The notes under the pieces: generated by a model
Told to the model about the DNA's origin: nothing
What the model saw: only the letters and a program-made list of their open reading frames with translations
The model's database searches: none
Part shown: piece by piece, positions 1 through 64,000 of the stretch
How positions within the stretch are numbered: position 1 is the first letter of the stretch
Layout of the letters: every line of letters begins with the position of its first letter
Origin: Planctomycetota bacterium
GTDB taxonomy: Bacteria; Planctomycetota; UBA8108; UBA1146
DNA length: 64,000 bases
Assembly (NCBI GenBank): GCA_014240375.1
Contig: JAAZXB010000002.1
Coordinates: 1 to 64,000, forward strand
Reading direction: 5' to 3'
Made by a program: the position numbers and the translations under genes

Positions 1-101
1 TGCTGGGGCTCGACCACGAGAAACTGACCTACAAGCACCTGGGGAGGCGATTCCGCCTCACCGATGTCCACGGCAAGGTGATCGAACCGCTGCTGGGGTG
101 A
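1..101 (+). CDS. DUF1501-type protein, C-terminal end only (partial)
   Basis: The reading frame enters the window at base 3 and stops with TGA at 99-101, leaving 32 residues. The segment includes [20 protein letters not shown] followed by [10 protein letters not shown]. The pattern [19 protein letters not shown] is the usual C-terminus of the DUF1501 (sulfatase-fold) proteins that are abundant in Planctomycetota, where they are generally paired with DUF1549/DUF1553 proteins. The partner genes would lie upstream of the window. Function of the family is not firmly known. The assignment rests on the last 30 residues only. Confidence 0.75.
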
Positions 102-231
102 GAATCTCGATCACCTTCAGTGGACTCTCCTGCACCCCTGGTGCGGGTCTAACAAATTGCCCTTCAACTTGGCTTGTAATCCCTACCCCAACAAGGCCCA
201 ATAGACCCAGGCCCAATAGAATGAGAGCCAC

Positions 232-1374
232 ATGACCCAGACCGAACTGACTGGCACCAAGACCGATGATGGCCCCATCCTGTGGGTCAACACGTTGTTC
301 CTCAGCCTGAGCCCTTTCATCGCTGCAGCGCTGATTCCCATCTACCTGTGGAACGAAGGCAGTCACTGGGCACTATGGCTCGCAGCAGGCGTGTTGTGGT
401 GGGTCGCCGGACTCGGGATCACCATCGGTTACCACCGCCTCTTCGCCCACCGTTCCTACAAGGGTTCAAAGGTGTGGCGCTTCCTGGCGCTTATTGCGGG
501 TGCCACGGCACTGCAAAACTCAGCCATCGTCTGGTCTGCTTCCCACCGTCGCCATCACCAGCACACCGATCACCACGGAGATCCCTACGATGCGACCCGC
601 GGCTTCTGGTGGGCGCACATGCGCTGGATCTTTCACGACAACGAGCTCGTAGATGATCTGAGTAATGTCCCCGACCTTCAGGCAGATCCTCTGGTTCGCT
701 GGCAAGAGAAGTACTACTGGATCATCGCTCTCTCCCTCAACATCGGTATTCCGCTGGGATTGGGACTACTGATCGATCGACCGTGGGGAATGCTGCTCTT
801 TGCCGGACTCGCTCGCATCGTCTTCACCCATCAGGCGACCTTCTGCATCAACAGTCTGTGCCACATCCTGGGCACCCAACCGTGGTCCAAGAACAACACC
901 TCGCGCGATTCATGGATCTGCGCACTGATCACCTTTGGCGAGGGCTACCACAACTTTCATCACGCATTTCCTGCAGATTATCGCAATGGGCTACGGTGGT
1001 ATCAATTTGACCCGGCAAAGTGGCTCATCTGTGTCGCCAGCCTGGTCGGCCTGACCTCGAATCTGAAGAGAACCGAGGCACCCGTGCGCTGGCGAAAGCG
1101 CCTCGAACGACAGACAGAAAAGTATGAGACCTCCGCATCGTATTCCATTCCCGAGGTGAGTGCGGATTGGCGACTCCGGGTCGATTCCGCTCGCCAGTTG
1201 GTGGACCAACATCTGAGCCAGTGGGCACAAGATCTGCGAGACTACCGGCGCGCATGTCGGGATGGAGAGGTCACAAAAGCGATGCTTCATTCGCTGCGCG
1301 AGACTCGACGCGCCTGGAGGCACGCCTGGAAGAACTACCTCGCTCTTGAGCAAACGATGCCGCTTCCTGTCTGA
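232..1374 (+). CDS. Acyl-CoA (stearoyl-type) fatty acid desaturase
   Basis: A 380-residue integral membrane di-iron desaturase, expected to insert a double bond (delta-9 type) into fatty acyl chains. The three histidine boxes of the family are all present: HRLFAH at 68-73, HRRHH at 105-109 and HNFHH at 240-244, the last in the setting GEGYHNFHHAFPADYR. Hydrophobic segments lie near 17-40, 48-66 and 163-195. The family core ends near residue 280; about 100 further charged residues follow (arginine-rich, predicted helical by eye), longer than in simple bacterial delta-9 desaturases. It stands alone on the plus strand, 130 bases after the DUF1501 gene and 41 before the DUF1080 gene. A weak GAGAG precedes the ATG. 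Electron donor not encoded nearby. Confidence 0.92.
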   Translation: MTQTELTGTKTDDGPILWVNTLFLSLSPFIAAALIPIYLWNEGSHWALWLAAGVLWWVAGLGITIGYHRLFAHRSYKGSKVWRFLALIAGATALQNSAIVWSASHRRHHQHTDHHGDPYDATRGFWWAHMRWIFHDNELVDDLSNVPDLQADPLVRWQEKYYWIIALSLNIGIPLGLGLLIDRPWGMLLFAGLARIVFTHQATFCINSLCHILGTQPWSKNNTSRDSWICALITFGEGYHNFHHAFPADYRNGLRWYQFDPAKWLICVASLVGLTSNLKRTEAPVRWRKRLERQTEKYETSASYSIPEVSADWRLRVDSARQLVDQHLSQWAQDLRDYRRACRDGEVTKAMLHSLRETRRAWRHAWKNYLALEQTMPLPV

Positions 1375-1415
1375 GAGCCGGTAGATTCACCACCACTGTC
1401 GTCTACCATGACGAT

Positions 1416-2150
1416 ATGAATAAATACACGCCGCCCAACATCGTGCTGCTGGCACTCTTCTTGTGTCCGCTGCTGGTCTCTTGCGACGCCTTCCCCCTGC
1501 GCAAGCCCGCTGGCCCGGTCTCGACCCCCCTCTTCAACGGAGAGAACCTGGACGGCTGGTACGCCGATATCCCCGCTGCAGATGGTGGCGCTGAGGTACC
1601 CCCATCTTTCGTCGCGGAGGATGGCATGCTGATCAGCAAAGGAAATCCCCAGGGGCACCTGATCACCGAGGGTTCCTACAGCAACTACCAGTTGGTGGTC
1701 GAATATCGCTGGCTCGAGGAACCTGGCAACTGCGGGATCCTGGTCCATGCATCGACTCCGCGGCGTCTCTACAAGATGTTTCCCCAGTCGATCGAGTGTC
1801 AGCTGTATGTCGGCAACGCCGGGGATTTCTGGTGTATCGGTGAAAATATCGAGGTCGACAACATGACCCAATGTCGAGGAAATCCCGATGAGTGGGGAGT
1901 GGAGGAGGATCAGCGCCGCCGGATCCTCAATCTCACCGACGATTCCGAGAAGCCCGCAGGCGAATGGAACCAGATGGTGATCCAGTGCCGCGATGACACG
2001 GTGGTGGTCTTCGTCAACGGAGATCTGGTCAACTTCGGCTACAACTGCAGCGCCAGCAGTGGCCAGATCGCCATCCAGGCGGAAGGGGCCCCGGTCCAGT
2101 TCCGTCGAATAGAACTCTCTGACCTTCCCACTGACATCACAGAAGGATGA
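1416..2150 (+). CDS. DUF1080 (3-keto-disaccharide hydrolase-like) lipoprotein
   Basis: A 244-residue secreted lipoprotein. The N-terminus has a short charged start, a hydrophobic stretch and a lipobox LLVSC ending at Cys23, so it should be processed by signal peptidase II. The rest is one DUF1080 concanavalin-like fold: it opens with LFNGENLDGWYA near residue 40 and has the family landmarks DGMLISKG, YRWLEEPGNCGILVHAS and PAGEWNQMVIQCRDD. In Planctomycetota such domains are linked to polysaccharide use, and some members cleave 3-keto-glycosides; the substrate here is not visible. Its stop overlaps the next start in ATGA (2147-2150), so it is probably co-translated with the S41-type protease. 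Confidence 0.88.
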   Translation: MNKYTPPNIVLLALFLCPLLVSCDAFPLRKPAGPVSTPLFNGENLDGWYADIPAADGGAEVPPSFVAEDGMLISKGNPQGHLITEGSYSNYQLVVEYRWLEEPGNCGILVHASTPRRLYKMFPQSIECQLYVGNAGDFWCIGENIEVDNMTQCRGNPDEWGVEEDQRRRILNLTDDSEKPAGEWNQMVIQCRDDTVVVFVNGDLVNFGYNCSASSGQIAIQAEGAPVQFRRIELSDLPTDITEG

Positions 2151-3976
2151 TCAATTTTCGTTCGACGCTCTCGTTGTTGCTGCTCTTCCACTTCTTCGGT
2201 GCGCCCTCGATCCTGGCGCAGGATCATCCGACCAAAGCATCCCCCTTTGATGCGATCCGCTGGTCTGAACAACAAGTACAGGTCCAGGTCGGGGGAAAGT
2301 GGTACATCCCCATCGCCATCGATGGTGTTGAGGTCGAGAAGATCCTCGAGAAGTGCCGCCAGCAGTGGCCCGGCCAGTTACAGAAACGATTCGCCGAGGA
2401 TTTGATGGAAGCGATGGCGCTGCTGGGCCATGAGCCGGGGGGTACCGTCACGCTGCGCTTGAAAGCGAGCGCGGCAGCGAAAGATGTGGTGCTCGAAGGA
2501 ATCCCCAATACCCTCGGCAAGCGACAACGACTACAGGCTGATCGAAACCCGCAACCATCTCCAATGCGACTCTCTCCCTCCTGGCTATCAAAGAAGCAGG
2601 TCGAGCAAGAGATCGCCATCTTTAGCGCCGCACTCCGGGATCAGTTCGCCTACCTGCACCTCAAGGGGGTCGATCTCGACGAGGCGATCGAGCAAGAGGT
2701 GCATCGACACTATTCACGCGGCCTGCCGACACGGATGCCGCCGGTCGATCTGGTGATGATCCTGCAACGGGTGCTGATGCAATTCGGCGATGGCCATGCC
2801 GATGTCCGCAGCAGCAATTTTCGCCTCGGAGAGGGTCAACCGTTCATCCCCTTCCTGCTCGGGGAACTCGGTGGGAAGGTGATCGCCTTCCGCACCGATC
2901 GCAGCGCTCTACTCGATCCGCAGTATCCGTACGTCGTCTCCCTTGATGGACGCCCCATCGAGGAGTGCATCGAGGAATGGATCCCCTTCATCGCCGCAGG
3001 AAGTCCACAGCTGATCCGCCGCCGCGCCGTGGGCCTGCTGCGAGAGGTATCGATATGGCGTCGGAACACCGGTGGCATCGGATTCAGCGATGTCGAGAGG
3101 AAGATGCATCGTCCCTTCGCAGTCGAACTGGTTTCGATGGATGGCAAGAAGACCCGTACCCTCGAACTCAACCCGACCGATCAAAAACCCACATACGGGG
3201 AGTGGCCGCGCAGCGAAAGCCGCCTGCTCGACGACAATCTCGGCTATCTACGCCTGGCTCGCATGGACCAGGAAGCCGTGCAAGAAGTCTACCGGTGGAT
3301 GCCACGCTTCCGCGACAGCGACGGCCTGATCGTCGATGTCCGCGGCAACGGAGGTGGCAGCCGGGCCGCACTGCTGGCGTTGGCTGGATTCCTGATCGGA
3401 GCGGAGGAAAGCCCCTGGGTCGGCAACTTTGCCGTCTACCGCAAGTCATCGAAGTTCGATGACGATCACCTGGCCAATCGCTTCATGCACCGCCTCGACA
3501 GTGATGAATGGACCCCCGAACAGCGCCAGGCCATCGACCGTGCCTTCGCCAATTTCAAACCCGAGTGGCAGATCCCCAATGGATTCAGCCAGTGGCACGC
3601 TCTACTCCTCGACCGTACCGGTCACCCACAGGAGTTCCCTTACACCAAGGAAGTGGTGATCCTCTCCGATGCCGGTTGCTTCAGCGCCACCGACATCTTT
3701 CTCGGCGCGCTGGAACTGCACCCGCGAGTGACGCTGATGGGCACCGCATCCTCCGGCGGCAGTGCTCGATCGCAGCGATTCACGCTGCCCCACTCCTGGA
3801 TCGAGGTGAAGTGTGCCTCGATGGCGAGTTTCCGCCCCAACGGCTGGCTCTATGATGGACGTGGTATCGAGGTCGATATCGAGGTGCACCCCGATCCCAG
3901 CTACTTCATCGAAGGGGGTCGTGATGAAGCATTGGAGACTGCTGCAGAGTACTTATCGAATCCCGCTGGCAACTAG
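2147..3976 (+). CDS. S41 family peptidase (tail-specific/CPP-like), exported
   Basis: A 609-residue protein with a signal peptide (hydrophobic run ending ..GAPSILAQ at about residue 25). The C-terminal part is a peptidase S41 core: GYLRLARMDQ, then GLIVDVRGNGGGSRAALL, then VVILSDAGCFSATDIFLGAL, in which Ser513 is in the position of the catalytic serine, then GTASSGGSARSQ. The N-terminal 300 residues are a family-specific region with no clear PDZ signature. The role is probably periplasmic proteolysis, with unknown substrate. It is translationally coupled (ATGA) to the DUF1080 lipoprotein, suggesting a shared job at the cell envelope. The usual general-base lysine was not located with certainty. 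Confidence 0.82.
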   Translation: MINFRSTLSLLLLFHFFGAPSILAQDHPTKASPFDAIRWSEQQVQVQVGGKWYIPIAIDGVEVEKILEKCRQQWPGQLQKRFAEDLMEAMALLGHEPGGTVTLRLKASAAAKDVVLEGIPNTLGKRQRLQADRNPQPSPMRLSPSWLSKKQVEQEIAIFSAALRDQFAYLHLKGVDLDEAIEQEVHRHYSRGLPTRMPPVDLVMILQRVLMQFGDGHADVRSSNFRLGEGQPFIPFLLGELGGKVIAFRTDRSALLDPQYPYVVSLDGRPIEECIEEWIPFIAAGSPQLIRRRAVGLLREVSIWRRNTGGIGFSDVERKMHRPFAVELVSMDGKKTRTLELNPTDQKPTYGEWPRSESRLLDDNLGYLRLARMDQEAVQEVYRWMPRFRDSDGLIVDVRGNGGGSRAALLALAGFLIGAEESPWVGNFAVYRKSSKFDDDHLANRFMHRLDSDEWTPEQRQAIDRAFANFKPEWQIPNGFSQWHALLLDRTGHPQEFPYTKEVVILSDAGCFSATDIFLGALELHPRVTLMGTASSGGSARSQRFTLPHSWIEVKCASMASFRPNGWLYDGRGIEVDIEVHPDPSYFIEGGRDEALETAAEYLSNPAGN

Positions 3977-4046
3977 ACCTCGGTACCAGTTTCTTCGGGA
4001 ACGTTGGGAAGTTTGATTTCCTGATTCAATATGCAACAATCGCATC

Positions 4047-5696
4047 ATGATTAAACCCGGCCTATATCCACTGGACGAGCCTCGTAGCACCGAGTCACGT
4101 GCTGAAGAGAACATCCATCTCGTGATGAAACGGGATCTTCCTGATGGCTGGTATGCGTGGCATTCTCTGAAAATTCGTGACTCCGATGGTCAAAAGGGCG
4201 AAGGTGATTTCGTCATCGTCGACCCCGACAGAGGAATGGTAGTCCTTGAGGTCAAGGGTGGGCATCTCAAGCAAATGGGTGGCCACTGGTTTCAAAACGA
4301 AAAGAAGTTGAAGAAGACCCCCCTGGATCAGGCAGAGGGATACGTCAGAAAACTTGTTTCACGTCTCAGGGCAAAAAATGTACGACTTCCTACCTGGGAG
4401 GTCGCAGCATTTTTCCCCGACACAAACTTCATGTTTCCACCCAGCCAAAACGATCTTCAGGATCGCCTCCTTGGAAAACAGGACCTGGCTTCCTTCAACG
4501 ACAGTCTCGAAAATTTATTCTCCACCATCCTTCAAAATCCAAAACCTACTTCCAGTAATCTGGTCCAGTCTCTCCACGATCTCTGGGGAGATTGCTGGAT
4601 TTCACACGTCCCCCTGGGGGTCAAGGCGCAACGATTCTCCGACGCACGCATCCCCCTGGACGAACGCCAGTTCGAAGTGATGGAAGGCTGGGATGAAATT
4701 GATCGCCTTCTGATCAAAGGGTGCGCGGGAAGCGGTAAAACACTGATCGCTAGCGAAGCGGCTCGTCGTCTCGCTGCTACGGGCAAGAAAGTCCTGATGC
4801 TGTGTTTCACGGAAGGACTCGCTCGCTGGCTAAAGGCGCAACACATCGACACAGGGGTCAGAGTGGAACCGATCCGTATCTTCGCAAAGTCAATACTCAA
4901 GAACAAGTCGCACTCCCTACCGCATGCAGGAAGTGAAAACCTCGAGTGGGACAAGATGGCTTTCGAAGCCGCTGGTGTTGTAGAGGAAAAGGAAGATCCC
5001 GACCTTCTCTTCGATGCGGTGATCGTGGACGAGGCGCAGGATCTGGAAATCGGCGACTGGGAGTTGATTCGGTGTCTCTCAGGGGAAAACAAACTATGGG
5101 CATTCCACGATCCGAAACAGCAGTTCTGGCAAGACAGGAAACCGGATCAAAGTTTGTTCAACACCAAGATCAATTTGAAGAACAACTACCGAACCCCACA
5201 TAGTTTGATGGAAGTTGCAAATTCATACGGGATAATTGGCGATTCCACAGTTTCAGTGCAAACAGCCCTGGAAGAGAAGACACTGGACGTAATCTGCGCA
5301 CCCAGCCCTTCTTCCATCGTAAAAAAAGTAGAACTGGAAATAAAGAAATTACGCGGAGACCGCTTCGAGGCTCACCGCATCGCCGTACTTTCTCTCCGCG
5401 GAAAATCCGCTGAGGGCTCCATCCTGAAAAAGCTCGATCTCCGAGATATCGACTGCTATTCAGTCGATGAAGAACTCGCCGACGACCATCTCATCGCCGA
5501 CACCTTTCTGCGATTCAAGGGCCTCGAGCGAGACGCCGTCATCATCACCGATCTCTGTCCTGACCAGACGAACTATGCCACCAGGATGCACATCGCTCTC
5601 ACGCGGTCACTTGCCTGTGCAAGGGTGATCACTACACGGGAGATATTAAGATCGGATCCGGTTCTGAGTTGCATTCTGGATGCTCAGGAAGCCTGA
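4047..5696 (+). CDS. NERD-domain superfamily 1 helicase/ATPase
   Basis: A 549-residue protein. Residues about 20-130 form a NERD (nuclease-related) domain: EGDFVIVDPDRGMVVLEVKGG carries the D..(10)..E.K pattern of the PD-(D/E)XK-like fold. An SF1 (UvrD/Rep-type) ATPase follows: Walker A GCAGSGKT at 225-232, Walker B VIVDEAQD with D328/E329, a motif III-like WAFHDPKQQFW, and late motifs FKGLERDAVIITD and MHIALTRSLACARVI. NERD helicases occur in scattered defence or DNA-repair islands; the role here is unknown. The gene has no partner, no clear Shine-Dalgarno and visibly more A/T than its neighbours, which fits horizontal acquisition. Convergent with hcrB. Confidence 0.85.
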   Translation: MIKPGLYPLDEPRSTESRAEENIHLVMKRDLPDGWYAWHSLKIRDSDGQKGEGDFVIVDPDRGMVVLEVKGGHLKQMGGHWFQNEKKLKKTPLDQAEGYVRKLVSRLRAKNVRLPTWEVAAFFPDTNFMFPPSQNDLQDRLLGKQDLASFNDSLENLFSTILQNPKPTSSNLVQSLHDLWGDCWISHVPLGVKAQRFSDARIPLDERQFEVMEGWDEIDRLLIKGCAGSGKTLIASEAARRLAATGKKVLMLCFTEGLARWLKAQHIDTGVRVEPIRIFAKSILKNKSHSLPHAGSENLEWDKMAFEAAGVVEEKEDPDLLFDAVIVDEAQDLEIGDWELIRCLSGENKLWAFHDPKQQFWQDRKPDQSLFNTKINLKNNYRTPHSLMEVANSYGIIGDSTVSVQTALEEKTLDVICAPSPSSIVKKVELEIKKLRGDRFEAHRIAVLSLRGKSAEGSILKKLDLRDIDCYSVDEELADDHLIADTFLRFKGLERDAVIITDLCPDQTNYATRMHIALTRSLACARVITTREILRSDPVLSCILDAQEA

Positions 5697-5924
5697 ATTG
5701 ACCACTTTTTTCTGTTGGAGACATCCTCGCTCAATCACTACCTGCGGGCATCCACTACAGTGACACAGAACAGCGAAAATGTCATTTCCCCGCCACCTGT
5801 CACAACCTGAACCATCCCTCTTTGATTTCGGAGTCATGCAGACAAAGCGTCAGCTTATCCTTGCCTGGGGCTGAGTAGCAGAATCGAAGAGTACTATCTC
5901 TCATCCACATCCTGGAAACACAAT

Positions 5925-6962
5925 TCAGGAGGGCCATTTTTCAGACCCATGCCGTGGCACCATCCTCTGTCTCGGCAGTCCCGCCACCTCTCTGAGCACT
6001 GCTTCGACATACTTCTCGATCATCTTGCCGCGCCATTGTGGCACGAAGTCGGTGTTGCCGAGGGGGTTGGCGCCGGCGCTCTTGCGCGCAAGGGCGGCAG
6101 CGGCTGCGATGGTCTCGTCATCGAGCGGTTTGCCGATGAGTGCCGCGATACTGGCGGTGCAGCGCACCGGGGTGCTGCCGACCGAGCCGAGCCAGATCTC
6201 GATGCGGTCGGTGGTGTTGCCATTACACCAGCCGGAGACGGCGACACTCAGTACACCGAAGTCGATGGAACCTCTGCGACGGAGTTTCCAGAAACCGGTT
6301 CTGGCGCCGGAGGGTGATGGGATTCGAATGGTGGTGAGGATCTCGTCGGGCCTCTTGGACAGGTAATCGATGCCGTCGTCACGGAACAGTTCCGCCAGCG
6401 GTAGGGTTCGTTCCCCCTCGCTGGAGACGAGCGTGATCTCGGCACCGAGGGCACACAGCATCGGTACCGAATCTCCGCTGGAGACCGCCCAGCAGCGGGG
6501 GCTACTGGGAGCGACCCAGCAGATGTCGCCCTGCTCCTTCATGCAGTAATCGATACTGCGGCGCCACTCCTCATTCTGGTTGTAGTAAGTACAGCGCGTG
6601 TCGAGGCACAGGTTGCCGCCGATGGTGCCGGCATTGCGGAGGACTGGACTGGAGATACTGGCCACCGCTGTCACCAGCGAGGGATACTTCTGCTGGATTT
6701 GTTCATCCCTGGTGATGGCATCGAGGGTCGTCGTCGCTCCGATGATCACACTGCCATCTTTTGATTCTGTAATGCCATGGAGAGCATCGATCCCTCTCAG
6801 AGAGACCACCGACTCGGCACCCTGGTGACGACGCTTCATGTTGGGAAACAGATCGGTGCCGCCGGCAACCACTCTCGTGTGGGCGGGATCGGTGGCGAGC
6901 AAGGCGACCGCCTCCTCGATGGTCTCGGGCTGATGGAAGGTGAACGCGGGCAGTCTCAGCAT
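5925..6962 (-). CDS. hcrB: 4-hydroxybenzoyl-CoA reductase beta subunit (FAD and extra [4Fe-4S])
   Basis: A 345-residue FAD-binding subunit of the xanthine oxidase family. FAD-binding landmarks are VVAGGTDLFPNMKRR at 31-45 and NAGTIGGNLCLDTRC at 110-124. What separates it from ordinary CoxM/XdhB-type subunits is an inserted Cys-rich loop with C124, C140, C148 and C157. This spacing is that of the loop that binds an additional [4Fe-4S] cluster in Thauera aromatica HcrB, a hallmark of 4-hydroxybenzoyl-CoA reductase. It would carry electrons from ferredoxin through the extra cluster and FAD to the [2Fe-2S] subunit. The ATG overlaps the hcrA stop by one base (TGATG), so the two are coupled. Last gene of the panD-hcrCAB set. 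Confidence 0.88.
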   Translation of the reverse strand: MLRLPAFTFHQPETIEEAVALLATDPAHTRVVAGGTDLFPNMKRRHQGAESVVSLRGIDALHGITESKDGSVIIGATTTLDAITRDEQIQQKYPSLVTAVASISSPVLRNAGTIGGNLCLDTRCTYYNQNEEWRRSIDYCMKEQGDICWVAPSSPRCWAVSSGDSVPMLCALGAEITLVSSEGERTLPLAELFRDDGIDYLSKRPDEILTTIRIPSPSGARTGFWKLRRRGSIDFGVLSVAVSGWCNGNTTDRIEIWLGSVGSTPVRCTASIAALIGKPLDDETIAAAAALARKSAGANPLGNTDFVPQWRGKMIEKYVEAVLREVAGLPRQRMVPRHGSEKWPS

Positions 6963-9487
6963 CAGTTCTCTCCCTTCACCGCATCCTTGCGCTCGGTCAT
7001 GGTTCCGGTTCCTGAGCGCACCCCGGCATCATCAACATTGGTGGCCTTGCCGTCGCCACCTTCCGCGGGAGTGGGAACCTTGAGCGGCACACCGAACTCG
7101 ATCTCGGGGAAAGACTTCGGCCCGAAGCGGCCCGGTTTTCCCTTTTCTCTGGCCTCGATCGCCTGTCGGATCATGTGCGGTGCGATGGGAACCTGATCGA
7201 CCCTCACCCCCACCGCATCGAAGATGGCGTTGGCGACCGCTGGCATCATCGGGAGCAGCGGCCCCTGCCCCACCTCCTTGGCGCCGAACGGACCGTTGGG
7301 ATCGGGATCCTCGATGATGTAACTGGTCACTGGCGGCATCTCGGCAAAGGTCGGCGACTTGTACTCCAGCATCGACGGATGCTTGTGCACCAGCGCACCC
7401 GATCGTTTCTTCGGCAAGCGGCGGAACACCTGTTCCTCCATCATCGCCTCGCCGAGACCCATGTAGACCGATCCCTCGATCTGTCCCATCACCAGCGCCG
7501 GATTGATGCACTTGCCGACATCGTGCGCCATCCAGACATGCTCGATGCGGTAGATGCCGGTCGCCGGATCGACCTCTGCTTCCACCACGGCGGCGCTGTA
7601 ACTGTATGCTGGAGAAGGTCCCACTCCGGCACCGCGATAACGGCCAGGAGAGCGGGGAGGGGTGTAACTTCCAGTGGTTCCGAGAGTACCAAAGCGTGAC
7701 TCCGCCTCGATCACCGCTTCCTGAAAACTGAGTCCATGTTCAGGGTTCTCGCCGTGGAACACCCGACCCTCGGCGAAGACCAGTTCTCGTGCCGGCACAT
7801 CGAGTTTCTTTGCCGCTCCCCGGGCGACCAGCGTGCGCGCCCGTTCTGCGGCCTCGATTGCAGCATTTCCTGCCATCAAGGTGACTCGCGAGGAATAACT
7901 TCCCAGATCGACCGGAGTCAGATCGGTATCGGCCACGCACAGGCGGATGTCCTTCAGGTCGATCCCGAGGATCTCCGCCGTGATGGCTGCGATCACCGAA
8001 TCGGATCCCTGACCGATCTCGGTCTCGCCACAAAAGAGCGCCACTCCCCCGGAACGATCGAGTTGCAACTGCACTCCCGACTGCGGCATGTGGTTCCAGT
8101 AGATGGGAAGGCCTGCGCCGCTGAGGTAGGAGCCGCAGGCGAGGCCGAGACCCCTGCCCTCTGGCATCTTGCCATGACGCTGGTTCCAGCCGCTGCCTTC
8201 CACCACCGCTTCGATGCATTTGCCAAGTCCCATCGACCCGACCTTCAACCAGTTGGATGTGACACTGTCGGCAGCGACGAGCTGTTGCAGACGCAACTGG
8301 GCGGGATCGATCGCCAGCTGGTGGGCGATCTTGTCGAGATGCACCTCGAAGGCGAATCGGGGTTGTGGAGTTCCATGGCCCCGCTTGGGTCCACAGGGGG
8401 GCTTGTTGGTGAAGGCGCGGATGCTCTCGAAGCGATATTTCGGCAGGTCGTAGGTGACCGTTTGCAGAGCACCGGTGTAATAGGTGCTCGCCACGCCATA
8501 GCTGCCGTAGGCGCCGCCATCGAGAGCGGTCTGCAGGTGCTGGGCAGTGAGGGTGCCGTCCTTCTTGACCCCGGTTCGGATCTTCATCAGCACCGGGTGT
8601 CGGCCCCGGTGACAGTAGAAGACCTCTTCTCGGGTGAGACAGATCTTGACCGGTCGCCCCAGCGTCAGCGCCATCTTTGCCGCACAGATCTCGTGATTGA
8701 AGGGGTCACTTTTGCCGCCGAATCCACCACCGTTGGGGCAGGCGATGACTCGGATCCTGGCGGCGGGCAGTCCCAGTACCTTGGCCAGCGAGCGGTGCAG
8801 GTAGTGCGGTGTCTGGGTCGAGGAGTAGACGGTGATCCGATCGGTTTCCTCGGTCAGCGCCACGGTCGCATGCTGTTCCATCGGCAGGTGAGTGTTGCCC
8901 TCGAAGTACATGACGTCCTCGAAGATCTGATCCGCTTCCTCGAAGCCAGCATCGACATCGCCGAATTCCATCGACAACTTCTTGTGCAGGTTGCCCTCAT
9001 CGCCGTAGTCATGGATGCGTGGCTCCGGAGTAGCGATCGCCTCCTCGACCGTTGCAATCGTCTCCAGCGGTTGGTACTCGACCTCCACCGCCAGTGCCGC
9101 CTCATGCGCCTGGTCCTCGGTGAGCGCTGCCACCGCTACCACCGGATCTCCGACAAATCGCACCTTGTCGATGCAGAGTGCATGCTCGTCCTGGCTGACC
9201 GGCAAGATACCGAAAGGATCGGGCATCGACTCCCCGGTCAGGAGCCCCACCACCCCCGCCATCGCACTCGCCTTGGAGGTGTCGATGGAGACGATATTTG
9301 CGTGCGGTACCGTCGAGCGGACCAGTTTCATGTGAACCATGCGAGGGAACGACAGGTCGTCGGCAAAACGGGTCTGGCCCGTCACCTTGGCGCGGCCATC
9401 GACCCGTCGAAACGGTGTTCCGATCAGTCGTAACTGATCACTGGTCACCGGTCCTTCTTCGTCATCGGGGTGCACCGCATCAGACAT
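6962..9487 (-). CDS. hcrA: 4-hydroxybenzoyl-CoA reductase alpha subunit (molybdopterin)
   Basis: An 841-residue molybdenum hydroxylase large subunit (the open frame runs to 9748, but the ATG at 9487 gives the family start ..LIGTPFRRVDGRAKVTGQTRFADD and overlaps the end of hcrC). It should reductively remove the 4-hydroxyl of 4-hydroxybenzoyl-CoA, forming benzoyl-CoA. Landmarks: PNGGGFGGKSDPFNHE (molybdopterin loop), CGPKRGHGTPQPRFAFE, GETEIGQGSDSVI, and GAKEVGQGPLLPMMPAVANA near the C-terminus. In xanthine oxidase-type enzymes the last motif holds a catalytic Glu (GE); here codon 741 is CAG, Gln. About 40 extra residues (charged, Gly-rich) follow the family end. Subunit identity is inferred mainly from the HcrB-type partner. 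Confidence 0.85.
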   Translation of the reverse strand: MSDAVHPDDEEGPVTSDQLRLIGTPFRRVDGRAKVTGQTRFADDLSFPRMVHMKLVRSTVPHANIVSIDTSKASAMAGVVGLLTGESMPDPFGILPVSQDEHALCIDKVRFVGDPVVAVAALTEDQAHEAALAVEVEYQPLETIATVEEAIATPEPRIHDYGDEGNLHKKLSMEFGDVDAGFEEADQIFEDVMYFEGNTHLPMEQHATVALTEETDRITVYSSTQTPHYLHRSLAKVLGLPAARIRVIACPNGGGFGGKSDPFNHEICAAKMALTLGRPVKICLTREEVFYCHRGRHPVLMKIRTGVKKDGTLTAQHLQTALDGGAYGSYGVASTYYTGALQTVTYDLPKYRFESIRAFTNKPPCGPKRGHGTPQPRFAFEVHLDKIAHQLAIDPAQLRLQQLVAADSVTSNWLKVGSMGLGKCIEAVVEGSGWNQRHGKMPEGRGLGLACGSYLSGAGLPIYWNHMPQSGVQLQLDRSGGVALFCGETEIGQGSDSVIAAITAEILGIDLKDIRLCVADTDLTPVDLGSYSSRVTLMAGNAAIEAAERARTLVARGAAKKLDVPARELVFAEGRVFHGENPEHGLSFQEAVIEAESRFGTLGTTGSYTPPRSPGRYRGAGVGPSPAYSYSAAVVEAEVDPATGIYRIEHVWMAHDVGKCINPALVMGQIEGSVYMGLGEAMMEEQVFRRLPKKRSGALVHKHPSMLEYKSPTFAEMPPVTSYIIEDPDPNGPFGAKEVGQGPLLPMMPAVANAIFDAVGVRVDQVPIAPHMIRQAIEAREKGKPGRFGPKSFPEIEFGVPLKVPTPAEGGDGKATNVDDAGVRSGTGTMTERKDAVKGEN

Positions 9488-10031
9488 CTTTAGCCTGCTT
9501 CCCGGGCACAGGATCGCCATAGATCGCACTGTTGGGTGGTTGGTATTGATCGTCTCCCCGCAGCCGGGCGGCAGCCCACTCGATCGCCTCGAGAATCTTG
9601 TGGTAGCCGGTACAGCGACAGAGATTACCGGAGAGCGCCTCGACGATCTGATCTCGTGTGGGCGAATCGTTCTCTGCCAGCAGCGCCTGGGCGGCCAGCA
9701 AGATACCCGGAGTACAGTAGCCACACTGAGCCGCTCCGAGATCGGCAAAACACGATTGCAGCGGATGCAATTGGTTGCCCTGCATCATGCCCTCGACCGT
9801 CTCGATCGATCGGCCCTCACATTCGGCGGCCAGTTCCAGGCAACTGAGCACAGGCTTGCCATCGATCAGCACGGTACAGGTGCCACATTCGCCCAGTTCA
9901 CAGCCATGCTTGGTACCGGTCAGGCCCAGTTCTTCCCGGAGCACCTCCAACAAACTGTGATGGACGGCAAAGGCGACCTGTTGTGGCTCACCGTTGACCC
10001 TCAGGGTCCGGGTGGTGGATTGCTGAGACAT
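9480..10031 (-). CDS. hcrC: 4-hydroxybenzoyl-CoA reductase gamma subunit ([2Fe-2S])
   Basis: A 183-residue small subunit with two [2Fe-2S] clusters. The plant-ferredoxin-type cluster is held by C44, C49, C52 and C64 (GCELGECGTCTVL..SC), the second by C103, C106, C138 and C140 (CGYCTPG..CRCTGYHKI). It transfers electrons from HcrB to the molybdenum site of HcrA. The open frame extends to 10190, but the ATG at 10031 preceded by GGGGGG is the natural start, with the usual MSQQ..TLRVNGEPQ opening; the extra upstream part would overlap panD in another frame. The stop overlaps the hcrA start by eight bases. About 25 residues at the C-terminus exceed the usual family length. Confidence 0.9.
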   Translation of the reverse strand: MSQQSTTRTLRVNGEPQQVAFAVHHSLLEVLREELGLTGTKHGCELGECGTCTVLIDGKPVLSCLELAAECEGRSIETVEGMMQGNQLHPLQSCFADLGAAQCGYCTPGILLAAQALLAENDSPTRDQIVEALSGNLCRCTGYHKILEAIEWAAARLRGDDQYQPPNSAIYGDPVPGKQAKDV

Positions 10032-10050
10032 GTCCCCCCGATTCGCGGAT

Positions 10051-10461
10051 TTACTCGAAGGATGGCATCCGGGAGTCGTAGGGCTGTGAAGGCCCTGGAA
10101 TCTCCTGCTCGGTACCAGTGATGCGATTGCTGGAGTCGACCCTGACCACCCTGGGTTGATGATGCTGAACCTTCGATTCCTCCAGTTCAACCCAGCTGGC
10201 GATGATCACCACATCCCCTGGCGAGTTCTGATGGGCGGCCGCACCGTTGATGCAGATGGTCCCCGATCCCGACTCCCCCGGTAGAGCATAGGTGACGATC
10301 CGACTACCCCGGGTGATGTTCCAGATGTGGACCTGCTGCCCCGAGACGATGTCTGCCGCCTCGAGCAAATCGGTATCAATCGACACCGATCCCTCGTAAT
10401 CCAGGTCGGCCCCGGTGACCGTGGCCCGATGAATCTTTGAATGCAGCATCGTGCGCCGCAT
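10051..10461 (-). CDS. panD: Aspartate 1-decarboxylase proenzyme
   Basis: A pyruvoyl enzyme that turns L-aspartate into beta-alanine for pantothenate and coenzyme A. The protein reads [20 protein letters not shown], closely like E. coli PanD, and has the self-cleavage pair Gly-Ser in DYEGSVSID (Gly24-Ser25), the catalytic Tyr in TYALPGE, and [17 protein letters not shown] chose the ATG at 10461, which matches the family start and has AGGTGA upstream; a GTG three codons earlier (10470) is possible. It is first in a minus-strand set with hcrC only 19 bases downstream, an unusual partner: CoA supply next to a pathway that works on CoA thioesters. About 136 residues, normal length. Confidence 0.92.
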
Positions 10462-10707
10462 GACTCTCACCTATCCTCTCGGGCCGAAACAAGCAGTGCC
10501 TGATGAAGTGGGGATCATATCCTGACGGGCCCGTCTGAGAACAGTGATTCGACTCGATCCAGCCGCCAGATTCAATCTTCCGTGATGCCAGATTGGTTGC
10601 CCCATCCGGCTCGATACGGCAGGATGATCGAGATCTCGGGGGAGGCGATAGCCCACCGACCCAGGATCCAGATGACTCCGATCAAATCCCGCGGAAGGGG
10701 GCCACAG
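10462..10707. promoter_or_regulatory. Divergent intergenic region between panD-hcrCAB and boxCB
   Basis: These 246 bases separate the two oppositely oriented aromatic-acid gene sets, so promoters for both should lie here. A 12-bp perfect palindrome GACGGGCCCGTC sits at 10524-10535 and is a candidate operator. No convincing -35/-10 pair was found by eye and no regulator gene is adjacent. A long frame continues upstream of boxC through this region, but it lacks family similarity. Confidence 0.4.
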
Positions 10708-12342
10708 ATGGACACGATCTCCTTCCAGGTAGATCCCTCTCGATACCGGCACTGGGACGTCTCCAAGCAGGCCTCGGTGATGCGGATCCACATGAATGTC
10801 GATCCGCAATTTCCACTCCAGCAAGGGTACGACCTGAAGTTGAACTCCTACGACCTGGGAGTGGATATCGAACTGGCGGACATCGTTCGCCGCCTTCGAT
10901 TCGAGCACCCAGAGATCACCTCCCTGGTGGTCAGCAGCGGTCACGAACAGGTCTTCTGTTCCGGAGCCAACATCCACATGCTGGGAATCTCCAGTCATTC
11001 CTGGAAGGTGAACTTCTGCAAGTTCACCAACGAGACTCGCTGCGAGTTGGAGGACTGGGCCGCCCAGGCAGACGTTCGTTCCATCTGTGCTATCACCGGC
11101 CCTTGTGCAGGGGGTGGCTACGAGTTGGCCCTCGCCTGCGACGAGATCTGGCTGATCGATGACGGGAACAGCGCGGTGAGTTTACCGGAAACTCCACTGC
11201 TGGGAGTTCTCCCCGGCACGGGCGGTTTGACGCGCCTGGTCGACAAGCGCAAGGTTCGCCGCGATCGAGCCGATGTGTTCTGTACCCTTGCCGAGGGATT
11301 CAAGGGCAAACGAGCTCTCGATTGGGGCCTGGTCGACGTGGTCGCCCCCCGATCAAAATTCGATTCTCAACTGCAACAGTACCTCGATCAGATCGAAGCG
11401 GATCGATCGGGCCGCAGTGAACGCCAGGGGATCACCCTCGGGCCCATCGAAGTTTCCGAGGAAGATGGTGTGAGGAAGACCTCGACCCTATCAGTCGACT
11501 ACAAACCTCAACAACGTACCGCCGAGTTCACCTTCCAGATCCCCTCCGTGGCGGGGGCCCCCACCACGCTGAAGGAGATCCACGCCGCCGGAGATTCCTT
11601 CTGGCCATTGAGATTTGCTCGAGAACTGGAAGATGCGCTGCTCGACCTGCGGGTCAATCGAACAGGAATCGGACTGGCACTGATTCGTACCCAGGGAAAC
11701 CTCGATGACATCCAGGCGTGGGATCAGATCCTCATCGACCATCGCGGAGACTGGTTCATCGATCAGATCATCCATCTGTTCAGCCATGTGATTCAGCGGC
11801 TGGAGCGTACTTCCTGCAGTTTCTTCGCACTGGTGGAACAAGGTTGCTGCTTCGGTGGCTCGATGCTAGAAATCGCACTCGCCTGTGATCGGATCTACAT
11901 GCTCGATGAGGATGGTATCGAGGTGCAGCGCTCGCCGATGAATGAAGGCTTGCTGCCGATGACCACCGATATCACCCGTACCGATTGCCGACTGCTGGGT
12001 GAAGTCGAACTGGCCAACTCCACCATCGGGAACTACTCCCGCCTCGACGCCACCACCGCCGAGAAGATGGGACTGGTCACCGAGGCACTCGATGAATTTG
12101 ATTACGAAGACATGGTTCCGGTGGCGATCCAGGAACGAGTCAGTCTCTCTCCCGACTCGCTGACCGGCATGGAAGCAAACCTCCGCTTCGCCGGTCCTGA
12201 AAACATGGAGAGCAAGGTATTCGGTCGTCTCAGTGCCTGGCAAAACTGGATCTTCATCCGCCCCAACGCAACGGGACCCCATGGCGCATTGACCCTGTAC
12301 GGAAGACCCGAGAGGCCCGAGTTTGCCTGGGATCGAGTCTGA
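10708..12342 (+). CDS. boxC: 2,3-epoxybenzoyl-CoA dihydrolase (benzoyl-CoA-dihydrodiol lyase)
   Basis: A 544-residue double crotonase-fold enzyme that hydrolytically opens the ring of 2,3-epoxybenzoyl-CoA, giving 3,4-dehydroadipyl-CoA semialdehyde and formate. The first crotonase domain has SSGHEQVFCSGANIHMLG (oxyanion-hole part), ITGPCAGGGYELALACDEI and ETPLLGVLPGTGGLTRL; a second, weaker one includes LVEQGCCFGGSMLEIALACD. The ATG at 10708 follows GGAAGGGG at good spacing and gives the family opening ..ISFQVDPSRYRHW; the frame is open to 10582 but that part is not family-like. Length agrees with known BoxC (about 550). The boxB start lies 35 bases after its stop, so they form an operon. Confidence 0.92.
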   Translation: MDTISFQVDPSRYRHWDVSKQASVMRIHMNVDPQFPLQQGYDLKLNSYDLGVDIELADIVRRLRFEHPEITSLVVSSGHEQVFCSGANIHMLGISSHSWKVNFCKFTNETRCELEDWAAQADVRSICAITGPCAGGGYELALACDEIWLIDDGNSAVSLPETPLLGVLPGTGGLTRLVDKRKVRRDRADVFCTLAEGFKGKRALDWGLVDVVAPRSKFDSQLQQYLDQIEADRSGRSERQGITLGPIEVSEEDGVRKTSTLSVDYKPQQRTAEFTFQIPSVAGAPTTLKEIHAAGDSFWPLRFARELEDALLDLRVNRTGIGLALIRTQGNLDDIQAWDQILIDHRGDWFIDQIIHLFSHVIQRLERTSCSFFALVEQGCCFGGSMLEIALACDRIYMLDEDGIEVQRSPMNEGLLPMTTDITRTDCRLLGEVELANSTIGNYSRLDATTAEKMGLVTEALDEFDYEDMVPVAIQERVSLSPDSLTGMEANLRFAGPENMESKVFGRLSAWQNWIFIRPNATGPHGALTLYGRPERPEFAWDRV

Positions 12343-12377
12343 ATGTTTTGCATCGCATCGCAGAGAAGAGGAAATCG

Positions 12378-13790
12378 ATGAGCAGTGTGGATCGCACCGG
12401 AAAGATTCCCAACAATGTCGACCTCGCCGGAGACAAGCGACTCCAGCGAGCCCTCGAGCACTGGCTCCCGCTCTACATGGAGTGGTGGAACGACATGGGA
12501 CCTGCAGGTTTCCAGACCAATGACATCTACCTGAGAACTGCAGTCTCGGTGGAAGCCGGTGGCTGGGCCAACTTCGATTATGTCAAGATGCCTGAATATC
12601 GCTGGGGAATCTTCCTCACACCGAACGATTCCGTCAACAGCATCGGATTCGGTGACCACTACGGAAAACCGACCTGGCAGGAGATCCCCGGAGAGTATCG
12701 TGGGAACTTGCGTCGAATCATCGTGACCCAGGCAGACACCGAACCTGCATCGGTGGAGCAACAACGTTTTCTGGGAACGATTGCACCTTCACTCTACGAC
12801 ATGCGGAACCTGTTCCAGATCAATGTCGAAGAGGGCAGGCATCTGTGGGCTATGGTCTATCTGCTGTTTCGGTTCTTCGGCAAGGATGGTCGCGACGAAG
12901 CGGAAGAGTTACTCAGCCGTCGCAGTGGAGATGAAGACAAACCGAGGATCCTCAACGCCTTCAACGAGGCTTGCGATCACTGGCTCTCCTTCTTCTGCTT
13001 CACCCACTTCACCGACCGCGACGGCAAGTTCCAGCTCGCCTCACTCGCCGAGAGTGGATTTGAACCGCTCGCCCGAACTTGCGACTTCATGCTCACGGAA
13101 GAGGCTCACCACCTGTTCGTGGGAGAAACCGGCCTCGATCGAATCGTCAAGCGCAGTGCTGAACTGACCCGGGAAACCGACGGTGACCCGACGAGAGCCG
13201 GTGGAATTCCGATCGACATGATCCAGCGCGCCATCAATTACTGGTTCACTTTCAGCCTCGATCTGTTCGGCGGTGAGATCTCTTCCAATGCAGCCAACTT
13301 CTTCGGCGAGGGTCTCAAGGGGCGATTCAAAGAGAAGTCGCGTTACGAAGATCACGTCATGAAAGATGGAATCAAGGTAGTTCCGCAGGTCATCTCCGGG
13401 AGACTCATCGAGGATGAAGTCCCCTATCGCAACGCCATCAACGAGGTGCTGCGTGACGAGTACATCGATGACTGCCAGCGTGCCCTGCGCAAGTGGAATC
13501 GGACCCTCGAGAAGTCCGGGTTGGGGATCGAGTTGTCGCTTCCCAGTCGACGATTCCATCGGCACCAGGGGATTTACGCCGATCATCCGTTCGATCCCGA
13601 GGGAAACCTCATCACCAAAGAAGCGCTGGAAGCCAATAGCAGCCGCTGGCTTCTCAACACCGAAGACAATGACTACCTCGTCTCCATCATGAATCAGGTG
13701 ATCGAACCGGGGAAGATGGCCAACTGGATCGCTGCTCCCTCACGCGGGATCAATGGCCAGGCGCTGGAATTCGAGTACGTCCGCCTCTGA
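12378..13790 (+). CDS. boxB: Benzoyl-CoA 2,3-epoxidase, di-iron subunit B
   Basis: A 470-residue di-iron oxygenase that, with reductase BoxA, converts benzoyl-CoA, O2 and NADPH to 2,3-epoxybenzoyl-CoA. Residues matching the iron ligands of Azoarcus BoxB are visible with a two-residue shift: E122, E152 and H155 (in EEGRHLWAMVYLL), D213 (FTDRDGKF), and E242 with H245 (EEAHHLFVG). The ATG at 12378 is preceded by AGAGGAAATCG; the frame is open ten codons further up, but the downstream start fits the family length. Follows boxC. No boxA is present in the window, so the reductase must come from elsewhere or be replaced by another electron donor. Confidence 0.94.
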   Translation: MSSVDRTGKIPNNVDLAGDKRLQRALEHWLPLYMEWWNDMGPAGFQTNDIYLRTAVSVEAGGWANFDYVKMPEYRWGIFLTPNDSVNSIGFGDHYGKPTWQEIPGEYRGNLRRIIVTQADTEPASVEQQRFLGTIAPSLYDMRNLFQINVEEGRHLWAMVYLLFRFFGKDGRDEAEELLSRRSGDEDKPRILNAFNEACDHWLSFFCFTHFTDRDGKFQLASLAESGFEPLARTCDFMLTEEAHHLFVGETGLDRIVKRSAELTRETDGDPTRAGGIPIDMIQRAINYWFTFSLDLFGGEISSNAANFFGEGLKGRFKEKSRYEDHVMKDGIKVVPQVISGRLIEDEVPYRNAINEVLRDEYIDDCQRALRKWNRTLEKSGLGIELSLPSRRFHRHQGIYADHPFDPEGNLITKEALEANSSRWLLNTEDNDYLVSIMNQVIEPGKMANWIAAPSRGINGQALEFEYVRL

Positions 13791-13824
13791 TCGAGAATGG
13801 CCCGCTGCGGGAAGCGGCGAACGG

Positions 13825-15327
13825 TCATCTCATCGGAGAATAGTCGGAGGGTGTAATTCGCCCCAGCAGGGCATCGGCGATCGCCTGCTGATGGACCGGT
13901 CTGCAGCCATGGGCTGTGATCACAGAGATCCCCTCTCCCGCGGGAATCGCCAGCAGATCGCGCGGATCTTCCAGCAACACGATGATCAGTCGATCCTGCT
14001 GGGCCGCCACCGCTTCGACCAGCGCTCGGGCCGCTGAACTGTGGCGAAATCCCTTCAGCACCAGGATCGTTTCCGCTCCCCCTCGAGCGGTGCTGAGTAC
14101 CCGTTTGATCTGTTGTCGGCTCGGTTCCGAATCGATCGATAGGGTCTCCACGCCATCGGCCAGCTCTTCTACCAGGAGATTCAACTCCACCCCTTGAAGG
14201 GGATCCTCGACCGGACTGGTAGTGTGTAGTTGAGGCAACACCAGTAACCCCTTTGTCGATCTTGACAGTGTCGCCGCCGGCCCCGCCAGCAGAGTCGTTC
14301 CGCAACGGGCGATCTCCAGTGCCACCGACTCACCGTGGAGAGTGGCCAGCGGAGGATGCTCCACTGCGATCCTCGACAGAGACTCGAGCCGAGTAAGACT
14401 CTGTAGATGTTGCTCCTGACTCTCCTGCTCCGTATCGATGAGTCGTTCCAGCACCTGTAGCGCTTCCACTTGCCGGGCCGGAGTGTGGCTGACCAGCAGC
14501 GCATCGTGACCCGCAATCGCCGCCCCTCGGATCACCTGCTCGAAATCAAATCCAGCGACACCACCCATCTCCAGACAATCGGTGATGACCACTCCCCGAT
14601 AGGCCAGATCCTCACGCAAGTAACTCACCGCAGCCGCGGAGGTGGTGACCGGATCGATCGGATCGAAGCGCTCCGCGACCACATGAGTCGTCATCACCAT
14701 CGAGGCTCCAGCAGCGCTCGCTCCCGCAAAGGGAAGCAGGTGAGTCTCGCTGCCCTGACTCTCCAGTCGTGGCAGACCATGATGAGGATCCACCTGCACC
14801 GACCCGATCCCTGGATAGTGTTTCCAGCAATCGTGCACCCCGTACTGCCGGTGTCCCTTACCGATCTCGGTCGCCAGTGCCAGCGCCAGTGCAGCGTCCG
14901 AGCCAAAGGAGCGAGATCCGATTCCGCGAGATTCACTGTGCTCGATCAGATCGACACAGGGTGCGAGGTTCACATCGATGCCGATCTGGTGCAATTCCTG
15001 GCCGGAGATCTGGCCCTGTAGCCGGGCCAGTTCGAGAGCACGGCTTCGATCGCTGCAGGCCGCCGCACCCAGCGACAGGTTGCCGGGAAAGATGGTAATT
15101 CCCTCGGGGATCCGCACCACTCTGCCCCCTTCTTGATCGATGCAGATGCGCAGATGGGATCCCAGCAATTCTCTCAGTTCAGTCACCAGGTCGGCCAACT
15201 TTGCACGAGATGTGACGTTTCTGCCGAACAGGATCACCCCACCCGGATCGATCTGCTCGAGGTGACGGGAAGTCTCCGGTGAGATTTCAGGATCAGGAAT
15301 GCCGATCCATAATCGCCTGCCGATCAT
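13825..15327 (-). CDS. Glycoside hydrolase family 3, NagZ-like beta-N-acetylhexosaminidase
   Basis: A 500-residue GH3 enzyme, probably acting in peptidoglycan or amino-sugar recycling. Landmarks: LWIGIPDPEI, CIDQEGGRVVRIP at 62-74, the NagZ-type loop KHYPGIGSVQVDPHHG at 169-184 (K169-H170 and the general acid/base D180..H182 dyad; D-P-H replaces the common D-S-H) and the nucleophile Asp250 in VVITDCLEMGG. A C-terminal domain of about 150 residues, absent in E. coli NagZ (about 340 residues) but usual in longer members, contains FRHSSAARALVEAV. The start is the ATG at 15327, which overlaps the symporter stop as ATGA; the frame remains open far upstream, but that part is a shadow of the symporter gene. 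No signal peptide. Confidence 0.88.
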   Translation of the reverse strand: MIGRRLWIGIPDPEISPETSRHLEQIDPGGVILFGRNVTSRAKLADLVTELRELLGSHLRICIDQEGGRVVRIPEGITIFPGNLSLGAAACSDRSRALELARLQGQISGQELHQIGIDVNLAPCVDLIEHSESRGIGSRSFGSDAALALALATEIGKGHRQYGVHDCWKHYPGIGSVQVDPHHGLPRLESQGSETHLLPFAGASAAGASMVMTTHVVAERFDPIDPVTTSAAAVSYLREDLAYRGVVITDCLEMGGVAGFDFEQVIRGAAIAGHDALLVSHTPARQVEALQVLERLIDTEQESQEQHLQSLTRLESLSRIAVEHPPLATLHGESVALEIARCGTTLLAGPAATLSRSTKGLLVLPQLHTTSPVEDPLQGVELNLLVEELADGVETLSIDSEPSRQQIKRVLSTARGGAETILVLKGFRHSSAARALVEAVAAQQDRLIIVLLEDPRDLLAIPAGEGISVITAHGCRPVHQQAIADALLGRITPSDYSPMR

Positions 15328-16814
15328 CGCTTCTCCCTCGGTTCTACGGCGCAGATCCCCGCGGTCAATGGCGCACTGATGACGATCCACCACGGCCAGG
15401 CGATCCACACATCTTCGATTCCCAGTAACGGTTTCTGAAAAAACAGTGCCAGCCCAACGACGCTTCCCACGATCAAGCCCGTCACGGCACTGCGCCCACT
15501 GCCGCGTCGCGGAAGAAATGCGGCACACAGAAACACGCCGAGTAGCGCACCGTAGATGATGGTCATCGAGGAGAGTGCCAGTGTGACCAGGTCCTCGGTG
15601 GCAGACCAGCCCCGTTGTTGAAGCCAGGAAAACCCCATCGCTGTCAGCGCCAGCAGTGCGGTGATCACCACTGCGATGATTCGCATCGACTGCGGCTGAT
15701 CCTGGGTCTTCTTCTGCAGCACATCGACACTCCAGGTCGCAGAGATGGCGCAGATGGCAGAATCGAGACTCGACATGGCCGCTGCCAGCAGCCCGGCAAG
15801 AAAAAGCCCCAGCAAGCCTGCCGGCAAGTGGTCCCGGGCGAAGAGCGGCACCACATCCTGCGAATCGATGAGGGTCTCGGGTGGGATGAAGGCACTGGAG
15901 CACGCCAGCGCTGTTCCCAGCAACAGGAACAGCATCGTCAGGGGAATGTTGAGGATGCCGGAGAACACCAGAGCCCGTCCTGCAGAGCGGCCATCCTTGC
16001 AGGTCAGCAGCCGCTGAACCATGTCGTGGTCGGTCCCATGAGTCGCCATCGTGAGAAAGAAACCTCCGATCAGCGCCACCGGCAACGACTTGCCGTCCGA
16101 CAGCCAGCCAAGGAAGCCACTTCCCCCCTGGTGGGCCACCTCCGAGGGCCAGAAGATGATCCGGGTGGAATCGGTCCGACTCATCCAGTCGAGAAAGGTC
16201 TCCACTCCTCCGGGAATCGACGCCACTGCCACGGACAGTAGCGCCAGCGCAGAGACGATGAACACGCCACCCTGGATCACATCGGTCGCAATCACCGAGC
16301 GGATCCCACCGATTCCCGCGTAGATTCCCGCGACCACTGCGCAAATCAGCACAGAGAACTCCATCGAAACCTGCGTTAGCGCAGAGAATGCGATGGCTGC
16401 GAGATAGAGGCGAACCCCACTGGCGAGAATCCTCCCGACCACGAACGCCAGAGCGGTGCCGCGCCAGGCGATCGGGCCAAAACTCTGTTCGATCAAACCG
16501 TAGACCGTCTTGACGCCGATCCGATGGTAGAGAGGAACCAGCGTCCGAGAGAGCACCACTTTGGCGAGCAGTGCGCCGAAGGCGAACTGCAGGTAATACC
16601 AGCTCAGTTGACCGAAGGAATTCTGTGGAACACCGATGAAGGTGGCGGCCGACAGCTCGGTGGCGATCAGCGAAAGCATCACCGCAGTCGGGCCGAGTCC
16701 ACGGCCCGCCAGCAGCAGATCATCGGCGCTGTCGTTACGACGAGACACACGAAGTCCGATGGTCAATACCAGAGCCAGGTAGCCGCCGATGACGAGCCAA
16801 TCGAGCAAGGACAT
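15324..16814 (-). CDS. Sodium:solute symporter (SSS family)
   Basis: A 496-residue membrane transporter, predicted by eye to have 13-14 hydrophobic helices. It opens MSLLDWLVIGGYLALVLTIG and contains the family signatures LAGRGLGPTAVMLSLIATELS, FGPIAWRGTAL, GGIRSVIATDVIQGGVFI, GTDHDMVQRLLTCKDGRSAG and GLFLAGLLAAAMSSLDSAI. The true start is the ATG at 16814; the frame extends upstream into non-membrane sequence that is antisense to the next gene. The substrate is not identifiable by eye, but translational coupling (ATGA) with the NagZ-like hydrolase suggests an amino sugar or muropeptide-derived sugar. Confidence 0.9.
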   Translation of the reverse strand: MSLLDWLVIGGYLALVLTIGLRVSRRNDSADDLLLAGRGLGPTAVMLSLIATELSAATFIGVPQNSFGQLSWYYLQFAFGALLAKVVLSRTLVPLYHRIGVKTVYGLIEQSFGPIAWRGTALAFVVGRILASGVRLYLAAIAFSALTQVSMEFSVLICAVVAGIYAGIGGIRSVIATDVIQGGVFIVSALALLSVAVASIPGGVETFLDWMSRTDSTRIIFWPSEVAHQGGSGFLGWLSDGKSLPVALIGGFFLTMATHGTDHDMVQRLLTCKDGRSAGRALVFSGILNIPLTMLFLLLGTALACSSAFIPPETLIDSQDVVPLFARDHLPAGLLGLFLAGLLAAAMSSLDSAICAISATWSVDVLQKKTQDQPQSMRIIAVVITALLALTAMGFSWLQQRGWSATEDLVTLALSSMTIIYGALLGVFLCAAFLPRRGSGRSAVTGLIVGSVVGLALFFQKPLLGIEDVWIAWPWWIVISAPLTAGICAVEPREKR

Positions 16815-16895
16815 GGCAAGAGGATATCTCCAACTCGCTTCATCTACAGCCCTCGATCGACTGGAAATTATTCTCCCAGCCGGGACAATCAGGAA

Positions 16896-17702
16896 ATGTC
16901 GAATTCCACCAGACCACAGCGAGACCCTCGTCTCGACCCGATCTTCTCGGATGATCCCGGTACCGTGAGCGAGGCTTGCCTCGAACTGGTACCGATCGTT
17001 TTTGATGATCCAGAACTGGAACAGCAGCTGATCGATCTGATCCAGTGGACCCTCGATCAGGGGGAAGGCTTCGATGCAGGAGAACTCTGCTGCGCTTTGA
17101 TCCTGGGCGAAATTCGTTGCGCCCCCAGCACCGACACTCTGCTCAGATGCCTGCAACAAGACGATGAGATCCTCCAGCGAATCACCACACGCTCCCTCCA
17201 GCGAATCGGCGCCCGCTCCTTCGATTCGATTCTTGAACTACTGGAAGATCCAGACCTCGATGGTGAGGTGGCCGCACTGATGATCGAGAGTCTCGAGGGT
17301 GTATCCCTTCACGACCTCCCGGATAGCCGTGATCGCATCGAGACTCAGCTACGCCTCGACCTGACACGCCCTCAACTTCCGAACCTGAGGAAGGAAGCGA
17401 CGGCGATCGCCCTCGCTCATCTTGGCGTGGCAGAAACTACAGAATTGATGGAGCAGGTCTTGCAGAGGGATTACCCCGGCGGCAATGCTTTCATCCTCGA
17501 CGCTCTCGAATTTCTACAGGAGCACCCCGAGGGGCTGAAGGGGCATGCTGAGGATCCCATCGAACAGGTCGTTCGGTGGTTAGAGGATGAAATCGTCCCC
17601 GGTGGGGATCTGGATCCGGCTCTGTGGGAGGATTCCTTGAGCGAAGTTCTGCCATCATCCGAAGCTACGGATGATGCCGATCCCGATGCCACACCCCGCT
17701 GA
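16896..17702 (+). CDS. HEAT-like repeat protein of unknown function
   Basis: A 268-residue acidic, soluble protein with alpha-helical repeats of about 30-40 residues (for example DTLLRCLQQDDEILQRITTR, then SFDSILELLEDPDLDGEVAA, then ATAIALAHLGVAETTELMEQ), resembling HEAT/armadillo-type scaffolds. No signal peptide or membrane segment. The start is the ATG at 16896, with AGGAA immediately upstream; the frame is open to 16524 but that part is antisense to the symporter. It diverges from the symporter gene (81 bases between starts) and converges with the GAPDH-like gene (8 bases between stops). I do not recognise the family; the role may be protein-protein interaction. Confidence 0.7.
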   Translation: MSNSTRPQRDPRLDPIFSDDPGTVSEACLELVPIVFDDPELEQQLIDLIQWTLDQGEGFDAGELCCALILGEIRCAPSTDTLLRCLQQDDEILQRITTRSLQRIGARSFDSILELLEDPDLDGEVAALMIESLEGVSLHDLPDSRDRIETQLRLDLTRPQLPNLRKEATAIALAHLGVAETTELMEQVLQRDYPGGNAFILDALEFLQEHPEGLKGHAEDPIEQVVRWLEDEIVPGGDLDPALWEDSLSEVLPSSEATDDADPDATPR

Positions 17703-17710
17703 GGAGCGGC

Positions 17711-18781
17711 CTAGACCTCCTCGAAGAACCACGGCTTGAGCGCCTGCAAGTTCTCCTCGTAGCCTTCCGGATCCAGCAGCCAGCAGGTACTCGACACCGA
17801 AGAAAGCAAACTGTTGCCATCTTGAGGGGTGAAGCAGAACCCGGTGATCTGGGTCCCATCGACCACCGACAAGGTTTCGTGGGGAATCACAGTCTGATTG
17901 AGAATCCGACCGAAGAAGCCATGATCGCGGCCAAAACTGAACACCTGGTTGGCGGACTTCTTGTAGGTGAGCGCCAGTCTGTCATTTTCTTTCACCTGTC
18001 CCAGCAACTTCTCGACCGTGGTCGGGTCCTTCACCTCAAGCCTGAACCTGAGGGTGTGCATGTACTGTGAATTCAATTTCACCGCACTAGAGAACAACTG
18101 TGGGAACTCAAGATTCTGGGTCTGAAACAGGTGATACGCATCTCTGGCATGGTGCGTTCCAAACTGGTCGTCCCCATGCTTCCCCACCTGGGGTGAGGGA
18201 GCGAATCCTGAATCCTGACTGACATCATTGGCTCTTCTCATGCAAACGAAGTCGGCGGAGACCAGATTATCTGGTTGCGAACCATTCCCAAGGGCCATCG
18301 TCTTGATGATCGCTGCGAGATTGTGAGTGTTGCAGGAGACGACATGGAGATAGCGATCTTTCCCGGGGATCAGAGCGTCGTCATTGATGCCTCGAGCATA
18401 CATCTTTCCAAAGCCAAACTCGGACCCTTGCGCGACAAAACCCTTGACGCCAGAGGCGGTTTGATAATATTCCTCCTTGTTGGTAAGACCGGCACCGGAA
18501 GGAGTGCAATCGATCACCACCGAGGATCGCTCGATGGCATCGCGCGTGACGAAGGAGGGGCGGATTCCGATCTTTTCGAATCCAGAGATGGTATCCTCGG
18601 CGGTCGAGAGTTTGGCGCCGCGGTCGAGAAGAGTCTTCACCTTGGATCGATCTGTAAGATTGGGTGAGCGCTTGTTGAAGGTCACCTCGTCGATCCCGAG
18701 TTGATCCTTGAGGTGGCAGAGCAAGCCGATGAGCGGCTCGCCGATGGTTCCGGTACCCACGACATGGACAATTCTAGACAT
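17711..18781 (-). CDS. Type II (archaeal-like) glyceraldehyde-3-phosphate dehydrogenase-like protein
   Basis: A 356-residue dehydrogenase. It begins with a Rossmann motif VVGTGTIGEPL, has VVIDCTPSGAGLTNKEEYY at 88-106 and the catalytic cysteine motif VVSCNTHNLAA with Cys150, a pattern of type II GAPDH (DCTP.G...KN and SCNT), which uses NAD(P)+ to oxidise glyceraldehyde 3-phosphate. It differs from canonical members in several loops, so another aldehyde or semialdehyde may be the substrate. The ATG at 18781 has GGGGGA upstream; the open frame extends to 18934 without family character. Single gene, convergent with the HEAT-like gene. A bacterial copy of this mainly archaeal type is uncommon. 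Confidence 0.72.
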   Translation of the reverse strand: MSRIVHVVGTGTIGEPLIGLLCHLKDQLGIDEVTFNKRSPNLTDRSKVKTLLDRGAKLSTAEDTISGFEKIGIRPSFVTRDAIERSSVVIDCTPSGAGLTNKEEYYQTASGVKGFVAQGSEFGFGKMYARGINDDALIPGKDRYLHVVSCNTHNLAAIIKTMALGNGSQPDNLVSADFVCMRRANDVSQDSGFAPSPQVGKHGDDQFGTHHARDAYHLFQTQNLEFPQLFSSAVKLNSQYMHTLRFRLEVKDPTTVEKLLGQVKENDRLALTYKKSANQVFSFGRDHGFFGRILNQTVIPHETLSVVDGTQITGFCFTPQDGNSLLSSVSSTCWLLDPEGYEENLQALKPWFFEEV

Positions 18782-18962
18782 CACGGTCCCCCAAGCTAGT
18801 ATCTGAATCGAGTCATTCGTCTGTTCGAAATGGTGAGCCCACTTGTTGCGCCGACATGGCCCAGGGAGCCTTTTCGACTCGCCTCCATCGAGAATATTCG
18901 ATGAATCTGGCTGGTGCGACAAATCTCGCACCAATTGCGCTGGAAGCCATTCTCCAGGGATG

Positions 18963-19000
18963 AAAAAAGGCCCTCCGGGGATCTCCCGAAGGGCCTCTTT
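18963..19000 (-). terminator. Rho-independent terminator of the Gly-rich lipoprotein gene
   Basis: On the minus strand the sequence is AGGCCCTTCGGGAG, a short loop, then a complementary arm CCCGGAGGGCCT followed by a run of six T. It lies 38-75 bases after the stop at 19038, exactly where a terminator is expected. Confidence 0.88.
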
Positions 19001-19037
19001 GCTGGCAGAACCACTCGAAGGGCGCTAGCCGCTCGAT

Positions 19038-22000
19038 TTATGGACAGGCCGGATCGTCTTCACAATCGCTATCATCACAATCGACTAAACCGTCCACGTC
19101 GTCATCGAGACCGTTGTCACAGATCTCCAGTGGACGTTCTGTAAACCCTACCGTCACGCTATCGATCAGGGGAGTCGATCCCAGATTGGCCGGATCTGCG
19201 TAGAGGAAGTAACGCATCACCACCGACTGAGGGTCTTTCAACTTCGAGGGCTCGGAAACGATTCCCAGCAAGGGACCAGGCTGTCCCGATGCGGTGTCAC
19301 TGTGACCGTAGCCCTCGTAGAGCACCTGCAGGTTGAGTGCGCTTCCATCCAGAAGGTCGGCCACTGCAGGATCCACTAACAGACCAGAATTCAAGCCTCC
19401 GTCATCGCTGACCAGCACATATGGAGTCGATGCAGCAGAACTGAGATCGGTGCCAAAGAGCGAGAAAGAAGCCACTGACGGAGCCGGAATGACGTCGATC
19501 CCGGTATCGGAGAAGCCCAGCGGAGTCTCGACTCTCACCCACCCCTCTGCTCCACTGCCACCAGAGTTGGTGGAGGTGGTCGGATAGGGACTACCTCCTG
19601 GGTACTGCTGATTGGCGAATCCTCCGCTGACGTCGAGGATGGCACCCGGTTCAACGATGACGACGCTTCGCCCGCGAACCCGGATCGCACCCCCTGCACC
19701 CGCACCACCGGAAGCCGCTCCCTCAGGAGCGAGGTATGACTTCCCTCCGGTGGCAAAGATGCCAGCGGTAGAATGAATCACCATCGGTCCACTGGCGGTG
19801 AGTTCGAAGTATCCACCACCACCACCACCACCCGATCCCGGAATCGAGGTCGATGTGTCAGTATCGAAGAGCGCACCGCCGCCGCCTCCACCGAGGCCGC
19901 CGACATTCAGCGGAAGGCTGGACCCCGGGTTGTCAGGATCGGGAACGATGAAGGATGCAGTACCATAGGCACTTCCCCCTTGCCCCGCATCGGGGAGTTC
20001 TGGAAGGGTACATGCGCCGGCACCGGTTCCATTCGATCCAGAATCGGCATAGCCACCGCCACCACCGCCACCGACCGTGCAGGTCAATCCGGATCCTTCA
20101 GCAGCTTGGCCGCCTGTCGATGCCGCGATCAGATCGGGAGGAATGGTGCCGCCTGGATCTCCTCCACCTGGGACTCCGTAGATCAGGTTGGCAGGAACTC
20201 CGTCAGGAATCCCTCCATCCTCGCCATCGGTGAGGAGCCCTGACTGGGCCAAGCCACCCTGGCCCCCGACTCCTCCACCGGCACCTGCAGCACCACCTGA
20301 AGCGATCACTGGATTGACCGGGTCGGTCAGATCAGGGATGCCTCCCGGCAATCCGCTCACATCCACGGTTCCCGACAGATCGACACTGCCGGCAGATCTC
20401 AGGATGAGTGAGTTGAGTCCTACCGCCTCGAGTAAGGCGAACTCCTCGATGATGATCGAAGCGAATTCAAATACTCCATCGACGCCGTTGTTGTAAATCA
20501 AACTGCCCGCACCATTGACGATGGTTCCCGCATCGGTATCGGCCAGATATGGACTATCGGCAGCGGTCAAGAACATCACCGTGGTCCCGACACCCACCTC
20601 GATCAAGCCGGAGGAGACTCCAAAGGAGGTCCCGGCACCGACTCCGAGAGGTGGGAAGAGGGTGTTCACATCAATCGTTCCAGGAGCCACCAGGGCACCA
20701 TTCATCTCGAAGCGAACCTGACCTTCTGCGCCCGCTCCCCCCTTCTGGATCTGCGATCCATTGGGGGACTCGAGCTGGACTCCACCGAATCCTCCGGTCG
20801 CCTGAATCGATGCCGAGGCACCCACTTCCAGGTCACCGGTCGCTCTCACGATCAATGTTCCACCACCGCCACCGCCACCGGCTCCGGCAGTCGTTCCCTG
20901 AACGCCGCGCTGGCCGCTTCCACCGGAGAGCAAGATGGAGCCGTTGATCCGCATCGAACCATCGACCACGATGCCCAGGGCTCCGCCGCCGCCGCCGCCG
21001 CCACCGCCATTGTTGACGACGGGGACTGCGGTCGTGGTGGCGCGCCGTGTTCCGGCTCCACCACCGCCTCCACCACCGCCACCCCTGAGTTGAATCCCCA
21101 GGGAATCGGAGGTCGGGAAGCCGCCATCTCCATTGTGGCCTCGATGGGTGAGGTTATAGGACGTGGTGATGATTCCTGGCTTGCCGTGGGTTCCACCACC
21201 ACCGCCACCGGCATTGCCGGCTCGAGTGGCGTAGATCGACGCCGGGATCACCAGGTCGAGAGAAGTACCGCCTCCACCTCCGAATTCTCCTGCAGTCGAC
21301 GGAGTGACACTCGAGATCAGCTGGGTGGCTGCATTGAGTTCCATCACCGAACCCGATCCGCCAGTACCGCCGCCAGGACCGCCCAATCCACCGGCAGCAG
21401 CAGTCGTCCCCGCCACCCCCTCCAGACCATCTTGACCGGAGAGGTCGAGGGTTCCCGACATCAGGAAGACCAGATCATCCGGATTGCCGGTGCCGGAGCA
21501 GCGAATCACCACCGGCGCATCGTTGGGACCGGTCAGTTGGACGATCGCATTCTCCTCCAGATTGAAGGTGCGCATCTGAAACTCGCCAGGAGTTCCCCCG
21601 GCAAGGATCTCGATCGGCGGATCTTCCGTCACATCGTAGATTGAGCCGTTGAGGCTATTCATCTCGTAGGTGCGATTCGCTTGAAGTGTCACATCGACGG
21701 TGCCCGACCCGACCGCGTAAGACGAGTTCGGCTCGGGAGAGAGCGCATTGAACTCGAGCAGGCCACCCCCCCAGATCGCAGAGCCCGCCAGTGGATCATA
21801 GTTGGTGAGGGTGTTGAAACTCTCGACCAGGGCTCCATCGGCAGAGCCCCCCAGGGAGTTATTGATGACCAGTGCACCGGAAGTCCAGATCCCTGCAGCA
21901 TCTTGTAACGCAGTGCTGGGAACCGGATCCGAAAGTTGCAACCTGATCCGGACAATGGTCAATCCTGGGGGAACATCGAGGCGGCTATCCCACTGAAAGG

Positions 22001-23096
22001 TGAACCTCTGCCCGGGAGCCACGGCAAACGGAGTGGTATCACTGAATTCAAATCCACTCGGGACAAAGCCCTGTCCATCCCAGGTTCCCTCGAGTTCTGA
22101 ACACTGGGTCCAGTTGTCAGAGTTGATCGGATCCTCGAACTCTGGAATCGCATCAAATCGTCCTCGGACCGGCGAACAGAGGGTCACGAACTGAAGTGGG
22201 ATCACTCCCGCCCGTACTCCTCCCGGAATCAGACCTGCAACGGTGTAGGGCGGGACCGCAGAGAATTCCCCCGGTGCCAGAACCGTCGCCAGGGGCACCT
22301 GGATCACGGAACTATTGAGAGGCAATCCTGCAGTGGATGCCGTGACCGAGATCGACAGTGCAGATGTATCTCCGGAGGGGATGATTCCCGTCGGCAACTC
22401 GACTCGAACCGCTTCCATGTCGGAAGGAAGAGTGTAGTTGACCCCGCCGGTACCGGTCTGGACGCTGGGCGATGGCTGGCTGGTGGTTCCATCATCGACA
22501 TTGGCACTGGTGACCGAACTCAGGTTGTAGCCGTAAAGCACCACCACATTGTCCGGAACAATCGTACCGCCAGCGTTCTGGAAGATGGTATTTCCATCAT
22601 CGCCCACCGCAAATCCAACCAGTTCCGGGGCTCCGGTAAACACATCGGCACCGGAATAGATTCCGTTGACGAACAGTTCGACGGTACCGCTGCGAACACC
22701 GCTCGGAACGACCACCTGGAGGAACGAAGGCGCACCGCAGGCGTTCGGATCGGTCGTGTCGATGGTAACAGAGGTCACGTAGCCCTCGAGGATGGTCTGG
22801 TTACTGAAACTGCGAAACAGAACCCGGTTCTGTTGCAGCACAGGATCAAAATTCACCCCTTCGAGAGTCAACGTCGTGCCGCCGGTACCCTGGATCGGAT
22901 CGGGGGTCACATTGTTGAGGGTGGGTGAAATACAGTCGGGTGGCTCGGGTGGCTCGGGTGGAGCCGTGACCGGTGGATCACCGAAACCCGCTCCAAAGCG
23001 GTGACCTGTATCGCAGCCACCGATGAACACCGAGAGTGCGAAAATCGTCAGCAGAAAAATTCTTGATGTACGAGTCGACATGTCCGCGTTGAGCAC
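19038..23096 (-). CDS. Large Gly-rich surface lipoprotein with TIG domain and C-terminal Asp/Cys metal-binding motif
   Basis: A 1352-residue exported lipoprotein. Signal: SRIFLLTIFALSVFIGGC, lipobox Cys near residue 28. An IPT/TIG-like Ig domain follows (ISPTLNNVTPDPIQGTGGTT), then several beta-rich regions and very long glycine-rich stretches separated by strands such as LDLSGQDGLEG and GSLIYNNGVDG, reminiscent of bacterial surface beta-helix proteins. The last 30 residues, CDNGLDDDVDGLVDCDD and SDCEDDPACP, match the putative metal-binding (MopE-type) motif found at the ends of planctomycete and myxobacterial surface proteins. The GTG at 23096 is preferred because GGAG lies 7 bases upstream; an ATG at 23081 is the alternative. 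Expected location: outer membrane surface. Function unknown. Confidence 0.8.
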   Translation of the reverse strand: MLNADMSTRTSRIFLLTIFALSVFIGGCDTGHRFGAGFGDPPVTAPPEPPEPPDCISPTLNNVTPDPIQGTGGTTLTLEGVNFDPVLQQNRVLFRSFSNQTILEGYVTSVTIDTTDPNACGAPSFLQVVVPSGVRSGTVELFVNGIYSGADVFTGAPELVGFAVGDDGNTIFQNAGGTIVPDNVVVLYGYNLSSVTSANVDDGTTSQPSPSVQTGTGGVNYTLPSDMEAVRVELPTGIIPSGDTSALSISVTASTAGLPLNSSVIQVPLATVLAPGEFSAVPPYTVAGLIPGGVRAGVIPLQFVTLCSPVRGRFDAIPEFEDPINSDNWTQCSELEGTWDGQGFVPSGFEFSDTTPFAVAPGQRFTFQWDSRLDVPPGLTIVRIRLQLSDPVPSTALQDAAGIWTSGALVINNSLGGSADGALVESFNTLTNYDPLAGSAIWGGGLLEFNALSPEPNSSYAVGSGTVDVTLQANRTYEMNSLNGSIYDVTEDPPIEILAGGTPGEFQMRTFNLEENAIVQLTGPNDAPVVIRCSGTGNPDDLVFLMSGTLDLSGQDGLEGVAGTTAAAGGLGGPGGGTGGSGSVMELNAATQLISSVTPSTAGEFGGGGGTSLDLVIPASIYATRAGNAGGGGGGTHGKPGIITTSYNLTHRGHNGDGGFPTSDSLGIQLRGGGGGGGGGAGTRRATTTAVPVVNNGGGGGGGGGALGIVVDGSMRINGSILLSGGSGQRGVQGTTAGAGGGGGGGTLIVRATGDLEVGASASIQATGGFGGVQLESPNGSQIQKGGAGAEGQVRFEMNGALVAPGTIDVNTLFPPLGVGAGTSFGVSSGLIEVGVGTTVMFLTAADSPYLADTDAGTIVNGAGSLIYNNGVDGVFEFASIIIEEFALLEAVGLNSLILRSAGSVDLSGTVDVSGLPGGIPDLTDPVNPVIASGGAAGAGGGVGGQGGLAQSGLLTDGEDGGIPDGVPANLIYGVPGGGDPGGTIPPDLIAASTGGQAAEGSGLTCTVGGGGGGGYADSGSNGTGAGACTLPELPDAGQGGSAYGTASFIVPDPDNPGSSLPLNVGGLGGGGGGALFDTDTSTSIPGSGGGGGGGYFELTASGPMVIHSTAGIFATGGKSYLAPEGAASGGAGAGGAIRVRGRSVVIVEPGAILDVSGGFANQQYPGGSPYPTTSTNSGGSGAEGWVRVETPLGFSDTGIDVIPAPSVASFSLFGTDLSSAASTPYVLVSDDGGLNSGLLVDPAVADLLDGSALNLQVLYEGYGHSDTASGQPGPLLGIVSEPSKLKDPQSVVMRYFLYADPANLGSTPLIDSVTVGFTERPLEICDNGLDDDVDGLVDCDDSDCEDDPACP

Positions 23097-23580
23097 GCTG
23101 GATCTCCTTTCCCCCGTGCGGTCCAGGTGGGCACTCTGGAACCAGGACGGGGCAGCTTCATTTCACGACGAACGAGACCAACCCGATGGGATCCCACAAG
23201 GGAAGCACCGGACTCATTTCGTTCCATTTCCTTTAAATCTTACGCAAATCTTCGGCCATACCGACGGCGACCCTTCCCCGAGGGGAAGAGGCCGGGTTTG
23301 CGCAGGATCCGAAGATCTGCGGAACCATTTGCCGTCAAGGAAGGTTAACGATTCGTACCGGGGATGTGCCACAAGTGGCACGGTCCAATGACGTACCTGA
23401 CACCTACCGATCTGAACGCACCCCCTACTGACCACCTCCCGGAGGGACAGAGAGGCATCGTATACCGGATACGCAAGGAGTCAATATTTCAGAGGGTGGC
23501 ATTCCAAGCGATGCACCCCCAGGATGGGGGTCATCCCCCCCGGCAGATCCAGGGGCTGCGAAAAGCCTGAGAGGAGCACG
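23097..23580. promoter_or_regulatory. Divergent intergenic region with a 16-bp palindrome
   Basis: 484 bases without a credible gene between two divergent genes. A perfect palindrome GTGCCACAAGTGGCAC occupies 23366-23381. Smaller inverted repeats are CTTCCCCGAGGGGAAG near 23275 and CGTATACCGGATACG near 23459. These are candidate operator or RNA-structure elements. No clear promoter hexamers were found. Confidence 0.45.
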
Positions 23581-25359
23581 GTGAGACGATTCATTCGTCG
23601 AGTCTTTGGAAAGGAACTGGAGGGGATCCGTAGACTGTTCGGGTTCCTGAGGAAGCGATCTGCGCCGCCCTCATCTGTGCCTGAAAGGCCCAATACTCCC
23701 TCTCAGGACGACCCTGGTGGTCTCCCCCCTGTCCGACAGAGACCTCCTCCAGCCGCGAAAATGGCCGGGCTGAACCCTCGCCGGAGCCCCCCCCAACCGT
23801 CTGCGTCACGCTCTCGCCCTGCCCCCTCCGGCAAGCCGAGGAGAGCCGCTTCTGGGCCGGGTAAACCGCATATTCCAGCCGATCGGGTCGGTCCGCTCGA
23901 CCGAGAAATCGCTCACTCTCCCTCCGATCCGTTCACATCGGTGGTGGCCTCGGTGGTGTTTCACCTGCTGCTACTGCTACTGCTGGTGCCGCTGCTGATC
24001 CCCAAGGCTCCCGAACCTCCCAAGACCTGGAGCGTGGTGGTCACCATGGAGCCAAAGAAGACCAAACCGGTGATCGACCCGCTGCCCACCCCGCTGGAGG
24101 AACCCGATCCACCGCCGATCCCCGAAACGAAACCGGTCGAGGAGCAGACCCCAGCCGCGGACTCGGAAGTGGTAGCCGAGCCTCCCGCGAGCGAATTCGG
24201 CATGCCCCAGGGAGCCGAGGGAAGTCGTAGAAGTGGCACCGCTCGTCAGCGGGCGCTGGCTCAACAGGGTGGGAATGGTGCAACAGAAAGAGCGGTGAAA
24301 GCGGGACTCGATTGGCTTCTGCGCCACCAGGACAGCGATGGCAGCTGGTCTCCCGATCAATTCCACAAGAACTGTAGCGATCGGGTAAGTCCCTGTTCGG
24401 GGGCCGGCTATCGGGAGCATCGGGCAGGGATCACCGCCCTTTCCTTGCTGGCACTGCTGGGAGATGGCCACCTGCCCCGGCAAGACCACGACCCTCTGGA
24501 CGATGCGACTCATCGGGCACTTCACTGGTTATTGCAGCACCAGGACCCGAGCGGTTGTATCCGCACCGACCCATCGAGTGGAACGAGAAACCTGTATGAC
24601 CACGGCATCGCGACCTTTGCCCTTTGTGAGGCGGCCCAGTGGACCTCCGATCCCGAAATCGATGGGGCGGCTCGACGGGCACTCTCCTTCCTCGAGGCCA
24701 GTCAGCAAGCGGGAGGCGGATGGGACTACACTCCAAAGATCTCTCTGAGAAATGATCTCTCCATCACCGGCTGGCAGATGCTAGCGATCCATGCCGGCAT
24801 CGAGGCGGGAATCCTGCCGAGCCGGAAGACCATCGCCTCGATCGAGAGATACCTCCAGCGAGCCATCGACCCGCAGGGCAGATCGACCTACTCGGATCGG
24901 GGTCGCGGCAGAGGTCGCCAGGGAATCGGAATCGATGCGGTGGGCTTGCTCTCGATGCTGGCGCTGGGCCACTCTCCCGTATCACAACGTAGCCTCGAGT
25001 GTGCTCACCGCATCGCCGACCATCCTCCTCGACCGGAGTTACGAGCACAGTGGGACCAGCACCCTCAATCGATGTATTACTGGTACACCGCAACACTGGC
25101 GCTGTTTCATGTGGGTGGAGAACCCTGGGAACGGTGGAACCAGCAGTTGCAACGGATGGTCTTGCCGCTTCAGCACAACTCCACCGATGCCGGCGGATCC
25201 GATGCCTCCGGATCCTGGGATCCCGATCCAAACTGGATCGGAGCGGCCGGCGGAAGGGTCGCCCAGACCGCTCTCGGAGTGCTGACTTTTGAATCCTACT
25301 TTCGTTACACTCCGATTCACCTTCGTCTGGGCATCGCCCGCACTCCCCGTGATCGGTGA
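23581..25359 (+). CDS. Membrane-anchored Pro-rich protein with prenyltransferase/squalene-cyclase-type repeats
   Basis: A 592-residue protein. About 110 residues rich in Arg and Pro lead to one membrane helix (SVVASVVFHLLLLLLLVPLL, near 119-140), then a Pro/Glu/Lys-rich spacer (EPKKTKPVIDPLP, PPPIPETKPVEEQTP) like that of TonB. From about 239 to the end are alpha/alpha-barrel repeats of the squalene cyclase/thioester-domain type: AGLDWLLRHQDSDGSW, HWLLQHQDPSGCI, RALSFLEASQQAGGGWDYT. Such proteins are frequent in Planctomycetota and are usually annotated prenyltransferase/squalene oxidase repeat, but no catalytic DxDD was seen. The GTG at 23581 follows GAGAGGAGCAC; the frame is open to 23524. 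The nnrE gene follows 9 bases later. Confidence 0.72.
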   Translation: MRRFIRRVFGKELEGIRRLFGFLRKRSAPPSSVPERPNTPSQDDPGGLPPVRQRPPPAAKMAGLNPRRSPPQPSASRSRPAPSGKPRRAASGPGKPHIPADRVGPLDREIAHSPSDPFTSVVASVVFHLLLLLLLVPLLIPKAPEPPKTWSVVVTMEPKKTKPVIDPLPTPLEEPDPPPIPETKPVEEQTPAADSEVVAEPPASEFGMPQGAEGSRRSGTARQRALAQQGGNGATERAVKAGLDWLLRHQDSDGSWSPDQFHKNCSDRVSPCSGAGYREHRAGITALSLLALLGDGHLPRQDHDPLDDATHRALHWLLQHQDPSGCIRTDPSSGTRNLYDHGIATFALCEAAQWTSDPEIDGAARRALSFLEASQQAGGGWDYTPKISLRNDLSITGWQMLAIHAGIEAGILPSRKTIASIERYLQRAIDPQGRSTYSDRGRGRGRQGIGIDAVGLLSMLALGHSPVSQRSLECAHRIADHPPRPELRAQWDQHPQSMYYWYTATLALFHVGGEPWERWNQQLQRMVLPLQHNSTDAGGSDASGSWDPDPNWIGAAGGRVAQTALGVLTFESYFRYTPIHLRLGIARTPRDR

Positions 25360-25368
25360 AAGGAGCCG

Positions 25369-26100
25369 ATGTTTCAGCCTGAAGATTGCACCCCGGAGAA
25401 GATCCGAGAGATCGACCGGAAAGCACTGGAGGAGTTCAGCATTCCAGGCCTGATCCTGATGGAGCACGCGTCGATTGGAATCGCTGAACGAGCCATCGAT
25501 CTACTGGGATCCGCAACCTCGACCGACCCTTCCTGGCAAGTCACGATTCTCTGTGGACCGGGCGGCAATGGCGGAGATGGATTCGCCGTCGCTCGACACC
25601 TCCACGGAGCGGGCTGGGATGTCACCATTCATGACCTGGCTCCCGACTCGGGCCATGCCGATCGCCAGACCCATCGCAGGATCTGCATGGCACTCGGGAT
25701 GACACCGATCGAATCGATCCCCGTCGCCGATCCGGTGACAGATTCCGATCTGATCATCGATGCCTTGCTAGGGAGTGGCACCGACCGTGCCCCGGGCCAC
25801 CCGATCGATCGTGCCATCGAGTGGATCAACCGACAATCGTTGCCAGTACTCTCGATCGACCTGCCATCGGGGCTGGTGGCCAGCAACGGCGAGGCTCCGG
25901 GAGCCGTGGTCGAGGCATCCTTGACGGTGACCCTGTGCATACCTCACCTGGGGTTGATGCAGGGAGAGGGCCCCGGCCATACAGGACAGCTGTGGATCTG
26001 CCCCATCGGGGCTCCCGCAGCCTTACTCCCGCCGAATGCCCCGGTATTCCCGCCACGAACGAGCCCCCTACCGGCAAATCCCATCTCCCTCGAGCAGTGA
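25369..26100 (+). CDS. nnrE: NAD(P)H-hydrate epimerase
   Basis: A 243-residue YjeF N-terminal-domain protein that interconverts the R and S forms of damaged, hydrated NAD(P)H so that they can be repaired. The motif GPGGNGGDG at 63-71, the preceding LILMEHASIG (usual M.NAG position) and DLIIDALLGSGTD are all present, and SIDLPSGLVASNG matches the family's DxPSG.....G. The dehydratase (NnrD) domain found in fused bacterial enzymes is absent, so that activity must be encoded elsewhere. A strong AAGGAG site precedes the ATG; it follows the prenyltransferase-repeat gene by 9 bases and probably shares its transcript. Confidence 0.9.
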   Translation: MFQPEDCTPEKIREIDRKALEEFSIPGLILMEHASIGIAERAIDLLGSATSTDPSWQVTILCGPGGNGGDGFAVARHLHGAGWDVTIHDLAPDSGHADRQTHRRICMALGMTPIESIPVADPVTDSDLIIDALLGSGTDRAPGHPIDRAIEWINRQSLPVLSIDLPSGLVASNGEAPGAVVEASLTVTLCIPHLGLMQGEGPGHTGQLWICPIGAPAALLPPNAPVFPPRTSPLPANPISLEQ

Positions 26101-26177
26101 CGATGTAGAAATAGCCTCGATCCGGTATGATGGAGGGGGTGTGGTACCCGGCATCGGCAATCAGGTCGATCCACACC

Positions 26178-26232
26178 ACCAGACCAGACCAGACCAGACC
26201 AGACCAGACCAGACCAGACCAGACCAGACCAG
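26178..26232. repeat. Eleven tandem copies of ACCAG in the leader of the PDZ gene
   Basis: Eleven perfect head-to-tail copies of the pentamer ACCAG (55 bases). The array ends directly at the ribosome-binding site AGGAGG of the next gene, whose ATG is at 26245. The unit is not a multiple of three and lies outside the coding region, so copy-number change would alter leader length, not the protein. Confidence 0.97.
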
Positions 26233-26244
26233 GAGGAAACCCGG

Positions 26245-26814
26245 ATGAATCTGTTCGAGAAGTTACTGTCCGGAGTGTTCACCCTGCTGATCCTGGCTGC
26301 CATCATCTGGGGAGCAGTGGTGGGACTCCCCAGTACCGTTCCCACCATCTCGATGCATTCAGAAAAGATCTCCGAGCAACAATACATGACCGAGATCACC
26401 GCAGAGCAACGACAGGAGCTGACCGAGATCCTCACCAAGGCCACCTCGGAAGGGTCCGGCTCGAGACGCCGCCCTCAATCTGAGGTCTACAAGATCAACA
26501 AACCCCTCCTCGATCGGATGGGCAATCTCAACGAATGTCGCCGCGAATTGCAAAATGCTTCGAGCGAGGTTCAGGAGGATGGCTCATTGAAGATCTTTGG
26601 TATCCAGCGGGGAAGTTTGCTCGAAAGAGTCGGCTTGAGAGAAAACGACATCTTGCGCTCGGTGAACGGAATCAAGCTCGACTTCAATGCCATCGGAGAT
26701 TGCCTCGATGCCCACGGGAACAGTCTCACCCGTCTGACCGCAGGGAATCCTGTGGTGATCGAGATCGAGCGCAGGGGCTCCCCCATCGCGCTCGTCATCG
26801 ATCCACCACTGTAG
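26245..26814 (+). CDS. GspC-like PDZ domain membrane protein
   Basis: A 189-residue protein with one N-terminal membrane helix (residues about 8-28), a variable linker and a C-terminal PDZ domain (about 110-185): LKIFGIQRGSLLERVGLREN then DILRSVNGIKLDF, ending VVIEIERRGSPIALVID. This is the layout of the inner-membrane component GspC of type II secretion, though no other gsp genes lie nearby, so it may be a free-standing relative. The ATG is preceded by AGGAGGAAACCCGG, immediately after the ACCAG repeat. Converges with the sigma-54 regulator gene. Confidence 0.72.
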   Translation: MNLFEKLLSGVFTLLILAAIIWGAVVGLPSTVPTISMHSEKISEQQYMTEITAEQRQELTEILTKATSEGSGSRRRPQSEVYKINKPLLDRMGNLNECRRELQNASSEVQEDGSLKIFGIQRGSLLERVGLRENDILRSVNGIKLDFNAIGDCLDAHGNSLTRLTAGNPVVIEIERRGSPIALVIDPPL

Positions 26815-26858
26815 GGAAACCACACCTCCCTACGGGCCAGATTCACTGCTGATTCGAC

Positions 26859-26904
26859 CTACTGTGAATCAGATCTACTGTGGATCAGAACTACTGCGGA
26901 TCAG
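26859..26904. repeat. Three imperfect copies of a 16-bp unit at the end of the sigma-54 activator gene
   Basis: CTACTGTGAATCAG, CTACTGTGGATCAG and CTACTGCGGATCAG occur at 26859, 26875 and 26891, with a 16-bp period. The third copy contains the stop codon of the minus-strand regulator gene; the other two lie in the 76-base convergent gap. Confidence 0.85.
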
Positions 26905-27940
26905 CGGCCTTCTTGCAGGCTACCGTCCGGTTGTAAATCGTCTTCACATTGACTCCCAGGTCTCGCGCTGCACGAGTCTTATTTCCGCCGTGGTAGTTGA
27001 GAACCTTTTCGATGTGAAAGTCCTCGACCTCCTTGAGGGTCATGTCGACCGGGTATCCGGTCCCATTCAGTCCGACCTGCTCCGCCGCCGGGATCACCTG
27101 TATCGGTGCTGCAGCGATCTGCTCCCGGATCATCTCACCATTCACTTCTTCGCCACCGCTCAGAAGCACGGAACGCTCGAGGACATTTTCCAGTTCACGG
27201 ATATTTCCGGGCCAGTTGTGCTGGATCAAGACTTCGACCGCACTGGAAGTTAGCGACGGCACCGTGATCCCACGGCCTCGAAGACGATTCAGCACCGACT
27301 CAACGATATGAGGCAGTTCAGCCTCGCGCTCGCGAAGAGGGGCCAGTTCGACATGAACCACATGAACTCGGTAGAAGAGATCGAGGCGGAAACGACCCGC
27401 GGCCACCTCGTCACGTAGGTTTCGATGGGTCGCAGCGATGATGCGAACATCCACTGCCTTGTCCTCATTGGAACCAACAGCACGAATTCTTCCCGATTGA
27501 AGTACTCGCAGTAACTTCGCCTGAGATTCCATCGGCAATTCGCCGATCTCATCGAGGAACAGGGTTCCGCCGGAAGCACTCTCAATCAGCCCGACCTTAT
27601 CTTTATCGATCCCGGTGTATGCTCCCTTCATCGCTCCGAATAGTTCGCTTTCAATCAGCGAACCGGGGATGGAACCGCAGTCGACCGCCACCCATGGGCC
27701 GTCGCGACGAGCACTGGTCTGGTGAACCAGTCGTGCGATCAAGTCCTTACCGGTGCCGCTCTCCCCTCCCACCAAGATGGTGGAATCGGTCGGAGCCACG
27801 GCAGAAAGAGTTCTCAAAACCCGTAGGGTTCTGGGATCATTTCCGGCCACGAAGATGTCTTTCCCACCCGACTCGTTGAAGACAGGAAGGTGGAGAACTG
27901 ATTTCTGGGTCATACCCGACTCTGCTAGTGGTGAATTCAT
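26891..27940 (-). CDS. Sigma-54 dependent transcriptional activator (AAA+ and Fis-type HTH)
   Basis: A 349-residue enhancer-binding protein. After a short N-terminal segment without a recognisable sensor domain comes the AAA+ core: Walker A GESGTGKD at 59-66, the sigma-54 contact loop GAYTGI at 106-111 (canonical GAFTGA), Walker B TLFLDEIGE at 126-134, and GNIRELENVLERSVLL. A Fis-type helix-turn-helix ends the protein (NKTRAARDLGVNVKTIYNR, about 315-335). The last residue of the contact loop is Ile instead of Ala, a deviation in the element that touches sigma-54. The ATG overlaps the stop of the HD-GYP gene (ATGA), so it is third in a coupled three-gene regulatory operon. Confidence 0.9.
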   Translation of the reverse strand: MNSPLAESGMTQKSVLHLPVFNESGGKDIFVAGNDPRTLRVLRTLSAVAPTDSTILVGGESGTGKDLIARLVHQTSARRDGPWVAVDCGSIPGSLIESELFGAMKGAYTGIDKDKVGLIESASGGTLFLDEIGELPMESQAKLLRVLQSGRIRAVGSNEDKAVDVRIIAATHRNLRDEVAAGRFRLDLFYRVHVVHVELAPLREREAELPHIVESVLNRLRGRGITVPSLTSSAVEVLIQHNWPGNIRELENVLERSVLLSGGEEVNGEMIREQIAAAPIQVIPAAEQVGLNGTGYPVDMTLKEVEDFHIEKVLNYHGGNKTRAARDLGVNVKTIYNRTVACKKAADPQ

Positions 27941-28911
27941 TGGGTCACTCCCTCACTCTCGAGAATTTCATCCTTGTATTGATCAAATAGATTTGCGATT
28001 CGAGGATCGAAATGACTACCGGCTCCCCCGCGGATCCTCTCCACGGCTTCATCGACAGTCATCGCTCCCCTGTAGGAACGATCACTCGTCATCGCATCGA
28101 AGGCATCGACGACAGCGATGATCCTGGCCAACAAGGGAATCTGTTCCCCTGAGAGACCATCTGGATATCCGCTGCCATCCCATTTTTCATGGTGGTGGAG
28201 AACACCCGCCAAACTGGCCTGAAGGAATGGAATCGGCGCAATGATGTCAGCCGATATTCCCGGGTGTTTCTTGATGAGATCGTATTCTTCGTCGGTCAGA
28301 GGCCCATTTTTGTTGAGCACATCTTCGTGAACGCCGATCTTTCCAATGTCGTGAAGCAGTGCGGCATGAGAGAGCGATCTCACCTGGCCCCGATCGAGAC
28401 CGGCGATCTCGCCCAACTTGACTGCCATGTCCCTGACCCTGGCGGAATGACCATTGAGGTATCGATCCTTGCTCTCAAGGGCTACCAGCAGAGCTTCCAC
28501 CGTCTGTCGCATACCCTTCACCTCGTGGATGCCGAAAGCCCTGGTCTTGGCTCTTTCCATCGAAGCGAGGAACTCATCTACGTCATACGGCTTCGGTATG
28601 AAATCAGTGGCTCCCTTCTTGATCAGATCCACCGCATTACCCACAGTGCCGTCGCCGGTCGTGACCACGATGCTCAGATCCGGATCGATTTCGAGAGCTC
28701 GCACCACCAGGTCGTCACCGCGCATCCGGGGCATGTCCAGATCGGTCACCAGGATGTCCCAGTGCCCGTCTCCGATCTGCTCCAATGCGACTTCACCGTC
28801 CTCGACAGTGGTCGGAGATGGCCATCCTTCGGCATTCAAGATCGCGCAGATCAATTCCCGTGCTCCGGGATCGTCATCTGCCACTAGAATTTTTAATTCC
28901 ATCAGGCTCAT
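27937..28911 (-). CDS. Response regulator with HD-GYP domain (putative c-di-GMP phosphodiesterase)
   Basis: A 324-residue two-domain protein. Residues about 5-120 are a receiver domain with the acidic pocket ADDD, phospho-acceptor Asp57 (ILVTDLDMPR) and Lys in FIPKPYD. A complete HD-GYP domain follows: LLHDIGKIGV (HD pair), HHHEKWDGSGYPDGL (GYP motif), and VDAFDAMTSDRSYR. The domain hydrolyses cyclic di-GMP in characterised relatives, so phosphorylation probably controls c-di-GMP level. The start codon overlaps the upstream AAA gene (ATGA); a Met three codons later is an alternative. No histidine kinase lies in the window. Confidence 0.92.
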   Translation of the reverse strand: MSLMELKILVADDDPGARELICAILNAEGWPSPTTVEDGEVALEQIGDGHWDILVTDLDMPRMRGDDLVVRALEIDPDLSIVVTTGDGTVGNAVDLIKKGATDFIPKPYDVDEFLASMERAKTRAFGIHEVKGMRQTVEALLVALESKDRYLNGHSARVRDMAVKLGEIAGLDRGQVRSLSHAALLHDIGKIGVHEDVLNKNGPLTDEEYDLIKKHPGISADIIAPIPFLQASLAGVLHHHEKWDGSGYPDGLSGEQIPLLARIIAVVDAFDAMTSDRSYRGAMTVDEAVERIRGGAGSHFDPRIANLFDQYKDEILESEGVTQ

Positions 28912-29729
28912 CTGAGAGTCTCCTGCTCGTCTGCCGTCTTATCGCTCTGGAGAGAGCCCTCGAAATTCCACCGTTCCATCAGGTTCTCGTGCATCCGATC
29001 GATCTGTTCCTGCAACCAGTGCGCTGAAACGGACTCGGTCATGCTTCCCAGCAGTGCAGTTTCTGACCGTGCGGCTTCTCTCAAGCAGAACGACTGAACC
29101 ACTTCCATCAGTTCCGGCACATTCCCATTCCAGGGTCGAACCAGTAGTTCTCCCAATTTACTGCGGGTGAACTCCATCCACCTCGACTCGAAATCTTCGG
29201 GGCGTGCAGATGTCCAGATCTGGTAACGAGCGATGGCACTGATGTCTTCGGGTCTCTCCCCCAGTGCTGGGATCGAGAACGAGCCCCTGAATTCCAGTTT
29301 TGAAAGGGGGCTGGTAGAAGTCCACAGTTTCAATCCACCATCGTCGGTCACATCCACTCCGAGAATGATCCTGGGGATCTCACTCGAGTCGGACTGGATC
29401 AGTTCCTTCAACTGCTGTGCCACTTGTCGATCCATTTTCTGTGCAGAGTTGATGTAGACCGTTCCCATCTGGACCAGCGCAGGAATCTGATCCTCGGTCG
29501 GATACAGGTCCTGGATCTCGAAGTCCTGGCCCGATACAAACAGCAATCGAGCGGCAGGGACGCCCCCGGCTGCATGGATCTTTCTGGCAGCGAGCCGCTT
29601 CCCAACACCGGTCGGTCCGGTGAGAAGCAGTGGCCCTTTCTCCAGGCTCATCTCGAGCACGAAGGAACGAAGGTCATGGATGACCTCGCTATTCCCCACG
29701 ATTGGTTCAAAGCGATCTGTCGCAAACAT
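28908..29729 (-). CDS. Degenerate sigma-54-activator-like AAA protein
   Basis: A 273-residue protein, first of the regulatory operon. It resembles the AAA domain of sigma-54 activators: FEPIVGNSEVIHDLRSFV, Walker A GPTGVGKR at 38-45, then positions equivalent to FLDEIGEL reading VYINSAQKMDRQ, so the Walker B acids are lost. No GAFTGA loop and no DNA-binding HTH are visible. It is therefore unlikely to open promoters itself and may be a regulator or partner of the intact activator encoded downstream. The ATG at 29729 follows GGGAGA; the open frame to 29771 lacks support. Stop overlaps the HD-GYP start by ATGA. Confidence 0.68.
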   Translation of the reverse strand: MFATDRFEPIVGNSEVIHDLRSFVLEMSLEKGPLLLTGPTGVGKRLAARKIHAAGGVPAARLLFVSGQDFEIQDLYPTEDQIPALVQMGTVYINSAQKMDRQVAQQLKELIQSDSSEIPRIILGVDVTDDGGLKLWTSTSPLSKLEFRGSFSIPALGERPEDISAIARYQIWTSARPEDFESRWMEFTRSKLGELLVRPWNGNVPELMEVVQSFCLREAARSETALLGSMTESVSAHWLQEQIDRMHENLMERWNFEGSLQSDKTADEQETLR

Positions 29730-29917
29730 GGCACTCTCCCAACCGCACCTCGAAAGGTGTGGAATTCCCAATTTCGGCCAGAGGCCGCCAGTGCTGGAGA
29801 GGTCGAACCCTCCGAAGAGGGTGGAAAAGGTCGTTGTCTCCGAAGACTATCCTGCGATTGCAGAATTCGTCAAACGGGACCAGATGTGAGTGGGGTCAGG
29901 ATGGCTTTAAACCGCGA

Positions 29918-32900
29918 TCACGACTGCGGAGAAGTGCTTTCGTCGACATCCACTGCGATGCCACGGCTCGTGGTTCCACGATCCGGGAACAGTTCCCTCG
30001 CCGCAGGAGATCCAGCAGGAGAGGTCGCCGAAGTTCCGCGCTGCTGGGCGGGAATCTTCTCATCGACCCAGCGGTTGGCCTCATCCATCTTGACCACGAC
30101 GCGGCAGGAGACACCCTCCTCCTCCATCGTCACGCCATAGAGGCGCTCCGCCTCGGTCATGGTGATGCGGCTGTGAGTGATGATCAGGAACTGCGAGGTC
30201 TTGGCGAACTCCTGCAGTACCCGAACAAAGCGGCGAGTGTTCTGCTCATCGAGAGGGGCATCGACTTCGTCCAGGATACAGAACGGACTGGGACGAGCTT
30301 TGAACAGTGCAAAGATCACCGAGATGGCCGCCAGTGCTCTTTCACCTCCGGACAGCAGTTCGAGGGTGGAGATTCGCTTTCCTGGTGGACGAGCTTTCAC
30401 CTTGATTCCCGCCACCAGCGGATCTTCGCCCTCTTCCAGTTCGAGGTCGGCAACACCCCCGCCGAACATCAGACTGAAGATCTCCTGGAAGTTCTTACGC
30501 ACCTCCGCGAAGGATTCGAGGAAGCGGCTCCTGCACTGATCATCGAGAGCTTCCATCGCCTCGCGGATCAGGTCCCTGGAGCGGGTAAGATCTGTCATTT
30601 CCTCTGCGATCGAGGAATGCCTGGTTTCTTCCGTCTCCAGTTCCTCCACCGCTTGCAGATTCACATTCGAATTGCGCCGCATCCTGGCCTGGATCTCCTG
30701 GTGCTCCGGCCGCAGGACATCCGTCAGCGCCTTCCCTTCGGGGATCCCCTCCAACAGAGTGTTTCGCCACTCCTCGATGGGAGCCTCCTCGAGGGACATC
30801 TCCAGATCCTCACTCACCCGCTTACGAATCCCTTCGATACGAACCTGGCATTCGTTGGCGGAGAGCAGGTCATCCTCTCGACCCTTCTGGATCTGATCCC
30901 CCTGGGATCGACACTCCCGTTGCCTCTTCTCCGCAGCGGCACGTTCCAGCCGGCACGATTCGAGCCGCCGATCCTGTTCGTCACGACTCGAGGCGATCTT
31001 CTCCAGCTCCTCACGATAGGAGACCTCTTCCTCGGCGAGGATCACGATCTTCTCGAGGATCTCCTCGCAACGCTGACTCTCCTGGATGAGCTGCTGGGCG
31101 ATGTTCTGGCGCTGCTGGATCCGTTGATCCACTTCCTCCGCCAGACGTCGTTGCTCTCTCCAGTCGGAAGCGATCCGCTCTTGTGCTCTGGTGGCGACCA
31201 AGCGGATGCGCTGCAAATCCTCGTCCAGATCTCCCAACTGAGCATCGAGAGGTGCAATCCGCTGCTCATGCTCCTCAAGGAACTGCTCGATCACCTCACG
31301 TTCCTCACCGACCTTCTTCAGGTTGATTCTTGCAGTGTCTCTCAGTGAAGTGATTTCGATATGATGACCTTGGGCCTGTTCCATGTCCGTTTCGAGGGTC
31401 TCGATTCTCTCCTTGAACCTTCGCAAGGATTCTCGAGTCTTTTCTTTTTCTCTGCGGGAGTGATCCGCCTCGATGTGTGCGCGGCCAGCTTCCTGCTCGA
31501 GCCTCTGAATCTCCCCACGTCTTGCCGAGATCGATTCTTCCAGGGCGCTTTCCTGCTCTGACATCATTTCTAGACGAGATCGGATCTCGTCCATCGATTG
31601 CTTCAGGTTTGTCATCTCCACTCTTCGGGAAACCAGTCCCACCTTGCTGGTAGCCGGTATACGCACCGCACCCCATGGCTCGATGACGGTGCCATCCGTG
31701 GTCACCACGCAATACCCCGGATTCAATCGGTGATAAGAGATGGCCTCCTCAAGATCGGCAGCAACCAGTACTTGACCTAGCAATGCGTCGACGACCGGTC
31801 GACAGATCGACTCACACTGAACTCGATTCGAAAGCGTCTCCAAGCCACCGGGTGCGGGCGGTTTGGACTTCTGCCCCATCACCTCATCTTCCAGGGAAAC
31901 GATCGATGCGGATTCCCCGGCGAGGATTTTCTCCAGTGCACGAATCCGGTTCTCGAGCGGAGTGCGTCCTTGCAGAACCACCGTCTCCAGAACCCGTCCC
32001 AGCACCGCGTCGACCATCCGGGCAGTATCGGGATCCGCTTCGATGAGACGAGCCAACAGTCCTCGAATGTCCCCCGCTGCGGGCTCACTCGAGTTGATCA
32101 ACCGCTGGGTGCCCTTGCCGAGCCCATCGAGACTCTCCTCCAGTTCGACGAGGAAGCGCAGTCGACCCTCACTACTCTCGTTATCCGATCTCAAGGCTGC
32201 CAGATGCCCTCTCGCCTGGTCGAGCACAGCAATCCTCTGATCGACCTCTTCGCCGAGTAGTTCTGCGGAGGAGAGGCAATCTCGCTCCATTTCGATCGCC
32301 TCGAGGATCTGGCCATCGTGGCGCTGCGAGATCTCTTCCAGTTCCAGTTGCTGTGCCCTGAACTCCTGCCCCTCAGCGATGCGACGATCTCGGATGGAAT
32401 CCTGTCCGCGCAAGTCTCCGGTCAGTGCCGCAACGGTGTTTCGGAGACGGGTCTCCTCAAAGACCAACTCAAGATCGCGGTCCTTCTGATTGCGGATTCC
32501 CTCGTCGAGCAGATCTCTATCGGAGAGGAGCGAGCGATGCACTGTTTCCTGGGCGGCAAGATCTGAACGGTATTCCCGTAACTCAGAAATCGTCACCTTG
32601 AGCCGGTTGCGAACTTCCGTCCGCCTCACCTGATACTGTTGTTCCAACTCGATCAGATGTTGTTGCTGACGATCGCGTTCCTCGTTGCGTTCGCTCGAGT
32701 GACGAGCCTGCTCTTCAAACTGGATTCGACGGGCGTCGATCCCCTCGAGAGCAACTCGTCTTTCCGTTTCTTGCTGCCTCGTGTTCTCGAGTTCTCGATG
32801 GCCATCCTCGAGCCGCGTTCTGACTTCATCCAGTTCCGTTTCGAGAGAGGCCGACAGATCGGAGAGCATCTCGCGCAGGGTGTTTCTCCACTGCAACCGA

Positions 32901-33637
32901 AATGTCACCCGCTCTCTCTCCTGGCGCAAAGCATTCACGTCTTCAGAAGCGAGCACGGCACTGATCATCTGGAAACGATCACGGTCCTCGATAAATCGAC
33001 GAGCTTTCCCCGCCTGCATCTTCAGTGATCGGATCCTGCGCTCGATCTCGCCCAACTGATCATTGACCCTGATCAATTCCCGTTCACCTCGAGCGAGGCG
33101 GTTTTCAGCCTCAGAGCGTTTCTTTCTGAAGCTGGAGATTCCCGCCGCTTCCTCGAAGATCTTGCGCCGTTCCTGGGAGTTTGAATTGAGAAAACTATCG
33201 ACCTTGCCCTGGCCCAGCACCGAGTATCCATCGGCTCCGATGCCGGTATCTGCGAAGATCGCCAGCACGTCCTTGAGGCGACAGCGCTTGCGATTGACCT
33301 GGTACTCACTGCTTCCATCTCTGAGCAGGATCCTACCGATTTCCACCTCTGCGGCATCTACCGGGAGCAGGCGATCCTCATTGTCGAACAGCAGCCGCAC
33401 CTCAGCCCGTGGAAGTGCGGGTCGGGACCGGGTCCCCTTGAAGATCACATCGAGCATCTCGGTGCCACGGAGACCCTTGGCAGATCTCTCTCCCAGAACC
33501 CAGCGGAATGCATCGACGACATTGGATTTGCCGCATCCGTTGGGGCCAACGATGGCGCTGGTCCCTCGGTCGAAATCAAACTCGACCGGATCTGCGAAGG
33601 ACTTGAATCCGAATAGAAATATTCTCTTGAGGTGCAA
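29918..33637 (-). CDS. smc: Chromosome segregation protein SMC
   Basis: A roughly 1240-residue structural maintenance of chromosomes ATPase that organises DNA with ScpAB. The head has HLKRIFLFGFKSFADPV and Walker A GPNGCGKS; long coiled coils run about 165-500 and 670-1010 on each side of a hinge (about 510-670, with RGLLARLIEADPD and ILAGESASIVSL); the C-terminal head has the signature LLSGGERALAAISVIFAL and Walker B FCILDEVDAPLDEQN. Slightly longer than typical (about 1180). I prefer the TTG at 33637, which gives the standard opening (M)HLKRI and has AGGTAA upstream; a GTG at 33655 is the alternative. Downstream of an unknown gene and nrdR, with gaps or overlaps so short that they form one operon. 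Confidence 0.94.
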   Translation of the reverse strand: MHLKRIFLFGFKSFADPVEFDFDRGTSAIVGPNGCGKSNVVDAFRWVLGERSAKGLRGTEMLDVIFKGTRSRPALPRAEVRLLFDNEDRLLPVDAAEVEIGRILLRDGSSEYQVNRKRCRLKDVLAIFADTGIGADGYSVLGQGKVDSFLNSNSQERRKIFEEAAGISSFRKKRSEAENRLARGERELIRVNDQLGEIERRIRSLKMQAGKARRFIEDRDRFQMISAVLASEDVNALRQERERVTFRLQWRNTLREMLSDLSASLETELDEVRTRLEDGHRELENTRQQETERRVALEGIDARRIQFEEQARHSSERNEERDRQQQHLIELEQQYQVRRTEVRNRLKVTISELREYRSDLAAQETVHRSLLSDRDLLDEGIRNQKDRDLELVFEETRLRNTVAALTGDLRGQDSIRDRRIAEGQEFRAQQLELEEISQRHDGQILEAIEMERDCLSSAELLGEEVDQRIAVLDQARGHLAALRSDNESSEGRLRFLVELEESLDGLGKGTQRLINSSEPAAGDIRGLLARLIEADPDTARMVDAVLGRVLETVVLQGRTPLENRIRALEKILAGESASIVSLEDEVMGQKSKPPAPGGLETLSNRVQCESICRPVVDALLGQVLVAADLEEAISYHRLNPGYCVVTTDGTVIEPWGAVRIPATSKVGLVSRRVEMTNLKQSMDEIRSRLEMMSEQESALEESISARRGEIQRLEQEAGRAHIEADHSRREKEKTRESLRRFKERIETLETDMEQAQGHHIEITSLRDTARINLKKVGEEREVIEQFLEEHEQRIAPLDAQLGDLDEDLQRIRLVATRAQERIASDWREQRRLAEEVDQRIQQRQNIAQQLIQESQRCEEILEKIVILAEEEVSYREELEKIASSRDEQDRRLESCRLERAAAEKRQRECRSQGDQIQKGREDDLLSANECQVRIEGIRKRVSEDLEMSLEEAPIEEWRNTLLEGIPEGKALTDVLRPEHQEIQARMRRNSNVNLQAVEELETEETRHSSIAEEMTDLTRSRDLIREAMEALDDQCRSRFLESFAEVRKNFQEIFSLMFGGGVADLELEEGEDPLVAGIKVKARPPGKRISTLELLSGGERALAAISVIFALFKARPSPFCILDEVDAPLDEQNTRRFVRVLQEFAKTSQFLIITHSRITMTEAERLYGVTMEEEGVSCRVVVKMDEANRWVDEKIPAQQRGTSATSPAGSPAARELFPDRGTTSRGIAVDVDESTSPQS

Positions 33638-33660
33638 GGTTACCTTTCGATCCACAAACC

Positions 33661-34932
33661 CTAGGGGCGATCGCTGGTGGACGCCAGCAGTCTTGGTGAG
33701 ATCGCCGCAACTCGAAGTAACTCCTCAAGGCGTTCCCAGCCCCCGCCTCGGCGTCGTGAAATCTTCAAGATCAGTTTTTTCGCATCCCGACGTGCCTTCT
33801 CCGTCTGACAGGATTCAATGCCGATCACCGGAATCCTCAAGGGATCGATGGAACTCCTCCTCAGAACCTCGAAGGCCCGGTGAGGATTTGAATTCTCGCT
33901 GGCGATCCACAACGGTAAGGAGGACTTCTCGGCGTGGAGCCAGTCCTTACCCCAGGGGATCTCGACCATCGACCGTACCATGTGGTCGAACGCCTGCGTC
34001 CGCTGCAAGATCGCCGTCCATCCGAGTGGACCGGAATGCACACGCCCGCCCAGCAGCGCCAGCTGCGCGGACTCCTGCCAGTAAATCTCCGGGGGATTCG
34101 GGCTCCTGAGCCCCCGGGAGAGCAATATTCTGGACACCGTGGGGATCGGTAGTGGCACCTGAATCCCCAATCGTCCCGCCGTGACTGGAGTTTCCTCACA
34201 CCCCCTCAGGATGAAGCCCTGATGCCTCTCCTGCAGATCGGGGTCGACGAACAGTTGCCCCTCGAGAGGCGCTGGCTGTCCCGGGACTTCCCACACCACC
34301 TCGGGGGCTCGAGGCAGCATCTGGAGGACTCCTTCGATACGAGCCTGGAGCAGATCCCAGCGCCTACAAGCTTCTTGAAATGGCAACTCGGAGATGTCGT
34401 CGAGAGCACCAGCCACGACCAATCTGCCCACCACCCAGGGAAGTTCCGTGGCGACACGATTCCCGATGTGACGCAAAGCAACTTCTCGCCGCGACAGGCT
34501 TTCCACGGTGATCCGTCGCTCGAGAATCCGAAAGGGTGAAGAGGGAATCAGTCCATCTTGAACTGGCCAGTGAGGAATCAGAAATGAACTTGCAACTGCC
34601 GTCTCGAAGATTCGAGGATCTCCCAGTTGAGCGATGCGATCGGACATCCACACGAGGCTCTCGTGATCGACATCGTTGACCTCCGGCCAGCGGATCAAAT
34701 CATCGATGGCTGCGGCGATCTGTCTTTCCCCTCGACCGCTGGCTACACAATGAAGAGTGTCGAGGAGTTGTTGGCTGTGCCAGGTCACGGTTTCACTACC
34801 GAGTGCCTTCTTCACATCGGAGACCAGCAACTTCTCGATGGTGGGATCGGGGTTGCGCTGGCAAACGGTTCGGAGAATCGTTCGAATTCTCCGATCTAGT
34901 GACAGGTCTCCACGGCGAGATTCAGAGGACAT
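33661..34932 (-). CDS. Unknown protein between nrdR and smc
   Basis: A 423-residue soluble protein that I do not recognise. No signal peptide or membrane segment; predicted mainly helical with basic patches (SRRRGGGWERLEELL near the end) and sequence such as LPWVVGRLVVAGALDD and EVPGQPAPLEGQLFVDPD. It starts 11 bases inside nrdR and stops a few bases before smc, so it is co-translated with both. The position suggests a role near DNA replication, segregation or nucleotide metabolism, but nothing in the sequence proves it. Confidence 0.75.
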   Translation of the reverse strand: MSSESRRGDLSLDRRIRTILRTVCQRNPDPTIEKLLVSDVKKALGSETVTWHSQQLLDTLHCVASGRGERQIAAAIDDLIRWPEVNDVDHESLVWMSDRIAQLGDPRIFETAVASSFLIPHWPVQDGLIPSSPFRILERRITVESLSRREVALRHIGNRVATELPWVVGRLVVAGALDDISELPFQEACRRWDLLQARIEGVLQMLPRAPEVVWEVPGQPAPLEGQLFVDPDLQERHQGFILRGCEETPVTAGRLGIQVPLPIPTVSRILLSRGLRSPNPPEIYWQESAQLALLGGRVHSGPLGWTAILQRTQAFDHMVRSMVEIPWGKDWLHAEKSSLPLWIASENSNPHRAFEVLRRSSIDPLRIPVIGIESCQTEKARRDAKKLILKISRRRGGGWERLEELLRVAAISPRLLASTSDRP

Positions 34933-35425
34933 CTTCGGCCTCTCGATTCTCGGTCTCGCGCTTTTCCAACCCTCGATTCTCCATCAACGAGGTCAACTCT
35001 TGCAAGAACTGCGACACATCGGCGAATTCCTGATAGACCGATGCAAAGCGCACATATGCGACAGGATCGAGTTCCCTGAGTTGCTCGCTGACCGTCTCAC
35101 CGATGAACACCGAGGGCACCTCACGATCAAATCTCTCGCGAATCTGCTTCTCGACCTCATCGACGACACTCTCCATCTGCTCCATCGAGATGGGGCGCTT
35201 CTGACACGCGGTGATCAATCCATCGAGCACCTTGGTTCGGCTAAATTCCTGGCGGATCTGGTTCTTTTTGACCACCAGCCGAGTGACCTCTTCCATCCGC
35301 TCATAGGTGGTGAGGCGTCGCTGACAACCATTGCACTCACGGCGTCTGCGAACCGCTCTCCCCTCGGAGATGGTCCGAGAATCCACGACCTTGTCATCAT
35401 CCACTGAGCAGTATGGGCATTTCAC
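34922..35425 (-). CDS. nrdR: Transcriptional repressor NrdR
   Basis: A 167-residue regulator that senses ATP/dATP and represses ribonucleotide reductase genes at NrdR boxes. It starts with the zinc ribbon MKCPYCSVDDDKVVDSR..CNGCQRRLTTYER and continues with the ATP-cone: LVVKKNQIRQEFSRTKVLDG, then ACQKRPISMEQMESVVDEVE and YVRFASVYQEFADV. The start is a GTG at 35425 with AGGAG upstream; the first residues fit the family exactly. A C-terminal tail of about 20 residues exceeds the common length. First gene of the nrdR-unknown-smc operon. No nrd genes lie in the window. Confidence 0.95.
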   Translation of the reverse strand: MKCPYCSVDDDKVVDSRTISEGRAVRRRRECNGCQRRLTTYERMEEVTRLVVKKNQIRQEFSRTKVLDGLITACQKRPISMEQMESVVDEVEKQIRERFDREVPSVFIGETVSEQLRELDPVAYVRFASVYQEFADVSQFLQELTSLMENRGLEKRETENREAEDVL

Positions 35426-35628
35426 CGGAGTGAACTCCTCCCGCCAACACGGCGTAAATTGAACTGGCCCTGGAAGTGTAAGCAGGATCTGCAGCCGATA
35501 TCTCTTTCCAGCGAGCCTCGCCGCCGATCAGATTCCCCGGGACCGGCAACGCCCTCATGATATCCGACTCCGGGGGGGCTCTCAACGCTGGGCGGAAGTT
35601 AAGAAATAGTCCGTTCGGCAGATCCGAG

Positions 35629-36987
35629 TCATTTCCCCAGACAAAAGCGTGAAAATATCAGGTCCAGTACATCTTCGGGTGTCGATTCTCCCGTCACCTC
35701 CTCGAGATGGCGGAGAGCATCTTTCAGATCCTCGACCAGCAATTCAGGGCCCGCATCCGCCTGAGCGATGGCGAGCGATAGCCGATCTCGGCAGGTCGAC
35801 ACCAGTTGCCACTGGCGAGCATTGAATCGCAAGGCATCGCTTCGTTGCTGTCCCGCTGAGCGGGCGCTCCAGGCCACAAGATGCTGACGTAACGCATCGA
35901 TCCCCTCGCCGCTTTTCGAACTGACCCTGGAGGCTTCTGGCAGAAACTGCGGATCGACAAATCGTTCCCGATCACACTGCGTCAATACCGGGCACACCCT
36001 GGAACTCCACTCCTCAGGCAAACTCGCCCGTTCCTGCTCGATCTCTGCAGCATCTCGCGAGCCATCGATCACCCACACGATCGGATCGTCCGCATCGACC
36101 ACATCCCTGGCTCGCTCCAGCGCGCGACTCTCGACCTCCCCCTGCGCCTCCCGATCCCCGGGTAAATCGAGGATCTCGACCTCTCGCCCGGACTCCATCA
36201 GGAGCCCACGGACCGCATCTGTGGTGGTCCCTGCAGCAGCATCGACGATGGCCAGTGCTTCTCCGGTGAGGGCATTGAGCAGTGAAGATTTCCCCGCATT
36301 GGGCCGCCCCCACAGCAAGATCCGAGGAATCGCTCCAGCGACCGAACCCGCTGACCTCGCTCCCAGCATCTGATCTAGATCCGCCAGGATCGGTTCGAGC
36401 AGCACCCGTGCCTGTTGAGATCCAGGAGATTCCACCTCTTGCTCGGAAAAATCGAGCCCCGCTTCCAGCACCGCCAGGACTTCGAGCAGTTCAGCCGCTG
36501 CAGAACCGATCTGACCGGCCATCTCCCCTTCGAGAACCCTGCGCACCGCAGCCACTGCTGTGCGGTCCTCCGCCTCGATCAATGCCGCCACCGATTCGGC
36601 ACGACTCAAATCGATGCGGCGATTGAGAAATGCGCGTCGTGTGAACTCTCCGGGAGTCGCGGGCCGTGCGCCAACTTGCTCGAGCTTCGCGAGGATTCCA
36701 TCGAGGATCGCCGGCGTTCCCGGCAGTGCCACCTCGACACCTTCGTTTCCTGTCCATGAAGAACCACGTTTCCACACCACGGCTACTGCGGGAGTCGGAG
36801 GAGCATCCACATCCCAGGTCAGATTTACCCGTAGCGGGGCCCTCGGCAGCAGGTCTTCGGCTCGCCGAGGAGGAGATTCGACCATCAGGTCGATGAATCT
36901 AGCGGTGGCTTCGGTGCCATCGAGTCGAAGCAGCACCATCGGTGCCGGGGGAGGTGGGCTGGAAAGGGCGAAGATCACTTCTTCCAC
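35629..36987 (-). CDS. mnmE: tRNA uridine-5-carboxymethylaminomethyl modification GTPase MnmE
   Basis: A 452-residue GTPase that works with MnmG to modify the wobble uridine (U34) of certain tRNAs. Order of domains: folate-binding N-domain (PGTPAILDGILAKLEQVGAR, EFTRRAFLNRRIDLSRAE), helical region, and inserted G-domain with GRPNAGKSSLLNALTG (about 227-242), DAAAGTTTDAV, DLPG and a degenerate NKxD region (VLTQCDRE). It ends in FCLGK, the conserved C-terminal Cys motif needed for catalysis. GTG start with GAGG upstream. It follows yidC by 10 bases. The usual NKxD is replaced by TQCD, an oddity in the guanine-recognition element. Confidence 0.93.
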   Translation of the reverse strand: MEEVIFALSSPPPPAPMVLLRLDGTEATARFIDLMVESPPRRAEDLLPRAPLRVNLTWDVDAPPTPAVAVVWKRGSSWTGNEGVEVALPGTPAILDGILAKLEQVGARPATPGEFTRRAFLNRRIDLSRAESVAALIEAEDRTAVAAVRRVLEGEMAGQIGSAAAELLEVLAVLEAGLDFSEQEVESPGSQQARVLLEPILADLDQMLGARSAGSVAGAIPRILLWGRPNAGKSSLLNALTGEALAIVDAAAGTTTDAVRGLLMESGREVEILDLPGDREAQGEVESRALERARDVVDADDPIVWVIDGSRDAAEIEQERASLPEEWSSRVCPVLTQCDRERFVDPQFLPEASRVSSKSGEGIDALRQHLVAWSARSAGQQRSDALRFNARQWQLVSTCRDRLSLAIAQADAGPELLVEDLKDALRHLEEVTGESTPEDVLDLIFSRFCLGK

Positions 36988-36997
36988 GGCACGCCTC

Positions 36998-38914
36998 TCA
37001 GCGATGGCTCACCTTGCCCTTGCCCTTGCCATTGCCAGGACGACCGGGGCCTTTGAGGCCCGCCGGGCCACGCACAGGATCCGTGGAGCCAGCGGTTGCC
37101 GATTCTCCACCCGAGGTACCGGTCGCCGGGAGGATTCCGGCAGCACGCAAATCGCGGCGAATCATCTTCTGCTCGAAGATTCCAATCAACGCAGAAGTGA
37201 TGAAGTACACCATCAACCCGGCGGCGAAGGAATAGAAGATGAATCCGAAGGCGATCATCATGAACGACATCATCTTCTGTTGGGCCTGCGCTTGAGGATC
37301 TTCGGATTGCGGCATCATCTTTTGATTCACGAGAGTGACGATCACGTACATGATCGGAAGAATGTTGAAGTAGTTGCCGAGGAACGGCAATGAAAACGGC
37401 ATCATCGCCAGCATGTCCGGTCGAGTCAGATCGTCGATCCAGAGAAAACTGGCCTGCCTCAATTCGATGGCGATGGTGAAGGTGTTGATCAATGCCAACC
37501 AGATCGGCAACTGGAGGAAGATGAAAAGGCAACCGCCAAACATTGCGGCCGGGTTCACCCCCTCACTCTTGAACAACTCCTGAATCTTTCTCTGTTGTTT
37601 CGGAGCATCGTTCTTGTAGCGCTCCTTGATCTCTTCCATCTGCGGCTTCAGTCGAGCCATCCCCTGCTGCTGAATCTGCATCTGGCGCTGATTCTTCTTG
37701 TTGACCGGATGCAGGACTCCCCGGATACAGAAGGTGAGCAGGACAATCGACAGACCCCACGACCCGACCAGGCCATCGAAGGTTCGGAGCAACCACAGGA
37801 ATGGACTGACCAGCCAGCCGAAGAAACCGTAGTCGATCAATTTCGTGGCGCTCCAGGAACTATGCTGATCCAGAACGACAGGGGATTTTGGTCCGAGAAA
37901 CACGGCATACTCGTGGGGAATCGCCGACTCGATTTTGCGTCGATATCCGATTTTCAACGGCCACCCCTGCAATAGGCGCCCGTCGACGCCATCGGTGGCG
38001 AGGGCCTCGAACTCTGCTGTCCGTTCACCTGGACGAACTCCAACTGCCAGCAGACCCAGTGCTGGAGCAGGCGAATCCTGGGTCGCAGCCAATGGCCGAA
38101 TCACTTGAGCAAAGTAGTTACTCTCGAGCCCCACCCAGGCGATGCCATCTCTACGGATTTCTCCCGATTCAATCGCCTCCACCTCGTGATGATCGACCTC
38201 TCCGATCTGACCATCGCGAGCGCGAGTCGCCGCCACCCACTGGTTGGGATAGGCCGCAGCCCGTCCAGAAACATCGTAGCGAATGCGCTCCGCTCCGAGT
38301 AACTCATAGCGAATATCGGTGGCGGCGGGCCAGTCCCCCTCGAAGGTCACCGAGGTGAACAACTCGTATCCTTCTTTCGGCAGCGAATAGCTACGTATCA
38401 CACTTCGCCCCGCCGGAAGATTGGTGCGAAAGGTCACAGAGTTGTCGGTCGATTCGACCACCTGCCAGATTTTTTCAGCCAGATCCACTCCCAATGAAGG
38501 GACCTGCAACTCCAGCGCGATTCCGGACATCAACGCTGGCGAGATCAATTGCAGCGGATCCTCGGACCCGACTTCCTCGCGATAATCGGGAAGGATCGCA
38601 TGGGTCAGGGCCGCGCCACGACTGCTGAGTTCGACAACCAGCACCTCGTTGGTCAGAGAGAAGAGTTCCTCCTCCAGCAACTCGGTGGGTGCATCGACTG
38701 CGGTGGGTGAATCGACCGCGGTTGGGTCCGGTGCTCGGGAGAGGCTACCATCGACGGCAGGAGTCCCGAGGGTCTCCGCAGCAGGTTTCGAAGCAGTGGA
38801 ACCGACCTTCGCAGGATCATCTGTCGGCAAGGGACTCGGCGGCCGGATCCAGTCCAGGTAGATGAACGAGATGGCAAAACAGATCAACATCGTTTGGAGG
38901 AATCTCTTGTCCAT
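36998..38914 (-). CDS. yidC: Membrane protein insertase YidC
   Basis: A 638-residue inner-membrane insertase. N-terminal anchor MDKRFLQTMLICFAISFIYL, a large periplasmic domain (about 60-370) with PSLGVDLAEKIW and YRRKIESAIPHEYAVFLGPK, then the conserved five-helix core: YGFFGWLVSPFLWLLRTFDG, SWGLSIVLLTFCIRGVLHPV, MARLKPQMEEIKERYKND, PAAMFGGCLFIFLQLPIWLAL and SFMMIAFGFIFYSFAAGLMV. The tail is Gly/Lys-rich, as in many YidC proteins. Directly between a phosphoesterase gene and mnmE; the common neighbours rpmH and rnpA are not in the window. Confidence 0.95.
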   Translation of the reverse strand: MDKRFLQTMLICFAISFIYLDWIRPPSPLPTDDPAKVGSTASKPAAETLGTPAVDGSLSRAPDPTAVDSPTAVDAPTELLEEELFSLTNEVLVVELSSRGAALTHAILPDYREEVGSEDPLQLISPALMSGIALELQVPSLGVDLAEKIWQVVESTDNSVTFRTNLPAGRSVIRSYSLPKEGYELFTSVTFEGDWPAATDIRYELLGAERIRYDVSGRAAAYPNQWVAATRARDGQIGEVDHHEVEAIESGEIRRDGIAWVGLESNYFAQVIRPLAATQDSPAPALGLLAVGVRPGERTAEFEALATDGVDGRLLQGWPLKIGYRRKIESAIPHEYAVFLGPKSPVVLDQHSSWSATKLIDYGFFGWLVSPFLWLLRTFDGLVGSWGLSIVLLTFCIRGVLHPVNKKNQRQMQIQQQGMARLKPQMEEIKERYKNDAPKQQRKIQELFKSEGVNPAAMFGGCLFIFLQLPIWLALINTFTIAIELRQASFLWIDDLTRPDMLAMMPFSLPFLGNYFNILPIMYVIVTLVNQKMMPQSEDPQAQAQQKMMSFMMIAFGFIFYSFAAGLMVYFITSALIGIFEQKMIRRDLRAAGILPATGTSGGESATAGSTDPVRGPAGLKGPGRPGNGKGKGKVSHR

Positions 38915-38928
38915 CTGGGTCTTTCTCC

Positions 38929-39681
38929 TCAGCGCCCTTCGGTGAGACGCAGTGCAAGGTTTTCAGGCAAAGGTGTTCTCTTGAATCTTCTCATCGTCTC
39001 CTCGATCGGATAAGCGATTCTGCGAAACTCTACCTGGTCCTGCTCGACGATCACATAACTGGCGCGGGGATCACCGTCACGGGGTTGTCCGACGGATCCC
39101 ACGTTGATGATCGAATTCCCGCTCCCGAGTTGATATTTGCCGTCCACTTCTTTGGGTGTGATGAACCGAGGTCCCTCTGCGAATATTCCAGCGACATGGG
39201 TATGACCGACGAATGCAGTGGAAGGGCCGTAACTCTCGAACAATTCATTCACCTTGGCTGGATCATCTTTACAATCCTGAACGAACAGATACTCGCGAGT
39301 CGGTTCACGCGGTGTGCCATGAGCCAGGAAGATGTCTCCCTCTTCATGAGTCTGCTTCATCGAATCCAGATGTTTCCACAGCGATGCGTTCTCTTCTCGA
39401 GGTCGATCGGAACTCATCAATTGCTGCTTGGTCCATTCGACCGCCGCCTTGGCCCGCGGATTGAATCCGATCGGATCGAACAGCACGGCTTCCTCGTGGT
39501 TACCGAGCAGGTTGACCTCGAACTTCTGACTCAACTGGAGACACTCACGCGGTTGAGGACCGTAGCCAATCACATCGCCCAGGCAGTAGATTCGATCGAC
39601 CCCTGCTCCCGCGATATCGGCGAGAACCGTCTCTAGAGCGGGCAGGTTGGCATGGATATCGCTGATGATGGCAGTGCGCAT
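38929..39681 (-). CDS. Calcineurin-like metallophosphoesterase (YfcE/MJ0936-type)
   Basis: A 250-residue cytosolic phosphoesterase. The dinuclear metal motifs are complete: SDIHANLPAL (D-x-H), CLGDVIGYGPQPREC (GDxxGYGP), LLGNHEEAVL (GNHE), FLAHGTPREP and FVGHTHVAGIF (GHTH). The GYGP form belongs to a bacterial group of small predicted phosphodiesterases of unknown substrate. It is 14 bases upstream of yidC and probably in the same operon. ATG start; no signal peptide. Confidence 0.9.
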   Translation of the reverse strand: MRTAIISDIHANLPALETVLADIAGAGVDRIYCLGDVIGYGPQPRECLQLSQKFEVNLLGNHEEAVLFDPIGFNPRAKAAVEWTKQQLMSSDRPREENASLWKHLDSMKQTHEEGDIFLAHGTPREPTREYLFVQDCKDDPAKVNELFESYGPSTAFVGHTHVAGIFAEGPRFITPKEVDGKYQLGSGNSIINVGSVGQPRDGDPRASYVIVEQDQVEFRRIAYPIEETMRRFKRTPLPENLALRLTEGR

Positions 39682-39713
39682 CGTCCCCCTGATTCCGACT
39701 GGTCGAGGCCGAT

Positions 39714-39736
39714 CCTGTCGGAATCTGTCCGACAGG
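39714..39736. other. Perfect 9-bp stem-loop upstream of the phosphoesterase gene
   Basis: CCTGTCGGA, a five-base loop, then TCCGACAGG. It is 33 bases before the phosphoesterase ATG and after the radC stop. No T-run follows on either strand, so it may be a regulatory hairpin or a terminator of another kind. Confidence 0.55.
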
Positions 39737-39879
39737 GGGCAACCAGGATATTAACCGCTCGATCCGCTGGATCCAGCGAAGCCAGGAGTTGGCCTCCAGA
39801 GGAGAATCTCGCACTTCCTCTACCCCCTGGTGAGTGCAGCGAGGATTTTCTCGGCCCAAAGCAGCGATTTCTCGGCTGT

Positions 39880-40638
39880 TTAGCGGGCCTGCCCCACGGA
39901 CCAGGGGCCACACCGCTGATTGCGCAACGATCGCCACTCACCTCGACCCAGAATGATATGGTCCACCAGCCGGATTCCGAGCAACAACCCACATTGGTGG
40001 AGCCTTCGGGTCACTGCCAGATCCTCGTCGCTCGGTCCGGGGTCTCCAGAGGGGTGGTTGTGCACCACCAAGATGGAAGCGGCAGCCAGCCGGATGGCAC
40101 CGCGAAAGACCTCTCTCGGATGAACGATGCTGCTGGCGAGGGATCCGATGGAAATGATCTTTTCACCCAGCAGACGATTTCTCGAATCGAGCATGATCAC
40201 CATGAAGAACTCTCTCTTTTCCCCCGAAAGCCGTCGAGAGCAGTGGTCGTAGACTTGCTGAGGATCGTGAAAGAAACTGCCAGTTCGCCACCGAGGAAGA
40301 GTCGCTCGTCGCCCCACCTCGACTGCGACCGCCAGTTGTACAGCCCGTTGCCGCCCAACACCCTGCAACTGGAGGAAATCGATGGGGTCTGCGGCTCCCA
40401 GCCGATCGATGACCGCCGCCGCGGTCTCGAGGTCATCCTCACTGGCCGCAGCGACAGAGCTGCTGGCGACCGCCGGTACTGCCGGTCGTATTCCAAGTAC
40501 CTGTAGCAACTTTGTATCCGAAAGGGAACTCACCTCACCGCTGAAGATCTTCTCGGTCGTGATCTCGTCCGTCGCGGGGCAGCGGTGGCGAAGCCGTGAA
40601 GTGAAATCACCACTCCCACCTCTCCTGCTCGATCGCAT
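39880..40638 (-). CDS. radC: RadC-family (JAB/MPN-like) protein
   Basis: A 252-residue protein whose C-terminal JAB-like metalloprotease fold carries the JAMM-type motif HNHPSGDPGPSDED, and EFFMVIMLDSRNRLLGEKI and IVHPREVFRGAIRLAAASIL. The N-terminal part has EKIFSGEVSSLSDTKLLQVL (the usual ALSDAELLALLL region) and the helix-hairpin-helix GVGRQRAVQLAVAVE. The role of RadC proteins is uncertain despite the name. I chose the ATG at 40638 (GGTGAG nearby). The frame remains open to 41019 and crosses two tandem repeats whose units are 15 and 12 bases, so a longer N-terminus is conceivable. Confidence 0.82.
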   Translation of the reverse strand: MRSSRRGGSGDFTSRLRHRCPATDEITTEKIFSGEVSSLSDTKLLQVLGIRPAVPAVASSSVAAASEDDLETAAAVIDRLGAADPIDFLQLQGVGRQRAVQLAVAVEVGRRATLPRWRTGSFFHDPQQVYDHCSRRLSGEKREFFMVIMLDSRNRLLGEKIISIGSLASSIVHPREVFRGAIRLAAASILVVHNHPSGDPGPSDEDLAVTRRLHQCGLLLGIRLVDHIILGRGEWRSLRNQRCGPWSVGQAR

Positions 40639-40659
40639 CGTCTGAATCTCACCATCAAT

Positions 40660-40704
40660 GCTCACGACATCTTTGCTCACGACATCTTTGCTCATGACAT
40701 CTTT
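40660..40704. repeat. Three 15-bp tandem repeats upstream of radC
   Basis: Copies of GCTCACGACATCTTT at 40660, 40675 and 40690; the third differs by one base (C to T). On the minus strand in the radC frame they would read as SKDVV-type pentapeptides. They lie 22 bases upstream of the chosen radC start. Confidence 0.9.
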
Positions 40705-40768
40705 GCTTTCGAGATGAATGGAATCGACCCCCGTCGTTTCCCACTGCGGGGAAGTGCATCTGCGCGTA

Positions 40769-40828
40769 TCCAATGAATCATCCAATGAATCATCCAACGA
40801 GTCATCCAACGAGTCATCCAACGAGTCA
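40769..40828. repeat. Five 12-bp tandem repeats upstream of radC
   Basis: Two copies of TCCAATGAATCA followed by three of TCCAACGAGTCA, perfectly spaced. On the minus strand in the open radC frame they translate to a repeated DDSL/DSLD tetrapeptide. The region is between the lipoprotein stop at 40922 and radC. Confidence 0.92.
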
Positions 40829-40857
40829 CCCCTCCCAACAGGCCCCGGATGATGAAG

Positions 40858-40890
40858 GGCCCGGCAGCCCCGGATAGGGTTGCCGGGCCC
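40858..40890. terminator. Strong GC hairpin after the 1676-residue lipoprotein gene
   Basis: GGGCCCGGCA and TGCCGGGCCC, a perfect 10-bp stem with a 13-base loop, 32 bases after the lipoprotein stop (40922) on the minus strand. It lacks a following T-run, so intrinsic termination would be weaker than at the other hairpins. Confidence 0.55.
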
Positions 40891-40921
40891 TCCATGGACC
40901 GGATGTGGACTGCCGTCGGGA

Positions 40922-43900
40922 TCAAAGACCGTCGGGAGTCGGATCGGTCCCGGCATCGGGGAAAGGAATCGCCGGTGGAGCACCACCGGAGAAGAGGAAA
41001 CTGGCCAGTAGCACCGCATCTCCGATGTGAACCACTCCGTTATCGTCGACGTCTGCCGAATCGAGAATCACCGGAGTCGATCCTGCTCCCGCGACGTAGC
41101 CAGCAATCGCAGCGACATCCGCAATGTTGACCGATCCATCACAGGTGGCATCTCCACGGAGGAAAATCCCATCATCGATGTAGTTGAATCCGCCCGGGAA
41201 CGATTGCAGTACCGATCCAAAGTTGTCGACAAAGATCAGGTCCACCACTGCCGGCTGATAGGAAGCAGGGATCACCACGGTCGCACTGGTGCCATCCGGG
41301 CTCACCACCACCGAAGTGGCGGCTTGATCACCGAAGAGCACTCCCAATCCTGTCGGAAGTCCGGCTCCGGTGACCGTCATCTCGCCCATACCACAAAGGG
41401 GTGACTGGGCGGGATCGTAGCCATCGATGCTGGTCAGGTAGTAACTGAACCCTGCCGGGAGGGTTGCCGATCCATACTGGGTGGAGATCGAAACATCGAC
41501 ACTCCCCGTCGCGCCAGAAGCGGCTGGAGGTGTGGTGGCGAGAATGGTTCCTGTATCGACGACAATCACGGTCAAGGCGGGTTGGTCGCCGAAGAAAACA
41601 TCCGTATCCACGGTGAAGCCAGTTCCGTTGAACAGCACATCGGTGCCCCCGGCGACCGGACCCGTGGTCGGGTCGATGGACAACAAGGTCGGCGGCTGAG
41701 GATCGGAAAGCACCACGAACTCTGCTCCGATGGTGACAGGATCGATGGAGGTTGCCTGGTCATCGACGAAGATGTTGGTGACCGAGGAATTCGCCGTCAA
41801 GTGTTCGCCGAAGACTACATCTGTCGATAGCCCCTGGGGAGCTCCCGGGGAGACCATGAATCGGAAGTAACCCAGTTCCGCTCCGAGCGACGAGGGGATA
41901 CTACTGAATGCAGAGATCACCGATCCAAATGCGGTCCCCGCGGAGGCATCGATTCCGGAGAAGAACGCGGCGAAGGGCCCACTCAGGTCTTCACCCACGG
42001 TGCCGATATTGCTGACCTCGAGGCAAGTCAGGATCGCTGGATCCCACTGCAAGACCACGCTGTAGCCGGTCAGATCTTGCTGCCAGGCGCCGCGGGCCCA
42101 CACCACCACTTCCTCACCAGGATTGAGCACTGCAGGTTCGATGAAGAGTGCATTACCCGAGACGCTGACTCCACCATCGAGGAGTGCCGGCTCGGTACTG
42201 GGGCCGCCGGCTGCAGGTTGCAGGGTCGCCGACACGATGTGGCAGAGCGCCGATCCAAGGAGTGAGAAGTCTGCCGGGATGTTTCCAGAAAGGGTGGCCA
42301 AGATGGCGGAGTTGGAAGGGTCCACAGATGCACCCTCCACCTGAAGCGTCAGGCGGCGGAGTCCGGCGAAGGTTCCGAGAGGCTCATCGGTGGTCGAGAT
42401 CCCCGTCGGAGATACTCCGGGCACGAAGACCGAGAGATCTTGCAGTCGGGTCGAATCGTAATCGACCACCAAGGACCAGCCAGAAGTCTGTTCCAGCAAC
42501 TGACCCTGGAGGTCGATGCTGAAGGGACGACCGACGACTACGGTTGCAGAATCATAGAAAACTCTCTCGCTGAGGGAGACGGCGCAAGCCGCCGATGGCG
42601 CCGGGTGATGGAGGCCCTGGTTGAAGTAATCCCCCACGACGGTGTAGGTCCACTCTCCGGCACCCGCAAGATCAGTAAAACTGGTCGAGGTACCTTCAAG
42701 AAGGAAGTATTCGATGCTTCCGAGCGATCCCGTGCGCTCCACGATGATCTCATCGTACTCGAAGGCGGTGGGCCCGTTCTGCCAGGTCAACTCGACGCTG
42801 GCACCGGAGCCTGAGCACTGAAGGTTGGTGGGAGGTGCCAGCGGAACACTCACTTCAGGAGCATTGCTGACATTACTGGCTCCGCCGTCTCCGTACGCCT
42901 GCACCGAGAAAACGACCAGACCGGGGAACAGATCGTTCGCCACAAATTCGGTCTCATCTCCGGCCAGACTGGTCACCAGTACTCCATCGGCCAACAGGAG
43001 CAGCTGGTCATAGGATTCGCCATTGAACCAGCTGATTCGTACATCGTCATCTCCGATCAGAGCGGCACTCACATCGGAAGGTGGGACCGTGGCTCCGCCG
43101 CCGGCATCCGTGACGCTGCACGGGGCACCCGCAGAACTCTGGGATCCCGACTGGATCGACTTCAACTGGTAATCATGAGCGTTCAGATCGCTATCATCGT
43201 TGTAGGAGAGCAGGGTGGAGCCGAGCTGGGCGATCAGGTTTCCATCTCGACGCAATTCCCAGCTGGTGGTTCCACTGACAAAACTCCACGACAAGAACAC
43301 CCGCTGGGGCAAGCTCACCAGCCTCTGGCATTGCAGGTCGGGTACCGGGATGACCGTCACCTGACACTGGACAGGCACCGATTCGATTCCCGACGACAAC
43401 CCGATGAGGGTGTAATCGATGGTTCCTTGGGTGATATCGCTATCGGTGAAACTGGTCGAGGTACCGGTAAGGGCAGCCAGCAGAACACCATTCTTGTAGA
43501 TCTCAAGACCGCCAAGGCTGTCGTAGGTGATCGGATTGGTCCACTCGAGGAGCACTCCATCGACACCACCCACCGCCGAAGGTTGGCAGGTCAGTTCCTC
43601 AGGAGATGGTGTCGTCGATTCGATGGAGACGACCCCCTGTGCGGCGGAAATTTCGGCCCCGATGAGGGCTCCGTCCACCTCGAGGATGGCCTGGTTGGAC
43701 CAGGGCACCCCATCGATCAGCAGTCCATCTGCAAGCTGGTATGCCGCCTCTCCGAGCAAACTCGGTTGGGGCTGGAACACGAAGCGGGCGATGGGCAACC
43801 CACTCCCCGCAGGAAGGTATCCATTGATCACCAGTTCTGCCGCAGCCACTCCGTTTTCCTGATCGATGTGTTCGATCACCTCGACCGATCCGAAGGGGAA

Positions 43901-45952
43901 GGTCGCTGGATCCGCCTCGATCCTCGTCAGTTGTAGTAGTTCTTGATCGAACTCGATGGCGAGGTTGAAGCGGGAGACATCTTGTTCGAATTCCGCAGTC
44001 AGCGGGATCTCGATCTGGGAATCTCCTGGACCCACGGTGACCTGAGAAGGGAGGCCATAAGCCAGCAGCGATTCGTCGGCACTGACCACCGCTGCCGATC
44101 TCCACAGGGCCAATGCCCCGGAAGCAGCAGTTTCTGACAGTTGCAGCAAGACATCGGTCCCGCGATCTCCATCACTGTCGACCAGCAACAGTGTTCCACT
44201 GGCAGGGTTGTCGGGATATTCCAGCGAAGTGATGCTGGAGTCTCCCAGGTCTGAAGAGAGACGACGGATCAGGGTCAACGGGTCAGTGGTGCCCGATTGC
44301 AACACCACGATATCGTCGATGTTGACCGGATCGCCATCGACTTCCCCGACCGCAAGATCCTGAACCAGTCCTCCTGTGAGGAATGGGATCCCCTCCCAGG
44401 TACCCTCTGGAAGAGTGCCTGGATGGAGGTGAATCGACAGGCCGGTGGCAGCCACCGCCACCGCGTCCATCCAACCATCTCCATCGACATCGCCCAGGGC
44501 CACTTCACCCTGCGGTGCCGGGGAGAGAAGCGCTGCCTCCAGGAACGATCCATTTCCTGCTCCTCGAAGCAGGTATCCATCTCCGGCAACCACCAGAGCA
44601 TCGATCTTCCCATCCCGATCAAAATCGGCGATGGATATCGACTGTACCGGGCCACCCAGCGGCATCAGGCCAGTGACCGTCAATTCTTCGGTGACTTCAA
44701 ATGTGGCTGGATCGATGACGGTGATCAGACGCAGCACTCTCAATCCGTCCGCCGCTCCGATCAATAGATCGGGCAAGCCATCTCCATTGAGTTCGGCCCA
44801 GGCCAGAGCATCGGCGACCACTCCCTGAAGATCGACAGGATCTTGCTCTTCGATGAGGTCCTGCCCCTGCACTCCGACGATCCGGATGGTGCCATCGACA
44901 CAGGAGATCAGCGCTTCGGTGCGGGAATCCGCATCGATATCCACGAGCAACCCTGCCACCGGCATCGAATCGAGTTGCATCTGGGAATGGACCGTCCACG
45001 TGGAGGCTTCGCCGCTACTTCCACTTCTCAGCAGACGTACATCACCGGAACTCCCCACCACCAGCATCTCGAGGCCACTGTAGGGAAGGAACTCCCCCAG
45101 TTCTGCCATCAGCACCGGGTCGGTTCCGCCCGCGATCAGCGATTCACGGGGACCCAGGCCCCCAGTGGCATGACCGAGCCGCGCCCTGAATCGGGCCACA
45201 TATGGATTGAGGAATCGGGGTTCATCCTCCTCCGGTTGAATCTCCGAGAGCAGCTCGTTGGAGAAGACCACTTGCAGCCATTCTCCCGGATGTAGCTCGG
45301 GCGTATTCCCTGGAATCAACAGTTGAAGGGAATCAGCGACTCCCGAGTGCTGTCCAGGATGGGCCAACTGAATATCTCTCCAGCCGGTTCTCGTGCCCTG
45401 CAGCGTGACCGACTGAGTAGCGCTAGAAGTCTGGTAGGGAAGATCGAAACTTGCGGTCACCGAAGGGCGAAGAGGAATCGACTGTGTGCCGGTCAACGGA
45501 CTCAACTGGTAAAGGCTGAATTCATCATCGGCCGCTTCGAAATCTCCCGACGAAGCTCCTGCACCTTCAGTCGTGAACTGGATGGTGATCGCATCGATGG
45601 GGATGTTGACCGCAGTCTTGACCCCATCCGTGATGGTGACGGTGATCGTTTCTCCCTGATCAAAGGGCTCATCCGGGGTCAGGGTCAGAACTCTCTGGTC
45701 TGTATCCAGCGCCCCGATGGATGTATGGGCTCCCGAGAGAGAACCCTGGATACTCCAGTTGCTGGAGTCCGTGGCAGACCCTGGATCCATCGCAGTGGTG
45801 AAGGCCACTTCGATCGTCGAGCTCACGGGAACATTGAATGCTCCATGGGCAGGAGTCGTGTACGGCACCGAGGGAGGATTGGTGCAACCGACCAGCGCCA
45901 GCAGTAAGCCCAGCACGGTCAACATCGATTGTGTTTTCAGGGCGATCTTCAT
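40922..45952 (-). CDS. Giant lipoprotein with Big5, FG-GAP, cohesin-like, FnIII, TIG and dockerin domains
   Basis: A 1676-residue exported lipoprotein (lipobox LLALVGC, Cys near 23). Domains in rough order: two SbsA-type Ig domains (TTPAHGAFNVPVSSTIEVAF), several VCBS/FG-GAP repeats (DFDRDGKIDALVVAG, VDGDGWMDAVAVA), a cohesin-like module (FNLAIEFDQELLQLTRIEAD), a run of FnIII-like domains, two further cohesin-like modules (WSLVVDYDSTRLQDL; YSVVLQWDPAILTCLEVSNI), two IPT/TIG domains (DPTTGPVAGGTDVLF) and a dockerin-like end (DATCDGSVNIADVAAI, ADVDDNGVVHIGDAVLL). The ATG at 45952 has GGAGG upstream; the frame to 46057 is not needed. It adjoins the ten secreted cohesin/dockerin proteins and could be their membrane-anchored member; this is inference. 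Confidence 0.82.
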   Translation of the reverse strand: MKIALKTQSMLTVLGLLLALVGCTNPPSVPYTTPAHGAFNVPVSSTIEVAFTTAMDPGSATDSSNWSIQGSLSGAHTSIGALDTDQRVLTLTPDEPFDQGETITVTITDGVKTAVNIPIDAITIQFTTEGAGASSGDFEAADDEFSLYQLSPLTGTQSIPLRPSVTASFDLPYQTSSATQSVTLQGTRTGWRDIQLAHPGQHSGVADSLQLLIPGNTPELHPGEWLQVVFSNELLSEIQPEEDEPRFLNPYVARFRARLGHATGGLGPRESLIAGGTDPVLMAELGEFLPYSGLEMLVVGSSGDVRLLRSGSSGEASTWTVHSQMQLDSMPVAGLLVDIDADSRTEALISCVDGTIRIVGVQGQDLIEEQDPVDLQGVVADALAWAELNGDGLPDLLIGAADGLRVLRLITVIDPATFEVTEELTVTGLMPLGGPVQSISIADFDRDGKIDALVVAGDGYLLRGAGNGSFLEAALLSPAPQGEVALGDVDGDGWMDAVAVAATGLSIHLHPGTLPEGTWEGIPFLTGGLVQDLAVGEVDGDPVNIDDIVVLQSGTTDPLTLIRRLSSDLGDSSITSLEYPDNPASGTLLLVDSDGDRGTDVLLQLSETAASGALALWRSAAVVSADESLLAYGLPSQVTVGPGDSQIEIPLTAEFEQDVSRFNLAIEFDQELLQLTRIEADPATFPFGSVEVIEHIDQENGVAAAELVINGYLPAGSGLPIARFVFQPQPSLLGEAAYQLADGLLIDGVPWSNQAILEVDGALIGAEISAAQGVVSIESTTPSPEELTCQPSAVGGVDGVLLEWTNPITYDSLGGLEIYKNGVLLAALTGTSTSFTDSDITQGTIDYTLIGLSSGIESVPVQCQVTVIPVPDLQCQRLVSLPQRVFLSWSFVSGTTSWELRRDGNLIAQLGSTLLSYNDDSDLNAHDYQLKSIQSGSQSSAGAPCSVTDAGGGATVPPSDVSAALIGDDDVRISWFNGESYDQLLLLADGVLVTSLAGDETEFVANDLFPGLVVFSVQAYGDGGASNVSNAPEVSVPLAPPTNLQCSGSGASVELTWQNGPTAFEYDEIIVERTGSLGSIEYFLLEGTSTSFTDLAGAGEWTYTVVGDYFNQGLHHPAPSAACAVSLSERVFYDSATVVVGRPFSIDLQGQLLEQTSGWSLVVDYDSTRLQDLSVFVPGVSPTGISTTDEPLGTFAGLRRLTLQVEGASVDPSNSAILATLSGNIPADFSLLGSALCHIVSATLQPAAGGPSTEPALLDGGVSVSGNALFIEPAVLNPGEEVVVWARGAWQQDLTGYSVVLQWDPAILTCLEVSNIGTVGEDLSGPFAAFFSGIDASAGTAFGSVISAFSSIPSSLGAELGYFRFMVSPGAPQGLSTDVVFGEHLTANSSVTNIFVDDQATSIDPVTIGAEFVVLSDPQPPTLLSIDPTTGPVAGGTDVLFNGTGFTVDTDVFFGDQPALTVIVVDTGTILATTPPAASGATGSVDVSISTQYGSATLPAGFSYYLTSIDGYDPAQSPLCGMGEMTVTGAGLPTGLGVLFGDQAATSVVVSPDGTSATVVIPASYQPAVVDLIFVDNFGSVLQSFPGGFNYIDDGIFLRGDATCDGSVNIADVAAIAGYVAGAGSTPVILDSADVDDNGVVHIGDAVLLASFLFSGGAPPAIPFPDAGTDPTPDGL

Positions 45953-46230
45953 CGATCGGCCTCCGTCGTCATTCTCGGAAATCAGCGTTCGCTGACTCCA
46001 GTGGTTCTCCGGTTTCAACAGTGAAACCAGCTTCAGACGACCAGTAAAGCACGGCACTACAGACCGTCTCGACGGGTCGTCGACGATGGAGCTTCCGGAA
46101 GGATTTTCAGGCCAGACCCGGCGGTTGCGTGATCCCCGAGGCTAACTCCATCGTATCGAGTACTCCTCGGCAGTCAATCCCGTGCGCTTCTCCCATCGGG
46201 CACTTCCGGACATCCTTACCGCCCCCACAC
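45953..46230. other. Intergenic leader of the lipoprotein gene
   Basis: 278 bases (extending to 46294 if the following terminator is counted) with no credible gene. It holds the GGAGG ribosome-binding site of the lipoprotein gene and should contain its promoter; no clear hexamers or repeats were seen. Confidence 0.5.
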
Positions 46231-46266
46231 AAAAAATGGTCCGATGCGGCGAACCGCATCGGACCT
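46231..46266 (-). terminator. Rho-independent terminator of the 46.3-49.5 kb unit
   Basis: On the minus strand GGTCCGATGCGG, a four-base loop, CCGCATCGGACC, then ATTTTTT. It is 28-63 bases after the stop of the type A gene at 46295. Confidence 0.93.
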
Positions 46267-46294
46267 TCCCGCGTGTCCTGGAGCAATTTCGCTC

Positions 46295-47602
46295 TTAGGG
46301 GCAGTTTGATGCGGATTCGCAGTCCGCTCCTTCTTCAGTACCGCACTCCGGGAATGGAGCGCTGGGCATCGGGCCGCTGAGCAACCGGTAGCTGATCAAA
46401 AAGATCGCATCCGCGGTGTCGACAAAGTCGTCGGAGTTGGCGTCACAAGCCTCGGCACAAGTGCCGGCGGGTCCGCCCTGGAACATCTCGTTGAGGATCC
46501 AGATTCCGTCCGCAATATTCACGACCTGATCTCCGTTGCAGTCACTACGAACGAAGGGCAGGTCAGGCGGAGCGTAGGAGGGGCTCAGAGTCACCGAACC
46601 GTCAGTCAAAGACGGATCGACGCTTCCTCCACCCACTACCACAATGTTCACAACCGGGGGGGATCCAAGCTCATTGGACCAGGCCAATGTGGTCATCGTG
46701 TCGGTCTCGAGTCCAGCAAGTGCAGAAGCGACGGTGCTGTATTCGACGTTCAGAACCGGTGTGGCTGTCTCGAAAGTCAAGGTCGCTTGACCGGTGAAAC
46801 TGTAAACCACTCCAATGGTCCATCCGCCGTCATAGGCGTTCCCTTCCGCGAAGTCCGGGTCGATTCCAGTATCCATGTTCCAGGCGACCGAGTTGGCGGT
46901 CAACAAGGAGGAATCATGTGCCATTCCCATCGAGACTCCTTGGGTCTCGCTGGGGAAACCGGAGTTATCCGGATTCTCTTGAATGGTCGGAGTTACCGTG
47001 AAGGTCGCCTCTCCACTGAGACCATCGTACGAGATGGCTTGGTCGGCGACAGCGAAGTCGAAGGGAGGTGGTCCTGAAACCATCTCGATGGTTCCGGAAC
47101 TGGTCAAGGGCAGAATTGATTGTCCACCCACCACCACGAGGATTTCAACTGCTGGATTTCCGAGAGTGTTGCAGAAGTCAACGCTCGTGGAAGAACCGGC
47201 TTCGCCGAGTAACTCGTAGGAAGCGACATTCAACTCGTTACCTGTAGTACCTGTCGGCAGCGTTGCGCAACCGACGAAACAGACCACGACTCCAACGGTG
47301 AAGCCCTGGTCAGAGACCACGTTGACCTGATTGAAGTCTGGAGAGCCTCCTTCATTCACGGTCGAAGTGGCGGCTCCATCGATGACTTCCGTCAGGCTAA
47401 GCGCCAGACCGTCATGACAGACTCCGAAGGACCAACCCTGGATTGGGTCTCCATTGTTGTCTAGTAAGACCTGCAGATCGGCGCTGGAGCCTGGTGCTCC
47501 TGCTGCGCTGCTCAGCGACAGATCGTATTGCGCGAATGCCGGGGCTCCGAGCAGGAGCGCTAAGGCAAGGGTGAAAGCGATTTTTGTACTTTTCATTTTC
47601 AT
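46295..47602 (-). CDS. Type A cohesin-like/dockerin secreted protein 1
   Basis: 435 residues with signal peptide (KIAFTLALALLLGAPAFAQ). First module (about 25-165): WSFGVCHDGLALSLTEV, VVVCFVGCATL, VDFCNTLGNPAVEILVVVGG, with four conserved Cys. Second module (about 175-330): GVSMGMAHDSSLLTANSV, WTIGVVYSFTGQATL, LGSPPVVNIVVVGGGSV. Both have the cohesin-type opening in which a strand ends HD or YD. The end is dockerin-like, with two EF-hand-type loops DCNGDQVVNIAD and DANSDDFVDTAD, then CGTEEGADCESASNCP. The ATG at 47602 follows GGAAG. It lies 48 bases downstream of a type B gene and before a terminator. Expected to be secreted; binding partner unknown. Confidence 0.8.
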   Translation of the reverse strand: MKMKSTKIAFTLALALLLGAPAFAQYDLSLSSAAGAPGSSADLQVLLDNNGDPIQGWSFGVCHDGLALSLTEVIDGAATSTVNEGGSPDFNQVNVVSDQGFTVGVVVCFVGCATLPTGTTGNELNVASYELLGEAGSSTSVDFCNTLGNPAVEILVVVGGQSILPLTSSGTIEMVSGPPPFDFAVADQAISYDGLSGEATFTVTPTIQENPDNSGFPSETQGVSMGMAHDSSLLTANSVAWNMDTGIDPDFAEGNAYDGGWTIGVVYSFTGQATLTFETATPVLNVEYSTVASALAGLETDTMTTLAWSNELGSPPVVNIVVVGGGSVDPSLTDGSVTLSPSYAPPDLPFVRSDCNGDQVVNIADGIWILNEMFQGGPAGTCAEACDANSDDFVDTADAIFLISYRLLSGPMPSAPFPECGTEEGADCESASNCP

Positions 47603-47650
47603 ACTCACTTCCGTAAGGAAGTCCTTAATCTATGGGTTCCTGATTCGGGG

Positions 47651-49483
47651 TTAGTTACAAGAGGCCGGCAAGGCACAGTCAAGGTCGTCCTCAGTGGGAT
47701 CGGCACCCGGCGTGTAAGCGCCTGGCGCTGGTGTCGGAGGCCCGAACTTGAACAAGAAGTTGAGCAAGAAGACTGAGTCCGCGAGGTTGATCACGGAGTC
47801 GTCATTGGCGTCACAGGCGTCGAGGCAGCCGACCTCGTAGCCCTGGAACTGACTGGCGATCACGGTGGCGGCATCCGCCAGGTCGACCTTGGTATCCGTA
47901 TTGCAGTCACCACGCTGGAAGGCGGGGACTGGAATGATCTCGTAGGTCGCACCGTAACGCTCGAACGATTGGATCGACTGGTACTCGATAACAACCAGGT
48001 TGTTGATCGGGACCATGCCGTTACCGTTGATTCCGTCGCAGAAATCGATGGAGAAGGAATCACCACAGGTGGCTCCAGCGTCAACTTCAGCCTGCACACA
48101 TGCGATCATCAGCGGCTCGCTCGTTGAAGGTAGCTGCTGGTTCTCGAAGGGTGGAAGCGCGTCCATCAGGATACCGGCGACCAACTCACGGCCATCGCCG
48201 TCATTGTCGTCATTGTCGATCTGGTAGTTGACGAATTCAGCACCCAGCTCGTCAGCGATGGAACCTTCGATGGTGAAAGTACCGTCGATCAGAAGAAGGT
48301 CGTCGTAGCAGACGGCCATCTGAAGACCCTGGATGTTGTCGTTAGGATCACTGTAGAAGAAGCAAAACTCGATCGCCTGACCGGGGAAGCCGAGGCCACC
48401 ATTGGTGCCGGTCTCCGGGAAGTCACGCTGACCGATGTAGAACGCCGTATCGTTGACTGGAATGACGATCGGCAGCAACTCAACGGTTCCGTCCTCAAGA
48501 GAGGGACTGATCGACAGTCCTGCGACGACGATCACGTTATCGAGAGCGGGGCTACCCAGCTGACCGTTGACCAGCTCGATGGCGGTCGTGATTGACGGAT
48601 CCGGGCTTTCGATGACTTGATTGGACGAGTAGGTGAAACTGGCGATGTGGTTATCAGCACCGGTTGCGATGCTCTGGCCCTCGAACGGGCTCTCGAAATC
48701 GAGTACCACTCCCAGAGTTCCTCCGTTGGAGTACAGCTCCGGAACCACCAGCTCAGCACCTGCAGAGAGAGTCTCTGCACCCAGCATGATCCCCTGAAGG
48801 GAAATGAGAGCCGAGTCATGAGCCACCGCCAGGACGTATCCCTGGACAGCTCCGCTGGAGTTTGAAAGAAGGACACGCGCAGCACCACTGGAATCGGAAT
48901 CGAAATCAATCGACTCGAGTCGCATGCTGTCGGGTGGAGGCGGAAGAAGCGTCATGGTGCCGTTGTTGAGCCCGAGGCCATTGGCGGCACCAATGCTTTG
49001 CCCATTCTGCACCAGCAGGTTGGACAGGGGCGGGTTGTTCAGAACACCGTCAGAGAACTCAAGGGCACTCTGGGTGTCCGTGGTCACGATGGTCTGAGGA
49101 GTCAGTGTGAAGGCTGCAATCTCCTGGCCCAACCCGGCAGGAATTTCCTGGCCGTCGAAAGGCGCACTGGCATCCACAACGACCCCTAGAGTGAATCCAC
49201 CGGGAAGGGTTTCCGGCACGACTAACTCTGCAGTAGCTGCAGTCGTCGCAGATCCTGCGACGACATCGGTTACCGACAACAGTCCGTTGTCGAAGGTTAT
49301 GGCAAGCACAAAGCCCTCAACCGATGCATCAGCGTCCATCAGAACGCTTAATGTCTCGGATGCGAGTCCTGCCGATTGACCATCGGTGATGGTCAGTGAA
49401 TTCTGAGCGAAGGCATGGGTGCCGATCGCGGCAAAAAGTACCGCGAGAAGTGCGCTGCGAAGGCGCATAAGACTCCGGTTCAT
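47651..49483 (-). CDS. Type B cohesin-like/dockerin secreted protein 1
   Basis: 610 residues with signal peptide (RLRSALLAVLFAAIGTHAFA). Three modules: B1 (VEGFVLAITFDNGLLSVTDV, PPLSNLLVQNGQSI), B2 (VQGYVLAVAHDSALISLQGI, ALDNVIVVAGLSI) and B3 with Cys (FCFFYSDPNDNIQGLQMAVC, LPSTSEPLMIACVQAEVDAG, INNLVVIEYQSI). A dockerin-like end follows (DCNTDTKVDLAD, DANDDSVINLAD) with LLNFLFKFG and an acidic, Cys-ending tail. The ATG at 49483 is preceded by GAGGAGAG. First gene of a two-gene unit with the type A gene at 46295. Its type-A neighbour shares module-end motifs of the form NP.L.N..V..G.S, so A and B modules look related. Confidence 0.8.
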   Translation of the reverse strand: MNRSLMRLRSALLAVLFAAIGTHAFAQNSLTITDGQSAGLASETLSVLMDADASVEGFVLAITFDNGLLSVTDVVAGSATTAATAELVVPETLPGGFTLGVVVDASAPFDGQEIPAGLGQEIAAFTLTPQTIVTTDTQSALEFSDGVLNNPPLSNLLVQNGQSIGAANGLGLNNGTMTLLPPPPDSMRLESIDFDSDSSGAARVLLSNSSGAVQGYVLAVAHDSALISLQGIMLGAETLSAGAELVVPELYSNGGTLGVVLDFESPFEGQSIATGADNHIASFTYSSNQVIESPDPSITTAIELVNGQLGSPALDNVIVVAGLSISPSLEDGTVELLPIVIPVNDTAFYIGQRDFPETGTNGGLGFPGQAIEFCFFYSDPNDNIQGLQMAVCYDDLLLIDGTFTIEGSIADELGAEFVNYQIDNDDNDGDGRELVAGILMDALPPFENQQLPSTSEPLMIACVQAEVDAGATCGDSFSIDFCDGINGNGMVPINNLVVIEYQSIQSFERYGATYEIIPVPAFQRGDCNTDTKVDLADAATVIASQFQGYEVGCLDACDANDDSVINLADSVFLLNFLFKFGPPTPAPGAYTPGADPTEDDLDCALPASCN

Positions 49484-50076
49484 CACTTTCTCTCCTCGTC
49501 TCCAGGGGACACTTCGGAAATTCCAATCGGTCAAGGAGGGGCCTTTCTACCCGGACCCTGACTTCTCGGAATGACTCCGATAAAATGGGGATTAACAAAA
49601 AATGTAAGTAAACAAGTCAGGAAGACCCAGGAGCCGGTCCAGGGGTGAACCGAATCCAGTATCTACCCGACAACAATTGCCGGTTATGTGGCGCTAGGAA
49701 GAGGTAGAACTGACCGGGCGTGAACCCGGATCTGCTGAGGAGTCGTGTCGGGACTCCTGTCTTCGAGTCTCGACCGTATCACTCATTGTCAAACATGTCT
49801 ATATACAAAAGCGTTAACAAAGAGACGCTGCAGACTAGAGCAGCACTCGTGACGAAGACGGCTCACCAGAATCACCGTGATTTCCGGCAACATGTGCCGT
49901 ATTCCGGCAAGCATTACTTCCTTCACCACGGACCCACACCACGGACCCACACCACGGACCCACACCACGGACCCACACCACGGCGGCCGCCATCGATTTA
50001 GCGAGGTCTCGATTGGAAGTGCCGGCTGTCGCTGCTGGGGGTCAGGAGAAGAGGAGGAGGACAGGAAGATAGAGCT
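49484..50076. other. Leader region of the 47.7 kb unit, with repeats and hairpins
   Basis: About 590 bases without a credible gene. It contains two adjacent stem-loops (CCGGG..CCCGG near 49713-49729 and AGGAGTC..GACTCCT at 49738-49758) and the 13-bp repeats described separately. The promoter of the 49483 gene should lie here; hexamers were not identified. Confidence 0.5.
49924..49983. repeat. 13-bp tandem repeats (about 4.6 copies)
   Basis: CACCACGGACCCA repeated head to tail from 49924, four full copies and a partial one. Non-coding, between two genes of the cohesin/dockerin array and about 90 bases from a terminator. Confidence 0.93.
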
Positions 50077-50114
50077 AAAAAGCGGGCCCAAAGCCTACTG
50101 GCTTCGGGCCCGCT
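50077..50114 (-). terminator. Rho-independent terminator of the type A gene at 50167
   Basis: On the minus strand AAGCGGGCCCGAAGCC, loop, GGCTTTGGGCCCGCTT, then a T-run. A single mismatch lies within the long stem. Located 53-90 bases after the stop. Confidence 0.9.
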
Positions 50115-50166
50115 TCAGGATCGACAAGAGGGCGGGAAACAACTCTTCCCACGATCGATGCCGGAT

Positions 50167-51462
50167 CTATGGACAGTAGTTGGTGGCATCACAATCGGAG
50201 CCGACCTCAACCCCACAATCGGGGAATGGGGCGGTCGGAGCCGGACCGTCGAGCAAGCGGTAGTAAATCACGTAGATCGCATCCGCTGTATCGTAGGAAC
50301 TGTCGCCGTTGGCGTCACAAGCCTCGGCGCAGGTTCCGCTGGGGCCTCCCAGGTGGAGTTCCTGAAGCATCCAGATCCCGTCCGAAATGTCGACGCCGCT
50401 ATTTCCGTTACAGTTCCCTCGAAGGAACGGCTGATCGAACACCGGCATGAAGGTGATGGTTCCATCGACCATTTCGGGAGTCAGAGAGGATCCATTGACC
50501 ACCACAATATTGGCCACCGGAGGGGATCCAAGGTCTTCCGACCAGGACAGCGCTGTATCCGTCGAGCCACTTCCAGACAGTGCGCCGGCCACCGACGAGT
50601 AATCCGCCACCGCCACATCGAGGGGCTCCGTGAAGGCCAGAGTCACCCCACCGGTGAAGCTGAAGACCACACCCATCGTCCAGCCTCCTGCAGAAACTCC
50701 ACCCTCGGCAAAGTCTGCATCGAAGGGGAGGCTCACATCCGCACCCGTGCACTCCATCACCGAGGAATCGTTGGCCATTCCCATCGAGAAGCCCTGAGTC
50801 TCATTGGGAAAACCTGCTCCGCTGGCACTATTATCCGTTTCTGAAATCTGGACCGAGACGCTGAACGAGGCCGATCCCGAGTTCCCATCGTAATTGATGG
50901 TCTCTGTCGCGGCGGTAAAGATGAACTCCGGATCTGGAATCGGGGGAGTTGCGAGAATCTCGACTGAACCCGAGATTTGCTCCGGGGTCACTGACGCCCC
51001 GTTGACCACGATCACCGTTTCCACCGGAGGTGCACCCAGGGTGTCGCAGAAATCGGTGGCAGAGACCCCTTCCGCATCCGCGGTGTAGGTCGCGACATTG
51101 ATCTCATATCCGGTCCCAATCTCGAGTACTGCACACCCGGTGAAACAGACCACAAGACCCACGGTGAATCCATCGGCGAGCACATTGACCTGATTGAAAT
51201 CGGGTGGACTGCCGTTCTTGACAATGAGTGTGGTCGCACCATCCGCTACCGCGTCGAGAGTCATCAAGGTCGAGTCGTGACAGGCTCCGAAGGACCAACC
51301 AGCAACGACATCCAGATTGACATCGAGCATCGTGGATTGATCAAAAGATTCTCCCAGGGTGGCGGTTGCCGGTCCGGAGACGTACAGGATAAAATCCTGT
51401 GCCCCCAGCGGACTGGTGGTCATCATCAAGAATACGGTGAACAGGCAGATCAACTTGTACAT
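50167..51462 (-). CDS. Type A cohesin-like/dockerin secreted protein 2
   Basis: 431 residues with signal peptide (LICLFTVFLMMTTSPLGAQ). First module: WSFGACHDSTLMTLDAVADG, VVCFTGCAVLEIGTGYEINV, DFCDTLGAPPVETVIVV, with the four Cys of type A. Second module: GFSMGMANDSSVMECTGADV, WTMGVVFSFTGGVTL, LGSPPVANIVVVNGSSL. Dockerin-like end: NCNGNSGVDISD and DANGDSSYDTAD, then CGVEVGSDCDATNYCP; the first loop starts with Asn and has an Asn at its fifth position, so calcium binding there may be weaker. AAGGAAA precedes the ATG. It has its own terminator and is separated from the upstream gene by another, so it appears to be a single-gene unit. Confidence 0.8.
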   Translation of the reverse strand: MYKLICLFTVFLMMTTSPLGAQDFILYVSGPATATLGESFDQSTMLDVNLDVVAGWSFGACHDSTLMTLDAVADGATTLIVKNGSPPDFNQVNVLADGFTVGLVVCFTGCAVLEIGTGYEINVATYTADAEGVSATDFCDTLGAPPVETVIVVNGASVTPEQISGSVEILATPPIPDPEFIFTAATETINYDGNSGSASFSVSVQISETDNSASGAGFPNETQGFSMGMANDSSVMECTGADVSLPFDADFAEGGVSAGGWTMGVVFSFTGGVTLAFTEPLDVAVADYSSVAGALSGSGSTDTALSWSEDLGSPPVANIVVVNGSSLTPEMVDGTITFMPVFDQPFLRGNCNGNSGVDISDGIWMLQELHLGGPSGTCAEACDANGDSSYDTADAIYVIYYRLLDGPAPTAPFPDCGVEVGSDCDATNYCP

Positions 51463-51826
51463 GGGCGGTTTCCTTCATTTCCAATGGGGTAGCCATGGTC
51501 CTCCTGGCCACCCTCTTGAGACTCCATCTCTTCATCCAGATCGGCTCAAATGGGCCGATAGGATGACCTAACGCCACCTCTGATCCCGAGTGCATCCTTC
51601 GATTGCAGCTCCTTCGTGTGGTACCAAAACCGGGCGAACCACTCGAGATCAGGGGATGGACCCTCCCGTGGATCCAAGGTGTCATCGTAAGGGGCAATCC
51701 CCCCCGGCGCAGCCACGAAATTGCACCTATCTTGGACCCTTTTTCTCATGACAACTAGTTTGTAAAGAATCGGTCCTCGGGAGAACTCGATCCCATTTCC
51801 TTCCCTCGAACCAGCGGATCCGCCAT
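51463..51826. other. Leader region of the type A gene at 50167
   Basis: 364 bases without a credible gene, between the ATG of one type A gene and the terminator of the next. It must hold the promoter for the 51462 start because a terminator lies upstream; no repeats or hexamers were recognised. Confidence 0.45.
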
Positions 51827-51827
51827 G

Positions 51828-51865
51828 AAAAAAGCCAGCTCCCCGACAAACTCGAGGAGCTGGCT
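51828..51865 (-). terminator. Rho-independent terminator of the type A gene at 51918
   Basis: On the minus strand AGCCAGCTCC, a 13-base loop, GGAGCTGGCT, then TTTTTT. Located 53-90 bases after the stop. Confidence 0.92.
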
Positions 51866-51917
51866 GCTATTTTCACGACTCACACGATGCTGGCTGAAGA
51901 GTCTCCACTCTTCTCAG

Positions 51918-53192
51918 CTAGCAGCCGGAAGCGGAGCAATCTTCAGGAGTTTGCCCATCGACCTGACCACAATCGGGGAAAGGAGCAGAGGGCATCGGGC
52001 CACTGATGAAGCGATACTGGACGATGTAGGTCGGGTCTGCGATGTCGTACTTGCTGTCTCCATTGGCATCGCGGGCAATCGCGCAACTGCTGGCAGGGCC
52101 AGAGATGAACAACTCACTGATAATCCAGATGGCGTCGGCGACATTCACATGGGCGTCACCGTTGGCATCGCCACGGATCCAATCGATCGTCACCACTGGA
52201 TTGAGGGCGATGCTACCGTCGCTGCGAAGCGCATCGAGAGATCCACCACCGACCACCACGACATTGGCCACTGCAGGAGAACCGAGGCCGTCATCCCAGG
52301 TCAGTGAAGCGGTCGCGCCGTCTTCATTCCCCGCCATGCTGCCGCCAGTCTCGTAGTCCACCGAGATCACCGTCGTCGCCGAAGGGAACGCCAGCACCTC
52401 GCCACCCGTGAAGCTGTAAACCACTCCTACAGTCCACCCTTCGGGGTAGATGTTGCTCTCGCCAAAATCAGCGTCGAACGGCAACGACAGGTTCACTGCG
52501 GTGGCCACCACCTCGGAACTGTTGCCCAGCCCCATCGAGAAGCCCTGGGTATCGTTGGGGAAAGGTGCGCCCAATCCACTGTTGTCGGTCTCAGAGATGC
52601 TGATATCGACTGAAGCGGAGGCGTTTCCATCCGCCGGATTGTAGCCGGCAGAGGCGTTTCCAGCGGCGTAGGTGTACTCCGGATCGGGAACACCGATGCA
52701 CTCGACATCACCAGAGTTCTGCACCGGAACGATTGAGGCGCCATCGACCACCACGACTGTATCCACCGTGGGTGCCCCCAGGGTGTCACAGAAGGAGACG
52801 GAAGTGCTACCCTCAGCGGTGCAGGTATAACTAGCGATGTTCAACTCGTATCCGGTTCCGTTTGTCAGGGTGGCGCACCCGACGAAGCAGATCACCACAC
52901 CAACAGTGAATCCCTCGTCAAAGACCGAACTCTGGTTGAAGTCGGGGGTACCGCCTTGATTCACGGTGGCTATGGTCGATCCGTCCGCCACACCGGTACA
53001 GGTGAGAAAGGCGGTGTCATTACAGGCTCCGTAGGACCAACCCTGCATCTCTCCACCGTTGTTGTCGAGAGTGATCGAGAGGTCTCCGCTACCGTTATTG
53101 GGAATATTGCCACTGGAGATGTTGAGGACGTAATCCTGCGCAGAAACGGTGGTCGCGACCAACAGGAATGCTGTTACTAAAAGATTTCTCAT
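51918..53192 (-). CDS. Type A cohesin-like/dockerin secreted protein 3
   Basis: 424 residues with signal peptide (LLVTAFLLVATTVSAQ). First module: NISSGNIPNNGSGDLSITLD, GWSYGACNDTAFLTCTGVAD, VVICFVGCATLTNGTGYELN, FCDTLGAPTVDTVVVVDG. Second module: GFSMGLGNSSEVVATAVNLS, EGWTVGVVYSFTGGEVLAF, DGLGSPAVANVVVVGG. Dockerin-like end: DANGDAHVNVAD and DANGDSKYDIAD, then CGQVDGQTPEDCSASGC. Its middle (about residues 20-310) is nearly the same as the adjacent gene at 53485, at protein and DNA level, with a constant offset of about 1573 bases. GAGAG precedes the ATG. Last member of a B-A-A unit. Confidence 0.82.
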   Translation of the reverse strand: MRNLLVTAFLLVATTVSAQDYVLNISSGNIPNNGSGDLSITLDNNGGEMQGWSYGACNDTAFLTCTGVADGSTIATVNQGGTPDFNQSSVFDEGFTVGVVICFVGCATLTNGTGYELNIASYTCTAEGSTSVSFCDTLGAPTVDTVVVVDGASIVPVQNSGDVECIGVPDPEYTYAAGNASAGYNPADGNASASVDISISETDNSGLGAPFPNDTQGFSMGLGNSSEVVATAVNLSLPFDADFGESNIYPEGWTVGVVYSFTGGEVLAFPSATTVISVDYETGGSMAGNEDGATASLTWDDGLGSPAVANVVVVGGGSLDALRSDGSIALNPVVTIDWIRGDANGDAHVNVADAIWIISELFISGPASSCAIARDANGDSKYDIADPTYIVQYRFISGPMPSAPFPDCGQVDGQTPEDCSASGC

Positions 53193-53484
53193 GACTCTCT
53201 TTCAACGAGTTGGCGAAGCACAGCCATCAGATACACCTCAGGAGTGTCGCGCAAATGTGATTGATATACTCATTCTCACCCATAGTGAATGGGCGAAGCC
53301 TTCGTTGCAAGCATTGCGACAAAAGCCTCGCCCAAATCTCGATTTCGCAGACAGGATTGTCATCAATGACCGCCATGGACTGCCATTTATAACTGACTCC
53401 CCAGCACTGGGCCGATCCAGGTTCCCGTGAGTGCGACCCCACTCTGACCGCGGAGTCCCGTCTCCGACCATCTAACCAGACCAT
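53193..53484. other. Gap between two near-identical type A genes
   Basis: 292 bases with no credible gene, repeat or terminator recognised. The two flanking genes are near-duplicates, but this spacer is not visibly duplicated elsewhere in the window. Confidence 0.4.
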
Positions 53485-54765
53485 CTAACCAGAGCAGGAC
53501 GATCCTTCACAATCTTCCGGTGTTTGCCCATCGACTTGACCACAACCAGGGAAAGGTGCGACCGGCATCGGTCCACCGATGAAACGGTACTGGATGACAT
53601 AGGACGGATCCCCGAGATCATACGTCCCATCGTCATTGGCATCACCGGAGATGCTGCAACTACTCGATGCTCCTCCGGTGAACAATTCCGAAATCATCCA
53701 GATCACGTCGCCAATATTGACAACACTATCGCTATTGGCGTCTCCGCGGATCCAGTCGCTGGTTACCACTGGGTTGAGAGAGATGCTCCCGTTTGACTGG
53801 GCAGCGGTCAGCGACGCACCACCGACCACCACGACATTGGCCACTGCTGGAGAACCGAGGCCGTCATCCCAGGTCAGTGAAGCGGTCGCGCCGACTTCAT
53901 TCCCCGCCATGCTGCCGCCAGTCTCGTAGTCCACCGTGATCACCGTCGTCGCTGAAGGGAACGCCAGCACCACGCCACCCGTGAAGCTGTAAACCACTCC
54001 TGCAGTCCACCCTTCGGGGTAGATGCTGGTCTCGCCAAAATCAGCGTCGAACGGCAACGACAGGTTCACTGCGGTGGCCACCACCTCGGAACTGTTGCCC
54101 AGCCCCATCGAGAAGCCCTGGGTATCGTTGGGGAAAGGTGCGCCCAATCCGCTGTTGTCGGTCTCGGCGATGGTGATATCGACTGAAGCGGAGGCGTTAC
54201 CATCCGCCGGGTTATAGCCGGCAGAGGCGTTTCCAGCACCGTAGGCGTACTCCGGATCGGGGACACCGATGCACTCGACATCACCGGAGTTCTGCACCGG
54301 AACGATCGAGGCGCCATCGACCACTACCACGGTGGCCACTGCGGGAGAACCCAGGGTGTCGCAGAAGGAGACCGAAGTACTCCCCTCCGCTGTGCAGCCA
54401 TATGTGGCGACATTCAACTCGTAACCCGTGCCTGTAGTAAGGGTTGCACACCCGGTGAAGCAGATCACCACACCCGCCGTGAAGCCCTCGTCGAAAACGG
54501 ATACCTGGTTGAAATCGGCGGCCGAGCCATTCTTGACGGTGGCTGTAGTCGATCCGTCCGCCACACCGGTACAGGTGAGAAAGGCGGTGTCATTACAGGC
54601 TCCGTAAGACCAACCCTGCAACTCTCCACCGTTGTTGTCGAGAGTGATCGAGAGTTCTCCGCTACCGTTATTGGGAATATTGCCACTGGAGATGTTGAGG
54701 ACGTAATCCTGCGCAATAACGCCGGTTGTCATCCACATGAATGCAATCACAAGTAAAAGCCGCAT
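53485..54765 (-). CDS. Type A cohesin-like/dockerin secreted protein 4
   Basis: 426 residues with signal peptide (LLLVIAFMWMTTGVIAQ). Module 1: GWSYGACNDTAFLTCTGVAD, VVICFTGCATLTTGTGYELN, FCDTLGSPAVATVVVVDG. Module 2: GFSMGLGNSSEVVATAVNLS, EGWTAGVVYSFTGGVVLAF, DGLGSPAVANVVVVGG. Dockerin-like end: DANSDSVVNIGD and DANDDGTYDLGD, then CGQVDGQTPEDCEGSSCSG. The long central part matches the gene at 51918 almost residue for residue, whereas signal peptide and dockerin differ more, so the pair arose by recent duplication or is kept alike by gene conversion. AAGGTGG precedes the ATG. The upstream type B gene is 133 bases away. Confidence 0.82.
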   Translation of the reverse strand: MRLLLVIAFMWMTTGVIAQDYVLNISSGNIPNNGSGELSITLDNNGGELQGWSYGACNDTAFLTCTGVADGSTTATVKNGSAADFNQVSVFDEGFTAGVVICFTGCATLTTGTGYELNVATYGCTAEGSTSVSFCDTLGSPAVATVVVVDGASIVPVQNSGDVECIGVPDPEYAYGAGNASAGYNPADGNASASVDITIAETDNSGLGAPFPNDTQGFSMGLGNSSEVVATAVNLSLPFDADFGETSIYPEGWTAGVVYSFTGGVVLAFPSATTVITVDYETGGSMAGNEVGATASLTWDDGLGSPAVANVVVVGGASLTAAQSNGSISLNPVVTSDWIRGDANSDSVVNIGDVIWMISELFTGGASSSCSISGDANDDGTYDLGDPSYVIQYRFIGGPMPVAPFPGCGQVDGQTPEDCEGSSCSG

Positions 54766-54898
54766 GATCAGTCCACCTTATTATTGAGCACGCCGTCTTT
54801 TCGATCCAGCAAGCGTGCGAGTTGAATGAAAACCAATAATCCGCCGCAGTACCCCAGCATCATCGCTCGAGCAAGGTGCCGATCCAAAATTTAAATCG

Positions 54899-56305
54899 CT
54901 ATCCACAATTGGTGTCGTCGCTGTCGCAAATAGGCAGAGCATCACCGGTCGGATCCGCTCCGTCACTGTAAGGACCTGGAGCCGCTGGGCTGATCCCGAA
55001 CTTGAAGAGCCAGTTGAGCAGGAAGACTGAATCAGCCATGTTCAACAGACCATCATCATTGGTATCACATGCATCGGGGCATAAGATCTCATAGTTACCG
55101 AACTGATTCGCCAGAATCGAGGCCGCATCCGCCAGATCCGCCAGATCATCACTATTACAATCGCCGCGCTGGAAGATCTCTTCCGGCACCACCAGGACCG
55201 AGGTGTCATTCCGCTCGTAGATCTGGATCGACTGAAAATCGATGACCACGTTGTTATAGAGGGTGACCGAGCCAGTACCGTTGATCCCGTTACACCAGTT
55301 GATTTCCTGGGCAACGTCGCATTCTGCGGTGTCATCGACAGTCACCGACAAACAACCGATCAGCAGCCGACCCGCATTGAGGTCAGCAGTCTGCGGCATC
55401 GTTTGACCTTCAAATGGAGGCAGCGCATCGAGCAGGAATGCCACGACTAGCTCACAAGCATCTCCGTCTGAAGGATCATCGTCGATCTGGACGGCGAGAT
55501 ACTCGACACCGATCTCCTCGACGATCGATCCGTTCCAATCCCAATCGGATCCCACGGTCAGATCGCAGTCGTAGCAGGCCGTCATCGTCATTCCCTGGAT
55601 GTTGTCATCGGCGTCCGCATAGTAGAAACAGAGCGATCCGGTTTGACCGTGGAATGCCGCATTTCCCTCGGTGTTGTCGAATTCCGTCTCCATCCAGAGC
55701 ACCGTATCCTCCGATGGAATCGCCACCGGATCACAGGTGAAGGTTCCATCATGGAGAGTCGGCCAGACTGACAATCCACCGGAAACGGAAACGTTGGAAA
55801 GAGCCGGAAACCCATAGAAGCCATCCATGAAGGTCAGTGCCGTGGTCTCCGACGGAGGAACTGGGTCCCCTTCAAAATACAGCACAGCATTATTACAATT
55901 GTAATTGTAATTCGCCGCATGAATCTCTGCGCTCGCAGGAATAGCCTGACCATCATAGGGCGCATTGAAATCGAGCACGACTCCGATGGTCCCGCCATCT
56001 GCGTAGACAGAAGGAACCACAAACTCTGCACCCGACAGTTCGGTGTCCGTTCCAGTGATATCCACTCCACTGAGGGTAATCGCTGCCGGATCATGCGACA
56101 TCGAGATCACGAATCCCTGGACATCCGCTGAACTATCGATCAGCACCCTGACTGCACTTCCACCTGTCGAGGGCGCGGAGACGCTCTCGGCCGTGAAGGA
56201 CGCATCGGTGCCTCCCGCCAAGGAGACCGAACTGATCAGCACCATTGCGAAACAAACTGCACCAATACAGGACACACTCCTCTGTTCAATAACTCGCATC
56301 TTCAT
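54899..56305 (-). CDS. Type B cohesin-like/dockerin secreted protein 2 (short, two modules)
   Basis: 468 residues with signal peptide (CIGAVCFAMVLISSVSLAG). Unlike other type B members it lacks module B1: it begins with B2 (RVLIDSSADVQGFVISMSHD, ALSNVSVSGGLSV) and continues with B3 (DTVLWMETEFD, LCFYYADADDNIQGMTMTAC, CELVVAFLLDALPPFEGQTM, VTLYNNVVIDFQSIQIYERN). Dockerin-like end: DCNSDDLADLAD and DTNDDGLLNMAD, then LPICDSDDTNCG. An ATG at 56305 or 56299 fits; GGGAAGAGG lies just upstream. It is the first gene of a B-A-A unit. An Asn/Tyr repeat (NYNYNCN) in B2 comes from an ATTGTA-type DNA repeat near 55893-55910. Confidence 0.8.
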   Translation of the reverse strand: MKMRVIEQRSVSCIGAVCFAMVLISSVSLAGGTDASFTAESVSAPSTGGSAVRVLIDSSADVQGFVISMSHDPAAITLSGVDITGTDTELSGAEFVVPSVYADGGTIGVVLDFNAPYDGQAIPASAEIHAANYNYNCNNAVLYFEGDPVPPSETTALTFMDGFYGFPALSNVSVSGGLSVWPTLHDGTFTCDPVAIPSEDTVLWMETEFDNTEGNAAFHGQTGSLCFYYADADDNIQGMTMTACYDCDLTVGSDWDWNGSIVEEIGVEYLAVQIDDDPSDGDACELVVAFLLDALPPFEGQTMPQTADLNAGRLLIGCLSVTVDDTAECDVAQEINWCNGINGTGSVTLYNNVVIDFQSIQIYERNDTSVLVVPEEIFQRGDCNSDDLADLADAASILANQFGNYEILCPDACDTNDDGLLNMADSVFLLNWLFKFGISPAAPGPYSDGADPTGDALPICDSDDTNCG

Positions 56306-56417
56306 ACACCTCTTCCCAATTAACGTTCTCATATTTTCCGAACAATTCACTCACGGGGTTCCAGCTCAAGATCGGTACTATCAAATCCTGATACTGGCCA
56401 CCTCAAAACACACCCCA

Positions 56418-57761
56418 TCAGGGACAACTGTTAAAACTCACGCAATCTGCAGGTGTCTGCCCAGCTCTGATACCACAGCTTCCAAATGGTGCTGCGGGTG
56501 CAGGGCCACTGAGAAAAACATAGGTTGCGGTGTACACGGCATCTGCTGCATCGTTCAATCCATCCGCATTTGAATCATCCGCGCTGGCGCAATCGGTGAC
56601 AGCCCCACCGCCGAACATCTCGGATAGCATCCAGATGATGTCTGCAATGTTGATCACACCATCATCATTTGAATCACCACGCTGGAATGGGATGGTCACT
56701 GTGCCGACGAATTCGATCGACCCATCGGTGAAATTGGGTGCATAACTTCCACCCCCAAAGACCACCACGTTCGACACCGGCGGACTGCCGGTGGAATTGT
56801 TCCACACCAACGCAGTCGTCGTGGCGCCCTCGATCCCGGCGAGGGCCGTCGAATTTCCGTCATATTCAACAGAAACCACCTCGGTGGCGACGTCGAAGAA
56901 GGCGGTCACGGAACCTGCGAATGAATACACCACGCCCAGGGTCCATGCATCCGGGTAGAGGTTCGACTCTGCAAAATCAGGATCGAAGCCAAGACTGGTG
57001 GTGACGGCTGTCGGAGTGATCAGCGCTCCGTCGCTGCCGCACCCCATCGAAAATCCCTGCGTCTCATTGGGGAAATTTGCGCCCTGGGAACTGTTATCCT
57101 GCTCCTGGATGGAGAAGCCAACCGTCACCGAAAGGCCACCGATTCCAGCACCAGCCGGATAGTTATTGCCCGAAGAACTGCCACCCAGGTAGTTCCACTC
57201 CGGCTCGGGGACGTCGATCACGGTGATCGTCCCTGAGTTCTCCCCAGCAGGGGCGATCGATCCGCCGTTGACCACCACGACATCCGCAACCGGCGGTGAT
57301 CCAAGGACCCCACCGCAGTAGTCCACCGAATAGTCACCAGGTGCAACACCGCCAGCGACGGTGTAATCCGCAGTGGCCATCAGAAATCCAGTGGTCCCAC
57401 TCGCAACCACACAGCAACCGATGAAATCGATCACCACGCCCTGCGTCCAGCCTCCAGGATAGATGGATGTCTCGTTAAAACTCGCCGGATCGCCATTACT
57501 GACGGTCGAGGTGCTATTGGCAGCACCACCGCCATCTCCGATGTTCGACACGGTCGCCACCGTCTCGTCGTGGCAAATTCCCCAGGACCATCCGCTGATA
57601 TCGCCGCCACCGTTGTCGAGGGTGGCAGACAGATTCACGGTCCCCCCGGCCGCAGTCGCATCGCTACTCATGTTGTAGGTCGCACCGCCACCCGCAAGCG
57701 CCGTGTCTACCGAAAAGCAGCCGAGACCCAGTAGCACACTTATAAATACACCTATCCTCAT
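56418..57761 (-). CDS. Type A cohesin-like/dockerin secreted protein 5 (divergent)
   Basis: 447 residues with signal peptide (IGVFISVLLGLGCFSVDTAL). Module 1: GWSWGICHDETVATVSNIGD, VIDFIGCCVVASGTTGFLMA, VDYCGGVLGSPPVADVVVVN; module 2: GFSMGCGSDGALITPTAVTT, AWTLGVVYSFAGSVTAFFDV, STGSPPVSNVVVFGGGSY. Dockerin-like end: DSNDDGVINIAD and DSNADGLNDAAD, then CGIRAGQTPADCVSFNSCP. It is the most divergent type A member: Cys positions in module 1 are partly rearranged (CC in place of CFTGC). It lies 177 bases after the type B gene at 57939. No terminator was recognised behind it. The ATG at 57761 is preferred; the frame is open to 57869. Confidence 0.78.
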   Translation of the reverse strand: MRIGVFISVLLGLGCFSVDTALAGGGATYNMSSDATAAGGTVNLSATLDNGGGDISGWSWGICHDETVATVSNIGDGGGAANSTSTVSNGDPASFNETSIYPGGWTQGVVIDFIGCCVVASGTTGFLMATADYTVAGGVAPGDYSVDYCGGVLGSPPVADVVVVNGGSIAPAGENSGTITVIDVPEPEWNYLGGSSSGNNYPAGAGIGGLSVTVGFSIQEQDNSSQGANFPNETQGFSMGCGSDGALITPTAVTTSLGFDPDFAESNLYPDAWTLGVVYSFAGSVTAFFDVATEVVSVEYDGNSTALAGIEGATTTALVWNNSTGSPPVSNVVVFGGGSYAPNFTDGSIEFVGTVTIPFQRGDSNDDGVINIADIIWMLSEMFGGGAVTDCASADDSNADGLNDAADAVYTATYVFLSGPAPAAPFGSCGIRAGQTPADCVSFNSCP

Positions 57762-57938
57762 AATCTCTTCGCTTTCGATGCTAGAGGCGACTCTTCCTCG
57801 CCTTGGCCCACTTAAATTTACAGTTCCCAACCTGTTTTTATCCTGAGCGGAATTTCTTCCTCCCCACAACTTGTTGCAGGGTTAGTGCCCCCAGAATTCA
57901 CGACTTCGGTGAATCCTGGGAGACCCAACTCAAGTCCA

Positions 57939-59798
57939 TTATCCGCAATTCGTATCGCCGCCGTCACAATCGGGCAGCGAATCAACGGTTGGATCCTCAC
58001 CCTCATCGAATGGTCCTGGAACTGCCGGGACGTCTCCAAAATTGAAGAGCCAGTTCAGCAGAAACACGGGATCTGCCATGTTCAACAGGCCATCGTCGTT
58101 GCTGTCGCAGGCATCGGAACAGTTGACATCATAGTTTCCGAACTGATTGGCCAGCATCGCTGCCGCATCCGCGAGGTCTGTCTTGTCGTCGTCGTTGCAA
58201 TCGCCACGCTTGAATGCCTTAGCCGATTTCACCACGATGACGGTGTCGTCTCGCTCATACTCCTGAATCGACTGGAAGTTGATGACAACGTTGTTGTAGA
58301 GGTTGACGCTTCCGGTTCCGTTGATGTCGTTGCACCAGTTGAACTCGAGAATATCCTCACAAGCAGCGGTTTCGGCGATGGTGACAGGGAGACAACCGAT
58401 CAGCAAACGGTCAAGAACCCCGGTCTGCGGAAGAGTCTGTCCATCGAAGGGCGGCAAGGCATCCAGCAGGATGGCCACTACCAGTTCACACCCATCTCCA
58501 TCGGTATCCGAGTTGTCAGTCTGAACCGCAAGGTATTCGACTCCTACTGCTTCAACGATGGAACCGCCCCAACTCCAGAGTGGATCCACAGTTGCGTCGC
58601 AGCTGAAACAAGCGGTCATCGTCATACCCTGGATGTTGTCGGTCGGGTCAGCGTAGTAGAAGCAAAGGGCACCCGTTTCTCCGGCATACCCCATCGAATC
58701 GCGAAAATCGGTTTCCATCCAGAGCACTGTATCCTCTGAAGGAACCGCTGACGGTGGAGTCGTGAAGGCACCATTCACCACATCGGGCGCTATGGAAAGA
58801 CCACCCGAGACCACGATGTTGTTGAGCGGAGGGAGTCCAAACTCCCCATCGACGAAGGTGAGATTGGCGACCTGGTCCGCAGGAATCGGATCCCCTTCGA
58901 TGTAAATCTCAACGGTGTCAGAGTAATTGAAGTTGGCAATGTGAGTGTCTACACCCGCAGCGATCGTTTGCCCGTCGAAGGGCGCCACGAAGTCGAGGAC
59001 CACTCCCACGGTGCCCCCGTTGCTGTAGGTATTGATCGCAGTGAACTCCGCGCCAGCAGCGTCGGTTGCCGATCCGCTGAGGTCGATAGATCCGAGAGCA
59101 ATCTCGGTCTCCACGTGGGTGATCGAGAGGACAAAGCCCTGGGTCTCCCCTGAATTCTCCAGCAGCACTCTCACCGATCCATTGCCGTTCGAGTCGGCGG
59201 TGGCGTCCTCGATGGTCAGAGTTGCCGGAGGAGGAGCTCCGATACTCATCGCTGTGGTGTCCCCGTTGAGGCAGAGGCCATTGTTCGCTCCGACTGCTTG
59301 GCCATTTTGAACCATGATGTTGTCGAGTGCCGGGGAGTTAAACGCACCATCGACAAAATCGAAGCCGGTCACCGATGGGGGATCTCCCTGGTTCAGGACC
59401 AGCACCGACTGCGCGGTGAAGTTCGCGATGCTCTGGTTTGAGCCCACTGCAATCTTTTGAGAATCGAAGGGTGCCGCAGCATCCAGAACCACTCCCAGTG
59501 TGAAACCGCTTCCCAGGATCTCGGGGACCACCAGTTCAGCCCCGGAACTCTCCGTGACGGTTCCGTCAATCGACAGACCTGTAATCGCCACGAGCGAGTT
59601 GTCGTAGCTGATGGCCACGACGAAGCCTTCGACTTCCTGGTCATTGGTCATCTCGACCCCGAAGTCAGCACTGCCCAATCCTTGTACCGATTGCCCCCCG
59701 CCTGTAACGGTGAAGCAGTTATCAGCATGGGCCACACCAAGGCTGGCCACGCAAACCAGCGCGACTAAAATTGCTGTATGTAACTTAATAGTTGCCAT
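57939..59798 (-). CDS. Type B cohesin-like/dockerin secreted protein 3
   Basis: 619 residues with signal peptide (KLHTAILVALVCVASLGVAH). Three modules: B1 (VEGFVVAISYDNSLVAITGL, ALDNIMVQNGQAVGA), B2 (TQGFVLSITHVETEIALGSI, PLNNIVVSGGLSI) and B3 (DTVLWMETDFRD, LCFYYADPTDNIQGMTMTAC, CELVVAILLDALPPFDGQTL, VNLYNNVVINFQSIQEYERD). Dockerin-like end: DCNDDDKTDLAD and DSNDDGLLNMAD, then LPDCDGGDTNCG. GGAGGG lies 8 bases before the ATG; the frame to 59846 is not needed. It heads a unit with the type A gene at 56418. B2 has HVE where other modules have HD, a change at the end of the signature strand. Confidence 0.8.
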   Translation of the reverse strand: MATIKLHTAILVALVCVASLGVAHADNCFTVTGGGQSVQGLGSADFGVEMTNDQEVEGFVVAISYDNSLVAITGLSIDGTVTESSGAELVVPEILGSGFTLGVVLDAAAPFDSQKIAVGSNQSIANFTAQSVLVLNQGDPPSVTGFDFVDGAFNSPALDNIMVQNGQAVGANNGLCLNGDTTAMSIGAPPPATLTIEDATADSNGNGSVRVLLENSGETQGFVLSITHVETEIALGSIDLSGSATDAAGAEFTAINTYSNGGTVGVVLDFVAPFDGQTIAAGVDTHIANFNYSDTVEIYIEGDPIPADQVANLTFVDGEFGLPPLNNIVVSGGLSIAPDVVNGAFTTPPSAVPSEDTVLWMETDFRDSMGYAGETGALCFYYADPTDNIQGMTMTACFSCDATVDPLWSWGGSIVEAVGVEYLAVQTDNSDTDGDGCELVVAILLDALPPFDGQTLPQTGVLDRLLIGCLPVTIAETAACEDILEFNWCNDINGTGSVNLYNNVVINFQSIQEYERDDTVIVVKSAKAFKRGDCNDDDKTDLADAAAMLANQFGNYDVNCSDACDSNDDGLLNMADPVFLLNWLFNFGDVPAVPGPFDEGEDPTVDSLPDCDGGDTNCG

Positions 59799-60428
59799 CG
59801 AGTTTCCCTCCTCAAGGAATTTCATGGGGCCACTGGCGAATTCCATCTCCGCTTCAGATTCGAAGCGATCGAGAAATCAGCGAACTGACCGTTTCTTCAA
59901 AAGTCCCAAATTATTGACTTACCCAGCCCATGGATCCCGAACTCTCGGGATCGCAATGGATAAGAAGCGTTGGAAAGTTTGTGCCGATAATGATCGGCCA
60001 AACAAAACCACATCTCCTCAACACACCCACACCACACGTTTAAAAATAGGGCCTGGTTACCGATTGGCTTCAAGGCGCTGTTCTTCGCAAGGACGACACC
60101 ACTCACTCGGATTATCGGTCTTGCATGCTGGTGGCGAATCCACCCGATCTTGACCAAGACTCTTCTTCTTGACTGAACTGTCTATCCTGTACATCCCTAA
60201 CGATAGACGCATTTCTACGTCTTCACAATTGACTTATTTTCGGCTCCAGGAGCAAAACAAGCCGCGAAAAGACGCTCTCAGCCCCCCCCCCTTTCGCGAC
60301 CTTAACCTGTTTCAAAATGGTCCTTTATCCCCAATCCACCCATCGACCACACCCGCTTTCGGAGCGGCTTTGTCGGGAACGAGCTGAAAAAATCTAGTTC
60401 TAGAAACTCGGGAATCACCCAAATTTGA
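59799..60428. other. Leader region of the 57.9 kb unit
   Basis: 630 bases without a credible gene, preceding the ATG at 59798 on the minus strand. It contains a run of nine or more C near 60280 and AT-rich stretches. No tRNA or other RNA gene was recognised. The adjacent 16-bp repeat array is listed separately. Confidence 0.45.
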
Positions 60429-60616
60429 GGGATCTGACGAGGGAGGGAACTGACGGATGAGGGAACTGACGGAAGAGGGAACTGACGGAAGAGGGAACTG
60501 ACGGAAGAGGGATCTGACGGAAGAGGGATCTGACGGAAGAGGGAACTGACGGAAGAGGGATCTGACGGAAGAGGGATCTGACGGAAGAGGGATCTGACGG
60601 AAGAGGGATCTGACGA
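60429..60616. repeat. 16-bp tandem repeat array, about 11.75 copies
   Basis: The unit is GGGAACTGACGGAAGA or GGGATCTGACGGAAGA (two variants, AAC or ATC). Units are exactly 16 bases apart from 60429 to 60604, followed by a 12-base partial copy. No spacers exist, so it is not a CRISPR array. It lies 44 bases beyond the terminator of the type A gene at 60735 in the direction of its transcription. A GA-dinucleotide run follows at about 60645-60660. Confidence 0.95.
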
Positions 60617-60660
60617 CTGGAGCCCAAAGAGGGCCACTTGAGAAGAGAGAGAGAGAGAGA

Positions 60661-60700
60661 AAAAAAAAGCCACCTTGTCGTCAGCGCGACAAGGTGGCTT
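60661..60700 (-). terminator. Rho-independent terminator of the 60.7-63.5 kb unit
   Basis: On the minus strand GCCACCTTGTCG, a short loop, CGACAAGGTGGC, then eight T. Starts 35 bases after the type A stop at 60735. One of the strongest hairpins in the window. Confidence 0.95.
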
Positions 60701-60734
60701 CTAGTGGCTCAAATTTTGACTACATCAAGAATCT

Positions 60735-61526
60735 CTAGCAGCCGGATCCTTCACAATCTTCAGGAGTCTGGCCAGAGACTTGCCCGCAACCGGGGAAAGG
60801 AGCCGAAGGCATCGGTCCGTTGAGGAAGCGGTAACTGAAGATGTGCACTGCATCCGCAGCATCCACATTCCCGTCACCATTGGAATCCCGAGAGACGGCA
60901 CACGAGCTCGCAGCCCCGCCCAGGAACAACTCACCGATGATCCAGATTCCGTCGCCAATGTTGACCGTGGAATCACCGTTGGCATCTCCTCGGATCCAAT
61001 CATGTAGAACCACGACAGAGCAGTCGACCGTCCCGGAGTTCTGAATCGGCGCCACCGACGCTCCGCCAACCACCACCACTGTAGCCACAGCGGGTGATCC
61101 AAGAGAGTCGCAGAACGACACGCTAGTGGACCCTTCAGCAGTGCAGGAATAACTGGCCACATTCAGTTCGTAGCCAGTTCCAGGAGCCAAGGTGGCACAC
61201 CCGGTGAAACAGATCACCACTCCACAGGTAAATCCCTCGTCAAAAACGGAGATCTGATTGAAGTCAGGCGGGGAGCCATTCTTCACGGTGGCAGTGGTGG
61301 ACCCATCCGCCGCACCTGTGCAGGTGAGCATGGCAGTGTCGTTGCAGGCTCCATAGGACCAGCCTTGCACGTCTCCGCCATTATTGTCGAAAGTGATGGA
61401 TAAGTCACCACCCCCACCAACATTCATGGTTCCACTCGAAACGCTCATAACATAATCTTGTGCGACTGCAAAGTTTGCGGTGAAGACCACAAGGAGCAGT
61501 GCCATCGTTTGAAATAATTTTCTCAT
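60735..61526 (-). CDS. Type A cohesin-like/dockerin secreted protein 6 (single module)
   Basis: 263 residues with signal peptide (LFQTMALLLVVFTANFAVAQ). Only module 1 of type A is present: DYVMSVSSGTMN, GWSYGACNDTAMLTCTGAAD, VVICFTGCATLAPGTGYELN, FCDSLGSPAVATVVVVGG. The linker VDCSVVVLHDWIRG then leads straight into the dockerin-like end (DANGDSTVNIGD, DSNGDGNVDAAD, then CGQVSGQTPEDCEGSGC). The second module found in all other type A members is missing cleanly, without frameshift. GGAGGG precedes the ATG at 61526; the frame to 61580 is not needed. It is 47 bases downstream of the type B gene at 61574 and followed by a terminator. Confidence 0.82.
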   Translation of the reverse strand: MRKLFQTMALLLVVFTANFAVAQDYVMSVSSGTMNVGGGGDLSITFDNNGGDVQGWSYGACNDTAMLTCTGAADGSTTATVKNGSPPDFNQISVFDEGFTCGVVICFTGCATLAPGTGYELNVASYSCTAEGSTSVSFCDSLGSPAVATVVVVGGASVAPIQNSGTVDCSVVVLHDWIRGDANGDSTVNIGDGIWIIGELFLGGAASSCAVSRDSNGDGNVDAADAVHIFSYRFLNGPMPSAPFPGCGQVSGQTPEDCEGSGC

Positions 61527-61573
61527 GTCGAATCCCTCCAGGTATTCCAACATCCATCTACTAATAATATGGT

Positions 61574-63469
61574 TTAGCAATTTGTATCGTCACTATCACA
61601 AACAGGCAACGTGTCGTCGGTGGTCGCATCTGGACCATCGTTGAACGGGCCTGGTGCCGGGGGAACGTCCCCGAACTTGAACAACCAGTTGAGCAGGTGG
61701 ACAGAGTCCGCCATGTTCAGGTGGCCGTCGTCGTTGGAGTCGCAAGCGTCAGGACACAGGATCGGAAGACCGTTGAACTGGTTGGCAAGCATCGTTGCTG
61801 AGTCCGCCAGGTCGACCTTGTCGTCGCTGTTGCAATCACCACGCTGGAAGATCTCTTCGGGAACAACATGCACCAGGGTGTCGTTGCGCTCGTACAGTCG
61901 GAGCGACTCGAAGTCGATGACCACGTTGTTGTAGAGAGTCACGTCGCCATTACCGTTGATGTCGTTGCACCATTCGATCAGTTGATCTTCATTGCACTCG
62001 GCATCCATGTCGACGGTGACGCGCATCTTGCCGATCAGCAGGCGCCCATCCGCTCCGTCTCCGGAGGTGGCTACCGTCTGTGGCAAGGTCTGTCCCTCGA
62101 AGGGCGGCAGAGCGTCGAGCAGGAGCGCCACGATCAGCTCGCAGCCGTCTCCGTCGTCGGGATCGTCATCGACCTGAACGGCGGTGTACTCGACACCGAC
62201 CTGATCGAGGATCGAGCCGTTGAACTCCCAGGAGTCCTCGTGAATCGTCAAGTTACAGTCGTAACAGACGGTAAAGGTGAAACCCTGGATGTAATCGTCT
62301 TCGTCAGAGTAGTAGAAGCACAGGTCACCGGTCTGGCCGTGGTAGGCGTAGTTCCCGGCGCCCTCGTCGAAGGCAGTTTCCATCCAGAGGGTGGTGTCTT
62401 CGGCGGGATAGGCGATCGGATCGCAGGTAAATGTGCCATTTTCGTGTAACGGTGCCACGGAAAGTCCGCTAACCACGATCACATTATCGAGGGTCGGAGA
62501 TCCAAGCGTTCCGTCACTGAGTGTCAATGCACTGGAATCACTGGCAGGAGTCGGCTCACCTTCGACGTATATATTCGCATTGTTGCAAGAGTACGTGTAG
62601 GTGGCGATGTGAGTGTCATTTCCCTCGGGAATCGTCTGCCCTTCGAAGGGCGACTGAAAATCGAGGACTACTCCGTAAGTTCCGCCGTTGGGATATGTAT
62701 TCGAGATCTCGAACTCAGCACCGGCAGCACTCGCGTCTGCACCAGTGGAAATCCCCTCGAGTGTGATCATTGTTGGATCGTGAGTGATCGCAGTCACGAA
62801 CCCCTGAACACCGCCCAGGCTGTTATCGAGCAAGATTCGGGCATCACCAGTGGAACCGGTACCATCCGCGATCGCTGAACCATCCTCGATTCTCATCGTG
62901 GCTGGAGGAGGAACCAGAAGGGTCAATGTTCCGCCGTTGAGTCCCAGTCCAGCGCCGGCTCCCACAGACAATCCACCCTGAACGAGAATGTTCGACAGCG
63001 GTGGGTTGTTAAGGGTGTTGTCAGAAAATGAAAAATCAACGTCGGTCTCTACCGAGACGACCGCCATCGGGGTGACGGTCACCATGGCGAGAGCTTGGCC
63101 AGTCCCCGCAGGGATTGAATGGCCGTCAAATGGGTGGTCTGCGTCCACGACGACCCCCAACGTAAATCCACCGGAAAGGATTTCCGGAACGATCAGCTCG
63201 GCATTTGAACTCTCTGTTGCTGTTCCAGCAGTAGACAGGTCTGAAACTGCTGCCATCGAGTCGTCGTATGCGACCGCGATGACAAAGCCCTCGGTCGGTT
63301 CGGTCGAATCGAGGGATATCGACAGAGTTTCCGGAGCCAGGCCTTGAGTACTGGAACTACTGATGTTGAGCGATTGCCCTCCACCAGCGAACACAGAATT
63401 TGAGAGTACCAGAGCGACAATGATCCACGTCAATGCGCGCACCTTGAAGACTGCTTTCGTGAGATACAT
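61574..63469 (-). CDS. Type B cohesin-like/dockerin secreted protein 4
   Basis: 631 residues with signal peptide (ALTWIIVALVLSNSVFAGG). Three modules: B1 (TEGFVIAVAYDDSMAAVSDL, NPPLSNILVQGGLSVGA), B2 (VQGFVTAITHDPTMITLEGI, TLDNVIVVSGLSV) and B3 (DTTLWMETAFDE, LCFYYSDEDDYIQGFTFTVC, CELIVALLLDALPPFEGQTL, VTLYNNVVIDFESLRLYERN). Dockerin-like end: DCNSDDKVDLAD and DSNDDGHLNMAD, then LPVCDSDDTNC. The ATG at 63469 is preceded by GGGAGGAGATC. It is the outermost gene of the array in this window and heads a B-A unit. The array may continue or end beyond 64000. Confidence 0.82.
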   Translation of the reverse strand: MYLTKAVFKVRALTWIIVALVLSNSVFAGGGQSLNISSSSTQGLAPETLSISLDSTEPTEGFVIAVAYDDSMAAVSDLSTAGTATESSNAELIVPEILSGGFTLGVVVDADHPFDGHSIPAGTGQALAMVTVTPMAVVSVETDVDFSFSDNTLNNPPLSNILVQGGLSVGAGAGLGLNGGTLTLLVPPPATMRIEDGSAIADGTGSTGDARILLDNSLGGVQGFVTAITHDPTMITLEGISTGADASAAGAEFEISNTYPNGGTYGVVLDFQSPFEGQTIPEGNDTHIATYTYSCNNANIYVEGEPTPASDSSALTLSDGTLGSPTLDNVIVVSGLSVAPLHENGTFTCDPIAYPAEDTTLWMETAFDEGAGNYAYHGQTGDLCFYYSDEDDYIQGFTFTVCYDCNLTIHEDSWEFNGSILDQVGVEYTAVQVDDDPDDGDGCELIVALLLDALPPFEGQTLPQTVATSGDGADGRLLIGKMRVTVDMDAECNEDQLIEWCNDINGNGDVTLYNNVVIDFESLRLYERNDTLVHVVPEEIFQRGDCNSDDKVDLADSATMLANQFNGLPILCPDACDSNDDGHLNMADSVHLLNWLFKFGDVPPAPGPFNDGPDATTDDTLPVCDSDDTNC

Positions 63470-64000
63470 GATCTCCTCCCTTGGTCATAATGTAAGAGCC
63501 ACTAAATACAAACACTTTGAATAATCTACTCAGAGTAACAAAGGCGAGCCTTTCATACACTAAACCGCCATCTGTCATTGCCGTTTCCTGAAACACAACC
63601 CCATTCCACAAGGCCAGGATCGAACAGACATACTGCCAAATGACAGCGGTTAGATCTTGGACACACGGCTATCAGACAATACGAAGCACCCCGTGTCAAC
63701 TGTGTAATGTCGTGATTGTCTGCTAGCCGTATCGTCTTTATAGGCATATTAGTTATGCCTGGGCACCTGTACTTGTTAGTCATGAATGGGAGGTCCAGCC
63801 GTGCCTCCAACTCAAACCGTGCCAGGTCGCTCAATTCCCCTACCTTCCGAAGAGGTCCCGACGATGGAGTGAGGTTTTTCAATTTTGAATTACAGGATAG
63901 TTCAGGTTTTTGTCGGGAATAATTTCCGAGAAAAACTCTACTGCTCCATCGAATCCCCCTGGACCATTTCCTTCAATCGAATCAAGAGTGCCCGTAGGGA
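63470..64000. other. Leader region upstream of the array
   Basis: 531 bases without a credible gene. It contains an imperfect inverted repeat (arms 63665-63680 and 63715-63730, 15 of 16 positions matching) and a perfect 7-bp inverted repeat AGGCATA..TATGCCT at 63742-63760. The promoter of the type B gene at 63469 should lie here. Confidence 0.5.

Follow-up and report, generated by a model that had tools for sequence, protein, structure and literature searches.

Eleven perfect ACCAG units (26178–26232, plus strand) stand directly before the Shine-Dalgarno sequence of a gene for a PDZ protein in the 64,000-nucleotide stretch of marine planctomycete DNA analysed here (the window). The array is probably a young microsatellite produced by lineage-specific expansion, with a copy number of at least 11 and an effect on the PDZ gene that would be nil or small and graded, and it does not seem to have evolved as an on/off switch. 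The window is the start of one contig (C43) of a draft genome of 120 contigs and 3.39 Mb; gene calls in it are longest-ORF guesses.

The repeat, its leader and the gene behind it

TRF describes the array with a period of 5, 11.0 copies and 100% matches. Dinucleotide shuffling of the window, repeated 100 times, gave a longest perfect period-5 run of 16 bp (mean 13.15); in the actual sequence, the next such run after the array measures 13 bp. The eleven perfect units reported in the first-pass annotation are thus borne out by TRF and by the shuffles, but eleven is a lower bound, since the tract is as long as the assembly k. Three exact units in tandem occur at one place only in the 3.39-Mb draft genome (all nine overlapping matches lie inside the array), so the unit does not precede many genes as in a network of the TAACTGA type. 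Of the 51 perfect arrays listed for 484 kb sampled from the genome, it is the sole pentamer array with five or more copies.

The sequence downstream of the array reads GAGGAAACCCGG-ATG. The Shine-Dalgarno sequence AGGAGG (26231–26236, plus strand), 8 nt before the ATG, is made of the final AG of the array and the GAGG that follows, so that the repeat does end at the AGGAGG of the PDZ gene, as had been claimed. The span given for it, 26178–26245, is too long, as the array ends at 26232, and a span that runs to 26245 also covers the ribosome-binding site (RBS) and the A of the ATG. The region had also been called otherwise free of simple repeats, which holds for short units nearby but not for two longer ones found by TRF, a 16-bp unit in 2.9 copies (26859–26904) that starts 44 bp past the PDZ gene, and a 15-bp unit in 2.1 copies at 25184. 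Elsewhere in the window, an ORF of 1352 residues (19038–23096, minus strand), glycine-rich and lipoprotein-like by eye, has CCA/CCG simple repeats on the plus strand.

The PDZ gene (26245–26814, plus strand) encodes a protein of 189 residues with a hydrophobic N-terminus. Its match to Pfam PDZ_6 (29.2 bits) lies above the cutoff of 27, and the PDZ half of the earlier label "GspC/PDZ gene" stands. In turn, NCBIfam GspC_delta (NF041515) aligns with the C-terminal part only and scores 41.2 bits, under the curated cutoff of 150 for membership in the GspC family of type II secretion; since this match is partial and far under the cutoff, it is safest to call the product a GspC-like PDZ protein. A search of solved structures with the same protein returned weak matches only, the best of them (E 0.0059) to PDZ domains of a zinc metalloprotease. 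The gene upstream (25369–26100, plus strand) carries an NAD(P)H-hydrate epimerase domain (YjeF_N in Pfam; NCBIfam TIGR00197 above cutoff).

Between the two genes, the hexamer TATGAT (26126–26131, plus strand) is identical in all five aligned genomes of the same genus and reads TACTAT in a sixth genome, G006. This conservation makes it the probable -10 element of the PDZ gene's own promoter; a strict sigma-70 scan found no promoter. With the transcript start placed about 7 nt after the -10, the leader would be 107 nt long (26138–26244, plus strand), and the folding predictions given below depend on both of these inferred positions. The array lies upstream of the start codon and downstream of the probable -10, within this presumed leader, which upholds the earlier expectation that slippage would alter leader length. 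A known RNA element in the leader was rejected, the only Rfam match in 26000–26400 being a chance one to mir-331 (E 3.2; 15.2 bits, where the gathering score is 80), and so was a terminator or attenuator, with no terminator-like site in 26000–26950, where 1.0 would be expected by chance. No relatives of the exact start region were found in viral contigs.

Copy number and the assembly k

Eleven ACCAG copies make 55 bp, a length equal to the k that the assembler appears to have used. A k of 55 follows from the self-overlap of contig C35, whose first and last 55 bases are identical, together with tandem tracts of that length at other contig ends. Of 80 contig termini examined, 38 were masked and 42 were usable. 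Seven of the latter end in tandem tracts, four of them exactly 55 bp long (periods 11, 3, 15 and 18) and the others 85 bp (55 + 2 × 15), 97 bp (55 + 42) and 36 bp. The masked termini belong to 19 small contigs (C1–C10 and C12–C20, 509–645 bp) in which the 400 bases inspected at either end are all N. Contig C35 itself (33,954 bp; its first 20 kb are piece L087 and its last 500 bases piece L108) is probably circular, given the shared ends. Six of its eight scanned ORFs match phage families, including a tape measure protein, a Sak4-like annealing protein and an exonuclease, which makes a tailed phage or a phage-plasmid, binned together with its host, the probable identity of the contig.

Internal perfect tracts of at least two copies and at least 30 bp (one shorter and three terminal tracts were set apart), sorted by length relative to k and the period p, number 16 from k-2p to k-p, 19 from k-p to k, 11 from k to k+p, none from k+p to k+2p, and 2 beyond. 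There is thus a cut-off at k+p, which is not absolute, since the two longest tracts exceed k+2p. Simulated graphs with k = 55 resolve n = 5, 9, 10 and 11 as one path, whereas n = 12, 13, 15 and 20 are split into a 60-bp loop and a pair of arms that both terminate in 55-bp tracts. Eleven is therefore the largest number that the assembly could hold without a loop, and since longer arrays can collapse to it, the true copy number is at least 11; a mixture of copy numbers is possible.

The coincidence of array length and k also raises the question of an assembly artefact, an array absent from the organism. We consider this extremely improbable, because the simulated graphs report n = 5, 9, 10 and 11 unchanged and loop only the longer arrays, so that the assembly shortens arrays but does not create them, and because alignments to two close relatives, G003 (93.9% identity) and G004 (95.3%), run through the locus. 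The "k141" in the name of the record matching G003 presumably denotes a larger k, in which case the lack of an array in G003 would not be an effect of k = 55. More generally, copy numbers of perfect repeats in draft assemblies are unreliable for tracts of length k or more, and an array whose length is exactly k should serve as a warning.

Relatives and the origin of the array

The search covered 59 genomes, the window's own (G000) included, and the PDZ protein was matched in 25 of them, that is, in its own genome and 24 relatives. Four exact ACCAG units were found in two of the 59, G000 and G025, and the five units of the latter lie at an unrelated place, inside an ORF of 251 residues; the array was rejected as a family-wide motif on these grounds. 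Of 17 loci whose upstream regions were aligned (the window's own and 16 from relatives), only the window's own has the array. AGGAGG is found in the array-less G003, G004, G001 and G006, and GGAGG in G002. The record QNYK01000087.1 (L038), titled "Bacillota bacterium", fits G002, which is congeneric with Planctomycetota MAGs, and is probably mislabelled.

The three nearest species (G003, G004 and G001) have no array, but one to three exact ACCAG units along with degenerate ones. Written in pentamers, the leader reads ACCAG CCCAG AGCAG GAGG in G003, ACCAG GCCAG ACCAG ATGGT CGATC GAGAG ACCAG GAGG in G004, and ACCAG AGCAG ACCAT GAGGT CGATT CAGCG ACCAG GAGG in G001. In both G004 and G001, ACCAG-like units are followed by a 15-nt segment and then by ACCAGGAGG, and since the two species share this layout, it is probably ancestral. 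The segment, absent from the window and from G003, could form a small hairpin just before AGGAGG (GGTCGATCGAGAGACC in G004, GGTCGATTCAGCGACC in G001); the predicted fold of G001 shows such a hairpin, whereas that of G004 favours other pairs.

In the roughly 5 kb that surround the locus, G000 shares 94.8% identity with G003, 95.9% with G004 and 81.9% with G001. The tree of the same region is (G000,(G003,G004)), with a support of 82 and G001 further out, and with this branching the array is a derived state. The picture is that expected of a microsatellite born by slippage, in that a perfect array of a short unit is absent or short in close relatives, in which seed units are present. Judged from these sequences, the array would be a lineage-specific expansion from seed units already beside the RBS. 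The ancestral leader would have had a small number of ACCAG-like pentamers directly ahead of AGGAGG; in the window's lineage, the intervening sequence would have been lost and the pentamer amplified, we infer by replication slippage, within a leader segment that may tolerate changes in length. Such an array is probably hypermutable, and its copy number probably still changes.

Other tandem arrays of the window were compared with the same species. TRF lists 37 rows for the window, from which six arrays with flanks anchored in relatives were chosen by us rather than at random; unit numbers of the relatives were taken from printed tract lengths. For the array at 26859, the window's 2.9 units compare with about 1 in G003 and 3.9 in G004; that at 49924 has 4.6 against about 2.6 in both; that at 40659 has 3.3 against about 2.4 in both; that at 40768 has 5.1, with about 4.8 in G003 and 6.8 in G004; and that at 60427 has 11.8 against 6 in G004, with no anchor in G003 and G001 outside the comparison. 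The array at 25184, within an ORF of 611 residues, is 32 bp long in the window, G003 and G004 alike. In G001, the places of the arrays at 26859, 49924 and 40659 are anchored without such an array, that at 25184 is shorter, and that at 40768 has no anchor. Array length thus differs between sister species in five of the six chosen arrays, so that array turnover is common here. The arrays at 40659 and 40768, within an ORF of 379 residues, may be coding, and those at 60427 and 49924 lie inside doubtful ORFs of 123 and 100 residues, respectively. The five that differ are minisatellites with units of 12–16 bp (26859–26904, 49924–49983, 60427–60615, 40659–40707 and 40768–40828) and are potential markers for strain typing.

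Predicted effects of copy number and known repeat systems

The first-pass annotation had proposed that changes in copy number could switch expression, and this proposal is not supported. Every n of at least 1 retains AGGAGG and its 8-nt spacing to the ATG, and since the array lies downstream of the probable -10, promoter spacing is unaffected by slippage. Eight folds were predicted, differing in the assumed ends of the RNA. In the basic fold, from the presumed start to +45, the predicted unpaired probability stays at 0.39–0.40 for the RBS and 0.15–0.19 for the ATG over n = 1–25, and near n = 11 it barely moves; between species, that of the RBS ranges from 0.01 to 0.57. The cost of opening -20 to +15 changes gradually, from 21.3 kcal/mol at n = 1 to 14.0 at n = 11 and 13.0 at n = 25. 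On these models, a structural on/off switch is not predicted, and a graded effect of copy number is possible.

Such a graded effect could arise if the unstructured array acted as a single-stranded standby site that parts a 5′ hairpin from the start region, with more copies giving gradually more translation and slippage supplying natural variants. The basic fold leaves most of the array in the assembled leader unpaired, between the 5′ hairpin and a hairpin of the start region, and a single-stranded standby area is known to govern translation up to a plateau (PMC3936740). The cost of opening -20 to +15 falls steadily from n = 3 in the basic fold, and opening costs drop from n = 9 up in seven of the eight folds; that of the RBS alone, in the basic fold, goes from 8.05 kcal/mol (n = 9) to 5.98 (n = 13), or roughly 0.5 kcal/mol for each added unit near n = 11. 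The size of the effect varies with the assumed RNA ends, the change in the -20 to +15 cost between n = 9 and n = 13 ranging from +0.07 to -1.9 kcal/mol per unit, with falls of 0.4 to 1.9 in RNA extended to +100. However, the same cost hardly changes at n = 11 in the basic fold (14.02 at n = 11, 13.93 at n = 12) and rises slightly in the read-through RNA to +45. Nor is the array conserved, and the presumed leaders of the species span 64–107 nt (107 in G000, 64 in G003, 86 in G004, 91 in G001, 92 in G002 and 66 in G006). We therefore regard tuning by a standby site as rather unlikely. The reading preferred here, a young microsatellite whose effect on the PDZ gene would be nil or small and graded with promoter, RBS and spacing intact, has points against it as well: the opening costs that fall with n from n = 9 up in seven of the eight folds, by up to 1.9 kcal/mol per unit for -20 to +15, and that of the RBS alone in the basic fold; the ATG in the read-through RNA to +45, whose openness goes up from 0.155 at n = 3 to 0.393 at n = 11; the absence of a second pentamer array of five or more copies from the 484-kb sample, so that the array's place may not be pure coincidence; and the two internal tracts above k+2p, by which long arrays are not always shortened by assembly.

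A different kind of switch would work through the reading frame. (ACCAG)n contains no stop in any forward frame, and a candidate upstream ORF (26141–26248, plus strand) starts at a GTG and runs for 35 codons through the array to a TGA that overlaps the ATG of the PDZ gene (ATGA). If this ORF were translated, n = 2 mod 3 would end it at the ATGA and pass ribosomes to the PDZ gene, n = 0 mod 3 would carry it past the start out of frame, and n = 1 mod 3 would fuse it to the gene. The outcomes do cycle with n mod 3 across n = 6–17; the ORF ends at the ATGA with n = 11, is fused with n = 10 and runs out of frame to +239 with n = 12. Endings at ATGA recur in G004 (the same GTG, 28 codons) and in G001 (ORFs of 26 and 29 codons), and two ORFs of G006, 33 and 12 codons long, end in TAATG. 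A pentamer switch in a leader peptide is known from Streptococcus gallolyticus (PMC3894217). In G003, however, the equivalent GTG runs for 179 residues out of frame, and in G002 only a 2-codon ORF ends at the gene start; a conserved upstream ORF was rejected, as these two genomes have no comparable ORF ending there. Starts, lengths and peptides differ across the six genomes, so that no conserved leader-peptide ORF of the pil1 type runs through the repeat in them; the 33-codon ORF of G006 begins upstream of that genome's presumed -10; the GTG of the window has no room for an RBS from the presumed transcript start, though a read-through RNA would give it GGAGG; and the true n is uncertain. Translation of this ORF through the array is thus very doubtful, coupling that follows n mod 3 is equally so, and we give as little credence to a self-varying translational switch in this uncultured planctomycete, with three expression states from single-unit slips under a constant RBS and promoter. 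If the copy number varied within the species and altered output, the locus would be of the contingency type in free-living marine Planctomycetota; a narrow literature search found no paper on such loci in this group.

Synthetic designs of repeat-tuned RBSs place the repeat between the Shine-Dalgarno sequence and the start. The ACCAG array shares with them a repeat beside the RBS as a potential tuning part, but here the spacing from Shine-Dalgarno sequence to start is constant. The gene uspA2 of Moraxella catarrhalis, which encodes a surface protein, carries an AGAT repeat in the 5′ untranslated region ahead of the ORF (the tract is listed 132 bp upstream), with a copy number that differs between isolates and mRNA measured against repeat number (PMC7302503, PMC4679880). 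Both systems have a short tandem repeat before a start codon, with copy number varying between isolates in uspA2 and between species for ACCAG. The array described here differs in abutting the RBS and in its product, for which the domain search found PDZ_6 and a GspC-like match below cutoff rather than the surface antigen or adhesin that is usual, if not strictly so, for the uspA2 type.

The repeats of Beggiatoaceae are TAACTGA direct repeats upstream of start codons, in 169 sets in one genome, beside which a canonical RBS is rare (PMC4679880). They lie, like the array described here, a few nucleotides from start codons, with no particular RNA structure predicted; ACCAG, unlike them, is found at one locus and with AGGAGG. 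In turn, the tract in the sabA promoter offers an example of an effect of repeat number before a gene (PMC4081817). In the pil1 locus of S. gallolyticus, a GCAGA repeat forms part of a leader-peptide gene that is followed by a transcription terminator (PMC3894217). The two loci have in common a pentanucleotide repeat upstream of a gene and a reading frame that shifts with a change of one unit; at the ACCAG locus, however, there is no terminator-like site in 26000–26950 and no leader peptide conserved in the six genomes, and the RBS abuts the array, leaving no terminator hairpin between repeat and gene. It is in position that the ACCAG array resembles the repeats of uspA2 and pil1.

Follow-up and report, generated by a model that had tools for sequence, protein, structure and literature searches.

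What might ten consecutive genes be doing when every product carries cohesin-like modules together with a dockerin-like end? Cohesin-dockerin pairing is among the strongest protein interactions known, and is known mainly from degraders of plant fibre. The genes lie in the window analysed here, which covers bases 1-64000 of contig C43 in a metagenome-assembled genome (MAG) of 3.39 Mb; its relatives are nearly all marine Planctomycetota MAGs. An earlier note on this DNA had suggested that the proteins could join into a surface matrix or fibre, a scaffold system without cargo enzymes. We consider it an even call whether the array supplies ten exported adaptor scaffoldins to a genome-wide, non-cellulolytic cohesin-dockerin system of surface display, of which we infer the binding, the surface location and the matrix formation.

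Mapping of open reading frames places ten consecutive genes for proteins of 281-635 aa on the minus strand at 46295-63469, exactly where the earlier note had them, and each product begins with a hydrophobic, signal-like segment (judged by eye), in agreement with the secretion signals read there. The proteins fall into two subfamilies. Those of A-type (g1, g3, g4, g5, g7, and g9) have two modules, except g9 with one; those of B-type (g2, g6, g8, and g10) have three, except g6 with two. Module delimitation gave 11 modules in each set, 22 homologous modules in total, and with the ten two-loop ends this bears out the earlier count of about 22 modules and ten dockerins. Nine of the ten proteins thus have the build of an adaptor scaffoldin, a dockerin preceded by two or three modules, and g9 has one module. 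The earlier note was right that both partners sit in one chain and mistaken or incomplete in treating this as a departure from cellulosomes, since it is the established architecture of adaptor scaffoldins (PMC11557425).

Within the array, all on the minus strand, g1 (46295-47608, 437 aa) carries modules at 47072-47533 and 46574-47068 and its dockerin at 46295-46549. Lying 42 bp upstream, g2 (47651-49534, 627 aa) has modules at 48938-49402, 48479-48937, and 47927-48466 and a dockerin at 47651-47914; together they make a B-A pair. Three A-type genes follow: g3 (50167-51462, 431 aa; modules 50938-51399 and 50437-50931, dockerin 50167-50421), g4 (51918-53192, 424 aa; modules 52689-53138 and 52191-52682, dockerin 51918-52175), and g5 (53485-54765, 426 aa; modules 54262-54711 and 53764-54255, dockerin 53485-53748), the last two being 83% identical. 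The B-type g6 (54899-56350, 483 aa), which lacks the first B module, has modules at 55736-56209 and 55181-55723 and a dockerin at 54899-55168, and the equally long A-type g7 (56418-57869, 483 aa) has modules at 57210-57689 and 56697-57203 and a dockerin at 56418-56681. Beyond it lie g8 (57939-59846, 635 aa; modules 59232-59720, 58761-59231, and 58221-58748, dockerin 57939-58208), the single-module g9 (60735-61580, 281 aa; module 61020-61460, dockerin 60735-60992), and g10 (61574-63469, 631 aa; modules 62909-63376, 62426-62908, and 61856-62413, dockerin 61574-61843), which overlaps the start of g9 by 7 bp.

In transcription order the array reads B A B A B A A A B A. Between each B and the A that follows it, the gaps (-7, 69, 133, and 42 bp) are short compared with most of the others, which are of 292-888 bp apart from one A-to-B gap of 67 bp, and B-A therefore looks like a bicistronic unit. 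The largest gap, 888 bp at 59847-60734, separates g9 from g8. The rplQ-rpoA ribosomal cluster lies just upstream of the array start. Codon adaptation gave no sign of high expression, the array genes being like the other genes of the window, and the ribosomal genes in this comparison were themselves without bias. Elsewhere in the window, a 1352-aa open reading frame on the minus strand (19038-23096) has no Pfam match at E<=0.001.

Are the modules cohesins? A profile built from the 22 modules recovers those 22 and no others in the array, with E-values of 6e-37 or lower. The cohesin family PF00963 matches none of the ten array proteins, nor anything else in the window. Among relatives it matches 11 of 52 A-type (best 2.7e-5) and 6 of 32 B-type proteins (best 4.1e-4), 17 of 84 at E<=1, and a single homologue encoded in this genome exceeds its cut-off (26.2 against 24.1 bits). 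As the array proteins fall below the curated sequence cut-off of PF00963, we term the modules cohesin-like rather than members of the family. The best PDB match of the 22-module profile is the cohesin of Ruminococcus flavefaciens scaffoldin C (E 5e-4). One protein of each subfamily was modeled with AlphaFold2: g1 for the A-type (pLDDT 91.9, with dockerin-like helices predicted) and g10 for the B-type (pLDDT 81.1, with the dockerin region poorly predicted). In Foldseek, the top matches of the A-type model were type II cohesin dyads and scaffoldin fragments, with single cohesins at TMt up to 0.85, and the B-type model also matched cohesins, at TMt up to 0.84. The predicted strands come in the order expected of the nine-stranded cohesin jelly roll. 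The single-chain models thus lend independent support to the cohesin fold anticipated by the earlier note. Matches to integrin and streptococcal AgI/II were set aside as long, low-TM alignments over strings of sandwiches.

Alignment and predicted strands also reveal a conserved insertion, GSPPVxNVVVVGGxS, between strands 8 and 9 of the modules. In known cohesins, the sheet made of strands 8-3-6-5 is the dockerin-binding face. Here that sheet is more conserved than the other in five of five module types (p 0.0001-0.03), and its buried central strands contribute to the difference. As a sign of dockerin binding this is suggestive only, central strands being conserved in any sandwich.

All ten array proteins end in a two-loop EF-hand segment (DxNxDxxxxxxD) followed by a Cys-rich tail. 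The dockerin family PF00404 matches eight of them (E 7e-5 to 0.16, one above the Pfam cut-off) and gives no match for g6 or g8; among relatives it matches 40 of 52 A-type and 26 of 32 B-type proteins. Of the two profile searches that the earlier note had proposed, the dockerin one was therefore positive, if weakly, in eight of ten, whereas the cohesin one was positive only in some relatives. Compared with solved dockerins, the family profile matches 2y3n_B at E 5e-6. The loops of a type I dockerin are present in all ten proteins and the helices are predicted in the g1 model, in line with the paired EF-hand-like helices expected by the earlier note.

To our knowledge, a conserved Cys-rich tail is not seen in classical dockerins. 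Across 248 distinct tags at the loci retrieved, the Cys of loop 1 and that of the inter-loop helix occur together in 91 and apart in 8, the inter-loop and tail Cys together in 234 and apart in 3, and the two tail Cys together in 152, the first never without the second. Such strong co-occurrence suggests disulfides that would clasp the tail onto the dockerin, giving a predicted disulfide-stapled tag. In B-type tails (g2, g6, g8, and g10), one Cys of the tail pair seen in A-type proteins is missing, so that the last Cys may lack a partner and be available for cross-links between chains.

The tag reaches well beyond the array. The module profile finds about 79 cohesin-like modules in the genome, and the dockerin tags number at least 150, all of the 150 candidates scored out of 204 being significant. 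These counts resemble those of Pseudobacteroides cellulosolvens, with 78 cohesins and 212 dockerin ORFs (PMC5590126). A second array, of five genes, lies on the minus strand of contig C120 (L130, C120:64000-82000, genes 6258-14352), where four module-dockerin proteins are accompanied by a 708-aa dockerin protein; arrays orthologous to it occur at loci L085-L100. On contig C39, tagged genes appear as mirror-image pairs on opposite strands (about 1931-2164/15155-15388 and 7530-7814/9471-9755) with identical or near-identical scores, and the contig looks palindromic, possibly from an assembly artefact or a true inverted repeat.

What the tag is attached to changes the interpretation. A Pfam search found no enzyme domain in the ten array proteins, as the earlier note had said. 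Its phrase 'without cargo enzymes' nevertheless does not hold for the genome as a whole, in which enzymes and adhesins encoded at other loci bear this dockerin tag too: penicillin amidase, MauG and DHOR haem proteins, a GSDH domain, an L-type lectin, and FG-GAP proteins. Cellulosome-like numbers of modules and dockerins might suggest a true cellulosome-like machine for degrading polysaccharide. Yet glycoside hydrolases are found neither in the array nor in any of 18 tagged proteins scanned at other loci (more than 150 proteins being tagged in the genome), and we regard such a machine as very improbable.

Nor is the dockerin a private partner of the array modules. It is a C-terminal tag of the whole class, present in 29 of 29 genomes. 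The module family is likewise in 29 of 29, at 8-105 copies each, and outside the class in one of 112 sampled genomes of the phylum (E<=1e-10). Tags number 59 to more than 150 per genome across the class, whether modules are few or many, and in two genomes tag candidates reach 431 and 737 where modules number 20 and 40. As tag counts do not follow module counts, the tag may be bound by some other receptor. In the main rival reading, the tag would be a general C-terminal sorting or anchoring signal for an unrelated envelope receptor, and the modules, serving as structural spacers or as adhesin domains, would resemble cohesins in fold alone and would not bind the tag. Consistent with it, the tag stands at the extreme C-terminus in 243 of 248 cases, one per protein, with the unusual tail, and nearly all module proteins bear it too. 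Classical dockerins, however, are likewise single and usually C-terminal, and a sorting signal does not predict the conservation of the front sheet. We rate this rival a substantial possibility, though somewhat short of even.

A second pattern that a sorting signal does not predict concerns lipoproteins. Nearly every module protein also bears a dockerin, and the exceptions are almost all lipobox proteins. They include L117, from another genome, and the products of two adjacent genes on contig C31 (500 and 1556 aa), which have He_PIG Ig-like repeats and, at the C-terminus, a module. A lipobox is found in 13 of 14 module proteins without a dockerin and in 6 of 167 with both, the counts being regex-based and hand-corrected and the relatives not independent (about three independent families). 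The one exception, L116, has its 5' end cut; in L137 the lipobox lies outside the scan window; the regex match in g3 (L037) falls inside a module; and a 2009-aa protein (L034:8972-15001) does have a dockerin when searched with HMMER --max. Of the 13 genomes in the family, 11 have the 500-aa anchor candidate. That dockerin-less modules occur almost entirely in lipobox proteins fits a role of the latter as outer-membrane anchors, as far as sequence can indicate it.

Another candidate anchor adjoins the array. Directly downstream, on the minus strand at 40922-46057, a conserved gene encodes a 1711-aa putative lipoprotein with a lipobox Cys58 (45884-45895) and Big_5, FG-GAP, and TIG domains. It has a cohesin-like module at 43613-44095 (95% probability against the B1 profile), a possible second one at 41708-42160 (a weak match), and a C-terminal dockerin at 40997-41155 without the Cys tail. 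The protein is conserved in eight genomes, with the lipobox invariant in all eight orthologues. Surface assembly as conceived in the earlier note is plausible, if incomplete, the likely lipid anchors and this neighbor having been missed.

Comparison of gene neighborhoods, another check the earlier note had proposed, found the array, the B-A order, and the adjoining lipoprotein gene conserved across the family. A-type and B-type are two ancient subfamilies in recurring B-A pairs. In the tree, g1 and g3 belong to clades of positional orthologues that cross genera, and g4, g5, and g9 are younger; dN/dS of array orthologues is 0.16-0.21. Recurrent pairing, cross-genus positional orthologues, and this dN/dS together indicate a maintained function. 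They also bear on a third alternative, that the array is a tandem repertoire of variable surface adhesins serving antigenic or receptor variation, its likeness to cohesins being incidental. Tandem paralogues and the lineage-specific expansion around g4, g5, and g9 would suit such a repertoire, whereas the orthologue clades at g1 and g3, the low dN/dS, and the conserved order would not; we find it improbable. Two sources with other labels, 'Bacillota MAG 7' (L058, L070, L079, L097, and L098) and 'Proteobacteria DEBay_Sum29DG08_33' (L069, L084, L110, and L124), fit the planctomycete family by array and tree placement and are probably mislabelled.

We regard an outer-membrane-anchored cohesin-dockerin network as the most economical mechanism, with binding, location, and matrix formation put conditionally. 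The array would supply adaptors, each with one to three cohesin-like modules and then one dockerin. Modules would bind the C-terminal tags of other chains: binding between adaptors would give chains or branches, and the tagged enzymes and adhesins would be bound as cargo. The lipid-anchored, dockerin-less proteins with a C-terminal module, along with the 1711-aa lipoprotein, would hold the assembly at the outer membrane. If confirmed, uncultured marine planctomycetes would be using the cohesin-dockerin principle at cellulosome scale to build the cell surface and display other enzymes, and a function would be assigned to the tag on more than 100 otherwise unexplained secreted proteins per genome.

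A bolder version extends to the whole class of uncultured marine Planctomycetota. It envisages a closed network of a single specificity on the outer membrane, in which adaptors, starting from lipid-anchored bases, would assemble themselves into chains or a mesh that displays more than 100 tagged proteins, including haem peroxidases and amidases. If true, this would be the first surface display system of cellulosome scale not meant for plant polysaccharides. In 56 tags compared by sequence only, the recognition positions have the same consensus in both tag halves and in module-bearing and other proteins, and no distinct specificities for adaptors and enzymes were seen among them. This apparently single dockerin class contrasts with the separate adaptor and enzyme dockerins of cellulosomes and counts against the display system proposed above, as does the distance of the module sequences from cellulosomal cohesins. 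We hold the closed network only tentatively and think it rather unlikely.

How does the system compare with known ones? Both the anatomy of adaptor scaffoldins and non-cellulosomal cohesin-dockerin systems are already known, with precedents in freshwater Planctomycetes (PMC6461901), Cloacimonadota (PMC8542988), and syntrophic sulfate reducers (PMC10553843). Like the adaptor scaffoldins of complex cellulosomes (PMC11557425, PMC5590126), the array proteins join several cohesin-fold modules and a dockerin in one non-catalytic chain, and the number of modules per genome, like that of dockerins, is about the same in the two systems. The array differs in its divergent module sequences and in being ten small tandem genes instead of long scaffoldins; no CBM or SLH was found, there is apparently one dockerin class, the cargo appears non-cellulolytic, and the candidate anchoring is by lipid, not to the cell wall. 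In ANME archaea and their sulfate-reducing partners, non-cellulosomal cohesin and dockerin proteins have an inferred role in extracellular matrix or adhesion; the accessible part of that account describes no tandem adaptor array or genome-wide tagging such as we find (PMC10553843). Ca. Stygibacter of the Cloacimonadota is a Gram-negative case of extracellular, dockerin-bearing enzymes on a cohesin protein, there one scaffoldin of 3,755 aa with a C-terminal sorting domain, as opposed to the many small adaptors here (PMC8542988). Closest to home, a 'planctosome' was proposed in freshwater Planctomycetes (Nemodlikiaceae), which by its description also has cohesin and dockerin domains without cellulose degradation, in a hypothetical scheme of anchor, adaptor, and cargo (PMC6461901). 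It comprises a few proteins, with a lamin-tail anchor, peptidases as cargo, and cohesins called in the conventional way (PMC6461901), whereas in the marine genome the divergent modules number about 79, there is an array of adaptors, and the candidate anchors are lipobox proteins.
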